A DNA stretch of 58,154 nt from a bacterium (lineage in GTDB: Bacteria > Bacillota > Clostridia > Lachnospirales > Lachnospiraceae), in assembly GCA_023666335.1 (NCBI GenBank), contig JAMPCE010000014.1:1-58154 (forward strand), read 5' to 3'. Below the pieces are notes generated by a model. The model saw only the letters and a list, made by a program, of their open reading frames with translations. It was not told where the DNA came from and did no database searches. Shown piece after piece: positions 1 to 58,154 of the stretch. A program made the position numbers and the translations under genes. The stretch's first letter is position 1. Every line of letters starts with the position of its first letter.

Positions 1-51
1 CTTGAAATGACGGAGTCAGAGTCCGTTGCCTTACCGTTTGGCGATAGCCCA
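1..51 (-). tRNA. tRNA-Gln (anticodon CTG), 5' half only
   Basis: Read on the minus strand, the first 51 bases give a tRNA 5' half. The acceptor strand begins TGGGCTA at base 51. A D-arm follows with GCC/GGC pairing around AAACGGTAA. The anticodon arm has a five-pair stem ACGGA/TCCGT around the seven-base loop CTCTGAC. The anticodon is CTG (complement of bases 17-19), which reads the glutamine codon CAG. The T-arm and 3' acceptor strand lie beyond the left edge, so the gene is incomplete only because the window ends. The TGGGCTATCGCC start is typical of bacterial tRNA-Gln. Confidence 0.9.
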
Positions 52-64
52 TCAACAATTAGCA

Positions 65-93
65 ATTATAACGGAAAAAGGGCTGTTTGGCAA
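65..93 (-). promoter_or_regulatory. Promoter of tRNA-Gln
   Basis: On the minus strand TTGCCA (88-93) and a perfect TATAAT (65-70) are separated by 17 bases, which places the start about 7 bases ahead of the tRNA 5' end at 51. The -35 box lies in the loop of the hairpin at 73-104, so promoter and terminator share DNA. Confidence 0.7.
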
Positions 94-104
94 GCCCTTT
101 TTCC
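73..104. terminator. Bidirectional terminator between glnN and tRNA-Gln
   Basis: A 12-pair stem (GGAAAAAGGGCT / AGCCCTTTTTCC) closes an 8-base loop. The core GGGCT/AGCCC is flanked by A5 and T5, so each strand ends its stem in a U-run. It is well placed to end glnN transcription, which stops at 141 on the minus strand. Confidence 0.75.
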
Positions 105-140
105 TATTTTTTTTAACAAATTCCCAAAATTACCAAAACA

Positions 141-2252
141 TTAAATCTCAAACATCAGCTCGCCGTAAGTCGGGATCGGCCAGTATTCCTTATCCACGAT
201 CATTTCCAGTTCATCCGCAGGCGTCCGCAGTTCCTCCATGACCGCCCTGACCGTGTCCTTATAAAAGAACGCCTGTTTTTTTGCATCCCCGATCGCAGAA
301 GCCTCTTTCTCCGCCTTTTTCAGCTTATCCAGCGCAGTCTGCATCGCCGCCAGCTTCTCGCCGACTTCCGTCAAGAGCGCATCCTGCACGGAAGCGTCTC
401 CAGCCGCCGTCTTGACCGCGTTCACGGTATCCGCAAGCGCTTTGGTGTAGCGGATGACCGCCGGAATAATCTGCTTGCCCGCCATATCGATCATCGTGAG
501 CGCTTCGATGTTGATGGACTTCGCATAGGTCTCGTAGATGATCTCTTCTCTGGACTCCAGCTCCACCTTCGTAAAGATCCCGAACTTCTCAAACAGCTTC
601 ACTGCCTTGTCGGTGGTGATGGTCTCCGCCGCCTCGATCATGGACTTGATGTTCGGCAGCCCTCTCCTTGCCGCTTCCTCCACCCACTCGTCGGAGTAAC
701 CGTTGCCGTTAAAGATAATGCGCTGATGCTTCGTCATGTACTCCTTGATCAGGTCGTGGATCGCGATCTCCTTATTCTCCGCTTTTTCCAGTCTGTCCGC
801 CGCCTCGCAGAACGCCTCCGCCACGATCGCGTTGAGCGTGGTGTTCGGGCTTGCGATGGAATCCGCGGAACCCACCATACGGAACTCGAATTTATTGCCG
901 GTGAAGGCAAACGGCGAAGTCCTGTTTCTGTCCGTCGCGTCTTTCTGGAAATCAGGCAGCGTGGAAACGCCTGTCTGCAAGGTGCCGCCCTCCTTTACGG
1001 AAGTCGCCGTACCGGTCTCGATCAGCTGGTTCACCACATCCTCAAGCTGTTCGCCGAGGAAGATGGAGATGATCGCCGGAGGCGCCTCGTTCGCGCCCAG
1101 TCTGTGGTCGTTGCCGACGTCTGACGCGGACTGCCTGAGGAGATCCGCATGGGTATCGACCGCTTTCATGATGCAGGCAAGGACCAGCAGAAACTGCACG
1201 TTCTCGTTCGGCGTATCGCCGGGATCCAGGAGATTTACGCCATTGTCGGTGGTGATCGACCAGTTGTCGTGCTTACCGGAACCGTTCACGCCTGCATAAG
1301 GCTTTTCATGCAATAAACAACGCATGTTATGTTTTACAGCCACCCGTTTCATGGTCTCCATGACGATCTGGTTGTGGTCAACTGCTATGTTTGCCGTCTC
1401 ATAGATGGGCGCAAGCTCGTGCTGCGCGGGCGCAACCTCGTTGTGCTGGGTCTTTGCCGTCACGCCCAGCTTCCAGAGCTCTGCGTTCAAGTCTTTCATG
1501 TAAGCGCCCACGCGCTCTCTGATGACGCCAAAGTAATGATCCTCCATCTCCTGCCCTTTGGGCGCCGGTGCGCCGAACAGGGTGCGGCCCGCAAACATCA
1601 GGTCGGTCCTCTTCATATACAGATCCTTATCCACAAGGAAGTATTCCTGCTCGGGTCCTACGGAAGCCGTCACCTTGGTCGCCTCGGTGTTGCCGAAGAG
1701 CCGCACGATCCGCAGCGCCTGCTCGCTCAATGCCTCCATAGAACGTAAGAGAGGCGTTTTTTTGTCCAGCGCCTCGCCCGTGTAGGAGCAGAACGCCGTG
1801 GGGATGCACAGGATCGTGCCGCAGCCGGACTCTTTCAGGAAAGCGGGGGATGTAATATCCCATGCCGTATAGCCTCTCGCCTCAAAGGTTGCCCGCAGAC
1901 CGCCGGACGGGAAAGAGGACGCGTCAGGTTCGCCCTTGATCAGCTCCTTGCCCGAAAACTCAGTCAGCATCTTGCCCAGCTCGTCGGGATGGGACACGAA
2001 AGCGTCATGCTTTTCCGCCGTGATACCCGTCAGCGGCTGGAACCAGTGCGTGTAATGCGTCGCGCCGTTCTCCACCGCCCAGTCTTTCATCGCCTTGGCA
2101 ACGATGTTCGCGGTGCTCATGGATAACTCGCCGCCCTCGTTCATCACCTTCACTACCTCTTTATAGGCGCTTCTGGTCAGACGCTCCTGCATCTTGCCGA
2201 GGGTGAACACGTTCTTTGCAAAAATCTCTTCCACATTGAATACTTCGCTCAT
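141..2252 (-). CDS. glnN: Glutamine synthetase, type III
   Basis: This 703-residue protein has the length of GSIII enzymes, well above the roughly 450 of GSI. It makes glutamine from glutamate, ammonia and ATP in the cytoplasm. Visible landmarks are the glutamate-rich metal-site motif [10 protein letters not shown] (199-208), a second site around [10 protein letters not shown] (270-279) and [10 protein letters not shown] (323-332). I chose the ATG at 2252 because GAGGAGG stands just upstream and the family alignment begins at [12 protein letters not shown]. The frame is open 44 codons further upstream, but that stretch looks like leader sequence. It is a single-gene unit with its own promoter and terminator, facing the tRNA. 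The Amt-PII fusion at 40327 is the other nitrogen gene here. The identity is very secure. Confidence 0.97.
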
Positions 2253-2279
2253 TTTTTCCTCCTCACCCGGCTTCAAAAA

Positions 2280-2320
2280 GAACGCGCTCCAAAAAGACTC
2301 CTTTTTTGGAACGCCATCGT
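2280..2320 (-). promoter_or_regulatory. Leader hairpin of glnN
   Basis: Between the promoter and the glnN start, the minus strand holds a stem of about 12 pairs, GCGTTCCAAAAA against TTTTTGGAGCGC (one G-U), around the loop AGGAGTC. U-rich sequence (TTCTTTTT) follows, which gives it the look of an attenuator. No known riboswitch consensus was recognised. Confidence 0.4.
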
Positions 2321-2351
2321 TCTGAATACCTGTATACAATTTCTGTAATCT

Positions 2352-2380
2352 AAGATACTCTATTTTTCGGGAAAATGCAA
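2352..2380 (-). promoter_or_regulatory. Promoter of glnN
   Basis: Minus-strand TTGCAT (2375-2380) and TATCTT (2352-2357) are 17 bases apart. This gives a leader of roughly 90 bases before the glnN ATG at 2252. Confidence 0.5.
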
Positions 2381-2427
2381 GCATAAATTTTATTTTTTGG
2401 AAAACTTACCATACGATTACAAAAATT

Positions 2428-2510
2428 ACACCGAAAAAGTGTTATCTGTTTACATTTTTTACACCGAAAAAGTGTAGCGCCGTTACATTTTTTGCAACGA
2501 AAAAGCGTTA
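2428..2510. repeat. Three tandem 33-nt repeats at the 3' end of trhP
   Basis: Units start at 2428, 2461 and 2494, exactly 33 bases apart. The first two begin ACACCGAAAAAGTGT, a small hairpin (ACAC/GTGT), and carry a TTACATTTTTT tail. The third is degenerate (GCAACGAAAAAGCGTT) and runs into the trhP stop codon at 2508-2510. Confidence 0.8.
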
Positions 2511-3737
2511 TTCTTTCTCCGCCCGCAGAATATCCCCCGCCTTTGCCTCCGCGGACAACTCCACGTCGATGATCTGTTTCGGATGCGGGCAGGACTGCAC
2601 GGGATTCCCTGCCTCGTCATACATGGCGAGCACCTTTGCGGGAACGTCCTCTCCGCCCGGCTTCATGATCTCGACAGCGTCGCCCACGCAGAATTTGTTG
2701 CGCTGTTCGATGCGGATTTTTCTATCCGCCGCCGCACGCACCGTCCCCAGATAGACCGCCTCGCTCACATAGGTGCTCTCGTCGTAGATCTGGGTCGTCT
2801 CGTCCGGCTTTCCGAAATAGAAGCCCGTGGTAAATTTGCGGTAGGTGCACTTTCCGATCTGTGCCCGATACCAGTCCATACCTGCACGGTACTGCTCTTC
2901 GGAAGCAAAGTAATCGTCGATAGCCCGCCTGTAGGTGCGCGCCACGGTCGCCACATAGAGGGCGGTCTTCATCCTGCCCTCGATCTTAAAGCTATCGATC
3001 CCCGCCTCCACGAGTTCGGGGATGTGCTCGATCATGTTTAAGTCTTTGGAATTAAAAAGGAAGGTGCCGCGGTCATTTTCAAAGATCGGCAGATACTCTC
3101 CCGGTCTGCTCTCCTCCACGACCGCGTACTTCCAGCGGCAGGGGTGCGTACAGGCGCCGCTGTTCGCGCTCCGCCCTGTCAAGTAGCTGCTCAAAAGGCA
3201 GCGCCCGGAATAGGAAATGCACATGGCGCCATGCACAAAGCTCTCGATCTCCATCTCCTCGGGAATGTTTTCCCGAATCTCACGGATCTCCCGCAGGGAC
3301 AGCTCCCTCGCGCTCACTACGCGCTTTGCGCCCTGTTCGTGCCAGAAGCGGTAGGTCAGATAATTGGTATTATTTGCCTGCGTGGAAATGTGGATGTCGA
3401 TCTCGGGGCAGATCTGCTTTGCCAACAGGAACATCCCCGGATCCGCAATGATGAGAGCATCCGGCTTCAAGGCTTTCAGCTCCCGAAAATATTGTTCCGC
3501 GCCCTCCAGATCATAATTGTGCGCCAGAATATTTGCCGTAACGTAGACGCGGACGCCTCTTTCATGGGCAAAGGCGATCCCCTCCGCCATTTCCTCCGGC
3601 GAGAAGTTCTTTGCTTTCGCCCGCAGACCGTAAGCTTCCCCGCCGATATAGACTGCGTCCGCCCCAAAAATAACACCCGTTTTTAATACTTCCAGGCTGG
3701 CGGCAGGCACCAGCAGCTCCGGTTTCTTCTGAATCAT
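2508..3737 (-). CDS. U32-family protein, tRNA U34 hydroxylation (TrhP type)
   Basis: This 409-residue protein belongs to peptidase family U32. The N-terminal stretch (ELLVPAASLEVLKTGVIFGADAVYIGG) is typical, and a conserved cysteine group is present at about residues 173, 180, 196 and 200, including ACTHPCRWKY. Despite the family name, the Bacillus relatives YrrN/YrrO (TrhP) take part in forming 5-hydroxyuridine at the tRNA wobble base. The next gene upstream is the matching methyltransferase (trmR), which supports that role here. Only one U32 gene is present where Bacillus has two. The ATG at 3737 is preceded by GGAG. The family is certain; the tRNA role is inferred from context. Confidence 0.85.
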   Translation of the reverse strand: MIQKKPELLVPAASLEVLKTGVIFGADAVYIGGEAYGLRAKAKNFSPEEMAEGIAFAHERGVRVYVTANILAHNYDLEGAEQYFRELKALKPDALIIADPGMFLLAKQICPEIDIHISTQANNTNYLTYRFWHEQGAKRVVSARELSLREIREIRENIPEEMEIESFVHGAMCISYSGRCLLSSYLTGRSANSGACTHPCRWKYAVVEESRPGEYLPIFENDRGTFLFNSKDLNMIEHIPELVEAGIDSFKIEGRMKTALYVATVARTYRRAIDDYFASEEQYRAGMDWYRAQIGKCTYRKFTTGFYFGKPDETTQIYDESTYVSEAVYLGTVRAAADRKIRIEQRNKFCVGDAVEIMKPGGEDVPAKVLAMYDEAGNPVQSCPHPKQIIDVELSAEAKAGDILRAEKE

Positions 3738-3773
3738 ATCCTATTCTCCTGCGAAACTTCTCTCCGTGCGTAT

Positions 3774-3830
3774 ACAACGATTTGTTGTGCCGTTGCTTTC
3801 CCTCGGTCCGCGCTAACAACATTTTGTTGT
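3774..3830. repeat. Pair of ACAAC-N5-GTTGT palindromes
   Basis: Two 15-base odd palindromes, ACAACGATTTGTTGT (3774-3788) and ACAACATTTTGTTGT (3816-3830), lie 42 bases apart. The second covers the last codons of trmR. A third near-identical copy, ACAACGTTTTGTTGT, sits at 44685-44699 inside the GNAT gene. Confidence 0.6.
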
Positions 3831-4457
3831 AAGCGTCACGCCGTCCCCGACTGGCAGCACCGTCGTCGTGAGCGCATCGTCGTGGGTCAGTTCAAAGAGA
3901 TACTGCCGCATCCGGCTGTGAATGGTGCGGTCCCGCCGCTCCACGGCAAACCGCGATTCCAGAATGTCGCCGTCCTGCAATACATTGTCCGAGACAAGCA
4001 GACCGCCCGGTGTTAGCAGGCGCAGGACGTCGGGCAAAAAATTCGGATACTGCCCTTTGGCGGCATCCATAAAGATCATATCATAAGGACCTGTAAGCTC
4101 CGGTAAAAGATCCGCCGCGTCTCCCGCCAAAACGGTGATCGTTTCCTCTCTGCCCGCCTTTTTGATGTTTTCCCGCGCCGTTTCGATCCGCCGCTTTACT
4201 TTCTCTATGGTAGTGATCCTGCATCCCGCCGGGGCGTACTCGCTCATGAAAAGCGCGGAAAACCCGACGGCGCATCCCACTTCCAAAATGGACATCGGCT
4301 TGTGCAGGGCAAGCAGAAAACGCAGGAGTCCCTGCGTCTGCGTGCGTATGATCGGCTCGCCGTTTCGTGAGGCTTCCCGCTCGATCTGTTCTAAAAATGG
4401 GGGATTCCCTCTGTCGAGGGAACTTAAGAAAACCGCAAGCCGCTCCTCGTCAATCAC
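3813..4457 (-). CDS. trmR: tRNA 5-hydroxyuridine methyltransferase (TrmR/YrrM type)
   Basis: This is a 214-residue class I SAM-dependent O-methyltransferase of the COMT-like family. It has the SAM-binding motif ILEVGCAVGFSAL (about 57-69) and the acidic motif FMDAAKGQYPNF around residue 130. Bacillus YrrM (TrmR) methylates ho5U34 of tRNA to mo5U34. The partner U32 gene lies 75 bases downstream. Translation begins at GTG 4457: AGGAGG lies 7 bases before it, and the GTGA shares four bases with the stop of the mltG-like gene, so the two are translationally coupled. The open frame continues another 100 residues upstream, but that part overlaps mltG out of frame and is not protein-like. Confidence 0.85.
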   Translation of the reverse strand: MIDEERLAVFLSSLDRGNPPFLEQIEREASRNGEPIIRTQTQGLLRFLLALHKPMSILEVGCAVGFSALFMSEYAPAGCRITTIEKVKRRIETARENIKKAGREETITVLAGDAADLLPELTGPYDMIFMDAAKGQYPNFLPDVLRLLTPGGLLVSDNVLQDGDILESRFAVERRDRTIHSRMRQYLFELTHDDALTTTVLPVGDGVTLTTKCC

Positions 4458-4852
4458 TGTGCGACCTCCTGTGCTTCCTCCTCGTCGGGCGCATTTTCCG
4501 CCATCACCGCCATCATCTCCTCCGCCGTCATAGCCGTGCTCAAATCGTAGATGCCGGGCTGGATCTTGCCGTGGCTTTCGGAGAGCAGCTCCTGGATTAC
4601 GAAGAGGTTGGCGTCCCGAATCAGACCGCGCTCTTCCAGCATCTCGCCCACCGCCCTGACGGAGACGGGATCCTCGACGCTCACGCTGATGATCCTGCCC
4701 TCGCCCAGGGAGACCGGAGCTTCCGTGAAGATGCGGTAGCCGTAGTCGTAAGCCCCCGTGCACGCCTTAAGCAGATATGTCACGAAGAAACCCAGCGCCA
4801 CTATTTTGATGATCAGCTCGATCGTCGAGCCGATGATACCTTTGATGGTCAT
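4454..4852 (-). CDS. Short MltG-like membrane protein without the catalytic domain
   Basis: This 132-residue protein has one N-terminal membrane segment (about 8-33) and an outside domain of about 90 residues. The domain resembles the LysM-like part of endolytic transglycosylase MltG (YceG); the segment SVRAVGEMLEERGLIRDANLF is characteristic. MltG enzymes are usually 330 residues or more, with a catalytic glutamate in a C-terminal domain that is absent here. The protein ends cleanly at a stop that overlaps trmR. It occupies the place of Bacillus yrrL (mltG) next to yrrM. It may bind glycan or regulate a full MltG elsewhere. The ATG at 4852 follows GGGAGG. Confidence 0.7.
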   Translation of the reverse strand: MTIKGIIGSTIELIIKIVALGFFVTYLLKACTGAYDYGYRIFTEAPVSLGEGRIISVSVEDPVSVRAVGEMLEERGLIRDANLFVIQELLSESHGKIQPGIYDLSTAMTAEEMMAVMAENAPDEEEAQEVAQ

Positions 4853-4867
4853 GATAACCTCCCATGC

Positions 4868-5026
4868 ACAGCTTGACCCCGCCCATTCGTAATGTCGCAT
4901 CTTCGATGCTTTCCCGCTGTTTCACAGCTAACATTACTCACGAGCGGGCGCTTCGCTCGTGCATGACAGAAAGCCACAACTCGTGCAAGCACGGTTTTGC
5001 CTCTCTGTCATGCACGGTCAAGCTGT
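4868..5026. repeat. Structured palindromic element behind ylbF
   Basis: Outer arms ACAGCTTGACC (4868-4878) and GGTCAAGCTGT (5016-5026) pair perfectly over 11 bases. Inside are GTAATGT/ACATTAC, the hairpins GCATC-TTC-GATGC and CGAGCG/CGCTCG, and a second perfect 11-pair arm set, TGCATGACAGA (4960-4970) with TCTGTCATGCA (5004-5014), which closes on CGTGCAAGCACG. The right outer arm touches the ylbF stop codon. The sequence is unrelated to family A. Confidence 0.75.
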
Positions 5027-5358
5027 TATTCAAAGTCTATTTCCTCCGCGAGCAGCACATACACTTCCTGCATCATGCGGCAGAACGCCAGTTCGGCGCG
5101 CAGAAAATCGTCCACGAAAGGGTTCTCGCGGAACTTCTCGTACTCCATCTCAAAAGCTTCCACGCGGTCAAAGAGTTCCTCGCTGTCCGTCTCGTTCTGG
5201 AGATCAAAATTGCGCTGTCTGAACTCATTTACCTTTTCGTAAAGTTCCGGCTGCTTCTTGATCGTTTCCCGCTGAAACAGATATTCCTTATAGGTATCGG
5301 AAGCCATGATCGTGTCCGCAAACCGATGGGTGGCTTCGATGATCTCTTTGTCTGACAT
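5026..5358 (-). CDS. YlbF/YmcA family protein
   Basis: This small, all-helical, acidic 110-residue protein is of the YlbF/YmcA type, with a typical central segment ENPFVDDFLRAELAFCRMMQEV (split by family-typical hydrophobic spacing). Bacillus YlbF and YmcA form a complex with YaaT that steers RNase Y and affects competence, sporulation and biofilm formation. Here it is the next gene after RNase J (gap 21 bases), so a role in RNA turnover fits. ATG 5358 follows AAGGAG. The exact paralogue cannot be settled from sequence reading. Confidence 0.75.
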   Translation of the reverse strand: MSDKEIIEATHRFADTIMASDTYKEYLFQRETIKKQPELYEKVNEFRQRNFDLQNETDSEELFDRVEAFEMEYEKFRENPFVDDFLRAELAFCRMMQEVYVLLAEEIDFE

Positions 5359-5379
5359 GGTGTTCTCCTTTGTTATCGG

Positions 5380-7059
5380 CTAGACTTCCATGATGATGGG
5401 CAAAATCATAGGTCTTCTCTTGGTGCGCTTCCAGACGAACTCGCTCAGGGTATCCTTGATGATTCCCTTTAGCTTACCCCAATCCGCCTTTCTGCTCTTG
5501 TCGAGACAGTCCTGTACAGCCTCTTCCACAATGCCTCTCGCCTCATCCAACAGCTCTTCCGATTCTCTGACATAGACAAAACCTCTGGTCACGATATCGG
5601 GACCGGATATGAGCTGGTCGCTTCCGGATTCGAGAGCCAGCACCACGATCATGATACCGTCCTCCGCCAGATGCTGTCTGTCGCGCAGCACGACATTTCC
5701 CACGTCGCCTACGCCGAGACCGTCCACGAGAATTGCGCCCACAGGCACCTGCCCGGTGACAGCCGCTTTCTGCTCATCCATCTCCAGCACATCGCCGGAT
5801 TGCAGCATAAAGATATTTTTCTTCGGAATGCCAAGCTCCGCTGCGATCTTTGCCTGCGCCTTTCTGTGCTTGTACTCGCCGTGGACGGGCACCGCGTACT
5901 TTGGCCGCACCAGAGAATAGATCAGCTTGATCTCCTCCTGGCAGGCATGGCCGGAAACATGCACGTCCTGAAAGATCACGTCCGCGCCTTTCATCTGCAA
6001 TTCATTGATCACGTTGGTGACCGCTTTCTCATTGCCCGGTATGGGATGGGAAGAAAAGATCACCGTATCTCCCGGCATGATGGAGATCTTTTTATGGTTA
6101 TCGCTCGCCATGCGGCTCAAAGCCGCCATGCTCTCGCCCTGGCTTCCGGTGGTGATGATGACCGTCTTCTCCGGCGGAAAGTTTTTCAACTCCTCCATAT
6201 CGATCAGCGTTCTGTCGGCGATCTTCAGATAACCGAGTTTGGAAGCCGTCTCGATGATATTGACCATGCTGCGGCCCTCCACCACGACTTTCCTGCCGAA
6301 TTTTTCCGCCGTATTGATGATCTGCCGCACCCTGTCCACATTGGAAGCGAAAGTCGCAATCAGGATCCTGGTATCTTTATGCTCCAAAAAGAGCGAGTCA
6401 AGCGTCTTTCCCACCGTTTTCTCGGAGGGCGTAAAGCCCTGTCTCTCAGCGTTTGTGGAATCGCACAGGAGAGCGAGAACGCCCTTTCTCCCAATCTCCG
6501 CAAAGCGCTGCAAGTCGATCGCATCGCCAAACACAGGCGTGTAATCCACCTTAAAGTCTCCCGTATGCACCACTACGCCCGCAGGGGAATAGACCGCCAG
6601 CGCCGCCGCGTCCACGATGCTGTGATTGGTCTTGATAAACTCGATCCGAAACTGCCCCAGATTGATGGATTGACCGAACTTCACGACTTTCCTCTTGGTG
6701 ATCTTCATCAGATCATGTTCTTCCAGCTTATTTTCAATAATGCCCATCGTCAGCTTCGTCGCGTAGACGGGAATATTGATCTCTTTCAACACATAGGGCA
6801 GCGCCCCGATGTGATCTTCGTGTCCGTGGGTGATCACAAACCCCTTTACTTTACTGATATTATCCCGCAGATATGTGATGTCGGGTATCACCAGATCGAT
6901 ACCGAGCATCTCGTCCTCCGGGAATGACAGACCGCAGTCCACCACAACAATGCTATCCTCGTACTCAAAGGCGGTGATATTCAGTCCGACCTGCTCCAAT
7001 CCGCCCAGAGGGATAACTTTCAGCTTACCCGCCGATCTTCCCTGTTCACTTTTTCTCAA
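5380..7059 (-). CDS. rnj: Ribonuclease J
   Basis: This 559-residue metallo-beta-lactamase/beta-CASP nuclease processes and degrades RNA (endonuclease and 5'-3' exonuclease) in Firmicutes. The zinc motif THGHEDHIGALPY lies at about residues 76-88. Other landmarks are HTGDFKVDYTP, the phosphate-binding segment ITTGSQGES, and VPVHGEYKHRKAQ near residue 390. Translation appears to start at TTG 7059, because GGAGG lies 8 bases upstream and no ATG is better placed. It follows the DUF1292 gene and precedes ylbF closely. One copy is seen here; a second RNase J elsewhere cannot be excluded. Confidence 0.95.
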   Translation of the reverse strand: MRKSEQGRSAGKLKVIPLGGLEQVGLNITAFEYEDSIVVVDCGLSFPEDEMLGIDLVIPDITYLRDNISKVKGFVITHGHEDHIGALPYVLKEINIPVYATKLTMGIIENKLEEHDLMKITKRKVVKFGQSINLGQFRIEFIKTNHSIVDAAALAVYSPAGVVVHTGDFKVDYTPVFGDAIDLQRFAEIGRKGVLALLCDSTNAERQGFTPSEKTVGKTLDSLFLEHKDTRILIATFASNVDRVRQIINTAEKFGRKVVVEGRSMVNIIETASKLGYLKIADRTLIDMEELKNFPPEKTVIITTGSQGESMAALSRMASDNHKKISIMPGDTVIFSSHPIPGNEKAVTNVINELQMKGADVIFQDVHVSGHACQEEIKLIYSLVRPKYAVPVHGEYKHRKAQAKIAAELGIPKKNIFMLQSGDVLEMDEQKAAVTGQVPVGAILVDGLGVGDVGNVVLRDRQHLAEDGIMIVVLALESGSDQLISGPDIVTRGFVYVRESEELLDEARGIVEEAVQDCLDKSRKADWGKLKGIIKDTLSEFVWKRTKRRPMILPIIMEV

Positions 7060-7087
7060 AAAAAACTACCTCCATTTCCTACATTTG

Positions 7088-7342
7088 TTACACAATGTCC
7101 ACGTCGTCCATTATCTTTTCAAACACAGCCGCCACTGCGTTTAAGGTTTCATCGTCATCTACGATCTCGTACAGCGCCTCTTTTTCCTCCGTCCGGGAAA
7201 GATCGCGCAGAATCAGCGCCTCGCCGTCACCCTCCTCTGATTCTGTCACCAAAAGGTAGTCCGTGCCGCCGATCCGCGTCTGTTCCAACACATAAAAATC
7301 AACCGGATCCCCTTCCTCCGGAGTAAAAGTAATCTTGTCCAT
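7088..7342 (-). CDS. DUF1292 family protein
   Basis: This acidic 84-residue protein (MDKITFTPEEGDPVDFYVLE at its start) is of the DUF1292 family, the counterpart of Bacillus YrzB. No function is established. It sits directly after ruvX (gap 20 bases), the same order as in many Firmicutes. I take the ATG at 7342, with GAGG 8 bases upstream, rather than the 21-codon upstream extension, which overlaps the end of ruvX. Confidence 0.85.
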   Translation of the reverse strand: MDKITFTPEEGDPVDFYVLEQTRIGGTDYLLVTESEEGDGEALILRDLSRTEEKEALYEIVDDDETLNAVAAVFEKIMDDVDIV

Positions 7343-7362
7343 AATATAAACCTCAGTTCTTT

Positions 7363-7785
7363 TTACACGTTGCACGAGTCGAGATATCCCTGCAAGATCA
7401 GGCATGCCGCAATCTTATCCACATGGTCTCCCCGCTTTTCCCTGCGGATCCCGGCTTCCATCATTGCACGCTCCGCCGCTGCCGTGGTCAGTCTCTCGTC
7501 CCACATCCTCACGGTAAGCCCCGTCCTTCTCTCCAGCTTTTCCCGAAAAGCAAGCGAAAGCTCGGCTCGTTCTCCCAGCGTGTCGTTCATATTCTTCGGC
7601 AGACCGAGCACGATCTCTCCCACCTCGTACTCCTCGATCAGTTCCTCGATGCGCGCCAGCGTCTGCCTGAGCTTATTCTCGCGTTCCCGTCTGATGATCT
7701 CGATTCCCTGCGCCGTGATGAGCAGCGGGTCGCTGACCGCCACCCCTACCGTCTTCGCGCCGAAATCCAATCCCATGATCCTCAT
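7363..7785 (-). CDS. ruvX: RuvX/YqgF, Holliday junction resolvase-like nuclease
   Basis: This 140-residue RNase H-fold protein starts [20 protein letters not shown], where the first acidic active-site residue is the Asp in [16 protein letters not shown] and the late [13 protein letters not shown] supply the other conserved acidic positions. In E. coli YqgF is linked to maturation of the 16S rRNA 5' end, so the resolvase name is historical. It is co-transcribed with ireB upstream and DUF1292 downstream. ATG 7785 has a GGCGGAAG ribosome site. Confidence 0.92.
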
Positions 7786-7800
7786 TTGCTTCCGCCTTTG

Positions 7801-7817
7801 TTGACCGACTCAGTCAA
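7801..7817. repeat. Dispersed 17-bp palindrome, copy overlapping the ireB stop
   Basis: TTGACCGACTCAGTCAA is an odd palindrome with one internal mismatch. The ireB stop codon (7814-7816) lies within it. Matching sites occur at 9429, 11017, 12397, 16427, 24735, 27806, 47426 and 55351. Confidence 0.6.
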
Positions 7818-8098
7818 TCTTTCTCCATCCCGCCGATAGAATTTTTAATGTACTCCACCAGCATTTCCTCCACAAGCTCGTCCCGCTCCACTTTCATGAT
7901 CAGGCTTCTCGCGCTCTTGTGGCTGGTGATGTAAGTGGGGTCGCCCGACATGATGTAGCCGACGATCTGGTTGACCGGATTATAGCCCTTTTCGGTCAGC
8001 GCCTCATAAACCGTGGACAGCACCAGCTTCACGCCCGTCTCCGGCGGTTCCGTCTCCACCGTAAAAAATTGTGTGTTCTCTAAATCCTGTTCCCGCAT
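7814..8098 (-). CDS. ireB: IreB family regulatory phosphoprotein
   Basis: This 94-residue protein of the IreB (DUF965, YrzL) family carries the typical core [20 protein letters not shown] and the ending [11 protein letters not shown]. In Enterococcus IreB is phosphorylated on threonine by the PASTA kinase IreK and tunes cephalosporin resistance. Thr residues near the N-terminus (NTQFFTVET) are the likely sites. It is the first gene of the ireB-ruvX-DUF1292 unit. I prefer the ATG at 8098 with AAGGG 10 bases upstream; a GTG at 8107 would add three residues. Confidence 0.88.
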
Positions 8099-8210
8099 AT
8101 TCCTCACGCCCTTATCTGTTGTCTATTATTTCCAGCTATTCCGTCGTCTAAACCCGCAAACGCACGCTTCCGCATTTTATCCGATTGCCGAACACCCGTT
8201 ATCCTTTCCT

Positions 8211-8239
8211 ATCATACCGCATTCTTCCAAAAAATTCAA
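8211..8239 (-). promoter_or_regulatory. Promoter of the ireB-ruvX-DUF1292 unit
   Basis: TTGAAT (8234-8239) and TATGAT (8211-8216) on the minus strand are 17 bases apart. This implies a 5' leader of about 105 bases before ireB. Confidence 0.65.
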
Positions 8240-8267
8240 TTCCGAAAAATCGTCGCCCGAAAACGGC

Positions 8268-11261
8268 TTATGTTCTGGTTTCGGATGCGGACGGTCTGTT
8301 GTGATTCCACAGCAAAAATCTTGCCTCCTCCGACAGTGCGGGCGGTACGGCTCCGGGTCTCGCCAGATAGAAGCCCTGCAAAAGATCTACGCCGAGCCCT
8401 AAGAGCGCGTGTAATTCCGCCCCGGTCTCGATCCCTTCCGCGATGATCTTCATATCCCGCTGGTGTGCATATTCCACGATATTCCTGACGATCTGCTGCT
8501 TGTTCTCGTCCGCATCCACATTCCGCACGATGGTGACGTCCACTTTCACATAGCGGGGATTCAGGGAAAGGAGATTCAGCTCACTGTTATAGCCGCTGCC
8601 GTAATCATCCAGCGCGAAAATTCCGGTAAAGCCCTCGGCTTCGCTCTTTTTGCGGATCAGGGTAAGTTCCATATTCTCCGTCTCCGTGACCTCGATGATC
8701 ACGCGGTCCTGGATCCTCCCGAACCGCTCGTGGTATTCCCGCTCCTCCTCTTCCGTCATATCCTCGTTGGCGATGGAATTGATGAAGAGGAAAGCTTCCT
8801 CCGAAACCAGCCCTTGATCCAGCAGCTTCATATAACTCTCGGTTGCCACAAACATGGTGAGTTTCTCGATCTCTGCCATACAGCCTTCCTCCCTGGCGAT
8901 CTGTAAGACCGTCTGCGGCTGTGAAAGGCTCGGCATATCCGCCCGCATCAGGGCCTCGTACCCGAAAACCCTGCCGTTTTCCGCGCGGAAAATGGGCTGG
9001 AAGTGATAACTGATCTTCTTTGCCTCCAGCATCTGGTGGAACTCGATGCGGGTCTGATCCTCGGACTCCTGCTGCGCCCATTCCCCGCTGTCAAATTCGC
9101 GGAGCAGCCCTTTCTTGGTGCGCTTCACCTGATACATGGCAAAATCGGCATATTTCAAGAGCATAGCCAGGTTATCGGCATCCTGCGGATACCACGCGTA
9201 GCCGCCGGATGCGGAAAGACCCATGTTGAAGCCGTCCGGCAGGACAAAGTTCACCTCGCCGATCGCCTGATACAGTTTTTCCAGACACGCCCTGATCTCC
9301 TCCTGCGCGTCGAAGCCGTAGAAGAGGATCACAAACTCGTCCCCGCCCATACGGGCGCAGATCGTGCCCTCCGGCGTATTTTCCTGAAAACATCTTGCCG
9401 CCGTCTGGATATAGAGGTCGCCAAAATTATGACCGAATCGGTCATTGGTGGTCTTTAAGTTATCCAGATCGATCATCACGAGCGCCGCCTGCTTCATAAT
9501 CTGCGGCTGCGCAAACAGTTCGTCCGCTTCCCTGCGGAAGCCCTGTCTGCCGTAAAGTTTCGTCAGGGCATCGCTGTCGCGCTCCCGCTCGACCTGCTTC
9601 CTCTCCAGCGTCGAGGCTGTCACATCCTCCAGAAGACCCACCAGCATATCCCCGTCCTGCGTGGAGGAAGAACGCAGATAGCGCACTTTTCCGTCCGGCT
9701 GCGTCATGGTATAAACGGTGCTGCCGTCCTCCATCGTTTTGCCTGTCAGATGTTTTTTGGCTTCCATCTTGATCTCGCGGAACCGATCGACCGTCAGATT
9801 TCGGACATCCACATTGTCCGCGCCCATCATCGGGAAATAATTTTCCGTCACGAACACCTTATCGGAGCCTTCCTTTAACTCATAGCCCGCCATATCCAGA
9901 CTGGACATCCGCATGATCTGCGTAAAACGGGTGGCGGAATCCATGACCTCTTTCTGTAGATGGGCGATGGCGTCGGCAAACCGATCGATCTCGCGAATCC
10001 CCGTGTGGGAAAGGGAGGGCATCTCCCCTTTCTCCTCCGCCTTTTTCACCTCGTCCGAGAGCAGATGCACCGGATGCGAAAGGTGATAGCTGACCAGAAA
10101 GATACCGATCAGCCCGATCAGCATCGTCAGCAGGAAGCATACGATCAGTGTCCGCCTGATCTGCGCGGCAAAGGTAAACAGATCGCTCGACTTCCCCATG
10201 CCGATCAGATACCAGCGGTCCGCATCAAAAGGCGCGTTCCGGCTATAGAGGACCAGCCTCTGCGCCGCGCCGTAATACTCATTTTTACCGTCTGCGACAG
10301 TAGACATACTGGGATCCGTAAAGTTTAACTTCATCCCCTCAAGAGTCTCCAGATCCAGCGTCTCGCCGGAGAGGATCACAGGTTTTACGCTGCCGTCCGA
10401 TTTCCAGCATGCCAGCACATAGGAACCGCGCTCCCGCTCCGCAAGCTCGCTGCAAGGCAGAAGCGTATTCATATAATCCGCAAGGATCTCTACGCCGATC
10501 ACACCGTAGACCGTGCCGTCCGACAGGATCAGCGGCTGTGAATACGCGATAGCCTGTTTGCTGTCTCCGGAAAGCTGATAGGTCTCCGTCGTCCAGTAGC
10601 CGCAGGTGGCAGCGTCGATCAGACCGTCTCTTTCCAGCGCCGCCTCGAAAGGCTTCCTAAAGAAAGGCTGTTCCACACTATCCTCTGCGGAAAAGACAGG
10701 CTGCCAGCCCGTATCGGTCGCCAGGTAATTCCCCCGCACCACCTCTACCGGGGCGCGCTCCACCAGAATATCCGCATAAAGCTCCGAAGCGCTGGAGGTG
10801 GGATCCATATCCCGCAGGTAAATCCCCTGCACCGTCTGCGGCGCATTTTCCGGCGGTCTCGTATTTAAGAGCACAAAAATGCCCGACACCTGCTTGCTGT
10901 ACATGGCGTCGATCAGATCCGGACACAACTCCCCGATCAAACCGGCGGCGCCGCCGGGGCTGTCGATGTCTTCCATCGTCAGGTCGCCCTTGATCAGCAT
11001 CTTGTCCGTCTTTTCATTGACCGATTCAGTCAAATCTTTGAGATCCGCCCAGCTCTGCACCATACTTGCAGTCAGATAGTTGCTTCTGTTCTCCACCTGC
11101 TTCGCCAGGATATCCCGCGTATTGCTGTTGATGGTCTGGATCACGCCGCTCATCGCAAGCGTTCCCACGAGGAGCAGCATCTCCGCCGCCAATACTGCCA
11201 GAAGCGACCCCAATGCGATCCGGAAAATCGATCTGCTTTTTTGTTTTCTTCGATCAGCCAT
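8268..11261 (-). CDS. Membrane sensor with GGDEF and EAL domains (cyclic di-GMP turnover)
   Basis: This 997-residue protein has a membrane segment at about 13-38 and an outside sensor region of some 325 residues (Cache-like in size and position, not proven). A second membrane segment (371-392), a HAMP-like linker and a PAS-like region (about 445-550) follow. The GGDEF domain has an intact GGDEF motif at 639-643 and the substrate motif NDRFGH. The EAL domain has EAL at 769-771, IEVTETE, a DD pair at 885-886, Lys906, AEGIET (941-946) and Gln962. Both catalytic sets look complete, so the protein could make and destroy cyclic di-GMP. I see no RxxD inhibitory site ahead of GGDEF. It is the second gene behind a binding-protein gene (49-base gap), which suggests that protein feeds its sensor. 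Confidence 0.92.
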   Translation of the reverse strand: MADRRKQKSRSIFRIALGSLLAVLAAEMLLLVGTLAMSGVIQTINSNTRDILAKQVENRSNYLTASMVQSWADLKDLTESVNEKTDKMLIKGDLTMEDIDSPGGAAGLIGELCPDLIDAMYSKQVSGIFVLLNTRPPENAPQTVQGIYLRDMDPTSSASELYADILVERAPVEVVRGNYLATDTGWQPVFSAEDSVEQPFFRKPFEAALERDGLIDAATCGYWTTETYQLSGDSKQAIAYSQPLILSDGTVYGVIGVEILADYMNTLLPCSELAERERGSYVLACWKSDGSVKPVILSGETLDLETLEGMKLNFTDPSMSTVADGKNEYYGAAQRLVLYSRNAPFDADRWYLIGMGKSSDLFTFAAQIRRTLIVCFLLTMLIGLIGIFLVSYHLSHPVHLLSDEVKKAEEKGEMPSLSHTGIREIDRFADAIAHLQKEVMDSATRFTQIMRMSSLDMAGYELKEGSDKVFVTENYFPMMGADNVDVRNLTVDRFREIKMEAKKHLTGKTMEDGSTVYTMTQPDGKVRYLRSSSTQDGDMLVGLLEDVTASTLERKQVERERDSDALTKLYGRQGFRREADELFAQPQIMKQAALVMIDLDNLKTTNDRFGHNFGDLYIQTAARCFQENTPEGTICARMGGDEFVILFYGFDAQEEIRACLEKLYQAIGEVNFVLPDGFNMGLSASGGYAWYPQDADNLAMLLKYADFAMYQVKRTKKGLLREFDSGEWAQQESEDQTRIEFHQMLEAKKISYHFQPIFRAENGRVFGYEALMRADMPSLSQPQTVLQIAREEGCMAEIEKLTMFVATESYMKLLDQGLVSEEAFLFINSIANEDMTEEEEREYHERFGRIQDRVIIEVTETENMELTLIRKKSEAEGFTGIFALDDYGSGYNSELNLLSLNPRYVKVDVTIVRNVDADENKQQIVRNIVEYAHQRDMKIIAEGIETGAELHALLGLGVDLLQGFYLARPGAVPPALSEEARFLLWNHNRPSASETRT

Positions 11262-11310
11262 ATATTATCCACCCATTACCGTTTCTCTGCCGGTATCTTA
11301 CACTGACTGC

Positions 11311-12747
11311 CTACTGTGCAAACTCCTGCAGGCGCTGCAGCGTCTCCTCGTACCAGATGTTGAAATTCGCGTCTGTTTCAAACGCCGCCACAGCCTGCTC
11401 CAGACTCTGTCCCTGCGCCATCTTCGTCACGACGGTCTCCCTGTCGGCGACCGCCTTATCGCTCATGGCGTACTCCAAAACAGTTCTCGCCCTGCCGCCG
11501 CCCTCGAACGCTCTGGTGGTGTACAGTTCGTTGGCATTCACCGTCTCCACGCCCGCAGTCAGGATCTTCTGCATATCGTCCCTGATCTGCGTGCCGCTTC
11601 CTAAAATGGCGTCCAGGGTATTTGCCGTCTTCGTCACGGGAAGATAGCCGGAATCCACGGAAAACTTGATGTTTCTCTCGTCCGCCGTAAACCATTTCAA
11701 AAATTCCACGGAAGCGTATACTTCCGCCTCCTCCCCTTTCGTCACGACCATGCCCGCGCCCTGCTGCACCGCATAATCGCCGCCGGAAAACTTCGGACAG
11801 GGAAGCACGTCCATCTCGATCGGATAACTCTGCGCATCGCTGATGCTCACAGAATCCGGAAAGAAAGATGCGCCGGAACTCGATCCCACATAACAGATGA
11901 TATTGCCCGTCTTGATATCGTCGCTCCGAAAGCGCCCGGTCGCCGCGAAATGCCCTTTCACAAAAGGAATATAGTAGTTATCCCACAGCTTTCTCGCTAT
12001 GTCCTTGTCAAAATGCAGGGTCATCTTCTGGTCTTCCACCTCAAAGATCTCCTGCCCCAGCTGCAAACTGCCGATCAGCATATAATTCGCCATAGCGTCC
12101 CTGCCAAAGAGCGCTTTCCCGTCATCCGGCACATCGGGCGTCTGCGCATCCGTCCACTCAAAATACTTTGCCGCCGTGGCGGTCAGGCTCTCCATATCCG
12201 AAAGATCGTCGTAGGACGCGCCCGTCGCCTCCGCGAAAACGTCCCAGTCCGTCTTGTTGATCACCAGCAGCTCAAGGGACTTTGCCGTGGGGAAGATCTT
12301 GATCTCGCCCGTGCCTGCAAAATCGCCCTCCTGCATATAGCTGTCCACATAAGCGCGCTTTTCCTCTTCGCTTAAGTAGTCTTTTAAATCTACGGCTTGA
12401 CCCATTTGGTCAATCTCGTATGCCGTGTCCGCGTATGCCATGAAGATGTTCGGCACCTCGTCCGCGCCGACCTCACCCTGCACAGCCGCGATCACGTTGG
12501 TCTCCAGATCGTTCACCGAACCCTGGCTGACGCTCTTTACGATGATACCCTCCTGCGCGCCGACAGTCTCGTTAAACTCCGCCACCAGGCTGTCAAGCGC
12601 ACTGAGCTGGTCGCCGTTATAATAAGTCCATATCGTGATTTTCGTGGGATTCTTCGGATCCAGCGGCGACTGATTGCCGCATGCCGCGAGGATGACCCCC
12701 AGCGCGCCGGCTGCGCATAAAAGCGCCGCTTTTTTCTTCCGTTTCAT
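11311..12747 (-). CDS. Extracellular solute-binding lipoprotein, no permease nearby
   Basis: This 478-residue protein starts MKRKKKAALL, with a lipoprotein signal and the lipobox LAAC (cysteine at about 23), followed by family 1 solute-binding sequence (KITIWTYYNGDQLSALDSLV). Such proteins normally deliver sugars to ABC transporters, but no permease or ATPase gene adjoins it. The next gene instead encodes a membrane GGDEF-EAL protein, so it probably acts as a ligand-binding sensor subunit. ATG 12747 lies 7 bases after AGGGGG; the longer frame is upstream leader. Palindrome sites fall at 12397-12413 inside it and at 11017 in its neighbour. Confidence 0.85.
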   Translation of the reverse strand: MKRKKKAALLCAAGALGVILAACGNQSPLDPKNPTKITIWTYYNGDQLSALDSLVAEFNETVGAQEGIIVKSVSQGSVNDLETNVIAAVQGEVGADEVPNIFMAYADTAYEIDQMGQAVDLKDYLSEEEKRAYVDSYMQEGDFAGTGEIKIFPTAKSLELLVINKTDWDVFAEATGASYDDLSDMESLTATAAKYFEWTDAQTPDVPDDGKALFGRDAMANYMLIGSLQLGQEIFEVEDQKMTLHFDKDIARKLWDNYYIPFVKGHFAATGRFRSDDIKTGNIICYVGSSSGASFFPDSVSISDAQSYPIEMDVLPCPKFSGGDYAVQQGAGMVVTKGEEAEVYASVEFLKWFTADERNIKFSVDSGYLPVTKTANTLDAILGSGTQIRDDMQKILTAGVETVNANELYTTRAFEGGGRARTVLEYAMSDKAVADRETVVTKMAQGQSLEQAVAAFETDANFNIWYEETLQRLQEFAQ

Positions 12748-12815
12748 GATGTTTCCCCCTCCATGACAGAGCCATTTCCTGCATTTTATGATAAACTCTG
12801 CCAATATACTGATTT

Positions 12816-12824
12816 ATTATAGCA
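12816..12824 (-). promoter_or_regulatory. Extended -10 promoter of the binding protein/GGDEF-EAL unit
   Basis: Minus-strand TGCTATAAT is a perfect extended -10 element. The -35 region (TGGTTT) is poor. The element lies just past the mtaB stop codon, giving a leader of about 60 bases. Confidence 0.6.
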
Positions 12825-12853
12825 CATTCTCAGACGCAAAACCAGCAAAATAT

Positions 12854-14176
12854 TTAAGAAAGAATTGTTTTCTCCGCGAGCAGGACGTCCTCTTCCCAAA
12901 AAGACACGAGGCGGCATGGAATTATGCGGTTTTGCAGAGATTCTCCCTCTTTTGCCCGACAGGCGGCTCTCACATAATGCGGCGTATGCCCGATCCACCA
13001 GCTCCCGTCCTCTCTCTCCATGACTTCCTCAAAAAGAACCGGCTCCGCCTTTCCCAAAAAGGCAGCCCGATAAGCCCGCGACAAGTCCCGCTCCAGCTTC
13101 ACGAGCCGCTCGCTCCTTGCCGCCTTTTCCGCTTCGGTGAGCTGTTCCGGCATATCCGCCGCAGGCGTGCCCTGCCTTCTGGAATACTTGAAAATGTGCA
13201 TCTCATAAAAACCGACCCGCGCAAGAAAGTCCTCCGTCTCCTGAAATTCCGCTTCCGTCTCTCCGGGAAAACCCACGATCACATCCGTTGTGACCGCCGG
13301 ATTTTCATAATGATTCCGCAGACGCGCGACCGCCTCCAGATACGCCGCCGTGTCATACTTGCGGTTCATCCTGCGAAGAACGGCGTCGCTGCCGCTCTGC
13401 AGGGAAAGGTGGAAATGGGGACACACTTTCGGCAGAGCGCTCAAACTTTCCGCAAACGCCTCCGTCACAATGCCCGGTTCCAGCGACCCCAGGCGGATCC
13501 GCTCCACGCCCGGGATCTTAGACAGCCCGCCAAGCAGCGGCAGAAGCTCCGATCCGCCCCTGTCCATGCCGTAAGAGCTCAGATGGATCCCCGTCAGCAC
13601 AAGTTCCCGATAGCCCGCCGCCGCCAGACGCGCCGCCTCGGCAAGCACATTTTCCTGTCTGCGGCTCCTGATCCGCCCTCTCGCATAGGGGATGATACAA
13701 TAGGTACAGAACTGATTGCAGCCGTCCTGGATCTTCAAAAAGGCGCGGGTGTGCCCGGAGGTCTCCCGCAGCGAAAGTTCCTCGTATTCCGCGGCCTGCG
13801 CGATGTCGATCGTGTGGATTCGGGTATCCTGCCCTGCCAGATACTCTTCCAGAATCTGCGCAAGCTCCCCTTTTTTGTTGTTGCCGATGGCAAGATCCAC
13901 CGTGCCGTCCGCGATCAGGCTCTCCTGTCCGGTCTGGACATAACAGCCGACCGCCACCACCACGGCGTCCGGATTCCGCTTTCTGGCGCGGTGGAGCATC
14001 TGCCTGCTCTTTCTGTCGGCAATATTTGTGACCGTACAGGTATTTACGATATAGACATCCGCTTTCTCATCAAAAGGTACAATTTTATACCCCTTTTCTT
14101 GTAACATTTGTTGCATAAAGTCCAACTCGTAAGCGTTTACCTTGCACCCGAGATTATGTAATGCTACACTTTTCAT
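12854..14176 (-). CDS. mtaB: tRNA ms2t6A37 methylthiotransferase MtaB
   Basis: This 440-residue radical-SAM enzyme of the MiaB family adds a methylthio group to t6A at position 37 of ANN-reading tRNAs. The N-terminal UPF0004 domain contributes cysteines in NLGCKVN, VNTCTVT and VGCYVQ, and the radical-SAM triad is DGCNQFCTYCIIPYARG (about 152-168). A TRAM-like C-terminal part is short. The MtaB (YqeV) branch is indicated by HNLGCKVNAYELDFM. ATG 14176 has GGAG upstream. The gene diverges from the HPr-like gene, with overlapping promoters. Confidence 0.93.
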   Translation of the reverse strand: MKSVALHNLGCKVNAYELDFMQQMLQEKGYKIVPFDEKADVYIVNTCTVTNIADRKSRQMLHRARKRNPDAVVVAVGCYVQTGQESLIADGTVDLAIGNNKKGELAQILEEYLAGQDTRIHTIDIAQAAEYEELSLRETSGHTRAFLKIQDGCNQFCTYCIIPYARGRIRSRRQENVLAEAARLAAAGYRELVLTGIHLSSYGMDRGGSELLPLLGGLSKIPGVERIRLGSLEPGIVTEAFAESLSALPKVCPHFHLSLQSGSDAVLRRMNRKYDTAAYLEAVARLRNHYENPAVTTDVIVGFPGETEAEFQETEDFLARVGFYEMHIFKYSRRQGTPAADMPEQLTEAEKAARSERLVKLERDLSRAYRAAFLGKAEPVLFEEVMEREDGSWWIGHTPHYVRAACRAKEGESLQNRIIPCRLVSFWEEDVLLAEKTILS

Positions 14177-14200
14177 AGTAATCTCCGCATTTTTTGTAGT

Positions 14201-14228
14201 GTTTTATCCTTGACTTTTACGTTTCCAA
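14201..14228 (-). promoter_or_regulatory. Possible promoter of mtaB
   Basis: TTGGAA (14223-14228) and TAAAAC (14201-14206) on the minus strand are 16 bases apart. They overlap the opposite-facing promoter at 14210-14238. The match is modest. Confidence 0.35.
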
Positions 14229-14238
14229 CATTTAGTAT
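14210..14238 (+). promoter_or_regulatory. Promoter of the HPr-like gene
   Basis: TTGACT (14210-14215) and TAGTAT (14233-14238) are 17 bases apart on the plus strand, about 40 bases ahead of the start codon. Confidence 0.6.
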
Positions 14239-14278
14239 AGGTTCAGAAAGTATAAAAATCAAAGGAGGTAATTCCGCA

Positions 14279-14509
14279 ATGAAAACAGTACAGATTTCTT
14301 TAAATTCTATCGATAAGGTTAAATCTTTCGTGAATGATATCACAAAGTTTGATTACGACTTTGATCTTGTGTCCGGCAGATATGTCATCGACGCAAAATC
14401 TATCATGGGTATCTTCAGCTTAGATTTATCCAAGCCGATCGATCTGAACATCCACGCTGAGGACGGCACGGATGAGGTTATGGAGGCGCTTAAGCCCTAT
14501 GTAATGTAG
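14279..14509 (+). CDS. HPr-fold protein lacking the active histidine
   Basis: This 76-residue protein has the size and C-terminal half of HPr phosphocarriers. The regulatory serine motif AKSIMGIFSLDL is clear. The loop that normally carries His-15 (GLHARPA) is replaced by NSIDKVKSF, so it cannot take part in PTS phosphotransfer. It may act like Crh, as a serine-phosphorylated signal of carbon status, or be unphosphorylated. The start ATG at 14279 has an excellent AAAGGAGGT site; the longer open frame begins inside the promoter. It is a single-gene unit with its own promoter and a perfect terminator. It is the only plus-strand gene in the first 36 kb. Confidence 0.8.
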   Translation: MKTVQISLNSIDKVKSFVNDITKFDYDFDLVSGRYVIDAKSIMGIFSLDLSKPIDLNIHAEDGTDEVMEALKPYVM

Positions 14510-14520
14510 TGAGTCTGTAG

Positions 14521-14552
14521 ACAGCTCCGGAAATTCCGGAGCTGTTTTTTTA
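14521..14552 (+). terminator. Terminator of the HPr-like gene
   Basis: A perfect 12-pair palindrome (ACAGCTCCGGAA / TTCCGGAGCTGT, one-base centre) is followed by seven T residues on the plus strand. Confidence 0.9.
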
Positions 14553-14592
14553 TGCCTTTTTCCGGTGCAGACGTGAATCGATTCCCTTTGCG

Positions 14593-14727
14593 GAACACAG
14601 GAAAGTAATATCTCAAGGAGCCCCTCAAAATTCGCCGGCGCTTGATGAGGTATTTCACGAATCTAGCGTCCGCTGCGTATTTTGCGGAGCGAAAGCGCGG
14701 CGACGCAGATATTGCTTCCCCGTGTTC
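14593..14727 (+). repeat. Family A structured element, copy 1 (behind thiI)
   Basis: Outer arms of 21 bases (14593-14613 and 14707-14727) pair throughout, allowing G-U. The 93-base core differs from copy 4 (27064-27156) at only about three positions. In this orientation the core contains the inner stem GGCGCT/AGCGTC, the conserved loop TGATGAGGTATTTCACGAA and the GNRA hairpin GCG-AAA-GCGC. It lies 18 bases from the thiI stop codon. Confidence 0.85.
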
Positions 14728-14745
14728 TTTCACAGCCTAAATTCC

Positions 14746-15927
14746 TCACGCCTGCACCACGATCGTTTCTTTTGTTTCCAGCGCTTTCTCCACCAGCCCG
14801 TCGATCTCCTCCCGCAGGTTCTGCTCGTGCCGCTTAATGACATTCAGGCTCGGTTTCGTGACGGGATGCTTTGCCACAAAAATGGTACAGCAGTCCTCGT
14901 AGGGCAGGATGGACGTCTCGTAGCTGTCGATCTTCTCCGCGATCTCCACGATCTCCATCTTGTCAAATCCGATGAGCGGCCGATAAACGGGCATGGTGCA
15001 CACCTCGTCAGTCGCTGCCAGACTCGCCATCGTCTGGGACGCTACCTGTCCGATGCTCTCACCCGTCACCAGCCCCAGACACTCCGTCTCTTTCGCGATC
15101 TGTTCCGCAATGCGCATCATGTAGCGGCGCATGATGATGGTCAGCTCGTCGTGCGGGCACTTGTCGTAGATGTAAAGCTGGATGTCCGTAAAATTCACCA
15201 CATGAAGCCAGACCGGTCCCGCGTATGCCGCCACTTTCTTCGCCAGATCGACCACTTTCTGTTTCGCCCGCTCGCTGGTGTAAGGCGGCGCATGAAAGTA
15301 TACCGCGTCGATCTTTACGCCGCGCTTGGCGATCATCCATCCCGCCACGGGAGAATCGATGCCGCCCGACAACAGCAGCATCGCCTTGCCGCCCGTCCCG
15401 ACCGGCATACCGCCCGGACCGGGTATGATCTCGGAATAGAGGTAGATCTTGTCCCGCACTTCCACATGCAAAAGGATGTCCGGCTGATGCACGTCCACAC
15501 GCATTTCCGGGTAAGCGTCAAGGATCACGCCGCCCAGTTCCACGTTCATTTCCATTGAATCAAGCGGATAATTTTTGCGCGCCCGCCTTGCCGCCACCTT
15601 GAATGTCCGGTTCCTGTCCTGGTACACGTCGCCGATGTAGCGCACCACATCTTCGCAGAGCTTTTCAAAGCCCTCGTCCTCCACATGCACCACGGGGCAG
15701 ATGCCGGAGATGCCGAAAACTTTTTTCAGATTTTCGACTGTCTCCTCATAATCAAATTCCGAGAGCGCGTCCACATAAATGCGCCCGTCCGTCCTGCGCA
15801 CCGCGAACTCCCCCTCCGCTTTTTTCAGGGCGTATTTGATCTGTTTGACCAGCGCCTCCTCGAAGAGGTAGCGGTTCTTGCCCTTGACGCCGATCTCTGC
15901 ATACTTGATCAAGAATGATTTATACAT
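14746..15927 (-). CDS. thiI: tRNA 4-thiouridine synthetase ThiI (no rhodanese domain)
   Basis: This 393-residue enzyme uses ATP to activate U8 of tRNA for sulfur insertion and can also serve thiazole synthesis. A THUMP region occupies about 60-165, and the PP-loop motif LLLSGGIDSPVAGW is near 182-195. The C-terminal rhodanese domain of E. coli ThiI is absent, as in most Firmicutes, so sulfur must come straight from the dedicated cysteine desulfurase encoded just upstream. ATG 15927 has GAAAGGAAG upstream. The 33-codon open extension before it is family A repeat DNA, not protein. Confidence 0.95.
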   Translation of the reverse strand: MYKSFLIKYAEIGVKGKNRYLFEEALVKQIKYALKKAEGEFAVRRTDGRIYVDALSEFDYEETVENLKKVFGISGICPVVHVEDEGFEKLCEDVVRYIGDVYQDRNRTFKVAARRARKNYPLDSMEMNVELGGVILDAYPEMRVDVHQPDILLHVEVRDKIYLYSEIIPGPGGMPVGTGGKAMLLLSGGIDSPVAGWMIAKRGVKIDAVYFHAPPYTSERAKQKVVDLAKKVAAYAGPVWLHVVNFTDIQLYIYDKCPHDELTIIMRRYMMRIAEQIAKETECLGLVTGESIGQVASQTMASLAATDEVCTMPVYRPLIGFDKMEIVEIAEKIDSYETSILPYEDCCTIFVAKHPVTKPSLNVIKRHEQNLREEIDGLVEKALETKETIVVQA

Positions 15928-15941
15928 TTGCTTCCTTTCTA

Positions 15942-16091
15942 ATTGTACGAATAGTATAATCAACGCAGACTCGCTTGCGCTCCATTCCGAACGTAATGGT
16001 ACTAAGCTCGTGGAGTTGCGTAGCAACTCCGAACCTCGCTAAGTACCAACGTTCTCCAAGGGTCTGCTTATGATTATACTATTCGTACAAT
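15942..16091 (-). repeat. Family A structured element, copy 2 (between nifS-like gene and thiI)
   Basis: Perfect 21-base outer arms occupy 15942-15962 and 16071-16091. Read on the minus strand, the inner stem is GAACGT-TGGTACT with AGTACCA-TT-ACGTTC. In place of the usual ATTTC tip it has an extra hairpin, GGAGTTGC-TAC-GCAACTCC. The terminal hairpin is GCG-CAAG-CG, a GCAA tetraloop. Ten bases separate it from the stop codon of the desulfurase gene. Confidence 0.85.
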
Positions 16092-16101
16092 AATTAACTT
16101 G

Positions 16102-17256
16102 TCAATACCTTGTATATTTGCGCAGCTGCGGCACGATTTCCTCCAAAGTCCGACAGGTGTAGGCGATCTCCTCCTGCGTGGTGAATTCGGAAAGGCTGAA
16201 ACGGATCGTGGAATGCAGAAGCTCCTTTTCCACGCCGATCGCCTTTAAGGTCGCCGACGGCTGCGGTTTGTGAGCCGCGCAGGCGCTTCCCGCGGAAACA
16301 TAGATCCCCCGCTCCTCCAAGGCATGCAGGAGCACTTCGCTGCGGACGCCCCTGAAAGATGCGCTCACGATATGCGCCGCGCCCTCCCTGCCCGGGCAGC
16401 CGTTGATCACCACGTCGGGTATTTTTTTGACTGTATTGGTCAATTCTTCCCGCAGGGCATACATTCTGTCTACGTTCTGTTCGAGATTTTCATATCCCAG
16501 CTTTGCTGCTTCGGCAAAGGCAGCGATCCCGGGCAGATTTTCCGTGCCCGACCGCAGACCGCGCTGCTGCCCTCCGCCGTACATGACGGGGCTTACTTTC
16601 GCGCCCTCCCGCAGATACAGAAGACCCACGCCTTTTGGTCCGTGGATCTTGTGCGCGCTCGCGGAAAGCATATCGACGTTCATCTTTTTCGGGGTAAGGC
16701 GCACCTTGCCGAATCCCTGCACCGCGTCCACATGAAAGAGCGTCTGCGGGTTTTTGCGCTTGATGAGCGCGCCTGCTTCCGCAATGGGCTGTATGCTGCC
16801 GATCTCGTTGTTGGTGTGCATGATAGAGACCAGAATGGTATCCTGCCTGACGGCGTCCGCCAGTTCATCGAGAGAGATTCGACCAGTTCGGTCAACAGAA
16901 AGACGCGTCACCTCGAATCCCTGATCTTCCAGATACGCCATAGGCTGCAAGACCGCCGGATGCTCGATCCCTGTCGTGATCACATGCCTGCCGCTCCTGT
17001 GGTTTGCCATCGCCGCGCCGACGATCGCTATGTTGTCGGACTCCGTTCCGCAGGAGGTGAAGTAGATCTCTTTCTCCTGCGCTTTCAACAGTTTGGCGAA
17101 GACTTCCGTGGCATGGCGCAGATAACCCTCCGCCTCCACGCCTTTGTGATGCAGGCTGGACGGATTTCCGTACGCTTCCCGCATGATCTTATGAGCCAGA
17201 GACGCGGCCTCCTCCAGACAAACGGTGGTCGCGGAATTGTCCAAATATACTTCCAT
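16102..17256 (-). CDS. Cysteine desulfurase (NifS/IscS family), partner of ThiI
   Basis: This 384-residue PLP enzyme releases sulfur from cysteine as a persulfide. The start MEVYLDNSATT is typical, the PLP lysine lies in SASAHKIHGPKG (about 200-211), and the catalytic cysteine lies in SAGSACAAHKP (about 325). The short active-site loop and adjacency to thiI match the Bacillus nifZ-thiI pair, which supplies sulfur for tRNA 4-thiouridine. Only a family A element separates it from thiI. ATG 17256 has AGGAA sequences upstream. Confidence 0.92.
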   Translation of the reverse strand: MEVYLDNSATTVCLEEAASLAHKIMREAYGNPSSLHHKGVEAEGYLRHATEVFAKLLKAQEKEIYFTSCGTESDNIAIVGAAMANHRSGRHVITTGIEHPAVLQPMAYLEDQGFEVTRLSVDRTGRISLDELADAVRQDTILVSIMHTNNEIGSIQPIAEAGALIKRKNPQTLFHVDAVQGFGKVRLTPKKMNVDMLSASAHKIHGPKGVGLLYLREGAKVSPVMYGGGQQRGLRSGTENLPGIAAFAEAAKLGYENLEQNVDRMYALREELTNTVKKIPDVVINGCPGREGAAHIVSASFRGVRSEVLLHALEERGIYVSAGSACAAHKPQPSATLKAIGVEKELLHSTIRFSLSEFTTQEEIAYTCRTLEEIVPQLRKYTRY

Positions 17257-17312
17257 TCCTGTCAGTTCCTTTCACATATCATGTCTGCAAAACACTTCAA
17301 AATGTTGTCATA

Positions 17313-17460
17313 ATTGTGCAAATAGCATAACCAACGCAGACTCGCTTTCGCTCCATTCTGGGCGCAACGCCGAGCCTGCGAAGCAGTGCTCGAGTGGTTA
17401 ATTCCGCAGGAATTTACCACATTTTCAAGGGTCTGCTTATGGTTATCCGATTTGCACAAT
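17313..17460 (-). repeat. Family A structured element, copy 3 (behind rsmE), variant core
   Basis: The outer arms (ATTGTGCAAAT and ATAACCA blocks, then GCAGAC/GTCTGC) and the GNRA hairpin GAGCGAAAGCG match the other copies. The middle is replaced by three separate hairpins: GGTAAATTCC-TGC-GGAATTAACC, GAGC..TGC-TTC-GCA.GCTC and GGCG-TTG-CGCC. It lies 55 bases from the rsmE stop codon. Confidence 0.75.
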
Positions 17461-17515
17461 AATCCCCGCGTTGTAACATGTTTCGCAATCGTCTAACCTA
17501 GTTTAAATATATGAA

Positions 17516-18256
17516 TCACCCCTCGAAATGGTACATCAGCCAAGCAAGAACGACAAGCCCCGCCGTCTCGGTGCGCAGGATACGCCGCCCCAAAGTGACA
17601 GGCAGGACGCCCGCAGACAGCGCCATTTCCACTTCGTTCTCTTCAAAACCGCCCTCCGGTCCGATAAAGACTGCCACACTCTTTCCCGGTTCGATCCCGT
17701 CTATGAGTTCTTTCGTGCGCGCCATCCCGTCCGCCAGCTCATAGGGAAGGAGCCGCACGTCCGCCTTTTCCGCATAGGACAGCGCCTCCTTCATCGTCAT
17801 GGGCATTTTCACCGCAGGAATGACGCCCCGCCTGCACTGTTTGGCTGCCGCCTCCGCAATGCCCTGCCATCTGCCGCACTTTGCCGCCGCTTTCTTTTCG
17901 TCCAGCTTCACCACGCAGCGCTTCGCCGCCACCGGAATGATCTCGTACACGCCAAGTTCCACGGCTTTCTGCACGATCAGTTCCATCTTGTCCGCCTTGG
18001 GAAGACACTGAAAGAGATAGACCTTTGAGGGGAGTTCCACGCCCTCCTCTCTGATGAAGCGCAGGGAGCAGATCACCCGATCCTGCAAAAATTCCTCGAT
18101 CCCGCAGCGGTACTCCCTGTCGTCCGCGCTGCACCTGACCGCGATCTCCTCGCCAATCTTCATGCGCAGGACATTTTTGATATGGTTGACGTCGCTCCCT
18201 GTGATCGTGACTTTTTTATCCTGTATCTGCGACGGTTCCACAAAAAATTGATACAT
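17516..18256 (-). CDS. rsmE: 16S rRNA m3U1498 methyltransferase RsmE
   Basis: This 246-residue SPOUT-class methyltransferase modifies U1498 of 16S rRNA. The C-terminal knot signature FIGPEGGFEENEVEMA (about 203-218) followed by LGRRILRTETA is diagnostic. The N-terminal PUA-like part starts MYQFFVEPSQIQ. Its ATG follows the vanZ stop directly (TAAATG), with GGAGGG inside the vanZ end, so the two are translationally coupled. In many Firmicutes rsmE follows prmA; here vanZ lies between them. Confidence 0.95.
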   Translation of the reverse strand: MYQFFVEPSQIQDKKVTITGSDVNHIKNVLRMKIGEEIAVRCSADDREYRCGIEEFLQDRVICSLRFIREEGVELPSKVYLFQCLPKADKMELIVQKAVELGVYEIIPVAAKRCVVKLDEKKAAAKCGRWQGIAEAAAKQCRRGVIPAVKMPMTMKEALSYAEKADVRLLPYELADGMARTKELIDGIEPGKSVAVFIGPEGGFEENEVEMALSAGVLPVTLGRRILRTETAGLVVLAWLMYHFEG

Positions 18257-18940
18257 TTAGCTGCCCTCCGGCGCGTCCGTTTCCCCGCTCTGCTGCACAG
18301 GCTCTTTCGACTTTTGCTCCGCTTCATCCTGCTGCCCTGACTTTTCCTGCTCCCGCTCCTGTCTTGCTTTCTCCCGCTCTTCCTGACGCTTTCGCTGTTT
18401 CTCCTGCTGCCGCGCCAGCTTCTCCTGCTTCTTCGCTTTCCTTGCTTTCACGACGCCCACGATCTTCACGACGAGCGCAAACACGACCACGCCCAGGACC
18501 GCGCCCGCGCTGTCAATCAGCACATCCGTAAACCGCCCTGCACGACCTGCCACAAACAACTGATGGATCTCGTCGGTGGCGGCATAGACGGCAGCTGCCC
18601 CGGCGGCTGTTGCGCCCTTTCGCAAAAAACCCATCTCCCATTGCCCGATCCAGATATAAAGGAGCACCGAAAGAAGCCCAAACTCCGCCATATGCGCCAC
18701 CTTGCGCACAAAGCCCTCGATCGCGTCCGCGATCTCTTTCACCCGCGCATCGGACAGGTCCAGATGAAAAAAGAAATTGGTCGAACTTACCATCTGGTAA
18801 GTAAAGCCCGCGCTCATCTCGCCGGACTCCTCTTTCGGCTGCGCGGAAAAGGCAAAGATGATACACATCCACACGATCGCCAGCACGCCCGCCAGATTCC
18901 GCAATAAAATCATTTTGAATTTCTTTTTTGTTTCCGCCAT
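18257..18940 (-). CDS. VanZ-family membrane protein with long charged tail
   Basis: This 227-residue protein begins with a membrane segment (about 12-31). A VanZ-like core of three further segments follows, with the typical FSAQPKEES, KVAHMAEFGLL and ATDEIHQLFVAGRAGRFTDVL blocks. The last 65 residues are an unusual stretch rich in Lys, Arg, Glu and Gln (EKQRKRQEEREKARQ), probably a cytoplasmic helix or a disordered tail. VanZ relatives are linked to teicoplanin resistance, but most have no known role. It sits between prmA (7-base gap) and rsmE (no gap), so it is part of this operon. Confidence 0.8.
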   Translation of the reverse strand: MAETKKKFKMILLRNLAGVLAIVWMCIIFAFSAQPKEESGEMSAGFTYQMVSSTNFFFHLDLSDARVKEIADAIEGFVRKVAHMAEFGLLSVLLYIWIGQWEMGFLRKGATAAGAAAVYAATDEIHQLFVAGRAGRFTDVLIDSAGAVLGVVVFALVVKIVGVVKARKAKKQEKLARQQEKQRKRQEEREKARQEREQEKSGQQDEAEQKSKEPVQQSGETDAPEGS

Positions 18941-18947
18941 GATAACC

Positions 18948-19934
18948 TCACAATTTTTGCGCCGTCACGCTTCTCCACTCGCCCTGCGCAGTCACCTCTA
19001 AAACGGTCAGCCCTGCCGCCCCGCAGGCTGTCGTCACCAATTCTTCTTTTCCCTCGATAATACCCGAAGTGATGTAGACGCCGCCCTTTTTCAGGCAGGA
19101 CGCGATGATCGGCGTGAGCGGCACGAGCACATCCGCCAGGATATTGGCTGTCACGATATCGTATTTTTCATAACCGACCCTGTCCTGCACATCTTTTTCG
19201 GTGATGATGTTGCCGATCAGCAGGTCAAAAGCATCCTCCGGAATGCCGTTTGCCTCTTTGTTCTGCGCCACGGCGTCCGCCGCACAGGGATCGAGATCCG
19301 TGCCGAGCGCGTGCCCCGCGCCGTACATCAACGCCAGAATGGCAAGAATACCGCTGCCCGTCCCCACATCCAGAATCTCCGCCTGCGGCGTCAGGTACTT
19401 CCAAATCTGCCGGATGCAGAGCTGCGTCGTCTCGTGCATCCCCGTCCCGAACGCCGTGCCCGGGTCGATGTGCAGGATCTTTTTCTTTCGGTCTTCCTCC
19501 TTTACCTCTTCCCAGGAGGGGATCACCAGCAGGTCGTCGATCGTAAATTGATGAAAATACTGTTTCCAGTTATTGATCCAGTCAATATCTTCCGTCTCGG
19601 TGACAGTGACTGTTCCCTCGCCGATCTCCATGAACTGCCGCACTTCTGTGAGCGCTTCCTCGATCGAGTCAAGCACACTCTGCCGATCCGTCTCTTCTCC
19701 ATTTATGACAAGCATGTCATTTTCCTGCTCTTCCACAAAGAAGCTGAGATATGCCGTGCCGTCATCTTCCTCGCTCTCGGGCGGGATATCGACGAACATC
19801 TGCTCCTTTTCCAGCGCGGTCAGGGGCACTTTATCCTCGATCTGCGCCCCCTCAAGCCCTCTGTCGTAAAGTTCGCTGATGATGATGTCCTCCGCGTCCA
19901 CGACAGTCCTGATCCTGAATTTCATCCACTTCAT
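18948..19934 (-). CDS. prmA: Ribosomal protein L11 methyltransferase PrmA
   Basis: This 328-residue SAM-dependent methyltransferase trimethylates lysines and the N-terminus of ribosomal protein L11. The SAM motif ILDVGTGSGILAILALMYGA lies near 185, followed by GTDLDPCA, and the family motif NILADVLVPL is near 270. HIDPGTAFGTGMHETT is also typical. The N-terminal substrate-binding domain is present and slightly long (acidic insert near 50-60). ATG 19934 has AAGGAAG upstream, and the gene follows telA with an 8-base gap. Confidence 0.94.
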   Translation of the reverse strand: MKWMKFRIRTVVDAEDIIISELYDRGLEGAQIEDKVPLTALEKEQMFVDIPPESEEDDGTAYLSFFVEEQENDMLVINGEETDRQSVLDSIEEALTEVRQFMEIGEGTVTVTETEDIDWINNWKQYFHQFTIDDLLVIPSWEEVKEEDRKKKILHIDPGTAFGTGMHETTQLCIRQIWKYLTPQAEILDVGTGSGILAILALMYGAGHALGTDLDPCAADAVAQNKEANGIPEDAFDLLIGNIITEKDVQDRVGYEKYDIVTANILADVLVPLTPIIASCLKKGGVYITSGIIEGKEELVTTACGAAGLTVLEVTAQGEWRSVTAQKL

Positions 19935-19942
19935 GACGCGGT

Positions 19943-21097
19943 CTACTTCCTTTCACTCAGCTCTAAGAGCTTCTGCTTGAGGTCGTTTTCCATCACCCGC
20001 ATCTCTTCCTCCGCCACGCGCCGCTTCTCCCTGCCGTCCGCCTGGATCTTCATCACTTCATCCAGCGTCGCAATCAGATTGGCGTTCGTATTCTTAAGCG
20101 TCTCCATATCGACAATTCCGCGCTCAGATTCCTTTGCGCTCTCGATCGCAGATACTTTTAATACCTCCGCGTTTTTCTTTAACAGCTCATTCGTCATATC
20201 GGAGACTTCCCGCTGCGCTCTCGCCGCCTGCTCCGCGTGTGTCACGCCCAGCGCCAGCACCATCTGGCTCTTCCAGAGAGGAATGGTATTGACGATCGTG
20301 GACTGGATCTTCTCCACCATCATGGTATCACTGTTCTGAACCAATCGAATCTGGGGCGCAGTTTGGATAGACACTACTCTGGTCAATTCCAGATCATACA
20401 ACTTTTTTTCAAAACGATCACATAGGGTTTCCATGTCCCTCGCCGCCTGCGCGTCTTCCGGCAGACCGCTCGCCTTTGCCTTTTCCAGAAGTTCGGGCAG
20501 TTCCGTCTCTCTGGTCTCCTGAAGCTTCTTCTTTCCCGCCAGTATGTACATGGAAAGTTCCTTGAAATAGACCAAATTCAAATCATACATCTTATCCAGA
20601 ATATCAATATCCTTAAGGAGCTTTACCTGATTGCTTTCTAACGCCTCGCAAATCTTGTTGATGTTTGTCTCCACTTTAGAATATTTTGCTTTCATGGATT
20701 GCAGTTTATGTGCCGGTTTCTTAAGAATACCGAAAAGCCCTTTTTCTTCCTCATCAAAATCCTTAAGCTGTGTCACTACATCGGAAAGCATATCACCAAC
20801 TTCCCCTAAATCTTTCGCTCTCACATTTCCCAAGGCATTACTGGAAAAATCTGCTATTTTTTTCTGAGTTCCTACACCATACTGCAAGATTGCGGTAGTA
20901 TTATGCAAATCGATCTGTTTTGCAAATGCATCAATCTTCTGTCTCTCTTCATCAGTCAAAACAGAATCGTCCAGCTCCTGCCCCTCCGTCTTCGTCTGCG
21001 GAATCTCCGCAAGGGGCGCCTGCTCTTTCACCATGCTCTCTACCTCCCCGAACACCAAAGTCGGGGTCTCCATTTCCTTTAAATCTACTTCGCTCAT
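19943..21097 (-). CDS. TelA/YaaN family protein
   Basis: This 384-residue, strongly helical, cytoplasmic protein belongs to the toxic-anion-resistance family TelA (KlaA, YaaN). The long central region has coiled-coil character, and the family segment SIQTAPQIRLVQNSD..VEKIQSTIVNTIPLWKSQ (in part) is clear. Family members are connected with tellurite resistance, envelope stress and antibiotic tolerance, but the mechanism is unknown. The xpaC-type gene directly upstream repeats the xpaC-yaaN pairing of Bacillus. ATG 21097 has AGGAG upstream. Confidence 0.88.
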   Translation of the reverse strand: MSEVDLKEMETPTLVFGEVESMVKEQAPLAEIPQTKTEGQELDDSVLTDEERQKIDAFAKQIDLHNTTAILQYGVGTQKKIADFSSNALGNVRAKDLGEVGDMLSDVVTQLKDFDEEEKGLFGILKKPAHKLQSMKAKYSKVETNINKICEALESNQVKLLKDIDILDKMYDLNLVYFKELSMYILAGKKKLQETRETELPELLEKAKASGLPEDAQAARDMETLCDRFEKKLYDLELTRVVSIQTAPQIRLVQNSDTMMVEKIQSTIVNTIPLWKSQMVLALGVTHAEQAARAQREVSDMTNELLKKNAEVLKVSAIESAKESERGIVDMETLKNTNANLIATLDEVMKIQADGREKRRVAEEEMRVMENDLKQKLLELSERK

Positions 21098-21136
21098 TCC
21101 GGTTATCTCCTTTCTGTATTCGGTCTGCCTGAACTG

Positions 21137-22417
21137 TTAATTTAAGTATCCGTCCTGCTTTAATATCGTATGTAACGCCGAAATATCCGACTGGATATCC
21201 CACGCTTTCTCCCGAAAAAGTTCATCCAAAAACTTTTCAAAGGCTTCGTTGATGTTGTCCACCGCCGTCTCGATCTCCCGCTTCGTCTGCTCGATATTGG
21301 ACAGATCGAGCTTTTGTCCGTCCAGATCGCGGTACGCCTCCAAAAGTTTCTTTGTGGTCGGCAGATAAAAGCTTAACATCTTCCGCAGTTCGGGCGCAAG
21401 TTCCGGTTCTTTCTCCACCTGCTCAAAGATCCTCGTCACCAGCAGTTCCAGACGGTCCAGCTTATCCGACATCTCCTCGCCGGGGATCTCGTCGTTGCAC
21501 TGGCGGATGAGTCGAACGTATGTTTTCCCTTCCTCGATTACCTCCGCCGCCTCGCCCAGACGCTCCTTTTCCTGCTGTTTCCGCTCGTCGGCAAGCTTTT
21601 CGATCTCCAGCTTTTTCTGCTCCTCCTCATAATTCTTCTGCGTGAGCATATACTGGTCATACATCTCGTTGCTGGCGATCAGGCAGGTCTCCTGTTGATC
21701 CAAACGTCCCTGCGCAAACATTCCCAGCCGGAGCATCTTTTTGATATCTCTCAGGACAAAACGCTCGCTTTTCCCTATTTGCAGCGCCATCTCCTGAATC
21801 GAACAGTAAAGTTTGTCTTTCAGCATATTCACATAGCGTTTGTAACGCCCTGCGCGGCCCGTCAGTCTGGTGCCGTGGATGCCGACGCCCAGCCCTCCTG
21901 CAAACAGGATCAATGCCGTGACAAGAGATGACGCGTTCCCGACATAGACTGCCATTTCCGCAAGCGAAACCGGTATCGCAAGCGCCGAGACTGCCGCCGT
22001 GGTATAACCCGCGCACATACATACAACGCCCGATATGGTTCCTTTCGGCGTGCGCTGAAACAGTCTGGAATCCGGGCGGGTATTCGGATGCCTGTACTGC
22101 GGCAGATGCGCATACGGACTCTGCGGCTGCAAAGACGCTCTGACGCCACGTCCCATATTTCCGGCGGTGCGTTCAATACCGCTTCCCACATTGTTGACGA
22201 CGCGGTTCACGCCCTGCCCCACCGCCTCCACGGTGCGGTTCACATTGTCCCCCACAGTCCCCACCGTGCGGTTCACTTCCCGCATCGTGCGGTTGATGGT
22301 CTCGTTTACCGTATTGCTGATATTTTTGCCAAGATTCGTAAAGTTACCCGTCTCTACCGCCTGCTGTACCTGATCCCGGATATCTTCTCCTGCCCGATAC
22401 CACTCATTCCTGTCCAT
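21137..22417 (-). CDS. XpaC-like protein with N-terminal VNRTV repeats
   Basis: This 426-residue protein contains the 5-bromo-4-chloroindolyl phosphate hydrolysis (XpaC) family region from about 165 on, next to two predicted membrane segments (about 130-182). The N-terminal 90 residues hold an unusual run of about five 11-residue units (VNRTVGTVGDN, VNRTVEAVGQG, VNRVVNNVGSG), which suggests an amphipathic helix. A charged helix (EEEQKKLEIEKLADER) follows. The start at 22417 overlaps the DUF3048 gene by 14 bases, and the GGAG that would serve it is only one base away, so the start is the least certain point. Confidence 0.75.
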   Translation of the reverse strand: MDRNEWYRAGEDIRDQVQQAVETGNFTNLGKNISNTVNETINRTMREVNRTVGTVGDNVNRTVEAVGQGVNRVVNNVGSGIERTAGNMGRGVRASLQPQSPYAHLPQYRHPNTRPDSRLFQRTPKGTISGVVCMCAGYTTAAVSALAIPVSLAEMAVYVGNASSLVTALILFAGGLGVGIHGTRLTGRAGRYKRYVNMLKDKLYCSIQEMALQIGKSERFVLRDIKKMLRLGMFAQGRLDQQETCLIASNEMYDQYMLTQKNYEEEQKKLEIEKLADERKQQEKERLGEAAEVIEEGKTYVRLIRQCNDEIPGEEMSDKLDRLELLVTRIFEQVEKEPELAPELRKMLSFYLPTTKKLLEAYRDLDGQKLDLSNIEQTKREIETAVDNINEAFEKFLDELFREKAWDIQSDISALHTILKQDGYLN

Positions 22418-23600
22418 ACTCCACAAACTCTCCGTATTCGTCCCATATATTGCAGATCCAGGTGCTTCCCTGGTTAAAGATGATCTCCTCGCCCGCCTCG
22501 TCATAGAACTTTGCCGGCGTAAAATCACCGTCGTAGCGCTCCCAGGTGCCTTTGATGACCCTGCCGTTCGTAAAGACTGTCGCTCTTCCCTCGCCGTGCA
22601 CGCCAAACGCCAGATAATCGTGGTCATCCCTCACTTCACCGTGGCAATACTGGAATACCACATTCGAAAACGTCAGCTGCTCGCCTGTCAGCTCGTCGAT
22701 CTGCTCCTTGCCGTCCTGAAAACGGTAGTAGAGATGATCGTCCTCGTGGTATGCAAAATAAGGATGATACGCACCGTAACCGCCGGAATTGCTCGCGCTC
22801 TTCCCGCCCGGATAAATAAAGGAAGCCTCCTCATTTTCCGCATACTCCGCTCTCACGTCATCCGCCACAAACAGGAACGGCGGCACATAGGCATCATCAT
22901 AATTCCAATCGTATCCCAGCCTTTCCACCGCGTCAAACAGACCGCCGATAAAGAGATATCCCGTAAATTCCAGCGAATAGCCGGGACGCTTATATCTGCC
23001 GAACGCCTCGTCCGCCGGATTGTGGATGCCTGTCACCGCCGCACTCACATTGTAATAATTCGGACGGTTGATCAGTTCCTCCACATAAGGCACCGCAAGC
23101 CCCCAGTTACAGTAGATCGCCTCGTAGCCCATCGCCTGATAGACGTAATAATCCCTGCTGGAACGGACCGGACCGATCCTGTCCAGATCATCGAACTCCT
23201 CAAACACCCCCATCAGACGGGTGATACGACCCTCCACCGGCGCCTCGTAGATGATCGCCGCACGGGAAAGCCCGTACTGCGGCATCGCAGGCGCATTGTT
23301 CGGGATCATCACCGCAATAGGCCGCCTCGTTGCCTGTTCTTTCTTCGTCCACTGCCCCGTCAGATAACTCTGGATCTCGCCGCCCTTTTCTTCTCTCTCT
23401 CCGATCACGGGATAGGCGGTGGTAATCTCCGGTTCGGGTTCCGGCTCCGGCTCAGGTTCCGGCTCCGGCTCCTCGATCACCTGCTCCTCCACGATCGGTT
23501 CGGGTTCCGGTTCCTCGACCTCCGCCTTGCCGCAGGCTCCGAGAAGGACTGCTGTACATAGAGCTGCCACTGTCAGTAATACTGCTTTCTTCTGAAACAT
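22404..23600 (-). CDS. DUF3048 lipoprotein (YerB-like)
   Basis: This 398-residue lipoprotein has a signal peptide ending in the lipobox LLGAC. A low-complexity Glu-Pro stretch (residues about 33-60) acts as a stalk. The DUF3048 region follows, with RPIAVMIPNNAPAMPQYGL and IGPVRSSRDYYVYQAMGYEAI as landmarks. Bacillus YerB is the known relative; its role is not settled. ATG 23600 has GAGG 6 bases upstream and is preferred to an ATG 8 codons earlier that has no ribosome site. It is the first gene of the run DUF3048-xpaC-telA-prmA-vanZ-rsmE. Confidence 0.88.
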   Translation of the reverse strand: MFQKKAVLLTVAALCTAVLLGACGKAEVEEPEPEPIVEEQVIEEPEPEPEPEPEPEPEITTAYPVIGEREEKGGEIQSYLTGQWTKKEQATRRPIAVMIPNNAPAMPQYGLSRAAIIYEAPVEGRITRLMGVFEEFDDLDRIGPVRSSRDYYVYQAMGYEAIYCNWGLAVPYVEELINRPNYYNVSAAVTGIHNPADEAFGRYKRPGYSLEFTGYLFIGGLFDAVERLGYDWNYDDAYVPPFLFVADDVRAEYAENEEASFIYPGGKSASNSGGYGAYHPYFAYHEDDHLYYRFQDGKEQIDELTGEQLTFSNVVFQYCHGEVRDDHDYLAFGVHGEGRATVFTNGRVIKGTWERYDGDFTPAKFYDEAGEEIIFNQGSTWICNIWDEYGEFVEYGQE

Positions 23601-23691
23601 TTCTACCTCTCTTCCACGATTCACGTTCTTTTGTCTGTTAAATCATCCGCACTGATACACACAGATTAGTATGCGGCGCATAGATGTTTTT

Positions 23692-23720
23692 ATTATAACC
23701 GAAAACTGGAAAGCTGTACA
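23692..23720 (-). promoter_or_regulatory. Promoter of the DUF3048-to-rsmE gene run
   Basis: TGTACA (23715-23720) and a perfect TATAAT (23692-23697) on the minus strand are 17 bases apart, starting right behind the U-run of the dnaJ terminator. Confidence 0.6.
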
Positions 23721-23721
23721 G

Positions 23722-23760
23722 AAAAAAACTCCCCTTTCCGGATTTTACTCCGAAAAGGGG
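23722..23760 (-). terminator. Terminator of the heat-shock operon
   Basis: On the minus strand CCCCTTTTCGGA and TCCGGAAAGGGG form a stem at 23731-23760, followed by a run of seven T residues. It lies 14 bases after the dnaJ stop. Confidence 0.9.
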
Positions 23761-23774
23761 CTTCTGCCTGTCTC

Positions 23775-24953
23775 TTATAATTTGAATTTTCTCTTCTTTT
23801 TTCCGCCGCCGTTCGTCTCGTCGCTCTGGTCGGAGGTTATGTTCTTTGCCGCATTCAGGCTGTCGCCCGTACTCTCGTCAAACTGTTTCAAAAGTTCTTT
23901 CGCCTCGTGGGAAAGTTTGTCGGGCACCTGCACCACCAGCGTGACATAATGATCGCCGCGCACATCCTTGCTCCGAAGAGACGGTACGCCCTTGCCTTTC
24001 AGGCGGACTTTGGTGTCGGTCTGGGTGCCTGCCTTTACCTCGTAGATCACTCTGCCGTCCACCGTGTCGATCACGATATCGCCGCCCAGCGCCGCAACCG
24101 CAAAGGACATCGGGACTGTGGAATAGATATTCTCGTCCTGCCTCTGGAAGATCGGATGTCTTCCGACCACCACTTCCACCAGCAGATCCCCTCTGGGACC
24201 GCCGTTCGATCCCGGCTCGCCCTTATCGCGGATGCGGACGCACTGGCCGTTGTCGATCCCCGCGGGGATGGAAACCTGGATCTTCTTTTTATTCGCGATG
24301 TAACCCGTGCCGCGGCAGTCAGGGCACTTATCCTTGATGATCTTGCCCGTTCCGTGGCAGTCGGGACAGGTCTGCACATTCCGCACCGTGCCAAAGAAAG
24401 ACTGCGACGTAAACACGACCTGACCTTTGCCGCCGCACTTCGGACAAGTCTCGGGACTGGTGCCGGGCTTTGCGCCGGTGCCGTGGCAGGCGGTGCACTC
24501 GTCCTTAAGCGTCAGCTCAATCTCTTTCTCCACGCCGAAGACCGCTTCCTCGAAAGTGATGCGGACGCTGGTTCTGATATTCGCGCCTTTCATGGGACCG
24601 CTGCTGCGCCCGCCGCCGCGTCTGCCGCTTCCAAAAAGATCCCCGAAGATATCGCCAAAGATATCACCGAAATCCGCGCTGTTGAAATCGAAGCCGCCGA
24701 AACCGCCTGCGCCGCCCGCACCGTCGAAGGCAGCATGACCATACTGGTCATACTGTCTCCTCTTCTCGGGGTCGCTAAGGACTGCATACGCCTCCGAGGC
24801 TTCCTTAAATTTTTTCTCCGCCTCCGCGTCCCCGGGATTCATGTCGGGGTGGTATTTCTTAGCCAGAACGCGATATGCTTTTTTGATGGCGGCGTCGTCA
24901 GCGCTCTTCTCTACGCCGAGCACCTCATAGTAATCCCGTTTTTGTTCTGCCAT
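23775..24953 (-). CDS. dnaJ: Chaperone DnaJ
   Basis: This 392-residue class I Hsp40 stimulates the DnaK ATPase and delivers substrates. The J-domain has HPD at 35-37. A Gly/Phe-rich linker ([20 protein letters not shown]) follows, then four zinc repeats of type CxxCxGxG ([32 protein letters not shown]), then the C-terminal peptide-binding region. It is the last gene of hrcA-grpE-dnaK-dnaJ. A structured spacer of 94 bases separates it from dnaK. The palindrome at 24735-24751 lies in the codons for YDQYGH, a conserved protein motif. Confidence 0.98.
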
Positions 24954-24977
24954 GATTCATCCTTCCCTGGATTTCCA

Positions 24978-25047
24978 CCATCTCAGCCGCAGCCGTCAAA
25001 TTCGTGCAAGCTCGATTTGCCCGCTGTCTTCGATTCGGCTGAGCTGG
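24978..25047. repeat. Structured palindromic element between dnaK and dnaJ
   Basis: CCA-T-CTCAGCCG (24978-24989) pairs with CGGCTGAG-C-TGG (25036-25047). Nested inside are CAGC/GCTG and CAAAT/ATTTG. The right arm directly abuts the dnaK stop codon (25048-25050). Confidence 0.65.
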
Positions 25048-26991
<1,944 letters not shown>

Positions 26992-27041
26992 CTACCGCGG
27001 CGTTTTCTCTCTCATATTTCTGCTGCCGTTTCATTCTGTAA

Positions 27042-27178
27042 GGGCTGTGCAGAAACCATTTCTTAAGGAGCCCCTCAAAATGCGCCGGCGCTTGATGAGG
27101 TATTTCACGAATCTAGCGTCCGCTGCGTATTTTGCGGAGCGAAAGCGCGGCGACGTAGAAATGATTTCTGCGCAGCCC
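27042..27178 (+). repeat. Family A structured element, copy 4 (between grpE and dnaK)
   Basis: Outer arms of 22 bases (27042-27063 and 27157-27178) pair fully with G-U allowed; their sequence is unrelated to that of copy 1 although the cores are nearly identical. The right arm ends 4 bases from the grpE stop codon. The inner stem is AAAATGCG..GGCGCT with AGCGTC..CGTATTTT. Confidence 0.88.
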
Positions 27179-27182
27179 GCAT

Positions 27183-27782
27183 TCACTGAACTACTGCTAC
27201 CATACTATGCCGTACAACGCTCTCGCGGTAGGTATACCCTTTTTGCAACTCCTGCGCCACGACCCCGCTCTCAAATTCTTCGCTCTCCACCTGCATCACC
27301 GCATTGTGGAAATCGGGGTTAAATTCCTCGCCCACCGCCGGGATCGGTTTGACCTCCAGATTCTCAAGCTCTGTCATCAACTGCTTGTAGATCATCTGCA
27401 TTCCCTGCGCGACCGCGCCGTCCTGCTCTCCCTCGGGAATGCTCGCAAGCCCTCTCTCAAAATTGTCCACGACGGGAAGAATCTTTTCGATCACGCTCTT
27501 TGCTCCGGTCTCAAACATAGCCGTCTTTTCTTTCTCCGTCCGCTTGCGGAAATTCTCAAACTCCGCCATCTGCCGCTTTACGCGGTCTTCCAGCTCCTCG
27601 ATCTTTTCCTTGAGGGCATCCTGCTTTTTGTCTTTCTTTTTCTTCTCTTTCTTTTCTGCCTTATCGTCCGGCGGCGTCTGCTCCGTTGGCGCATCGGCGC
27701 CCTGTTCCTGTGCCGCCTCCTCCGCTGCCGCGGCTTCCTTTTCTTCCTCCGCCTCGTTTGTCCTGTCCTTTTCTTCCGCCAT
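27183..27782 (-). CDS. grpE: Nucleotide exchange factor GrpE
   Basis: This 199-residue protein swaps ADP for ATP on DnaK. The acidic, Ala/Glu/Lys-rich N-terminus (about 1-60) is followed by the long coiled coil (EKIEELEDRVKRQMAEFENFRKR, in part) and the beta-domain with GEEFNPDFHNAV and GYTYRESVVRHSMVAV at the end. The ATG at 27782 has GGGAG 9 bases upstream; an in-frame ATG three codons earlier would sit directly on the ribosome site, so I reject it. It follows hrcA by 64 bases. Confidence 0.96.
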   Translation of the reverse strand: MAEEKDRTNEAEEEKEAAAAEEAAQEQGADAPTEQTPPDDKAEKKEKKKKDKKQDALKEKIEELEDRVKRQMAEFENFRKRTEKEKTAMFETGAKSVIEKILPVVDNFERGLASIPEGEQDGAVAQGMQMIYKQLMTELENLEVKPIPAVGEEFNPDFHNAVMQVESEEFESGVVAQELQKGYTYRESVVRHSMVAVVQ

Positions 27783-27805
27783 GATATTCATCTCCCATCT
27801 ATCTG

Positions 27806-27822
27806 TTGACTGATTCAGTCAT
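27806..27822. repeat. Dispersed 17-bp palindrome, copy between hrcA and grpE
   Basis: TTGACTGATTCAGTCAT lacks perfect symmetry only at its end base. It lies in the 64-base gap before grpE and belongs to the palindrome set described for 7801. Confidence 0.6.
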
Positions 27823-27846
27823 TTTTTACCCTTTTACGGTACTGCC

Positions 27847-28872
27847 TCAGCGCTTATAAAGATCGTCCAGTTGATTCTTCAAAAGCCTTAAGCTGCTCAC
27901 GACCTTTTCATAATCCATCCGCTTGGGTCCGATGATGCCGATCGTTCCTTTCATGCCCTCATCCAGCTCGTAAGTGGCTGTCACGATGCTGCAGTCTTTC
28001 ATGCCGGCAACGGGCGTCTCGCTCCCGATGTAGACCTGAATGCCGGTATTGTTATCGCCCGAAAGGTTATCCTGCACAAGCTCGGTCAAAAGCTGTTTTT
28101 CTTCGAATGTCGTGATCAGTTCGCTCGCCCGCTCGTGATCCGCCAGCTCCGGATACTTGAAAAAGTTCTTCGTACCGCTGGTGTAAATCTCCAGATCCTC
28201 GTCCGCCTTGATGGCTTCCGCCACCGCGTCGATGACGCCCGCCACGATCTCGCTGTGGATCCCCGCCTGCTGCTTTAACGCCGCGATCATCCCGAGATTG
28301 ATCTCCTCCATCGAAAGCCCGTTCAAGTGGGTATTCAGAAGAATGTTCAGCTTGAGAAGCGTCTCGTCGTCAAGCTCTTCCTCCACATTCAGCATCGAGT
28401 TCTTGATCACGTTTCCCTCTACCACGATGACCGCCAGGAGGTGCTGCGCATCCACTCTGGAAAGCTGAATGAATTTCAGCTTATTCTGATGGTACTGCGG
28501 CGCGGAGACCATCGCCGCATACTCCGTGTTGTTGGCTAAGAGTCTGGCTGCCTGTTTCAGAAGATGATCGACCTTATCTTCCTTTTCCAGAAGAAGTTCT
28601 TTCTTCTCCTCCACCTCGCGCTCTTTTTCTTCCATCAGCTTATCGACGTAGAGACGGTATCCCTTATCGGAAGGAATCCTGCCTGCGGAGGTATGGGGCT
28701 GCAAAATATATCCCAGCTCCTCCAGGTCCGCCATCTCGTTGCGGATGGTCGCCGAACTCAAATTCAGATCGGTGTATTTGGAGATGGTACGGCTGCCGAC
28801 CGGTTCGCCTGTCTCCAGATAATTCCGGATGATGGCCTGCAATATGATATATTTTCTTTCGTCCAACTGCAT
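27847..28872 (-). CDS. hrcA: Heat-inducible transcription repressor HrcA
   Basis: This 341-residue repressor of class I heat-shock genes binds the CIRCE operator and needs the GroE chaperonin to stay active. The N-terminal winged helix carries MQLDERKYIILQAIIRNYLE, GEPVGSRTISKYTDLNLSSA and ADLEELGYILQPHTSAGRIP. The C-terminal region ends GIIGPKRMDYEKVVSSLRLL. I chose ATG 28872, with GAGGG upstream, because the longer frame runs through the CIRCE site and promoter. First gene of its operon, and so self-regulated. Confidence 0.97.
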   Translation of the reverse strand: MQLDERKYIILQAIIRNYLETGEPVGSRTISKYTDLNLSSATIRNEMADLEELGYILQPHTSAGRIPSDKGYRLYVDKLMEEKEREVEEKKELLLEKEDKVDHLLKQAARLLANNTEYAAMVSAPQYHQNKLKFIQLSRVDAQHLLAVIVVEGNVIKNSMLNVEEELDDETLLKLNILLNTHLNGLSMEEINLGMIAALKQQAGIHSEIVAGVIDAVAEAIKADEDLEIYTSGTKNFFKYPELADHERASELITTFEEKQLLTELVQDNLSGDNNTGIQVYIGSETPVAGMKDCSIVTATYELDEGMKGTIGIIGPKRMDYEKVVSSLRLLKNQLDDLYKR

Positions 28873-28895
28873 CCCGTTTCCCTCTGCCCGAATTG

Positions 28896-28922
28896 TTAGC
28901 ACTCGATTCGTTAGAGTGCTAA
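28896..28922. promoter_or_regulatory. CIRCE operator (HrcA binding site)
   Basis: TTAGCACTC, nine bases, then GAGTGCTAA: a perfect match to the CIRCE consensus. It lies between the promoter at 28937-28965 and the hrcA start 23 bases further on, so HrcA bound here would block the whole operon. Confidence 0.98.
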
Positions 28923-28936
28923 CACCTTCTGTTAGT

Positions 28937-28965
28937 AAGGTATCACTTTGCCATTTTATTGTCAA
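28937..28965 (-). promoter_or_regulatory. Promoter of hrcA-grpE-dnaK-dnaJ
   Basis: A perfect TTGACA (28960-28965), a 17-base spacer and TACCTT (28937-28942) on the minus strand. Confidence 0.8.
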
Positions 28966-28978
28966 CACTTAATTTATA

Positions 28979-29030
28979 AAAAAAGTGTAAAACAAAGACA
29001 GTCAATCCAGTATACCCTGAATTGACTGTC
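28979..29030 (-). terminator. Terminator of the DUF6465 gene
   Basis: GACAGTCAAT (28997-29006) and ATTGACTGTC (29021-29030) form a 10-pair stem extended by CAG/CTG. On the minus strand a U-rich stretch (TTTGTTTTACACTTTTTTT) follows. Confidence 0.8.
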
Positions 29031-29055
29031 CGCATTCGCTGTTATTTCTGTTTGA

Positions 29056-29562
29056 TCAGATGCCGAAGTTTCCTGCCACGTCGCCGTTGATCACATAGTA
29101 AACTACGCTCTCCTCGGGCTTCACATAAAGCTCTACGCTCTTGAAATCGCCGACCTTTCTCTTGAGGTCGTATTTCCAGACATCCTTTGCGATCTTTACC
29201 AGATCCTCCGTCGTATAGGACTTGCCCGCGAACTCTACATGCAGGTTCTCCTTGACAGCCGTCTTTCTGGTGGTCGTCTTTGCTCCGGTTTCCTTCTTCG
29301 CTGCCGCAGGCTTTCTGCCGGGCTTCTTTGCGGTCGTCTTCTTTGCCGCCGTAGTCTTGTTCTTGGAACCGGGCTTTCTGCCGGGTTTCTTTTTCTCTAC
29401 GGGAGCTTTCGTCTCCGCCGCCTTTGCCGGCTCAGCCTTGGTCTCAACCTTTGCTGCTGCCACAGGCTCGGTCTTTGCTGCAGGCGCTGCCACGGGTGTC
29501 GTCACAGTAGATGTCTTGGTCTCTGCCGCTTTGTTGATTTCAGGTTTCTTGATCTCTGCCAT
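29056..29562 (-). CDS. DUF6465 family protein with AT-hook-like basic tail
   Basis: This 168-residue protein has a long Ala/Lys/Thr-rich N-terminal half of low complexity with two AT-hook-like motifs (KKPGRKPGSKNK and KKPGRKPAAAKK). A folded C-terminal domain of about 65 residues begins NLHVEFAGKSYTTEDLVK, which I assign to DUF6465, a family known mainly from Lachnospiraceae. The basic tail resembles histone H1 and suggests DNA or RNA binding; the C-terminal domain has no known role. ATG 29562 has AAGGAG. It is a single-gene unit with a near-consensus promoter and terminator, so expression is probably high. Confidence 0.75.
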   Translation of the reverse strand: MAEIKKPEINKAAETKTSTVTTPVAAPAAKTEPVAAAKVETKAEPAKAAETKAPVEKKKPGRKPGSKNKTTAAKKTTAKKPGRKPAAAKKETGAKTTTRKTAVKENLHVEFAGKSYTTEDLVKIAKDVWKYDLKRKVGDFKSVELYVKPEESVVYYVINGDVAGNFGI

Positions 29563-29648
29563 GAGTAATCTCCTTCCCCACTTTCAAAAATATTCTTTCC
29601 TATATTTTCGCCGCGCACATTCGCGCACTGCATGACTTCATTAGTGGT

Positions 29649-29677
29649 ATCATAGCTCATTCTGACGAGACTGTCAA
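29649..29677 (-). promoter_or_regulatory. Promoter of the DUF6465 gene
   Basis: TTGACA (29672-29677), a 17-base spacer and TATGAT (29649-29654) on the minus strand; the leader is about 80 bases. Confidence 0.85.
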
Positions 29678-29767
29678 CTAACAATCTGTAGGAAATAGTG
29701 AATTTTTATTGTAAAATATTATACGAAATGCTATAAAAACAGCCTGAAAATGTCTTTTTTTTAAAAA

Positions 29768-30592
29768 TTACGCCAAAGAAAACCACGCGAGCACCGCAAT
29801 TCCGAGTATGATCCGGTACCATCCGAACACCTTGAAATCATGTTTTTTGATGTATCCCATCAGGAATCGGATCACCAAAACCGATACGACAAACGCAACG
29901 ATCATGCCCGCCGCCAGAATCGCGATCTCCTCCCCTGTAAAGACGAATCCGAACTTCAAAAGCTTTAAAAGGCTTGCCCCCAGCATCACGGGAATCGCCA
30001 AAAAGAAAGTAAATTCCGCCGCCACGGTCCGCGATACGCCGATCAACAGCGCGCCCACAATGGTCGCACCGGAGCGGGAAGTCCCCGGGAAAATGGCTGC
30101 GATCAACTGAAAGACGCCGATCAAAAGCGCCGTCGTGTAGGTGATATCGGAAAGTTCCGTGATCTTCGGCGTCATATCCCGATTGCGGTTTTCGATCACG
30201 ATAAAGGCGATACCGAACACGATCAGCGCCACCGCCACGCACCACGGATTGTAAAAAAGCGCATCGAACACGTCGTCAAAAGCAAGCCCGATTACCGCTG
30301 CCGGAATACAGGCAGCCAGAATCTTGAACCAGAGCGTAAAAATATCTTTCTGCACCACCGGCTTCTCCCGAAAACGGAAGGGAAAAATCTTGTTCCAGAA
30401 CAAAAGCACCACCGCCAGGATCGCGCCGAGCTGGATCACCACCAGAAACATCTCCCAGAACGCCTCGCTCACGTTCAGCGTCACAAATTCATTGAGCAGG
30501 ATCATGTGCCCGGTGCTGCTGATGGGCAGCCATTCCGTGATGCCCTCCACGATGCCGAACAATACCGCCTTTAATAATTCTATGATATCCAT
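29768..30592 (-). CDS. uppP: Undecaprenyl-diphosphatase UppP (BacA)
   Basis: This 274-residue integral membrane enzyme recycles undecaprenyl pyrophosphate to the monophosphate carrier for peptidoglycan synthesis and gives bacitracin tolerance. The two signature blocks are GIVEGITEWLPISSTGHMI (about 13-31, with the catalytic glutamates) and FPGTSRSGATI (about 167-177). Eight or so membrane helices are visible. It ends the run aminotransferase-uppP, with a family A element between. No strong terminator is seen behind it. Confidence 0.96.
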   Translation of the reverse strand: MDIIELLKAVLFGIVEGITEWLPISSTGHMILLNEFVTLNVSEAFWEMFLVVIQLGAILAVVLLFWNKIFPFRFREKPVVQKDIFTLWFKILAACIPAAVIGLAFDDVFDALFYNPWCVAVALIVFGIAFIVIENRNRDMTPKITELSDITYTTALLIGVFQLIAAIFPGTSRSGATIVGALLIGVSRTVAAEFTFFLAIPVMLGASLLKLLKFGFVFTGEEIAILAAGMIVAFVVSVLVIRFLMGYIKKHDFKVFGWYRIILGIAVLAWFSLA

Positions 30593-30630
30593 ACTGTTTC
30601 CTTTCTGCGAAACTCATTCATATGTATTGA

Positions 30631-30764
30631 TATTGTGCAAATACTATAATCAACGCAGACGCGCTTGCGCTCCATTCCAAGCGTAACAGTGCTAAATTCG
30701 TGAAAGACCTCATTAAGCACTGACGCTTTCCAAGGGTCTGCTTATGATTACAGTATTGCACAAT
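30631..30764 (-). repeat. Family A structured element, copy 5 (between aminotransferase and uppP)
   Basis: The outer arms begin TATTGTGCAA (30631) and end TTGCACAATA (30764), continuing through a TAATCA block and GCAGAC/GTCTGC. Read on the minus strand, the inner stem is GCGT-CAGTGCT with AGCACTG-TT-ACGC, the loop AATGAGGTCTTTCACGAAT, and the terminal hairpin GCG-CAAG-CGC. It starts 2 bases after the aminotransferase stop codon. Confidence 0.88.
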
Positions 30765-30766
30765 AA

Positions 30767-31948
30767 TTATAACCCTGAGACGAGTTTCGCAAACGCCGCA
30801 AGCGACCGCTCCACCTTCTCCGTGTCGATACAGTAAGCCAGACGGAAATATCCTTTTACGCCAAAGCTGTCGGAAGGCACCGCGATGATATCGTATTTTT
30901 TCGCTGTCTCGGAAAATGCCACGGCATCCCCGCCCGGCGCTTTCGGGAACATATAAAAGGTGCCGCCCGGCTCCACGCACTCGAATCCGAGAGAAGTAAG
31001 CTCTTTATATAATATGTTCTTATTTTTCTCATAGACCGAAAGATCCGCCGTCAGGTCAAGAACTTCCGCCACCGCGAGCTGAATGATGGACGGCGGGCAG
31101 TTATGCCCCGTCCCGCGCGAAATCTGGCTGCACATCACGCTGATCAGCTCCGCGTCCGTGCACTTCGGGTTTACCGCCACATACCCAATCCGCTCTCCCG
31201 GCAGGGAAAGGGATTTCGAGAAAGAATAGCAGGAAAGGGTATTATCGTAAAATGTAGAAGGATAAGGCGCATCCACGCCCGCAAACACGATCTCCCTGTA
31301 AGGCTCGTCGGAAATCAGGAAGATATCATGCCCGTACGCTTTCTGTTTTTCTTCCATGAGCTTCGCCATTTTTTGAATGGTCTCCGTGGAATAGACGATG
31401 CCCGAGGGATTGTTCGGCGTATTGATCAAAACCGCCATCACCTTGTCCGTGAGCATTTCCTCAAACGCCTCGAAATTGATCTGGAAACTCTCCGTGTCCG
31501 CAGGCACCACTTTGAGGACAGCCCCCGTCAGATTCACATAAGGACCGTACTCCGGAAAATACGGCGCAAACGTGAGCACTTCATCGCCCGGCTCCGTCAC
31601 GGCACGCAATGCGTGGGCGATCGCGCCCGCCGCTCCCGTCGTCATAAAGATATGATTTCCCGTGTAGTTCATCCCGAACCGCCTGTTGAGGGAAGCCGCC
31701 ACCTTGTCCCTGACGGCGGGAATACCCAGACTCTGGCTGTAGCCGTGCAGCTCCATCGAATCCATTTCCTGTAACATCCGTATCATCGTGTCCGTAAATT
31801 TCTGCGGCACCGGCACAGACGGATTTCCGAGACTGTAATCAAATACATTCTCGTAACCGATCTCTTTTCCCCGCGCCGTCGCAAACTCCGAGAGCTGCCG
31901 AATCACAGATTTTCCCTGTAACATATCTTTATATTTCTGTACGATCAT
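30767..31948 (-). CDS. PLP aminotransferase, class I/II
   Basis: This 393-residue fold-type I aminotransferase has the PLP lysine in CYSFSKSLSLPGERIGY (about 233-249), the phosphate-site segment MTTGAAGAIAHALRA and NTPNNPSGIVY with the conserved Asn and Asp region. The C-terminal substrate arginine lies in GYFRLAYCID. Close relatives are annotated as aspartate/alanine-type aminotransferases in Clostridia; the exact substrate cannot be read from the sequence. Family A copies flank both sides of the gene. Confidence 0.88.
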   Translation of the reverse strand: MIVQKYKDMLQGKSVIRQLSEFATARGKEIGYENVFDYSLGNPSVPVPQKFTDTMIRMLQEMDSMELHGYSQSLGIPAVRDKVAASLNRRFGMNYTGNHIFMTTGAAGAIAHALRAVTEPGDEVLTFAPYFPEYGPYVNLTGAVLKVVPADTESFQINFEAFEEMLTDKVMAVLINTPNNPSGIVYSTETIQKMAKLMEEKQKAYGHDIFLISDEPYREIVFAGVDAPYPSTFYDNTLSCYSFSKSLSLPGERIGYVAVNPKCTDAELISVMCSQISRGTGHNCPPSIIQLAVAEVLDLTADLSVYEKNKNILYKELTSLGFECVEPGGTFYMFPKAPGGDAVAFSETAKKYDIIAVPSDSFGVKGYFRLAYCIDTEKVERSLAAFAKLVSGL

Positions 31949-31997
31949 TTTTCCCTCTCCATTTCTCCTCTATATTTCTGTTTATGTCGATATCGAG

Positions 31998-32128
31998 CGG
32001 TACAGAGCACATGATTATAAGCAGACCCTCACAGGACGTCGGTACTTGATGAGGTTTTTCACGAATCTAGTACCGTTACGTCCGAAATGGAGCGCAAGCG
32101 CGTCTGCGTTAATCATGCGCTTGTATCG
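31998..32128 (+). repeat. Family A structured element, copy 6 (behind the alpha-galactosidase gene)
   Basis: The outer arms (31998-32026 and 32102-32128) pair with small bulges through GTACA..AGC.CATGATTA and GCAGAC/GTCTGC. The inner stem GGACGT-CGGTACT pairs with AGTACCG-TT-ACGTCC around TGATGAGGTTTTTCACGAATC, and the tip is GCG-CAAG-CGC. It lies 10 bases from the aga stop codon. Confidence 0.85.
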
Positions 32129-32138
32129 CGACAGATTT

Positions 32139-34352
32139 TTACACTACAACGAGGTGCAGAATCCGTCCCGCAAAATCCCCTCCGATAGACGGCACATTGA
32201 TTCCCGCATAATGCAGCGTATCTCCGCGGTACTCGGTCTGCCCGATCTCCGGCCAATCCGCCGCATTCTCGATCACATAGGTCTTCTCCGGATCCAGCCC
32301 CGGGATGCAGATCCGCCTGCTGTGGTAATTGGGTCGGTTCAGCACCTGAATATAGGTAACGAGCGCCTCGCTTTTATCTTTCGCCACCACCGCATAGCAG
32401 TCATAATAATGATTCTCCGCATAATGCGCGATGCGGTAATAATCGCCGCGGCGCACCAGATCGTTATATTTATGGTACATCGCCACCTGATCCGGAATCA
32501 TCCCGCGGTCTTTTTCGGGAATCTTCGTCACATCCAGCTCATACCCGAATGTGCCCGCCAGCGCCACATAACCTCTCGTCTCAAAAGGCGTCGTCCTCCC
32601 CACCGTATGGTTCGGGCAATCGGACACATGCGCGCCCATCGTGGAGAGCGGATAGATCATCGCCGTACCCGCCTGGATCGACAGCCGCTCTATGGCGTCC
32701 GTATCGTCGGAACACCAGATCTGCGGGCTGTAGTAGAGCATACCCGGATCGAACCTCGCCCCGCCGCCGGAGCAGTTTTCCAGAAGAAGGTTCGGGAAAT
32801 CCGTCGTCAGCCGCTCCTGCATCTCATAGACCGCAAGCGCCTGTCTGTGGAAGAGTTCGCCCTGCCTGTCCGCCGGAAGACCGTAGCTGCCGACATCGGA
32901 AAGCTGCCTGTTCATATCCCACTTCACATACTCGATGTTGGCGCTATGAAGCACCGCCGCGATCCTGTCATAAATGCAGTCGCGCACTTCCTTTCTCGTT
33001 AAGTCGAGCACATACTGGTTTCTGGCAAGGCTTCCCACCCTGCCGGGAATCTGGATCGCCCAGTCCGGGTGCTGCCTGTAGAGTTCCGAATCGGGGGAGA
33101 TCATCTCCGGCTCCACCCAGATACCAAACTTCATCCCAAGCTTATTGACTTCATCGACCAGATATTTCAGCCCGCCTTTGATCTTCTCCTCATTCACAAA
33201 CCAGTCACCGAGGCTGGTGTTGTCGTCGTTCCTGTGCCCGAACCACCCGTCGTCCATCACTAACATCTCGATGCCGAGCGCGGACGCCTGCCGCGCGATC
33301 CCCAGAAGTTTTTCCGTATCGAAATCAAAATAAGTCGCCTCCCAGTTGTTGATGAGGATCGGTCGCTTTTTATCTTTGTAAACGCCCCGGATCAGATGGT
33401 TCCGGTACAAATCGTGGAAATTTCGGGTCATGCCGCCCAGCCCCTCGGCTGAGTACATACAGATCACTTCCGGCGCCTGAAAGCTCTCCCCCGGCTCCAG
33501 TTTCCAGCAGAAATTTTCCGGATGAATCCCCATCATGGCGCGGATGCTGTCGAACTGATTCTCCTCGATCTGCGCAAGGAAATTCCCCGAATAGACAAAG
33601 TTCATCGCATATACATCGCCCGTCTCCTCCGTCGCCGTCCGGCTCTTCCATGCCATAAACGGATGCTCCTGATGGCTGGACTCGCCGCGCACCGAACCGA
33701 CGCTCTGCTTGCCTTTCCTGATCGGATAGGTCCTGATCGCGCGCTCCCTTGCCCAGGAACCGTGCAGAGTGATCATCTCGTAATCTTTCTGATCCATATC
33801 CATGCAGGCGGACATCACCTTTGTCAGGTAGACCGCCGCGCCGCCCTGATTCACAACGCGCACACTCCTTGCGATCGCATCCGTGTCCGCAAAGATGCTG
33901 TAGGATAAGATCACCTGTAACTTTAAGACCGGATCTTCGCATGTGATCTCCAGCGTCTTACATTCCTCTTTCCCGCCGAAAGTCGCAGGAAGTCCCTCCA
34001 GCGCCTTTTTTCCCTCATAGATACTGTGCGATACATAATAGAGCGATACCCCCATATGTCCGGACAGGGTGCGTACCGCAAACGACCCCTCCCGGTAATC
34101 GCCGAGATCGTTCCCCGTATATTCCATCGGAAAAGTATCTAAAAAGGACGTCCTGTCCCGATTGTTCTTTGAGGGCACAAAAGGCGGTTCCCCTGTGCGC
34201 ATCAGATATGCCAGATCGTCCGACGCAAGGCTTCTGCCATAATACACATGCCCTAAAAAATTGTCCTCGTCCACCACACCGATGCAATAGGTCGTGTGCG
34301 GCGTGTCCAGCTTAAAGATCCTGTTTGCTTCATTGTAAGTAATGTTCATCAT
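32139..34352 (-). CDS. Alpha-galactosidase, GH36 family
   Basis: This 737-residue cytoplasmic enzyme has no signal peptide and the usual length of tetrameric bacterial GH36 enzymes. It removes terminal alpha-galactose, for instance from raffinose-type sugars, melibiose or galactosyl-glycerols. The nucleophile lies in YVKWDMNRQ (about 476-480), and the acid/base in CSDDTDA (about 548). MLVMDDGWFGHRNDD and NCSGGGARFDPG are further signatures. It follows glpK by 12 bases and so shares its transcript, an uncommon partner. The start could be either of two adjacent ATGs. Confidence 0.95.
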   Translation of the reverse strand: MMNITYNEANRIFKLDTPHTTYCIGVVDEDNFLGHVYYGRSLASDDLAYLMRTGEPPFVPSKNNRDRTSFLDTFPMEYTGNDLGDYREGSFAVRTLSGHMGVSLYYVSHSIYEGKKALEGLPATFGGKEECKTLEITCEDPVLKLQVILSYSIFADTDAIARSVRVVNQGGAAVYLTKVMSACMDMDQKDYEMITLHGSWARERAIRTYPIRKGKQSVGSVRGESSHQEHPFMAWKSRTATEETGDVYAMNFVYSGNFLAQIEENQFDSIRAMMGIHPENFCWKLEPGESFQAPEVICMYSAEGLGGMTRNFHDLYRNHLIRGVYKDKKRPILINNWEATYFDFDTEKLLGIARQASALGIEMLVMDDGWFGHRNDDNTSLGDWFVNEEKIKGGLKYLVDEVNKLGMKFGIWVEPEMISPDSELYRQHPDWAIQIPGRVGSLARNQYVLDLTRKEVRDCIYDRIAAVLHSANIEYVKWDMNRQLSDVGSYGLPADRQGELFHRQALAVYEMQERLTTDFPNLLLENCSGGGARFDPGMLYYSPQIWCSDDTDAIERLSIQAGTAMIYPLSTMGAHVSDCPNHTVGRTTPFETRGYVALAGTFGYELDVTKIPEKDRGMIPDQVAMYHKYNDLVRRGDYYRIAHYAENHYYDCYAVVAKDKSEALVTYIQVLNRPNYHSRRICIPGLDPEKTYVIENAADWPEIGQTEYRGDTLHYAGINVPSIGGDFAGRILHLVVV

Positions 34353-34364
34353 CGTTTTTCCTTT

Positions 34365-35861
34365 CTATGTTTCGTCCGCCCAGGCAAGCGCGCATCTGAC
34401 GGCACGTTTCCATCCTTTTACAAGCTGCTTTCTCGTCTCGTCCTCCATCGTCACATCAAACCGCTTTCCGAGCTGCCAGTTTGCACAGATCTCCTCTTTG
34501 TCTTTCCAGTAGCCCACCGAAAGACCCGCCAGATAAGCCGCGCCTAACGCCGTCGTCTCGATACAGTCCGGCCGGTACACCGCCTGTCCCGTGATATCCG
34601 CCTGAAACTGCATCAGAAAATCATTGGCGCTCGCGCCGCCGTCCACTTTCAGTTCCCGCAGCGGGATCCCGGCATCCTGCTCCATCGCCGCAAGCACATC
34701 CATCGACTGGTAGGCGATCGACTCCAACACCGCGCGCACAAAATGCTCTTTTTGACAGCCCCGCGTAATGCCGACCACGGTGCCCCGCGTATAGGGATTC
34801 CAGTAGGGCGTCCCCATGCCGACAAAGGCGGGCACGACATAGACCCCGTTCGTGTCCGGCACGCGCATGGCGTATTTTTCGGAATGCCGGGCGATCTTCA
34901 TCATCCGCATCTCGTCCCGCATCCACTGTACCGCCGCGCCCGCCACAAACACGCTGCCCTCCAGCGCATAATCCGGTTTCGGAGAAGCCCCCGCCGCGAT
35001 CGTGGTGAGAAGACCGCTCTCCGAAGCGATCGCTTCCTTTCCCGTGTGCATCAGCAGAAAACAGCCCGTTCCGTAGGTATTTTTCACCTGTCCCGGCTCG
35101 AAGCAGCACTGTCCAAACAGCGCCGCCTGCTGGTCGCCTGCCGCGCCCGCGATCGGAACCGGCACGCCAAAGATACTCTGATCGGTCTTACCAAACACCG
35201 TCCCGGAAGGCTTTACTTCGGGCAGCATCTCTCTCGGAATCCGCAGCAGGGAAAGCAGTTCCTCATCCCATTCCAGTGTGTGGATATTGTAAAGCATCGT
35301 GCGGGAAGCATTGGTGTAATCGGTGGCATGCACCGCGCCTTTCGTCAGGTTCCAGATCAGCCAGCTGTCCACCGTACCGAACGCCAGTTCTCCTCTCTGT
35401 GCCCTTTCCCGTGCGTCCTCCACATGATCCAGGATCCAGGCGATCTTGCTTCCGGAAAAATAAGCGTCCGGCACAAGCCCTGTCTTTTCCCGTATCATCT
35501 CCGTATGACCCTGCGCTTTCAATCCGTCGATATATGCCGCCGTTCTCCGGCATTGCCATACGATCGCGTTACAGACCGGCTCGCCTGTCCGTCTGTCCCA
35601 TACGATCGTGGTCTCGCGCTGGTTCGTAATGCCGATCCCCGCCAACTGCCCCGCATCCGCGCCGATGTTCGCCATCGCCTCGATCGCCACCGCAAGCTGG
35701 GAAGCCCATATCTCGCGCGGATTATGTTCCACCCACCCTGCCTGCGGGTAGATCTGCGTAAATTCTTTCTGCGCCATGCTGCAGATCCTGCCGCTTTTGT
35801 CAAATAAAATGCAGCGCGAACTGGTTGTCCCCTGATCCAGCGCCATGATATAATTCTGCAT
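34365..35861 (-). CDS. glpK: Glycerol kinase
   Basis: This 498-residue FGGY-family kinase makes glycerol 3-phosphate. [16 protein letters not shown] (ATP site), the glycerol-site Arg in [17 protein letters not shown], and [13 protein letters not shown] are typical of glycerol kinase. The regulatory-loop region reads [14 protein letters not shown], where most relatives have PYWDPYARG. ATG 35861 has GGAGG just upstream. No glycerol facilitator or dehydrogenase gene adjoins; its partner is alpha-galactosidase, suggesting glycerol set free from a galactoside. Confidence 0.95.
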
Positions 35862-35915
35862 AAATTCCTCCAAGTCATGCAGCTTACTGCTATGACACAT
35901 TGTTTCACACTAATC

Positions 35916-35944
35916 AGTATATAACGGGCGCGGGAGAAAAACAA
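35916..35944 (-). promoter_or_regulatory. Promoter of glpK-aga
   Basis: TTGTTT (35939-35944), 17 bases and TATACT (35916-35921) on the minus strand, back to back with the AEC transporter promoter. Confidence 0.6.
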
Positions 35945-35978
35945 GCGGCTTACTTCTTTCGCTTTTAAAGAAAAGATA

Positions 35979-35987
35979 TGATATAAT
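35979..35987 (+). promoter_or_regulatory. Extended -10 promoter of the AEC transporter gene
   Basis: TGATATAAT on the plus strand is a perfect extended -10. The -35 region is weak. It is 29 bases before the start codon. Confidence 0.55.
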
Positions 35988-36015
35988 AGCCACAAAAGAA
36001 AAACAGAGGTATGGT

Positions 36016-37029
36016 ATGAGCACATTCATTGTTTTGCAGCAAATGGTCATCATCTTTATCCTGATCGGCATCGGTATGATCCTTTACCGGCGCAGGATGA
36101 TCTCGGAGGAAGGCTCCAAACAGATCTCCGGTCTGATCATCAACGTCACCAACCCGGCGCTTCTGATCTGTTCCGCGCTTGAAGACGGTCCCAAAGCTTC
36201 CCTGCGGGAACTCGGCGCCGCTTTGGCAGCCTACGCGGTCGTTTTTGCCGTTCTCATCGGGATCAGTTTTCTGCTTCCCCGCATTCTTCGCGTGCCAAAA
36301 CACCTTCACTACGCTTATCAGATGCTCACCGTTTTCGGCAACGTGGGATTTATCGGCATTCCCTTATCTTCCGCCGTGCTCGGCAGCGAGTCCCTGATCT
36401 ATGTCTCCATTTTTAATCTGCTCTTCAATCTCCTGATCTACACTTTCGGCATCTCGCTGTTGCAGAGGGCTGCCGCGAGGCAAACCGCCGAAGACATTTC
36501 GTCGTCTCTTGGAGCGGCAAGCGAAAGCGCTGCGGTTCCCGCTCAAAATATGCCGGAAAACACAGTGCTGTCCGCATCCGACCGCCTGAAAAAACTCATC
36601 AATGCGGGAACGATCTCCGCCGCAGTCACGATCTTTCTTTATCTGAGCAATATCCGCGTGCCCGTGATCCTGTCGGATGCTCTCTCCTATACGGGACGCG
36701 CCACCACGCTGTTATCCATGCTGGTGCTGGGCGTATCCGTAGCGCAGATGGCGCCGAAAGACATTTTCTCCCACCCGAAACTCTACGCCTTTACCCTGCT
36801 GCGGCAGATTCTCATACCCATCGGCTGCGTCCTGTTGATGCGCAGCTTCCTCGATCACAAACTGATCTTAAATACCATGCTGCTGATGGTCGCGGTTCCC
36901 GCCGCCAATATGCCCCTGATGCTGGCAAAGCAGATGGACATGGACACAGGCGCCATCTCGCAGGGCATCATCCTCACGACCGTGTTAAGCCTCATCACGG
37001 TGCCTGCCGCCTGCCTGTTTCTAACCTGA
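36016..37029 (+). CDS. AEC-family (auxin efflux carrier-like) transporter
   Basis: This 337-residue membrane protein has about ten hydrophobic segments and a hydrophilic centre (about 160-195). The membrane protein transport (AEC) family pattern is visible in LIINVTNPALLICSAL near the start and in MLLMVAVPAANMPLMLAKQMDMD near the end. Bacterial members export or import organic acids such as malate or malonate; the substrate is unknown here. It stands between the glpK-aga unit (divergent) and beta-galactosidase (convergent), so a link to those genes is possible but unproven. ATG 36016 follows AGAGG. Confidence 0.85.
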   Translation: MSTFIVLQQMVIIFILIGIGMILYRRRMISEEGSKQISGLIINVTNPALLICSALEDGPKASLRELGAALAAYAVVFAVLIGISFLLPRILRVPKHLHYAYQMLTVFGNVGFIGIPLSSAVLGSESLIYVSIFNLLFNLLIYTFGISLLQRAAARQTAEDISSSLGAASESAAVPAQNMPENTVLSASDRLKKLINAGTISAAVTIFLYLSNIRVPVILSDALSYTGRATTLLSMLVLGVSVAQMAPKDIFSHPKLYAFTLLRQILIPIGCVLLMRSFLDHKLILNTMLLMVAVPAANMPLMLAKQMDMDTGAISQGIILTTVLSLITVPAACLFLT

Positions 37030-37126
37030 CGCAGACTCAGCAGTCTGCGTCTCAAGAATTACTTCGTAATTCTTCCGGCATCGCCAAGGATTACGGCTTC
37101 TGAGAATCTGATAAACGGACGCAGAC
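37028..37126. repeat. Multi-hairpin element between convergent AEC and beta-galactosidase genes
   Basis: Hairpins GACGCAGAC-TCAGCA-GTCTGCGTC (37028-37051) and AAGAATTAC-TTC-GTAATTCTT (37054-37074) are perfect. GAATCTG/CAGATTC encloses a further stretch, and GACGCAGACTCAG is repeated directly at both ends. The element overlaps the AEC stop codon and touches the beta-galactosidase stop, and has no T-run, so it is not a classic terminator. Confidence 0.65.
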
Positions 37127-40100
37127 TCAGATTCCCCGGAACGTAAAGCAAAACGTCATCTTCCCGCTCACATCCAGATGATACTCGGGATGCACCGGCG
37201 CGCCCCAGCTGTCGTCGCCGCCGACGCCCATCTGTCCGAGGGCTGCCCGCACGACAGTGTAGTGGACGGGCGGAAGTTCATAGGGGTGTTTTGCGTTCTC
37301 GATCTCATGCGGCGTGTAAGGCAGCGCCGAAAAAGACAGCTCTTCCCCTGTAAAGAGAAGTCCTCTGCCCCGTCTGTCCGTCACTTTCGCGAAACGTACC
37401 TTTGTCTTATTGCCGCACTCCTGCGGCACGATGTAAGCTGCCATGTTGTCCGCGACCCTGTTTCGGTAAATGCCGAGCTTTGCGCCCCGTTCTCTGTCCG
37501 CATAAGTCTCCTCCGGACCGTTTCCATACCATTCCAGCCGATCGTAATCCGCATTCAGCTTGAACAGCACGCCAAATTCCGGCATATCCGAAAGCCCCTC
37601 CACGGGGTCGTAAGAGAGCGTAGTCACTATGCGCCCGTCGCCGTAAACCTGATACTGCAACTCACAGAATGCGGCAGGCGTCGTCTGTAAATTGTAACGA
37701 TACGTTACGCTGACGTGATCTTCCTCTTCCCTGACGCGCGGATTTTCCCCGACGCCTTTGCAGGTCGCGTAGAGACTTGCCAGTTTCCACTGTCCCTGCC
37801 GTCCCGCCATGTTGTTGCCCTCGTCGTTGTCGGTCGGCGCGCGCCAGAAATTCGGCTTAGGAACCGCTTCGATCATTTCTTTCCCCGCATAGCGGTAAGA
37901 TACAAGTCCCCCCGCCGCATCCGAAAAGAGCACATCAAAGTCCTCGCCTCTGACGCCGATATTGTCATTGCCGCGTATGACTGTGAAAGGCTTTTTCCCG
38001 TCCTCCGCTTCCGCGGGAATCTGCGCAGCCACCGCCTGCCCGAAAGCTATTTCATGTCCCGCCTTTGCCCAAAGCGTATCTTCTTTTAATAAGAAAGAGA
38101 TCGTCACCACATACTCTCCCGGTTCCGCCGGAATCTCGAAAGGCAGCGGATAAGCGCGCGTTTCACCCGGCGCCACGCTAACTCCCTCCACTTCCTTTTT
38201 TCCGACCGGCACGCCGTCTTTCAAAAGTTCCGCCATGCAGCGGAATCTGTCCGTGGCTATAAAAAGGTTTTTGTTCCACACCGTAAAGCCGTCTTTTTCC
38301 ACCGCCACCGCGATATTCTGATAATTGTATTTCACCGCCTGCATCTTGGGCGAAGCTTCCCGCTCGCCGCCGTACGCGATGCCGTTTCCGCTGAAATTAT
38401 AGTCCGTGGGACGCTCCCCGAAATCGCCGCCGTACGCCTGAAACCACTTCCCGTAGCGGTCCTTTTTATAGATCGTCTGGTCGATGTAATCCCAGATAAA
38501 GCCGCCCTGATAACCGGAATTTTCACGGTCCGCCAGCTCCGTATACTTGTGCATCGCGCCGCAGGAATTGCCCATAGCGTGCGTATATTCGCAGCAGATA
38601 AATGGCTTTGCGCCGTCCTTTTCCAGATATTCCTCGATATCCGCCGCCGTTGCGTACATACGGCTCTCCATATCAGAAGAATCGTTATAACGCCTATCAT
38701 TGAAGACGCCCTCGTAGTGCACCAGTCTGGTGTCATCCAGTTTGCGGAACAGTTCCGACATCTCGTAGATGGTCTCCCCGCCGTAGGACTCATTTCCCAC
38801 CGACCAGATCAGCACCGCCGGATGGTTTTTGTCCCGCTGGAAGCAGGAGGTGATGCGGTCGTACATCATTTCCTTCCACTCAGGCTTATCGTTCGGCACG
38901 ACGAAAGACATATCTTTTCTGCCCTTGAGATAAGCCGACCAGCTTCCGTGCGATTCCATATTGTTTTCCGCGATCAGGTAAAGCCCGTAGCGGTCGCAGA
39001 GCTCGTAAAGCTTTTCCTTGTTCGGATAATGGCTGGTGCGGATCGCGTTGATGTTGTTGCGCTTCATGGTCACGATATCTTTCAGCAGTTCCTCATCGGA
39101 GACAGCCCTGCCGGAAACGGAACTGAAATCGTGGCGGTTTGTTCCTTTGAAGACGATTCGTCTTCCGTTTAAGAGCATCCGCCTGTCCTTCAATTCAAAT
39201 TTGCGGAAGCCGACCACCTGGGAGAGATACTCTACCGTCTCCTCCCCCTCCAGACAGGAGATCGTAAGCTCATACAGATAAGGCTCCTCCGCGCTCCAAA
39301 GTTTCGGCACCTCCACAGGCTCCTCAAAAGCGATCTCCTCCGCCGCAGGAACTTCTTTCTCAAAAATTGTCGTCTCCCCATCCCGCAGACGGAAACGGCA
39401 CACGCCGCTGCCCGATACTTTGGCGCGGACGGAAAGTCTCGCCTTGGTGAGATCGTCCCCCGCAAAGAGGGTCTTGACCGTCATATCTTCCACATGGATA
39501 CGCGGAACCGCATAAAAATATACGCTCCGATAAATACCGGAAAAGCGGTAAAAATCCTGATCTTCGCACCAGCTCGACGACGTCCACTTATAGACCTGTA
39601 CCGCCAGTTTATTTTCTCCGTCCTTTAAGTAAGGCGTCAGATCAAACTCGGAAGGGGTGAAGCTGTCCTCGCTGTAACCCACATAAGCGCCGTTGCACCA
39701 GAGCGCCATACCGCTCTCTGCGCCCTCAAAGACAATGCGGATCTTCTGCCCGCGCATACTTTCCGGAACCTCAAAATATTTCACATAGCTTGCCACGGGA
39801 TTAAACCGCTCCGGAATCTCACCGGGAACAAGTTCTTCTCTGCCATCCCACGGATACTGCGTGTTTGCATACTGCGGGATGTCGTACCCCTCCATCTGAA
39901 TGTGCGCCGGCACGCGGATATCCGCCCAGGGCCTGCAATCGTAGGTCTCTTTCTCAAAGCCCCTGATGGCGGAGTCTGCATTCACCGCATAGGAGAATTT
40001 CCAGACGCCGTCCAGAGATCTGCGCAGGGAGCTTACGCCCCGCACCGCTTCCGCCTCATTTGCATAAGGTGTAAACGCTGCGTGCGCAGGCAGGACATTT

Positions 40101-40150
40101 TCTTTGAAAAACTGCGGGTCCTTTACCTTATTATAATGAAATTCAGCCAT
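37127..40150 (-). CDS. Beta-galactosidase, GH2 family (LacZ-like)
   Basis: This 1007-residue protein is the full length of LacZ-type enzymes, without a signal peptide. It splits beta-galactosides such as lactose. The acid/base glutamate lies in WSVGNESYGG (about 453) and the nucleophile in CCEYTHAMGNS (about 521). N-terminal sugar-binding and jelly-roll domains (RSLDGVWKFSYA, GREELVPGEIPERFNP) and a C-terminal small-chain domain (YGNGPEETYADR) are present. ATG 40150 has GAGG 9 bases upstream; nine upstream codons are leader. It has its own promoter and no repressor gene alongside. Confidence 0.96.
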   Translation of the reverse strand: MAEFHYNKVKDPQFFKENVLPAHAAFTPYANEAEAVRGVSSLRRSLDGVWKFSYAVNADSAIRGFEKETYDCRPWADIRVPAHIQMEGYDIPQYANTQYPWDGREELVPGEIPERFNPVASYVKYFEVPESMRGQKIRIVFEGAESGMALWCNGAYVGYSEDSFTPSEFDLTPYLKDGENKLAVQVYKWTSSSWCEDQDFYRFSGIYRSVYFYAVPRIHVEDMTVKTLFAGDDLTKARLSVRAKVSGSGVCRFRLRDGETTIFEKEVPAAEEIAFEEPVEVPKLWSAEEPYLYELTISCLEGEETVEYLSQVVGFRKFELKDRRMLLNGRRIVFKGTNRHDFSSVSGRAVSDEELLKDIVTMKRNNINAIRTSHYPNKEKLYELCDRYGLYLIAENNMESHGSWSAYLKGRKDMSFVVPNDKPEWKEMMYDRITSCFQRDKNHPAVLIWSVGNESYGGETIYEMSELFRKLDDTRLVHYEGVFNDRRYNDSSDMESRMYATAADIEEYLEKDGAKPFICCEYTHAMGNSCGAMHKYTELADRENSGYQGGFIWDYIDQTIYKKDRYGKWFQAYGGDFGERPTDYNFSGNGIAYGGEREASPKMQAVKYNYQNIAVAVEKDGFTVWNKNLFIATDRFRCMAELLKDGVPVGKKEVEGVSVAPGETRAYPLPFEIPAEPGEYVVTISFLLKEDTLWAKAGHEIAFGQAVAAQIPAEAEDGKKPFTVIRGNDNIGVRGEDFDVLFSDAAGGLVSYRYAGKEMIEAVPKPNFWRAPTDNDEGNNMAGRQGQWKLASLYATCKGVGENPRVREEEDHVSVTYRYNLQTTPAAFCELQYQVYGDGRIVTTLSYDPVEGLSDMPEFGVLFKLNADYDRLEWYGNGPEETYADRERGAKLGIYRNRVADNMAAYIVPQECGNKTKVRFAKVTDRRGRGLLFTGEELSFSALPYTPHEIENAKHPYELPPVHYTVVRAALGQMGVGGDDSWGAPVHPEYHLDVSGKMTFCFTFRGI

Positions 40151-40188
40151 ATTACGACACCTCTCCCTTTCTCGCAATCATTTCAATC

Positions 40189-40217
40189 ATTGTACCGCAA
40201 ATACTGCGATTATGCAA
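40189..40217 (-). promoter_or_regulatory. Promoter of the beta-galactosidase gene
   Basis: TTGCAT (40212-40217), 17 bases and TACAAT (40189-40194) on the minus strand, 38 bases before the ATG. Confidence 0.7.
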
Positions 40218-40251
40218 GAAATCGCCGCTGCCGCAATTTCCTAATGATACA

Positions 40252-40287
40252 GCGAAATCCCCGGCAATAAAACGCCGGGGACTTCGC
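40252..40287. terminator. Strong hairpin behind the Amt-PII gene
   Basis: GCGAA-AT-CCCCGGC and GCCGGGG-AC-TTCGC form a 12-pair stem with one internal mismatch pair around AATAAAAC. The T-run is poor on both strands, so termination is plausible but not certain. Confidence 0.5.
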
Positions 40288-40326
40288 CGTGAGTAATGTA
40301 TAAGATTAAGGGATATAGATGTAAGC

Positions 40327-42093
40327 TTATTCAACGTCCTGCAAAGCCGCGAAATCCTCTTCGCCCGTGCGGACTTTTACGACTTTATCCACATTGTAGA
40401 CGAAAATCTTGCCATCTCCGATATGACCTGTATAGAGCGCTTTCTTGGCTGCCTCCACCACCGTATCCACGGGGATCTTGCTGACCACCACTTCCACCTT
40501 GACTTTCGGCAGGAGGGTCGCATCCATCTCAACGCCGCGGTACTTCTCGCCCGCGCCTTTCTGAATGCCGCAGCCCATGACCTGCGTTACCGTCATGCCG
40601 GTCACGCCCAGATCGTTCATAGCCTTGCGCAGCTTGTCGTAACGGGACAGTTTCGCGATGATCGACACCTTATACATACCGGTAGCGGAAGCCATCGGCA
40701 CCTGCGCCACTTTCACCGCCGCATCTTTCTGTACCTGAGAAGCCGCCTCGTAATCTTCCACACCCAAACTGGTGTTCTCGTTCACGTCCATCACCATCGC
40801 ACCGGATACATCCATGATGCTGAAACCGGAATACGCGGAAGCCAGACCGTGCTCGGTCGTGTCCAGACCGACGATCTCCTCCTCCTGAGAAGCGCGCAGA
40901 CCCACCGTCGCCTTGATGACAAGGAAGACGATCGTGATCGTCACAAGCGTCCATGCCGCTACTGCCGCAAAACCGATCAACTGCAATCCCAACAACTTGA
41001 AACCGCCGCCGTAAAACAGACCGGTCAGTTTCGTGCCCGCCGCATCCGCGATCGAATAGCCCGGCGCGGTGTCCGTCGCAAACAACCCTACCGCGATCGT
41101 ACCCCAGATACCGTTCATCATATGTACCGCCACAGCGCCAACGGGATCGTCGATCCGCAGCTTGTAATCCAAAAGCCAGACGCCAAACACCACCAGAAGA
41201 CCCGCGACCGCTCCGATCACGATCGAGCCGAACGCATCCGCCACATCGCAGGGTGCGGTAATCGCCACCAGACCCGCCAGAGAAGCGTTCAGGCACATGG
41301 AAACATCGGGCTTGCCGTACTTGACCCAGGTAAAGATCATACACACTACCGTCGCCACCGCCGGAGCAATCGTCGTCGTCACAAAGATGGAACCCAGCTG
41401 CTCCACGCTGGTCGCCGCCGCACCGTTAAAGCCGTACCAGCCAAGCCACAGGATAAACACGCCCAACGCGCCCAGCGGAAGGCTGTGTCCCGGAAAGGCG
41501 TTGACTTTTGTGACTTTGCCGTCCTTATCCGTTGTGAACTTACCGATACGGGGCCCTAAGATCTTCGCGCCCACCAGCGCGGAGATGCCGCCTACCATGT
41601 GGATCGCGCAGGAGCCCGCGAAATCGTGGAATCCCATCTGCGCAAGCCAGCCGCCGCCCCAGATCCAGTGCGCCTCGATCGGATAGATCAGCGCCGAAAT
41701 AATGCCGGAGTAAATGCAGTAGCTCAAAAACTTTGTGCGCTCTGCCATCGCGCCGGAAACGATCGTCGCCGTGGTCGCACAGAACACCAGGTTAAAGACG
41801 AAATTCGACCAGTCAAAACTCTCGTAAGCCGTAAAGATATCAAATCCCGGCTTACCGATCAGCCCCATCAGGTCTTCGCCCAAAAGAAAGCTGAAACCGA
41901 TCAGAATGAACATCACCGTGCCGATACAGAAATCCATCAGGTTCTTCATGATGATGTTGCCCGCGTTCTTCGCCCTCGTGAAACCCGTCTCCACCATCGC
42001 AAAGCCCGCCTGCATCCAGAACACCAGCGCCGCGCCGATCAGGAACCAGACGCCGAAGATCTGTCCGTTTAGTACCTCCATAATCTCTTCCAT
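40327..42093 (-). CDS. Ammonium transporter fused to a PII signal domain
   Basis: This 588-residue protein is an Amt/MEP channel (about 1-410, eleven membrane helices; CAIHMVGGISALVGA and the GGGWLAQMGFHDFAGS pore region are typical). A linker of about 60 residues and a complete PII (GlnB) domain from 473 to the end follow. PII landmarks are LGVTGMTVTQVMGCGIQKGA, the T-loop with KYRGVEMDATLLPKVK, and the B-loop TGHIGDGKIF with RTGEED. The T-loop position equal to Tyr-51 is Met, so uridylylation is not possible. The PII part probably gates the pore in response to 2-oxoglutarate and ATP/ADP. ATG 42093 has GAGGAGG 8 bases upstream. Confidence 0.93.
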   Translation of the reverse strand: MEEIMEVLNGQIFGVWFLIGAALVFWMQAGFAMVETGFTRAKNAGNIIMKNLMDFCIGTVMFILIGFSFLLGEDLMGLIGKPGFDIFTAYESFDWSNFVFNLVFCATTATIVSGAMAERTKFLSYCIYSGIISALIYPIEAHWIWGGGWLAQMGFHDFAGSCAIHMVGGISALVGAKILGPRIGKFTTDKDGKVTKVNAFPGHSLPLGALGVFILWLGWYGFNGAAATSVEQLGSIFVTTTIAPAVATVVCMIFTWVKYGKPDVSMCLNASLAGLVAITAPCDVADAFGSIVIGAVAGLLVVFGVWLLDYKLRIDDPVGAVAVHMMNGIWGTIAVGLFATDTAPGYSIADAAGTKLTGLFYGGGFKLLGLQLIGFAAVAAWTLVTITIVFLVIKATVGLRASQEEEIVGLDTTEHGLASAYSGFSIMDVSGAMVMDVNENTSLGVEDYEAASQVQKDAAVKVAQVPMASATGMYKVSIIAKLSRYDKLRKAMNDLGVTGMTVTQVMGCGIQKGAGEKYRGVEMDATLLPKVKVEVVVSKIPVDTVVEAAKKALYTGHIGDGKIFVYNVDKVVKVRTGEEDFAALQDVE

Positions 42094-42105
42094 AATAGTT
42101 TCCTC

Positions 42106-42157
42106 CTCATGAAAAGAGGCGCCTTGAGTTTCCTCAAAGCGCCTTTGCTTTTATGAG
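42106..42157 (-). promoter_or_regulatory. Leader hairpin of the Amt-PII gene
   Basis: On the minus strand the leader from about +1 folds into one long hairpin. CTCAT-AAAAG pairs with CTTTT-ATGAG at the base, and AGGCGCTTTGAG pairs with CTCAAGGCGCCT under a GAAA loop. Its base reaches into the GAGGAGG ribosome site, and TCTTTT follows the upper stem, so it could act as attenuator or translation switch. Confidence 0.6.
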
Positions 42158-42161
42158 TAGG

Positions 42162-42190
42162 ATTGTAGCACCATCCTTATGGTGTGTCAA
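42162..42190 (-). promoter_or_regulatory. Promoter of the Amt-PII gene
   Basis: Perfect TTGACA (42185-42190), 17 bases and TACAAT (42162-42167) on the minus strand. Confidence 0.85.
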
Positions 42191-42232
42191 GCAACTTTTG
42201 TATGTTTGTATACAATTATGCAATTTCCTGCC

Positions 42233-43198
42233 CTAATCGTCTGTTTTTCCGTCATTTTTTTCAACCTTTTCATTCCGCTTCCCGACATTGATCTGCGCAA
42301 ACAGCACCGCCCCGAAGAGCAGCGCGCATCCGAAGATCTCCCTGCCGCTCATGTGTTCCCGCAGGAGCAGCGCGCCCGCGAGCGCCGAAAATACGGATTC
42401 CAGACTCATCAGAAGAGACGCCACCGTGGGATTTAATCCGTTCTGCCCCACGATCTGCAAGGTGTAGGCGACGCCGCAGGAGAGTACGCCCGCATAGAGG
42501 ATCGCGATCCACGCATCAAGACTTCCCAGCGTTTCAAGCCACTCCGCCAGCCCTGCCTGCCGCAGTTCAATCAAAAGCATCGGCACAAGCCCCAGGATCC
42601 CGCAGGTCAGAAATTGCAGACATGCCATGCGCACGCCGTCCACCAGCGGCGAAAAATGATCCACCAGCATGATCTGCACCGAGAAGCAGACCGCGCACAA
42701 AAGGACCAGCATATCGCAAAACTGTAGCGAGAATCCGCCCGTCAGGCAGATAAAGTAAAGCCCGAGCACCGCAACGGGCACGCTCACCCAGACATTCCAG
42801 CCGCACTTTCTCCCCAGAAACACACCCAGCACCGGCACGAGCAGAATATAGCAGGCTGTCAAAAATCCGGCTTTGCCCGCCGTGGTGCCGTAATACATGC
42901 CAAGCTGCTGTAAGGTACTTGCCGCAAAGAGCATCACGCCGCAGGAAACGCCGCCCGCGATCAGCGTCTTCCCTTTCTTCATCTCCTCCGTCTTTCCCTC
43001 TCCCGCCACTCTGTCCAGAAACGGGATCACAGGAACGAGCACAGCCGCCCCGATCAGGGAGCGGATACAGTTAAACGTATAAGGTCCCGTAAGCGCCCCG
43101 CCTTTTCGCTGCGCCACAAATGCCACGCCCCAGATCGCGGCAGTCAGGATCATAAGCAGGGAATTGCGGACTTTCAGATCTATCCTTGGTTTTTTCAT
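42233..43198 (-). CDS. EamA/DMT-family transporter
   Basis: This 321-residue protein has ten membrane helices in two EamA repeats. The first starts LLMILTAAIWGVAFVAQRKG. The second is around residues 165-310 and contains LLMSLESVFSALAGALLLRE with the family EP-like glutamate. Members export metabolites or nucleotide sugars; the substrate is unknown here. It lies upstream of and in line with the Amt-PII gene but has its own promoter. ATG 43198 has GGAG 6 bases upstream. Confidence 0.88.
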   Translation of the reverse strand: MKKPRIDLKVRNSLLMILTAAIWGVAFVAQRKGGALTGPYTFNCIRSLIGAAVLVPVIPFLDRVAGEGKTEEMKKGKTLIAGGVSCGVMLFAASTLQQLGMYYGTTAGKAGFLTACYILLVPVLGVFLGRKCGWNVWVSVPVAVLGLYFICLTGGFSLQFCDMLVLLCAVCFSVQIMLVDHFSPLVDGVRMACLQFLTCGILGLVPMLLIELRQAGLAEWLETLGSLDAWIAILYAGVLSCGVAYTLQIVGQNGLNPTVASLLMSLESVFSALAGALLLREHMSGREIFGCALLFGAVLFAQINVGKRNEKVEKNDGKTDD

Positions 43199-43221
43199 GG
43201 TTTTCTCCGTTTCAAGACAAT

Positions 43222-43250
43222 AGTGTAACCCCTGCCGCTCCCTTCGTCAA
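43222..43250 (-). promoter_or_regulatory. Promoter of the EamA gene
   Basis: TTGACG (43245-43250), 17 bases and TACACT (43222-43227) on the minus strand. Confidence 0.7.
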
Positions 43251-43319
43251 GACAGGCTTTCCATTTACTGTCTAATATAGTATAATTATTTCAGTATTTC
43301 ACTAAGGAGTTTTTATCTC

Positions 43320-44069
43320 ATGCTTGCATTTATTGATGAAAGCGGCTATCCGCGTCCTACTGATTCAACCAAAAACCCTGTATTACTCGGCGTCTGTATC
43401 CATGAAAATGATATCAAACCAATCACAAACCAAATTTACAAACTAAAAGACAGCATTTATGGCAAGCAGGATGAAATCAAGTCCACAAAGTTGATTCGGG
43501 AAGCCACTATCCTTAAAAATCGCACAAACAATAAAACCTATGTGGAAAGTATGATAAATATTATCTCCTCCTATGATGCGGCTGTTTTTGCCGTCATTAT
43601 GGAAAAGCCGGATAAACCTGTCATTGTGCCGGAACACCATCTTCCCCGGCAATACTATCTCCTGCTCAAAAAAATAGAATTTTTCTGTAACCATCACCAA
43701 TACGGAAAAGCCATGTTGATATTTGACGAAATACATGAGGATGCCGACAGGAAAATTGCGGAAGCCATCACAGGATTTCTGTTCAAAACAGATTTTGGTC
43801 GTTCCTTTCAACATATTCTCGAAATGCCCTTATTTGTCAGCTCTGCTGTTACTCCTGCGATACAGCTTGCCGACATATTTGCCGGTGTAACAAGGCATTA
43901 TTACGAAAATAATCTCGATCAGAAACCGCCCGAAACAGAATTTCAACAATGGATCTCAACTCTTTTTTCTAAATTGTACAAGCTGACAGAAAACAACCTT
44001 GCTCCCAATCATCATTACATGGAATATGGTTTTCAAAAAATGGGGAAAAATTTTCTGTATCCTGTATAA
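43320..44069 (+). CDS. DUF3800 family protein
   Basis: This 249-residue protein starts MLAFIDESGYPRPT; the FIDESG motif marks the DUF3800 family, which has an RNase H-like or integrase-like fold prediction and is often found with mobile or defence genes. Further acidic residues (MLIFDEIHEDADRK and VTPAIQLADIFAG) fit a metal-dependent nuclease site, but no activity is known. Base composition is clearly more A+T-rich than its neighbours, consistent with acquisition by transfer. It is a lone gene, with AAGGAG 10 bases before ATG 43320. Confidence 0.82.
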   Translation: MLAFIDESGYPRPTDSTKNPVLLGVCIHENDIKPITNQIYKLKDSIYGKQDEIKSTKLIREATILKNRTNNKTYVESMINIISSYDAAVFAVIMEKPDKPVIVPEHHLPRQYYLLLKKIEFFCNHHQYGKAMLIFDEIHEDADRKIAEAITGFLFKTDFGRSFQHILEMPLFVSSAVTPAIQLADIFAGVTRHYYENNLDQKPPETEFQQWISTLFSKLYKLTENNLAPNHHYMEYGFQKMGKNFLYPV

Positions 44070-44077
44070 AATACTAA

Positions 44078-44105
44078 TTGACTCCATACAAATATGGTGT
44101 ATAAT
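44078..44105 (+). promoter_or_regulatory. Orphan promoter ahead of a small-RNA candidate
   Basis: TTGACT (44078-44083), 16 bases and a perfect TATAAT (44100-44105) on the plus strand, just behind the DUF3800 stop. The next plus-strand gene starts more than 900 bases away and a terminator intervenes. Confidence 0.7.
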
Positions 44106-44111
44106 ATTATC

Positions 44112-44205
44112 AGAGTCATATGTCGTTCCGTCCTGGAGCCGCGTAGGACTCGTAATATTTGCCAGAATATCGCACTTGTCAACTGACAGGTGCGATTTCG
44201 TTTTC
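44112..44205 (+). ncRNA. Candidate small RNA of about 90 nt
   Basis: A strong promoter upstream and a terminator at 44171-44205 bound a transcript without a credible reading frame. It can fold into three hairpins: GTCCT/AGGAC (around 44133-44152), ATATT/AATAT, and the terminator stem. It was not recognised as a known RNA family. It could also act as antisense RNA towards the 3' end of the GNAT gene if termination leaks. Confidence 0.5.
44171..44205 (+). terminator. Terminator between DUF3800/small RNA and the GNAT gene
   Basis: CGCACTTGTC (44171-44180) pairs with GACAGGTGCG (44185-44194) with one G-U, loop AACT, then ATTTCGTTTT. Confidence 0.75.
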
Positions 44206-44210
44206 CGCTC

Positions 44211-44930
44211 TCACAGTTCTTTTATCAGCAGTATATGCGCGATTCCGTCCTCCCGCACAGTACGCTCCCGTACAAACCCCAGCTTTTCACACAGCCTGAG
44301 AGACTTCTCATTCCCCGCCCGCACAAGCGCCTGCACGCGCTCCATGAAAAGTTCCTCCCCCGCATAGCCAAGAATCGCCTCACAGACCTCGAAAGCATAG
44401 CCCTTTCCCTGCCAGGGCACACCGATCACAAACCCTAACTCCGGCAGATCGTATCCCTCCCGACGGGTGATCCCCGCCCTGCCGATCACTTCGCCGCTTT
44501 TCTTTTCCAGAACCGTCCACATCCCGTACCCGTAAAAGGCATACCCTTTCTCGATGAGATCCCTGATGCGGGCAGTCTCCTCCTCCCTGTCCGCAGAAAG
44601 TCCTTCCATATAAGCCGTGACGGAACGTTCCGCATAGATCCGGTAAAAACTGTCCACATCCGCAAGGGTCGTCTCTCTAATTTTACAACGTTTTGTTGTG
44701 CATATATCCCAGGGGATCCCTGCCAGCCGCCTGTAAATCGGTTCCAGCGATTCTTTATCCATCTCCTCCAAATGTTCGACTGCCCAGAGCGCCCCGGGGA
44801 AATCCGCGCTTTCGCTGCTTTCATGCAGATACGGCAGGACATAGCTGTCCTGCGCCCGCAGAGCGGCATAGGCTTCTTTTTCATCCGTGATATAGAGGAT
44901 ATCTTTTCCAAAATAAATTTTTTCCAGCAT
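44211..44930 (-). CDS. GNAT-family N-acetyltransferase (RimJ/RimL-like)
   Basis: The 239-residue protein has an unassigned N-terminal part of about 80 residues (MLEKIYFGKDILYITDEKEA). A GNAT domain follows: the acetyl-CoA loop is in GVPWQGKGYAFEVCEA, and the end of the fold is NEKSLRLCEKLGFVRE. It would move acetyl from acetyl-CoA to an amine of unknown identity. ATG 44930 is preferred; the longer frame would begin at TTG 44957 without a ribosome site. The 15-base palindrome ACAACGTTTTGTTGT lies inside it at 44685-44699. Confidence 0.82.
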   Translation of the reverse strand: MLEKIYFGKDILYITDEKEAYAALRAQDSYVLPYLHESSESADFPGALWAVEHLEEMDKESLEPIYRRLAGIPWDICTTKRCKIRETTLADVDSFYRIYAERSVTAYMEGLSADREEETARIRDLIEKGYAFYGYGMWTVLEKKSGEVIGRAGITRREGYDLPELGFVIGVPWQGKGYAFEVCEAILGYAGEELFMERVQALVRAGNEKSLRLCEKLGFVRERTVREDGIAHILLIKEL

Positions 44931-45026
44931 GGACAATCCCGCCGCTTTCTTATACAATAAAGGTATCGGTTCCAGAAAAGCCTGTTGCAGATAGAAAATC
45001 TATTATAATAGAAAGGATAACATATT

Positions 45027-45548
45027 ATGACAAATAATCCCATCGTAACCTTTACCATGACAGACGGCAGCGTGATCAGGGCGGAACTTTATCCCGAGAT
45101 CGCGCCGACTTCCGTCAATAACTTTATCAGCCTGATCAACAAAGGCTTTTATAACGGTCTGATCTTTCACCGCGTCATCAAGGGCTTTATGATCCAGGGC
45201 GGCGATCCCGAAGGCACCGGTATGGGCGGTCCCGGCTACTCGATCAAAGGGGAATTTAAGCAGAACGGCTTTGATAATAACTTAAAGCATACCGCAGGCG
45301 TTCTTTCTATGGCAAGAAGCATGCATCCCGATTCTGCGGGCAGCCAGTTTTTCCTCATGCACAAGGACGCTCCGCATCTGGACGGCGCTTACGCGGCATT
45401 CGGAAAAGTGATCGAGGGAATGGATGTGGTGAACCGCATCGCTGAGACGGCGACCGACTATGAGGACAGACCGTTGGAAGATCAGGTCATGCAGACTGTC
45501 ACCGTCGAGACATTCGGCGTGGAATATCCGGAACCCGAGCGGTGCTGA
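45027..45548 (+). CDS. Peptidyl-prolyl isomerase, cyclophilin type
   Basis: This 173-residue cytoplasmic cyclophilin catalyses cis-trans isomerisation of Xaa-Pro bonds. The active-site blocks FHRVIKGFMIQGGDPEGTG (with catalytic Arg) and GVLSMARSMHPDSAGSQFFLMHKD are complete, and LDGAYAAFGKVIEGMDVV closes the fold. GAAAGGA precedes ATG 45027. The secreted Ig-repeat protein follows 44 bases later on the same strand, and the two may be co-transcribed. Confidence 0.96.
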   Translation: MTNNPIVTFTMTDGSVIRAELYPEIAPTSVNNFISLINKGFYNGLIFHRVIKGFMIQGGDPEGTGMGGPGYSIKGEFKQNGFDNNLKHTAGVLSMARSMHPDSAGSQFFLMHKDAPHLDGAYAAFGKVIEGMDVVNRIAETATDYEDRPLEDQVMQTVTVETFGVEYPEPERC

Positions 45549-45592
45549 TGCATCGCTCTAAAACTCTAATGAACACATTTGAGGAGCAAGCT

Positions 45593-48500
45593 ATGAAGAG
45601 AACAGGAAAAAAATTGACCGCATGGATCTTGGCTGTATTGATTGCCGTAACTTCCGCAGAACTTCCCGTTATCCCTGCCTATGCGCAGGAACAGGAGCAG
45701 GCGCTGCCGGAGCTGCCCGCAGAAAAGACGCCGGATGAGGACGCGGAAAACGGTGTGTCCGGCAACAGCACGGTAAGCGGTAACTCTGACGATGAGCAGA
45801 TAACACCTTTCTTAAATCCGCTCTCCGACGATGCGGCGGACGAAGAAATGGCAAGCATATCGCTGGAGCTGGAGGGCGTCTATCAGTTTGGCGGCGCGCC
45901 GACAGGATCCGCCCCGACTTCCTATACGTCAAGACCTAAAAAAGCTCCCCGAAGCGGTGACTCAATAGAAACCTATCTCTATAATCAGCTTCGCGAAAAT
46001 CGTGATAACATTGACTCAAATAGTCAAGCAACAATTGATATCTCCTCATACAATCTCTCGCTCTCGACTGATCTGGATTATCTGGGGCGCGTATACAGCG
46101 GTGTGCTGAACGAGCATCCCGATCTGTACGATGTAGATCATTCCTGGGCGCCTTATTATAATACAACTACAAACCAAATTGTTTCAATGCAAGTCACTTA
46201 CATACAGGGACTGGACCACGACAAATGGGAGCAGGGCTTCGAGGCTGCAAAAGCCGCTGTGACAAATCCGTCCAACCAATTACAGACAGCCATCGAGCTG
46301 CACGATTATCTGGCTGTCAACTGCGTGTATGACTACCAGAATTTTTTAGATAATACCGTTCCGCAGGTATCCCATTCTACCTACGGTGTATTTGCAAACC
46401 GTGTGGCTGTGTGCGACGGTTATTCCCTTGCCTATAAGTATCTGTTAAGTCAGTTTGGTATCGACTGCTATATGGTTACCAGCACACCTATGGAGCACGC
46501 CTGGAATCTGATCGAATTGAACGGCAAATATTATCAGGTGGATGTCACATGGGACGACCCCACATGGGATCTGGTCGGCAGAGTTTCCCACCAATTTATG
46601 TTCCTGAGCGATACCACCTTTGAAAGTATACGCGTCGGCAATCCCTCTAACCCCGACTATCACCATGACTGGCAGGTCACAAAAGGCAGCGATATCGTTT
46701 CTTATATTGCGGACGACACTGCCTATGACAGCGCCTTTTGGGCAAACTCTACCGCGCCATTGGTGTTTTACGAAGGCGCCTGCTATTATACTGATTGCGA
46801 TGCGTCACAATATAAAACCGTAATTAGAAAAAAGGAGGATGCGCTTGCCGATATTTCAACCTCCGGCGATACGTTCCATACCATCATCAATTCCGGCTAT
46901 AATATAGCGCTTTCCGGACTCTTCCAAATCGGCGGCTACCTATACTATAACAATTATAACCATATTTGCCGTACCGCCATAGATAACGTAAAAGAAGAAA
47001 TTATATTTACCCCTGATGAATCCGGCTACATCTACGGCTGCGCCTACTATCCGGAACCGCCGACCGATCCAAATAATCCATCCAAAATACACTATTCTCT
47101 GCATGACTCTACAAACTTGGAGGAGGCAGAAACTGTGCTGGTAGCGGAGATTCCCGATCTGCCGCAGCCCGACGATCCCGTCCCTGCCCGTCTCACGCGC
47201 CCGACTAAGACCACCTATCCGGTCGGAACGGAACTTGACCTCACCGGCGGAAAAGTCAACTATCCGAAAACAGAGGGCGGCAGGGAAACCGTAGAGCTTA
47301 CCGCAGATATGATCGACGGCTTTGACTCTACTGCACCGGGGATTCAAACGCTCACCGTCACCTATGACCAAACCAAACCGGACGAGACGCTGTCCTTTGA
47401 CGTCCTGATCGTTGAGGTGCCCGAATTGACCGATTCGGTCATTCTGTGTGGGCAGGCGCTCAACACGATCTCCCTTTCGGATCATGACAACGACGGCACC
47501 GGGACATACGCGTGGAAAGACGGAACGACCCCACTGACAACCGAAGGGGAACAGACTGTTTCGGTCGTATTCACACCGAACGATCTGTCGCTTTTCCAGA
47601 CCATCGAACTGATGATCACGGTGACGGTAGAAAAGATTACGCTGGCGGAGCCTGATACAGTCGTAACGCTGGAAAACGATTCCTATGTCTACAACGGGAA
47701 TCCGCGGAAGCCGTCTGTCACGGTCTCCCATCAGGGCAAAGCGCTCCGGGAAAGCGTTGACTACACGTTGTCTTACAAGGATAACAGCAGCGCAGGCACG
47801 GCAACCGTCACCGTGAGCGGTAAAGGCGCTTACAGCGGCAGCATCGAAAAGACCTTTACGATCACGCCCGCGCCGCTTACCATTACTGCGGCAGACAAGA
47901 CGATCCGGGTAGGCGATCCGCTGCCCGCGGCAGATTCCTACGGATATACGACCACGGGACTGTGCGGAGCAGATATCCTGACCACGCTTCCCGTTCTCAC
48001 CTGCGCCATCACCGATACCGCAGCCGCCGGGGAATATGAGATCGTCCCGAGCGGCGCGGATGCAGGCGCAAACTATACGATAACCTACGTGAACGGCAAG
48101 CTGACTGTAACGGCGGGCGACATTGTCGTCTACACCGTCCGCTTCGACGTGCAGGGGCACGGAACGGCTCCCGCTCCCGTCACGGATCTTACCGCGGGAA
48201 GCAAGGTGGCAAAACCGACAGATCCCACAGCGGCAGGCTGGCGTTTCGACGGCTGGTTCAAGGAAGCCGCCTGCACCAATGCCTGGAACTTTGACACCGA
48301 TACCGTGCAGGCTGATCTGACCCTGTATGCCAAGTGGACGCAGGAAGACGGCGGTGACGGCGACCCGGAGGAGGACGGCTTCACCCTTTCGGAAATCCCC
48401 GACCTGATCTACACGGGCAAGGCACAGAAACCCGCCATAACCGTAAGTTATGGCAGGACGCTCCTCAAGTCGGGCCGCGATTATACGCTGAAATACTATC

Positions 48501-50311
48501 ATAATACCAACGTAAACGCAGACGGCATTTTGGCGGACAGTTCCTCTTTCGACGCTTCTCTTCCTTATGTGGAGATTACCGGAAAAGGCAATTATGCCGC
48601 AAAGATCCGGCTGAACTTTAACATCCTGCCCCGTTCCATCGGCGACGGCAGCGCAGCGCCCGCAGACGGCGTGACATTAAAAGTAACGGATCAATTTGCC
48701 ACAGCCAATAAGACGCTCAAGCCGTTCTCGTCCATCCGCTCCGTGACTTCCATGCGGTTAAATAAGGACTTTTCCCTGCGGCTGACGGCCGTAAACACGC
48801 GCGACCGATCCGGCGCGGCGCTGGCTGCGGGCACGGAGCTTACGGGCGCTTCCATCCCTGCAGGATACAGCGGAGAGTTTCTGCTTGCGGTCACCGGGCT
48901 TGGCAATTACACGGGCAGTATCACGAAGTCTGTTTATGTCACGGACAAAGCGCATCTGCTCAAAAATATGACGGTCAAGCTCGGGCAGAACCTGAAAAAC
49001 ATCCCGTTCCGGGAGCAGCCGATCGAACTTACGCCGTCGGAAGTCGAAACGCCCGACACTTTCACGGTCAAATACGGAAGGACCGCGCTGCGCTATGGCA
49101 CGGATTACACAGTCAGCTATCGGAACAATGACCGCGTCGGCAAAGCGGAACTCATCGTCACGGGCATCGGTGAATATGCCGGAACGAAAAGCGTATTTTT
49201 CAACATTAAGGGAAAAGCCTTTAACGCCAAAAAAGTCCGCGTAGACGGCATTGAGAATAAAGTTTACACGGGCCTTGCACAGACGCAGGACGGAATGACT
49301 CTGCTCTATGGCGCCGGGACTGCGGACGAACAGAGCCTAGCAGCGGATACCCATTACACGGTCAGCTACAAGAAAAACACCGATAAAGGCACCGCTACGA
49401 TGACCTTTACGGGACTTCCGCAGGCAGGTTTTTCCGGCAGCTTCAAAAAGACGTTTAAGATCACGCCCGCATCCATTACAGAGACCACGCAGGCGGACGC
49501 CATGAAAGATCTTTCTTTCTGTTACAACAAGAACGGCGTGAAACCCGTGGACGAGATCGTCCTCACGAACGCGCAGGGCATTTTGCTGCAAAACACGAAA
49601 GACTATACCTTGAAATATCAGAACAATAAGGCGGTCGCCGAAAAGACGGCGCAAAAGCCGCCCACGGTCATCATCAAGGGAAAGGGCAACTATACGGGCG
49701 AGTTAAAGGTCTTTTTCACCATCAGAAAGGCGGATTTTGACAGTGCGGAAGACGGTCTTACGTTCACGGCGACGTCGATCCCCTATCTGCCCGATCAGCC
49801 CGCTGACTATACCTACACGCCTGTCATCAATGTGCGCGACCAGAATACGAAACTCCGTCTCAACAAGGACTACACGATCACCTATCTGGATAACACGCAG
49901 GCAGATTACGAAAGCTTTGTCAGGACGCTTAAGGAAACGCCAAAGGACGTCCATCCCATTCCGCGCGCAGTCATTACACCGACGGCAGACTCTCCTTATC
50001 AGTCTTCGCACACGGTACTGCTGCCGGTCTATATGAGCGAGCTGACAAAGGACAATCTCGAAGTGAAGATCGTAGGCAGTACCGCCTACACGGGCGGACA
50101 GGTCAGACCGAAAGTGGAGGTCTACTACACGGGAGACGGCGGCAGGGTTCTTCTGGAAGAGGGCAATCATAAAGATTATGTGGTCGTCTACGGTGCAAAC
50201 AACACGACCGGAAAAAACAAAGGAAAGCTCACGATCCACGGAACGGTGCCCGACTACGGCGGTTATGTCACAGTGAAATTTGACATTCAAAAGAAATCTT
50301 TTTCCAACTGA
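45593..50311 (+). CDS. Large secreted protein: transglutaminase-like domain plus Ig-like and MBG-type repeats
   Basis: This 1572-residue protein has a signal peptide (cleavage near AYA-QE, residue 31). A transglutaminase-like domain (about 125-345) has a full triad: Cys274 in AVCDGYS, His302 in EHAWN and Asp317 in VDVTWDDP. A bacterial Ig-like domain begins PARLTRPTKTTYPVGTELD, then an MBG-type repeat (PLTITAADKTIRVGDPLP) and an InlB-type repeat ending WRFDGWFKEAACTNAWNFDT. At least seven beta-repeats follow, each with a DYTLSY / YTGKAQKP pattern and ending in KTFTI or a variant. No LPXTG or other anchor is seen, so it is probably released or loosely bound. ATG 45593 has GAGGAG 6 bases upstream. 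Confidence 0.88.
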   Translation: MKRTGKKLTAWILAVLIAVTSAELPVIPAYAQEQEQALPELPAEKTPDEDAENGVSGNSTVSGNSDDEQITPFLNPLSDDAADEEMASISLELEGVYQFGGAPTGSAPTSYTSRPKKAPRSGDSIETYLYNQLRENRDNIDSNSQATIDISSYNLSLSTDLDYLGRVYSGVLNEHPDLYDVDHSWAPYYNTTTNQIVSMQVTYIQGLDHDKWEQGFEAAKAAVTNPSNQLQTAIELHDYLAVNCVYDYQNFLDNTVPQVSHSTYGVFANRVAVCDGYSLAYKYLLSQFGIDCYMVTSTPMEHAWNLIELNGKYYQVDVTWDDPTWDLVGRVSHQFMFLSDTTFESIRVGNPSNPDYHHDWQVTKGSDIVSYIADDTAYDSAFWANSTAPLVFYEGACYYTDCDASQYKTVIRKKEDALADISTSGDTFHTIINSGYNIALSGLFQIGGYLYYNNYNHICRTAIDNVKEEIIFTPDESGYIYGCAYYPEPPTDPNNPSKIHYSLHDSTNLEEAETVLVAEIPDLPQPDDPVPARLTRPTKTTYPVGTELDLTGGKVNYPKTEGGRETVELTADMIDGFDSTAPGIQTLTVTYDQTKPDETLSFDVLIVEVPELTDSVILCGQALNTISLSDHDNDGTGTYAWKDGTTPLTTEGEQTVSVVFTPNDLSLFQTIELMITVTVEKITLAEPDTVVTLENDSYVYNGNPRKPSVTVSHQGKALRESVDYTLSYKDNSSAGTATVTVSGKGAYSGSIEKTFTITPAPLTITAADKTIRVGDPLPAADSYGYTTTGLCGADILTTLPVLTCAITDTAAAGEYEIVPSGADAGANYTITYVNGKLTVTAGDIVVYTVRFDVQGHGTAPAPVTDLTAGSKVAKPTDPTAAGWRFDGWFKEAACTNAWNFDTDTVQADLTLYAKWTQEDGGDGDPEEDGFTLSEIPDLIYTGKAQKPAITVSYGRTLLKSGRDYTLKYYHNTNVNADGILADSSSFDASLPYVEITGKGNYAAKIRLNFNILPRSIGDGSAAPADGVTLKVTDQFATANKTLKPFSSIRSVTSMRLNKDFSLRLTAVNTRDRSGAALAAGTELTGASIPAGYSGEFLLAVTGLGNYTGSITKSVYVTDKAHLLKNMTVKLGQNLKNIPFREQPIELTPSEVETPDTFTVKYGRTALRYGTDYTVSYRNNDRVGKAELIVTGIGEYAGTKSVFFNIKGKAFNAKKVRVDGIENKVYTGLAQTQDGMTLLYGAGTADEQSLAADTHYTVSYKKNTDKGTATMTFTGLPQAGFSGSFKKTFKITPASITETTQADAMKDLSFCYNKNGVKPVDEIVLTNAQGILLQNTKDYTLKYQNNKAVAEKTAQKPPTVIIKGKGNYTGELKVFFTIRKADFDSAEDGLTFTATSIPYLPDQPADYTYTPVINVRDQNTKLRLNKDYTITYLDNTQADYESFVRTLKETPKDVHPIPRAVITPTADSPYQSSHTVLLPVYMSELTKDNLEVKIVGSTAYTGGQVRPKVEVYYTGDGGRVLLEEGNHKDYVVVYGANNTTGKNKGKLTIHGTVPDYGGYVTVKFDIQKKSFSN

Positions 50312-50351
50312 GAACGGACGGGCTTGTTTGAGATTTTGAACAAGCCCGTTC
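50312..50351 (+). terminator. Likely terminator of the secreted repeat protein gene
   Basis: GGGCTTGTT (50320-50328) pairs with AACAAGCCC (50339-50347), extended by GAAC/GTTC. The tail (ATAATTTGTTCATATTT) is only moderately T-rich. Confidence 0.6.
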
Positions 50352-50424
50352 ATAATTTGTTCATATTTAATTTCAAAAAACTTCATTTCTGAATCATGAT
50401 TTAGACATTTCTGCCCCGTATACT

Positions 50425-50549
50425 AAAATCATAAGATACACAAAAGCAAAAAACGCCGTCAGGTGTGCTGATTAATTAAAACTTTTTCATAATAAATGCC
50501 AAGTAAGGGCAACCTTACTTGGCATCCTCCCTTTTATAGGGCTTTTTTT
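50425..50549 (+). ncRNA. Candidate small RNA or attenuator with a GCAA-loop hairpin
   Basis: A perfect 13-pair stem, ATGCCAAGTAAGG and CCTTACTTGGCAT (50496-50525), is capped by GCAA. CCC-TTTTATA-GGG and CTTTTTTT (50529-50549) follow, forming an intrinsic terminator. A TATACT box at 50419-50424 may be its -10 but has no good -35. A separate promoter serves the AGCS gene downstream, so this transcript seems to end on its own. Confidence 0.4.
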
Positions 50550-50590
50550 GTTTTCAAAATTGTTTCTTTACATCCATGTATACAATCCTC

Positions 50591-50619
50591 TTGCCAAATG
50601 TTCTTCCTTATGTTATACT
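50591..50619 (+). promoter_or_regulatory. Promoter of the AGCS gene
   Basis: TTGCCA (50591-50596), 17 bases and TATACT (50614-50619). Confidence 0.75.
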
Positions 50620-50693
50620 TAGATTTCGTAAACCGTCAAATGAGGAGGACAGGAGCGCCGCTATCGCGGAAACGCTCCGGAATGGAGAGTATT

Positions 50694-52199
50694 ATGGTAG
50701 AATTTATCACAAATGTGAACAGCGCCGTCAACGGCTTCGTCTGGGGCATTCCCATGCTGGTGCTGCTCGTCGGTACGGGTATTCTGATGACTTCCCTGAC
50801 CAAATTTTTCCAGCTTTCCCACATCGGACACTGGTGGAGCAATACCATCGGCAGCATCTTTAAGGACAAACATATCACCCAGCACACGGATAAGGAGGAT
50901 CAGTCCATCTCCCAGTTCCAGTCCCTGTGCACGGCACTGGCTGCCACCATCGGCACAGGTAATATCGTCGGTGTGGCGAGCGCGCTGATCGCCGGAGGTC
51001 CCGGCGCGATCTTCTGGATGTGGATCGTGGCTTTCTTCGGCATGATGACGAACTATTCCGAGAATGTGCTCGGTATTTACTACCGCCGCAAGAATGAAAA
51101 AGGCGAATGGTGCGGCGGCGCCATGTATTACTTAAAGGACGGGCTCGGCTCCTACAAGGGCTTTAAGCAGGTCGGCGCAGTACTTGCGGTGCTCTTTTCC
51201 GTCTTCTGCGTGCTGGCTTCTTTCGGGATCGGCAATATGAGCCAGATCAATTCCATCTCCGGCAATATGAAGTCGGCTTTCGGCGTCCCCACTTATGTGA
51301 CAGGTATCGCGCTGCTGATCCTTGCCGCGCTGGTGATCGTAGGCGGCTTGAAGCGTATCGCTTCCGTAACAGAGAAGTTAGTGCCCTTTATGGCGATCAT
51401 CTATGTTGTGGGCGCGGTGGTCATCTTTATCATGAACATTGATCAGTGCGGCGCGGTATTCTCCGCGATCTTCAAGGGCGCGTTCGGTCTGCGTGCCGTG
51501 GGCGGCGGCCTTGTCGGGAGCGGCGTCAAGATGGCGCTCACCTGGGGTATGAAGCGCGGCGTGTTCTCCAACGAGGCGGGTCTTGGTTCCTCCGTTATGG
51601 TGCATTCCAGCTCCAACGTCAAGGAGCCTGTGCGTCAGGGTATGTGGGGCATCTTTGAAGTATTTGCAGACACCATCATCGTCTGCACACTGACCGCTTT
51701 CGCGGTGCTCTCCTCCGGTCTGGTAGACTTAGAGACCGGCGCGGTGTTAAGCGCATCCGAGGGTTCCGCTCTGGTGGGAGAAGCTTTCGCTACGAAATTC
51801 GGCAGTATCGGTCCCATGTTCATCGCGATCGCGATCCTGCTGTTTGCTTTCTCCACGGTGCTGGGCTGGAGCCACTATGGTTCGAAAGCCTGGGAGTACC
51901 TCTTCGGCACCAAGTCCATGATCGCCTATAAGATCGTATTCGTCCTGATGATCTATGTCGGCGCGACCATGAACTTAAGTCTTGCCTGGGATCTCTCCGA
52001 TACCTTTAACGGTCTGATGGCGATCCCCAACCTGATCGGCGTCTTAAGCCTGTCGCCCGTCGTGATGCACATCACGAAGAACTATGTGGCGCGTACGCTG
52101 AAAAAGGAATCTGTGGAGCCGATGCTTTCCGCGTTCCCAGATATTCAGAAGACGCAGGCTGAGGAACTTGCGGAGTTGCATAAAAACAGCGCGGAATAA
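50694..52199 (+). CDS. Sodium:alanine/glycine symporter (AGCS family)
   Basis: This 501-residue membrane protein has about eleven helices and takes up alanine or glycine with sodium. AATIGTGNIVGVASALIAGG (sodium and substrate site), FWMWIVAFFGMMTNYSENVL, TWGMKRGVFSNEAGLGSSVM and FSTVLGWSHYGSKAWEYLFG are family signatures. ATG 50694 has GGAGAG 6 bases upstream; ATG 50682 in the same frame is possible through the GAGGAGG at 50642 if the leader hairpin folds. Glycine riboswitches often control this family, but none is recognisable here. Confidence 0.94.
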   Translation: MVEFITNVNSAVNGFVWGIPMLVLLVGTGILMTSLTKFFQLSHIGHWWSNTIGSIFKDKHITQHTDKEDQSISQFQSLCTALAATIGTGNIVGVASALIAGGPGAIFWMWIVAFFGMMTNYSENVLGIYYRRKNEKGEWCGGAMYYLKDGLGSYKGFKQVGAVLAVLFSVFCVLASFGIGNMSQINSISGNMKSAFGVPTYVTGIALLILAALVIVGGLKRIASVTEKLVPFMAIIYVVGAVVIFIMNIDQCGAVFSAIFKGAFGLRAVGGGLVGSGVKMALTWGMKRGVFSNEAGLGSSVMVHSSSNVKEPVRQGMWGIFEVFADTIIVCTLTAFAVLSSGLVDLETGAVLSASEGSALVGEAFATKFGSIGPMFIAIAILLFAFSTVLGWSHYGSKAWEYLFGTKSMIAYKIVFVLMIYVGATMNLSLAWDLSDTFNGLMAIPNLIGVLSLSPVVMHITKNYVARTLKKESVEPMLSAFPDIQKTQAEELAELHKNSAE

Positions 52200-52208
52200 A
52201 TACTGGGA

Positions 52209-52320
52209 GACAGATTTTACAGGCTATCTGACAGTTCCGAAGCACTGTCTGAGCGCTGAGCTTGCAAAGCAAGGTGAGCGCGAGTTTGCGCAGGAACAGA
52301 GGATACCTGTAAAATCTGTC
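52209..52320. repeat. Structured palindromic element behind the AGCS gene
   Basis: Perfect 15-base outer arms are GACAGATTTTACAGG (52209-52223) and CCTGTAAAATCTGTC (52306-52320). Inside are GTTCC/GGAAC, the hairpin GACAGT..ACTGTC and the hairpin GCGCT..CTTGC-AAA-GCAAG..AGCGC, giving a branched fold. It begins 9 bases after the stop codon and is followed by a terminator. Confidence 0.8.
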
Positions 52321-52340
52321 CTGACTACTTAGTCAAAGAA

Positions 52341-52385
52341 CCCCGACACGGCTACTCAGCCAATGTCGGGGTCTATTTTTGCTTT
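52341..52385. terminator. Terminator between convergent AGCS and aldolase genes
   Basis: CCCCGACA and TGTCGGGG enclose a smaller stem GGCT/AGCC (52341-52371). The plus strand continues TCTATTTTTGCTTT; the minus strand continues TTCTTT. It probably serves both genes. Confidence 0.8.
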
Positions 52386-52402
52386 GACAAATGCCGCGCG
52401 TC

Positions 52403-53371
52403 TTACGCCTTACCGTCGGAACCGAGCACATTCTTGATCTTGTGTGCTACCATATCCTTCACAGCCTGTCTTGCGGGTTTCAGATACTGTCTGGGATCAA
52501 AGTGATCGGGATGCTCCGCGAAATACTTACGGATGTTACCGGTCATCGCCAGACGGATATCGGAGTCGATGTTGATCTTACATACGGCAAGTTCCGCCGC
52601 CTTACGAAGCTGCTCCTCCGGGATACCTACCGCGTCGGGCATGTTGCCGCCGTACTGGTTCACCATCTTGACGAACTCCTGCGGAACGGAAGAAGAACCG
52701 TGCAGCACGATCGGGAAGCCGGGCAGTCTCTTGATGCACTCCTCCAGCACGTCGAAGCGAAGCGGAGGGGGAACCAGGATGCCGTCAGCATTTCTCGTGC
52801 ACTGTGCCGCCGTAAACTTGTATGCGCCGTGGGAAGTACCGATCGCGATCGCCAGGGAATCACAGCCTGTCTTATCGACGAACTCCTCAACCTCCTCGGG
52901 ATGGGTGTAGGACTCTTTGCCTGCCTCTACCACGACCTCATCCTCCACGCCTGCCAGCGTACCAAGTTCAGCCTCTACCACAACGCCCTTGTCATGCGCA
53001 TACTCAACGACCTGCTTGGTCAATGCGATGTTGTCCTCGAAAGACTTAGAGGAAGCGTCGATCATAACGGAGGTGAAACCGCCGTCGATACAGGACTTAC
53101 AAAGCTCAAACGTGTCGCCGTGATCTAAGTGGAGAGCGATCGGGATCTGCGGATTCTCAGCGACCGCCGCCTCAACCAGCTTCACCAGATAGGTGTGGTT
53201 TGCGTAAGCGCGCGCGCCCTTGGAAACCTGTAAGATCACGGGGCTGTTCAGCTCGCCTGCCGCCTCGGTGATACCCTGAACGATCTCCATGTTGTTCACG
53301 TTGAAAGCGCCGACTGCATAACCGCCGTCATAGGCTTTCTGAAACATTTCCTTTGTTGTTACCAATGCCAT
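52403..53371 (-). CDS. fba: Fructose-bisphosphate aldolase, class II
   Basis: This 322-residue zinc-dependent aldolase of glycolysis splits fructose 1,6-bisphosphate. The zinc site is in ALHLDHGDTFELC (about 79-91), and the catalytic region has DASSKSFEDNIALTKQVVEYAH and EAELGTLAGVEDEV. IVLHGSSSVPQEFV and VCKINIDSDIRLAMTGNIRKY are the phosphate-binding segments. It is a single gene with a good promoter. An ATG at 53371 with GGAAG upstream sets the start. Confidence 0.97.
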   Translation of the reverse strand: MALVTTKEMFQKAYDGGYAVGAFNVNNMEIVQGITEAAGELNSPVILQVSKGARAYANHTYLVKLVEAAVAENPQIPIALHLDHGDTFELCKSCIDGGFTSVMIDASSKSFEDNIALTKQVVEYAHDKGVVVEAELGTLAGVEDEVVVEAGKESYTHPEEVEEFVDKTGCDSLAIAIGTSHGAYKFTAAQCTRNADGILVPPPLRFDVLEECIKRLPGFPIVLHGSSSVPQEFVKMVNQYGGNMPDAVGIPEEQLRKAAELAVCKINIDSDIRLAMTGNIRKYFAEHPDHFDPRQYLKPARQAVKDMVAHKIKNVLGSDGKA

Positions 53372-53416
53372 AGTGTTCTCTTCCTTTCTATCTTATTTTG
53401 TTTTTTGGAAACAAGT

Positions 53417-53445
53417 GGAATACCAACTTTTATTTTAACAGTCAA
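53417..53445 (-). promoter_or_regulatory. Promoter of fba
   Basis: TTGACT (53440-53445), 17 bases and TATTCC (53417-53422) on the minus strand, directly behind the stop of the lipid kinase gene. Confidence 0.6.
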
Positions 53446-53456
53446 GCCCTCGAAAG

Positions 53457-54356
53457 TCAATAACGCTCGCGGGGAACACGGATCGTAAGCGCCCGGTCCC
53501 AATTTTTAATCTCTACCATCTGATGTTCGCCGCCATACTCGCCGTCCAGCGTCCAGGCTACCGGCTCCTCCGACTCCACTTTCACGCTGTCGGTCGTAAA
53601 CGTGTAGATGTACTCCGATTTCACCCGCTTGTCCACCAGCGCCACGATAATATTGTTCAGGTCCAGCGGATTCGTGGGTCTGCGAATCAGCGTCACTTCA
53701 AACAAGCCGTCATCCAGCGCCACGTTCTGCCCCGTAATGCCGCGAAAGCCGCCGACGGAATGCGAGTTCGTGACCATGCCATAGAGAAAATCCCCCTCGA
53801 TGACCTCCTCATTGCAGGTGATCTTTAAGGGATAAGAACGCACCGAGGGCAGGCGCTTCACGCCCTCGATCAGATATGCCGCATGTCCCAGCACATTCTT
53901 CGTGTCCTGCGGCGTCCCGTAAGACACGTCCGTAAAAATGCCGAACGCCGCCACATAAATGAAAATGCCCTGATTAAACAGCCCGACGTCACAGGCAAAA
54001 TCTCTGCCGTTCACCACCACGTCCGCCGCCTGCACCATATTCTTCGGAATGCCGAGGCTGTTAGCAAAGTCATTCGTGCTGCCCGCCGGAACATAGCCTA
54101 TGGGAAGACGCTCGTCCGACTTCATCATGCCCGTGACCACTTCATCCAGCGTACCGTCCCCACCGCTGCAAACCACGATATCGTAACCTGCGCGCCGCTC
54201 CCGCACCGCTTTCACAGCGTCGCCGGACGCCTGCGTGGGATAGGCTGTCACTTCGTATCCGGCTTTTACAAAAATATCAATGATATCGAGAAAATTGCTT
54301 CTGATCCTTGCCTTTCCGGATCTCGGATTATACACAAAAAGCATCTGTTTCGCCAT
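53457..54356 (-). CDS. Diacylglycerol/lipid kinase (DagK/YegS family)
   Basis: This 299-residue lipid kinase starts MAKQMLFVYNPRSGKA. The nucleotide-binding motif VVCSGGDGTLDEVV lies near 57-70, and IGYVPAGSTNDFANSLGIP follows. Members recycle diacylglycerol to phosphatidate at the membrane. VGGFRGITGQNVALDDGLFEV and the C-terminal WTLDGEYGG agree with the family. ATG 54356 follows GGGG. A leader hairpin (54382-54423) and a promoter with perfect TTGACA precede it, behind crh. Confidence 0.9.
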   Translation of the reverse strand: MAKQMLFVYNPRSGKARIRSNFLDIIDIFVKAGYEVTAYPTQASGDAVKAVRERRAGYDIVVCSGGDGTLDEVVTGMMKSDERLPIGYVPAGSTNDFANSLGIPKNMVQAADVVVNGRDFACDVGLFNQGIFIYVAAFGIFTDVSYGTPQDTKNVLGHAAYLIEGVKRLPSVRSYPLKITCNEEVIEGDFLYGMVTNSHSVGGFRGITGQNVALDDGLFEVTLIRRPTNPLDLNNIIVALVDKRVKSEYIYTFTTDSVKVESEEPVAWTLDGEYGGEHQMVEIKNWDRALTIRVPRERY

Positions 54357-54381
54357 CTTATCCCCTTTCCTAACGTAAAGC

Positions 54382-54423
54382 GCCCGGCGCCTCACTCGCT
54401 TAGGCGCGTCTGAGACTCCGGGC
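54382..54423 (-). promoter_or_regulatory. GC-rich leader hairpin of the lipid kinase gene
   Basis: GCGCCT (54387-54392) pairs with AGGCGC (54402-54407), and outer GCCCGG (54382-54387) can pair with CCGGGC (54418-54423). It stands between the promoter and the start codon. Confidence 0.45.
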
Positions 54424-54428
54424 AGTTA

Positions 54429-54456
54429 TAGTTAGTTATGCCTTATCAAATGTCAA
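54429..54456 (-). promoter_or_regulatory. Possible promoter of the lipid kinase gene
   Basis: Perfect TTGACA (54451-54456) with TAACTA (54429-54434) 16 bases further on the minus strand. The -10 match is weak. Confidence 0.45.
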
Positions 54457-54474
54457 TCCTGTCACACTTATCCG

Positions 54475-54729
54475 CTATCTGGTGGTCAGGAATTTCTCGA
54501 TTTCCGCTACGGCATTCACCTCGTCTGTACCGTCCGCGGTCACCGTTACCTCCGCACCACTCTCAAGGCCCATACTCATCATGCCCATGATGCTTTTGGC
54601 GTTTACCCTTTTGTTTTCCGCACCCAGGTAAACGGTGCTCTCAAACTGGCTCGCCACCTGTACCAGCATAGCCACCGGTCTCGCTTCGAGTCCTGTCTCC
54701 AGCTTGATCTGGATTGACTTCTGAATCAT
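54475..54729 (-). CDS. crh: Crh-like HPr paralogue (His-15 replaced by Glu)
   Basis: This 84-residue HPr-fold protein carries TGLEARPVAML where HPr has GLHARPA, so the phosphate-carrying histidine is glutamate. The serine motif AKSIMGMMSMGLESG is intact, so HPr kinase could phosphorylate it. Bacillus Crh (with Gln at this position) works with CcpA in catabolite repression and lies beside whiA and rapZ, as here. It follows whiA by 38 bases. ATG 54729 has GAGGAG upstream. A true PTS HPr must lie elsewhere if a PTS operates. Confidence 0.88.
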   Translation of the reverse strand: MIQKSIQIKLETGLEARPVAMLVQVASQFESTVYLGAENKRVNAKSIMGMMSMGLESGAEVTVTADGTDEVNAVAEIEKFLTTR

Positions 54730-54767
54730 ACTGTTCTCCTCTTTTCCGAAGCGTCGCGCTTCTCTTT

Positions 54768-55670
54768 TTAAGAACGCAGTTTTTCTGCGATCTCACTCAG
54801 TCTGCGTAACCTGTGATTCACCCCGGATTTCCCCACATTCGGCTCCAGATACCCGCCCAGCTCTTTCAGCGCCGCATCGGGATACTCCAGCCGTACCTCC
54901 GCCATCTGCCGCAGATTATCCGGCAGATTTGCAAAGCCATACCTGTCTCTGATCAGAAGGATATCTTCGATCTGTCTGCCCGCAGCCGTCACCGTCTTTG
55001 AAATGTTGGCGGTCTCGCAGTTTACCCTTCTGTTGATCGAGTTGCGCATTTCTTTGAGGATCCGCATGTTCTCAAGTTCCATCAGGGACACATGCGCGCC
55101 CATGACGTTCAAGAGATCCACGATGCCCGCGCCCTCTTTCAGATAGACCACCTGGTATTTCTTCCGCCGGATGACCCTGGCCTCGATCTGAAATTCCAAA
55201 AGCGTTTCCTGCAGCTGTATCGCCTGCGCCTTCTCACCGCAGACAAACTCCAGATGGTAGCTCTTTCTCGGATCGCTCATGGAACCTACGCTCAAAAAGG
55301 CACCGCGCAGATAGGCTCTCGCACAGCAGGAACTTTTAATCAGAAGGGCATTGACCGGATTAGTCAGTACAATTTTCCCCTCCGCATCCTCCGCCAGATG
55401 TAGTGCCTGCACTACCCTGTTTTCCGCTTCATCGTCGGGAATCAGTCTCTGTCTGCCATGCACAACTGCTTCTATATTAAATGTTTTTCGTAATATTGTA
55501 AAGCTTTTTTTCGCGACAACCTCATTTTCTGTGTCCAAAAGCAGATGTCTGCCATCGTCACAGACCGCTCCGTTATAGAGAAGAAGCGCCGCCAGTTCCG
55601 CAAGCTGACAGTGTCTGGCGGGACTGATCTGCGCCGCCAGTTCCTCCTTTACGGTTCCCGAAAATGACAT
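54768..55670 (-). CDS. whiA: WhiA, LAGLIDADG-HTH DNA-binding protein
   Basis: This 300-residue protein has an N-terminal LAGLIDADG-like region, including NPVNALLIKSSCCARAYLRGAFLSVGSMSDP, and a C-terminal helix-turn-helix region ending GKSGVNHRLRRLSEIAEKL. In Streptomyces it drives sporulation; in Bacillus it influences division and chromosome segregation. I place the start at the ATG at 55670 (MSFSGTVKEEL), 7 bases after GGGGG; an ATG two codons earlier would leave no spacing. A dispersed-palindrome site falls at 55351-55367 inside it. Confidence 0.94.
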   Translation of the reverse strand: MSFSGTVKEELAAQISPARHCQLAELAALLLYNGAVCDDGRHLLLDTENEVVAKKSFTILRKTFNIEAVVHGRQRLIPDDEAENRVVQALHLAEDAEGKIVLTNPVNALLIKSSCCARAYLRGAFLSVGSMSDPRKSYHLEFVCGEKAQAIQLQETLLEFQIEARVIRRKKYQVVYLKEGAGIVDLLNVMGAHVSLMELENMRILKEMRNSINRRVNCETANISKTVTAAGRQIEDILLIRDRYGFANLPDNLRQMAEVRLEYPDAALKELGGYLEPNVGKSGVNHRLRRLSEIAEKLRS

Positions 55671-55702
55671 GGTCATGCCCCCGTTTATGGTAAGGTCATT
55701 CT

Positions 55703-56560
55703 TTATTTGTCGATGTCTCTATGATAAAGTTTCACGCCGTAAGTGCCGTGGTCTTTCATCTTTGCATAGAGGGCGTTCGCAAGCGTCACGCTCCTGTGCT
55801 TGCCTCCCGTGCAACCGATGCCGATCACAAGCTGATGTTTGCCCTCCTTGACGTAATTCGGGATCAAAAAGCCCAGCATATCCGTCAGTTTCTGCAAAAA
55901 TGCGCCCGCTTCGTCAAAAGCCATCACATACTCCTGCACTTCTTTGTCGTTGCCCGTCTTGTGTTTCAACTCGTCGATGTAAAAAGGATTCGGCAGGAAA
56001 CGCACATCAAACACCAGATCGGCGTCCGCCGGGATCCCTTTCTTAAATCCGAAAGACAGGATCGTGACGATCAGGGAATTGTACTCTTTATTTCTGACGA
56101 AGATGTCATCGATCTCCTCTTTCAGCTCTCTGGTCAAAAGCTGCGAAGTGTCGATGATGTAGTCCGCTTTCTCCCGAATCTCTTTCAGGATCTCGCGCTC
56201 CCGCTTGATTCCCTCCTGCACCCTGCCCTCGGGGGAAAGAGGATGAAGCCTCCTGGTCTCCTTGTAGCGTTTTAAGAGAACATCGTCGCCCGCCTCCAGA
56301 AACAGGATCTCAAACAGATAGCCGTTATCCTTTAGCTGCTCAAGAATGCTGCGCACGCCTCCGAAAGACTGATCCGCCCGCACGTCGAGTCCCAGCGCCA
56401 CTTTATTGACCTCGCTCGTCGGCGTGGTGATGAGTTCCACAAACTTCTCGATCAGCGCCACAGGCAGATTATCCACGCAGTAAAAACCGACATCCTCCAG
56501 CATCTTCATGGCGGTCCGCTTGCCGGAACCGCTCATTCCTGTCACGATCACAAATCTCAT
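55703..56560 (-). CDS. rapZ: RapZ/YvcJ, P-loop nucleotide-binding protein
   Basis: This 285-residue protein has a Walker A motif GMSGSGKRT (8-16) and the C-terminal nucleotide-sensing region IGCTGGKHRSVTLANAL. E. coli RapZ controls glmS mRNA decay through a small RNA; Bacillus YvcJ is a GTPase affecting competence. Here it lies between murB and whiA. The usual yvcK gene between rapZ and whiA is missing; only 32 bases separate the two. ATG 56560 follows GAGG at 11 bases. Confidence 0.94.
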   Translation of the reverse strand: MRFVIVTGMSGSGKRTAMKMLEDVGFYCVDNLPVALIEKFVELITTPTSEVNKVALGLDVRADQSFGGVRSILEQLKDNGYLFEILFLEAGDDVLLKRYKETRRLHPLSPEGRVQEGIKREREILKEIREKADYIIDTSQLLTRELKEEIDDIFVRNKEYNSLIVTILSFGFKKGIPADADLVFDVRFLPNPFYIDELKHKTGNDKEVQEYVMAFDEAGAFLQKLTDMLGFLIPNYVKEGKHQLVIGIGCTGGKHRSVTLANALYAKMKDHGTYGVKLYHRDIDK

Positions 56561-56589
56561 TCGGTACTTTACCTCTTTCTTCCGTCACC

Positions 56590-57501
56590 TTAAAAATCGC
56601 CCAAAAAAATAACCTCCGGCTCCAGTCTCACATGAAACCGGTCGAGCACGCGCTCCTGCACTTCCTCGATCACCTCGCGGATATCCGCCGCCGTCGCGCC
56701 CCCGTCGTTCACCACGAAGCCGCAATGCTTTTCCGACACTCGCGCGCCGCCGATTCGATAGCCCCGCATACCCGCATCCATGATGAGTTTTCCCGCATAG
56801 TAGCCTTCCGGCCGCTTAAAGGTGCTTCCCGCGCTCGGATACTCGAGCGGCTGCTTGCTCTTTCGCTTCTGCATCAGCTCTTCCATCCGCGCGGAGACTT
56901 CCTCTTTATTCCCCTGCTTTAAGGCAAAAACCGCCGCCATCACGATAAAAGGTCTGTCCTTGATGATGCTGGTACGGTAGCCGAACTCCATCGTATCATT
57001 GTCAAGCGTCAGGATCTCGCCTCTCTGATCCATCACGCGGACGAGCTTTACGATCTGCTTCATCTCACCGTCATAAGCGCCCGCATTCATCACGATCGCG
57101 CCGCCGATGCTGCCCGGGATCCCCGCCGCAAACTCAAAGCCGCTCAGTCCCGCATCTCTGGCTACGCCCGCCACGCGGGAGAGCAGCGCGCCCGCGCCCG
57201 CCACGAGGTGATTTCCCTCCACATGGATCCCTGCCATCCGTTTTCCCAGTTTCAAGATAATGCCCCGATAGCCTTTATCGCCCACCAGGAGGTTACTTCC
57301 GTTTCCCAAGACGAAATAGTCCTGTCCCGACTGCGCCAGCAGGAATACAAGCTGGGAGAGTTCCTCTTTCGACTCCACGATCACCATACATTCCGCTTCG
57401 CCGCCCACGCGGAACGTGGTGTACCTGCTCATGGGTTCCCCGAAAAGAATGCGCTCTTTCGGCACGATAGAACCGATATTTTCATAGACTGAATTGTTCA
57501 A
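56590..57501 (-). CDS. murB: UDP-N-acetylmuramate dehydrogenase MurB
   Basis: This 303-residue FAD enzyme of type II MurB reduces UDP-GlcNAc-enolpyruvate to UDP-MurNAc in peptidoglycan precursor synthesis. FAD-site segments are RYTTFRVGGEAECMV, VLGNGSNLLVGDKGYRG and GFEFAAGIPGSIGGAIVMNAGAYDGE. The active serine lies in YPSAGSTFKRP. The likely start is TTG 57501 with AGGGG 6-7 bases upstream; the first in-frame ATG (57432) would cut into the conserved part. It leads the run murB-rapZ-whiA-crh. Confidence 0.95.
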   Translation of the reverse strand: MNNSVYENIGSIVPKERILFGEPMSRYTTFRVGGEAECMVIVESKEELSQLVFLLAQSGQDYFVLGNGSNLLVGDKGYRGIILKLGKRMAGIHVEGNHLVAGAGALLSRVAGVARDAGLSGFEFAAGIPGSIGGAIVMNAGAYDGEMKQIVKLVRVMDQRGEILTLDNDTMEFGYRTSIIKDRPFIVMAAVFALKQGNKEEVSARMEELMQKRKSKQPLEYPSAGSTFKRPEGYYAGKLIMDAGMRGYRIGGARVSEKHCGFVVNDGGATAADIREVIEEVQERVLDRFHVRLEPEVIFLGDF

Positions 57502-57550
57502 TTTATGCCCCTCATATAAACACCTATTCTAATAAATAATATATCCTTCA

Positions 57551-57619
57551 CTGATTCTATTCATTCGCAGAATCAGACCGAGTTCGCGAAGCGAATCTCG
57601 GATTAAGCTATGCTTAATC
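57551..57619. repeat. Three consecutive hairpins behind the ROK gene
   Basis: CTGATTCT/AGAATCAG (57551-57576), CCGAG-TTCGC-GAA-GCGAA-T-CTCGG (57578-57601) and GATTAAGC-TAT-GCTTAATC (57601-57619) follow one another without gaps. The last contains the stop codon of the ROK gene (57614-57616). No T-run follows. Confidence 0.7.
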
Positions 57620-58154
57620 AAGTAACAGCCGCGCCGCGCCGTAGATCCCGGCGTCGTTTCCGAGGGTCGCCAGCGCAAAGATCACATTCCTGCTGCCGTG
57701 GAAAACTGTCTTTTCAAACGACGGCTTTATGTAGTCAAAAAGCACTTCCCCCGCTTTGGAGACGCCGCCGCCGATCACGAAGATCTCCGGATTGATCACG
57801 CCCGCGATCACGCTTAAGCCCTTGCCCAGATAGTCGCCGAATTTCTGCGCGACTTCGATCGCAAGCGCATCGCCCGCCTTGACTGCGTCAAATACTGCTT
57901 TCGCGGATACCTCGCCCTTTCTGAGCACGCTGTCTTTGTCGCTTGCCGCCAGCGCGCGGTTTGCCAGTCTGGTGATTCCCGTAGCGGAAGCGTACTCCTC
58001 AAGGCAGCCGAAATTGCCGCAGCCGCAGGCTTCCGTCTCATCATCCTCCACATGGATGTGCCCGATCTCGCCGCCGGCGCCCGTCGCGCCCGTCAGAATC
58101 TCGCCGTTTATGATAATGCCGCCGCCGACGCCCGTTCCCAGCGTGACCGCCACC
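57614..58154 (-). CDS. ROK-family glucokinase, C-terminal part (cut by window edge)
   Basis: The visible 180 codons are the C-terminal part of a ROK kinase. TLGTGVGGGIIINGEI is the sugar/ATP-site segment, GAGGEIGHIHV contains the substrate-binding glutamate and histidine, and CGCGNFGCLEEYAS is the ROK zinc motif. FVIGGGVSKAGEVL ends the ATPase core. Length and motifs fit the glucokinase branch, which makes glucose 6-phosphate. The 5' end is beyond base 58154; the GTG at 58153 is internal, not a start. Confidence 0.88.
   Translation of the reverse strand, partial: VAVTLGTGVGGGIIINGEILTGATGAGGEIGHIHVEDDETEACGCGNFGCLEEYASATGITRLANRALAASDKDSVLRKGEVSAKAVFDAVKAGDALAIEVAQKFGDYLGKGLSVIAGVINPEIFVIGGGVSKAGEVLFDYIKPSFEKTVFHGSRNVIFALATLGNDAGIYGAARLLLD

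Follow-up and report, generated by a model that had tools for sequence, protein, structure and literature searches.

How a family of repeats can keep its fold while its letters change, and what kind of genetic element such repeats are, is the question raised by six related stretches in the window, i.e., the whole 58,154-nt stretch of Lachnospiraceae DNA analysed here (contig JAMPCE010000014.1). The six copies are short palindromic elements with a shared covarying core, and we consider it probable that they are non-autonomous MITE-like transposons, which a DDE transposase acting in trans would be expected to mobilise. A preliminary description of the six stretches had proposed one common plan, and this plan is present in all of them: long paired outer arms, GCAGAC/GTCTGC or a variant at their base, and a GC-GNRA-GC hairpin. 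As also described, three copies lie in each orientation, the sense strand being the plus strand in copies 1, 4, and 6 and the minus strand in copies 2, 3, and 5, and with the coordinates first assigned the stop codon of a minus-strand open reading frame lies 2–55 nt from the end of each copy.

Copy 1 (14593..14727, plus strand, 108.7 bits) combines a type A core with private outer arms and is flanked by thiI (stop at 14746) and a plus-strand 99-aa open reading frame without family match. Copy 2 (15942..16091, minus strand, type B, 99.6 bits), between a NifS-like gene and thiI, has arms that pair at 20/20 positions and no recognisable inverted ends; a hairpin stands in place of its inner loop, and it had rightly been singled out as an exception for this. 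The limits originally given for copies 3 and 5 were too narrow, as TGCGAAAC-type inverted ends were found farther out. Copy 3 thus extends over 17286..17487 (minus strand, 45.5 bits), with TGCAAAACAC at 17286-17295, ATGTTTCGCA at 17478-17487, and arms and core at 17313-17460, and lies between an RsmE-like and a NifS-like gene. Copy 4 (27042..27178, plus strand, type A, 112.2 bits) is flanked by grpE (stop at 27183) and dnaK. Copy 5 covers 30606..30791 (minus strand, 118.2 bits), including TGCGAAACTC at 30606-30615 and GAGTTTCGCA at 30782-30791, and its end encodes the final seven codons and the stop of an aminotransferase-like gene (30767-31948). Copy 6 (31998..32128, plus strand, 119.3 bits) has a type B core and no recognisable inverted ends. 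The inner stem with its loop, initially attributed to five copies, is present in four; copy 3 lacks the stem and has two different hairpins in its place. The loop motif GATGAGGTNTTTCACGAATC occurs four times in the window at up to three mismatches, compared to a mean of 0.02 over 100 shuffles. Because copy 2 sits between a NifS-like gene and thiI and copy 4 between grpE and dnaK, both are likely transcribed, judging from gene order.

Covariation of the stems, first noticed in the six copies, was confirmed in an alignment of 13 copies. Of its 429 cells, 95.1% were paired, and double changes affected 23 of the 33 pairs. Double-change cells numbered 81; 500 shuffles averaged 27.6, and sliding the partners gave 5–14, a control against which the structure is favoured by having been derived by folding one of the 13 copies. 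For "further pair types", these copies stood level with the shuffles (32 versus 31.9). The same core fold was recovered when 17 copies (15 of them from 15 other genera) were aligned without guidance, with double changes in 40 of 44 predicted pairs. Copy 3 was excluded from the model alignment (A3). Between copy 4 and its counterpart in a relative (G002), the compensated differences comprise four inner-stem pairs and two arm pairs. Tandem G.A pairs, a T.T pair, and the GNRA loop are special letters confined to one strand, and the structure that matters is therefore likely that of one single strand, RNA or DNA. Two known motifs were considered and dropped: a hammerhead-like core (UGAUGAG...GAA), as the adjoining letters pair as GAT/ATC and covary, and a kink-turn, as the sequence shows no 3-nt bulge on reading.

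The preliminary description had also proposed a covariance-model search, and copies were found both elsewhere in the genome and in other Lachnospiraceae. The genome itself holds at least 86 copies at E<=1.4e-6 (13-copy model), a lower bound as 150 of 1152 candidates were scored. Copies were present in 34 of 36 other genomes from the genus. Within the family, 69 of 150 genomes, representing 68 of 149 genera, had them under strict filters. The same model found none in 24 genomes of other families. Presence in nearly half of the sampled genera is also compatible with an old multicopy functional RNA. The impression that this is not a named family was upheld by Rfam release 15, in which the whole window had no match at gathering score, positions 14500-32200 had one weak match at E<=2 that lies outside the copies, and 12 related loci matched just rRNA and tRNA. 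None of the titles and abstract openings brought up by literature searches describes this repeat.

Mobility was one of three roles initially proposed, and it is the one that the ends of the copies support. Many copies in this genome form the interior of a longer element bounded by inverted ends TAGGYGWTTGCGAAAC, and 29 of the 65 type B copies in the genome carry both TGCGAAAC-type repeats at 7/10 positions or more, i.e., they have terminal inverted repeats. Three of these 29 end-bearing copies, all outside the window (L040, L065, L098), are flanked by exact 11-bp target duplications at the same offset; 812 mismatched left/right pairings gave no exact duplication and 9/11 at best. The other 26, including window copies 3 and 5, have no exact duplication. 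Relatives contain insertion sequences of ~1.76 kb with the same ends TAGGYGWTTGCGAAAC and 490-aa open reading frames for a transposase, and one of them (L234) has a 12-bp duplication; the loci of these insertion sequences had no match to the core by covariance model R1. The transposase matches DUF772 and, weakly, DDE, and the string Y(2)R(3)E(6)K can be read in its sequence. Because of the inverted ends, the target duplications, and the ends held in common with insertion sequences, the family likely consists of MITE-like mobile palindromes and not of REP/RAYT elements. A second set of ends, TACTGTTCA, adjoins the core on at least one side in 9 of 17 copies fetched from one genome (G027), and on both sides in 4; pattern matches to a candidate autonomous partner of these ends occurred in 5 of 41 genomes. 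Type A copies of the own genome, such as window copies 1 and 4, showed no clear ends, and a search for an insertion sequence that would be the partner of type A ends found none. One narrow query each of plasmids and viral contigs gave no match.

Homologous sites, recognised in relatives by both flanks lying next to each other, gave 10, 12, 13, 30, 26, and 22 rows for copies 1 to 6, with G025 counted twice and G062 counted twice for copy 4. By model R1, 3 of these 113 rows were occupied, at the sites of copy 2 (G003), copy 4 (G002), and copy 5 (G007); the element at the copy 2 site (L168) was weaker, at 29.5 bits. The sites thus differ in presence and absence of the repeat, as is characteristic of a MITE. 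Of the 26 rows for copy 5, 14 contain ~0.9–1.06 kb of other DNA and are not clean empty sites. Derivation of the private arms from a palindrome in the target was also considered and is unsupported, as by eye no such arms are seen at homologous sites except in the filled rows and a remnant (L164).

Movement of the elements can be pictured as follows. A DDE transposase acting in trans would recognise the inverted ends and mobilise the elements, and the 490-aa transposase of relatives is a candidate for the mover of the present copies. A search of the own genome for this transposase gave no match, a point against the MITE-like reading that leaves recent movement there hypothetical; lacking a mover, the elements would now be stranded in this genome. 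Type A copies could have moved likewise, with other ends. After insertion the fold would be kept by selection, by hairpin-templated arm-to-arm copying in replication, or by both.

A functional structured RNA of 3'-UTR or intercistronic position, e.g., a hairpin for stability or processing, which multiplied otherwise and bears transposon ends incidentally, is a possible explanation of the same fold, although one we hold to be less than probable. It would account for the GNRA loop in 175 of 181 copies, with a purine third base in 175 of 176 G..A loops, for the position of copies 2 and 4 between genes of likely operons, and for the persistence of the fold once the ends decay. G.T mismatches also outnumber A.C mismatches (91 versus 50, and 91 versus 26 once a single special C.A site is set aside). 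In the outer arms the sign is reversed (G.T 97, A.C 132), but unpaired linker and mismatches fixed throughout the family enter this count, and we therefore rely on the former. G.T, however, accounts for merely 1.6% of cells (91 of 5857), which is low for an RNA helix, where a share of ~10% is expected, and the outer arms exchange A-T for T-A, for which RNA offers no wobble route. Orientation relative to genes is likewise variable: the core sense strand opposes the flanking tandem genes in 48 of 61 cases in the own genome and agrees with them in 13 (45 and 15 with another open reading frame length, the caller being crude), with 30 opposite and 17 same in congeners and 7 and 11 in other genera (n=18). 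A function at the RNA level, such as mRNA 3'-end protection or processing, is a putative property of the repeats.

Copies that have lost their ends are informative on how the fold is kept, and the result was unexpected. At least 19 of 20 arm positions matched in 11 of 30 copies with an end score <=23 as compared to 1 of 26 with a score >=28 (Fisher p=0.003), a comparison that left out nine copies with intermediate end scores. Because the arms of end-less copies thus pair better than those of end-bearing ones, selection or hairpin-templated repair likely keeps the fold; mean arm matching differs little (17.5 versus 18.1 of 20), a point against the MITE-like reading. Template-switch mutation alone, i.e., recopying of one arm from the other without any function, could also maintain pairing, and template switching has been published as a mechanism for RNA stems (PMC8794818). 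The excess of near-perfect arms in end-less copies fits this proposal, as does a site shared by two species (L079, L080), where reading by eye shows the arms to diverge at 6 of 26 positions; at five of these, each species has both sides matched. Nonetheless, we regard it as rather unlikely. Among copies differing at one stem pair, single changes prevail over double changes in the own genome (153 versus 40), albeit not in congeners (8 versus 11), counts that rest on non-independent copy pairs, and recopying of arms leaves the conserved unpaired letters (GNRA, T.T) unexplained. A bolder proposal, which we put forward as a speculation with little expectation of its being right, is a single hairpin module, defined by its fold rather than by its letters, that is carried by two or more unrelated kinds of transposon ends across almost half of the genera of the family and outlives its own mobility: after decay of the ends, host replication would go on copying one arm from the other, and the strand-specific fold would take an RNA role in operons like grpE-dnaK.

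The partner transposase suggests a further route, stem-loop replacement by an IS1272-like enzyme of the IS1182 family, whereby the element supplants older hairpins such as terminators. IS1182 (NF033551) is the best NCBIfam model for this protein (77.8 and 77.1 bits, below the cut-off of 270), terminator-like hairpins are seen by eye at the copy 2 site in several relatives, and IS1272 is reported to replace inverted repeats (PMC5678879). We find replacement improbable all the same: new IS1272 insertions are reported without target duplications (PMC5678879), whereas duplications of 11–12 bp flank three of the copies and one of the insertion sequences here, and the terminator-like hairpin adjoining copy 1 is still intact. 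Least probable are hairpins of REP/RAYT or IS200/IS605 type mobilised by a Y1 transposase, the "REP type" of the preliminary description: the copies are palindromic and intergenic, with one-stranded special letters and, by eye, close inverted doublets, and one copy-rich congener (G023) has 16 PF01797 (Y1/RAYT) matches, yet the search for a RAYT transposase proposed with that idea found PF01797 neither in the own genome, despite its 86 copies, nor in G007, G017, G021, and G027, all of which have 64 copies or more, and the family has inverted ends and target duplications instead, the latter not expected of Y1 enzymes.

Compensatory change is the main evidence for calling an RNA functional, and here it is found, at most stem pairs and alongside few wobble pairs, in what is probably a mobile element; covariation of bacterial intergenic repeats alone is hence insufficient as proof of RNA function. 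With halves that stay matched while letters change, the family is a good test case for how bacteria keep such folds intact, and its end-bearing and end-less copies together are natural replicates for separating selection from template-switch repair. Its abundance and its lack of a match in Rfam release 15 also make the family relevant to annotators.

Among known systems, REP/RAYT elements (PMC3733652, PMC2817692) are likewise palindromic, extragenic, and frequently arranged as inverted doublets, but measure 20–40 bp compared to 135–220 bp of the repeats here, which have inverted ends and target duplications in a genome without RAYT gene. The partner transposase resembles IS1182/IS4-type enzymes in DUF772, weak DDE, Y(2)R(3)E(6)K, and duplications of 11–12 bp as given for IS4 members (PMC5678879, PMC2266710); unlike IS1182, it scores under the NCBIfam cut-off, and IS1272 is described as duplication-free (PMC5678879). 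The bcr1-bcr18 repeats of the Bacillus cereus group are, according to PMC3446304, also multicopy and intergenic, some MITE-like and some with conserved folds; they belong to another bacterial group and are set apart here by that description and not by sequence. The bacterial MITEs Correia/NEMIS, ERIC, and YPAL are characterised in PMC2229807 as intergenic elements of ~100–200 bp with inverted ends, predicted long stem-loop transcripts, and an outside gene as mover. Unlike these MITEs, the present repeats possess a branched core with a GNRA hairpin that is conserved in structure over dozens of genera, and one core that is found next to at least two kinds of ends.

The six repeats of the window (copies 1-6) belong to a widespread MITE-like palindrome family with an unusually well-kept branched core, and the family is, or was, mobile. 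No description of this repeat family was found in our literature searches, and Rfam returned no match at or near the six copies. On the sense strand, i.e., the strand on which the core plan is read, all six stretches (14593-14727, plus; 15942-16091, minus; 17286-17487, minus; 27042-27178, plus; 30606-30791, minus; 31998-32128, plus) combine outer arms, a base helix and a short GC-GNRA-GC hairpin. The base helix is GCAGAC/GTCTGC, replaced in the type A core form (copies 1 and 4; copies 2 and 6 are type B) by GGAGCC/GGCGAC with a tandem G.A step. A long hairpin occupies the core of five copies; copy 3 lacks it, two other hairpins replacing the inner stem. The preliminary description had placed inner stem and loop in five copies; the number is four, as the loop GATGAGGTNTTTCACGAATC or a near variant occurs in copies 1, 4, 5, and 6 (four matches in the window vs 0.02 expected) and a hairpin takes its position in copy 2.

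The earlier proposal of one shared structure with covarying stems was borne out by raw counts that ignore kinship among copies. Alignment A3 (13 copies, 11 from the own genome and two from a record named uncultured Clostridia) has 95.1% of 429 cells paired under the structure and 81 double-change cells, vs 27.6 in shuffles and 5-14 with partners slid. RNAalifold recovered the same core from an unguided 17-copy alignment, in which 40 of 44 pairs carry double changes. A 34-copy alignment, including 33 copies from 28 other genera, was fitted to R1, the covariance model built from A3, and so leans to the model; here the structure has 96.2% of 1120 cells paired, and double changes affect 30 of 33 pairs.

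R1 detected at least 86 copies at E<=1.4e-6 in the own genome, a 3.1-Mb draft, with 150 of 1152 candidates scored. At E<=0.01, matches were present in 34 of 36 congeners; none of 24 genomes of other bacterial families had one. At E<=0.001, 69 of 150 genomes of the same bacterial family had matches, equal to 68 of 149 genera, with the own genome included. The exact loop occurs in 25 named stretches, 16 of which bear Lachnospiraceae names or names of genera in that family, so the bacterial family concerned is probably Lachnospiraceae.

The two flanks of copies 1-6 lie next to each other in 10, 12, 13, 30, 26, and 22 rows from relatives, respectively, G025 being counted twice at each site and G062 twice at copy 4. 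Only three of the 113 rows hold an R1 element, at the copy 4 site in G002, the copy 5 site in G007, and the copy 2 site in G003. The remaining copy 4 rows have an intervening stretch of 12-173 bp, about 0.9-1.06 kb of other DNA lies at the copy 5 site in 14 of 26 rows, and L164 retains a remnant at the copy 6 site (by eye). Comparing flanks of all own copies with the relative loci collected revealed further sites filled in at least two species, seven of which were aligned. Between copy 4 and its G002 counterpart, four inner-stem pairs and two arm pairs show compensated differences, and the arms of each species contain two mismatches. By eye, loci L163 and L156 carry a different palindromic repeat, CTTAGAACTTCT...AGAAGTTCT, at the copy 4 site instead.

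A simple base test, imperfect in that at least L123 is a type B copy with a changed base, assigned 65 of the 86 own copies to type B and 21 to type A. In 29 of the 65, inverted ends TTAGGYGWTTGCGAAACKC lie outside an unpaired linker of ~17 nt, and end-bearing type B elements span 186-219 bp between their TGCGAAAC parts. Target duplications of 11 bp flank L040 (CTCAAAAGAGC), L065 (TATACATCTAT), and L098 (TGAACTCACTC) just beyond the ends, at an identical offset in all three; the best of 812 controls, each matching the left flank of one copy with the right flank of another, shared 9 of 11 bases. In G027, a second end motif, TACTGTTCA (<=1 mismatch), dissimilar to the type B ends, adjoins the arms in nine of the 17 copies inspected, for the most part type A, and on both sides in four; a pattern search found no autonomous partner for it. 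Cores in other genera have different arms, L296 and L298 with TTGCGAAAC- or TGCGAAAC-type ends. L229 (G062:C16:385-405) consists only of a 21-bp palindrome of both ends, TAGGCGTTTGCGAAACGCCTA, with a near-perfect 11-bp repeat around it (by eye), and may be the element's smallest derivative. Close inverted doublets are frequent: among the matches listed, all 17 inverted pairs within 300 bp run minus then plus, 5' sides facing (by eye), and one same-strand pair, L276, was seen.

The fold outlives the ends. Across the 65 type B copies the end score (match to the inverted ends) falls from 36 to 18 of 38, with only 0-4 non-Watson-Crick core pairs; copies without ends have slightly more mismatches (rho -0.22, p 0.085). 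Arms of end-bearing copies tend to share the same two mismatches. With nine copies of intermediate score left out, 19-20 of 20 arm positions are matched in one of 26 copies scoring >=28 vs 11 of 30 scoring <=23 (Fisher p 0.003; means 17.5 vs 18.1, Mann-Whitney p 0.028). Some low-score copies may represent a separate lineage that never bore these ends.

The fold may matter as DNA, or be kept by templated repair: G.T occupies just 91 of 5857 cells, A-T and T-A interchange in the arms, and orientation relative to genes varies among genera. It may also matter as RNA: G.T mismatches outnumber A.C and the third loop base is a purine in 175 of 176 G..A loops, the only unbiased part of a GNRA count whose script favoured such loops. 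Both strands fold by RNA energies, the sense strand being more stable in five of six window copies. Of the 86 own copies, 63 have their sense strand on the C-rich strand, which would fit hairpin loss on the lagging-strand template. Transcription through copies 2-6 is likely: copy 2 is flanked by thiI and a NifS-like gene, copy 3 by this NifS-like gene and an RsmE-like gene, copy 4 by grpE and dnaK, copy 5 by an aminotransferase-like gene and uppP, and copy 6 by the same aminotransferase-like gene and one that weakly matches a glycosidase.

The apical hairpin also occurs alone, on the opposite strand just upstream of an apparent 16S rRNA start, at L001, L002, L008, L009, L011, L014, L017, L019, and L023; the 16S match is confirmed for L001 and the remaining loci were judged from sequence letters, with L006 and L015 sharing flanking letters. 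At L010 and L022, a two-hairpin apical motif (GAT-GAGGT...ACGA-ATC and AGC-GAGGT...CGA-GCT) adjoins tRNA genes on the same strand. Rfam gave only rRNA and tRNA matches on 12 related loci and none for this motif itself, which is possibly a separate structured RNA.

We infer that the repeats were moved by a DUF772 transposase encoded by insertion sequences of relatives. Type B ends were sought by pattern in 60 genomes of the genus and matched in 41, such insertion sequences being among the matches. In L234, a 490-aa ORF lies between ends separated by 1.77 kb, and a 12-bp duplication flanks them; L233, L235, L238, and L239 are built alike. Five of 61 genomes have matches to the transposase, one to a fragment only, and the own genome has none. 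R1 has no match at six insertion-sequence sites (seven loci). At three of seven loci carrying short end-bearing elements (L214, L230, L232), R1 matches inside the ends, and at a fourth, L210, it matches close by but beyond them. The 6.1-Mb congener G023, with at least 64 core copies, 16 Y1 transposase family matches and six DUF772 transposase matches, is a candidate active genome. The 490-aa protein matches DUF772 and, weakly, DDE domains; its IS1182 model score of 77.8 bits is below the cut-off of 270. Its string Y-x2-R-x3-E-x6-K and the duplication length of the partner insertion sequence agree with the published description of IS4 (PMC2266710).
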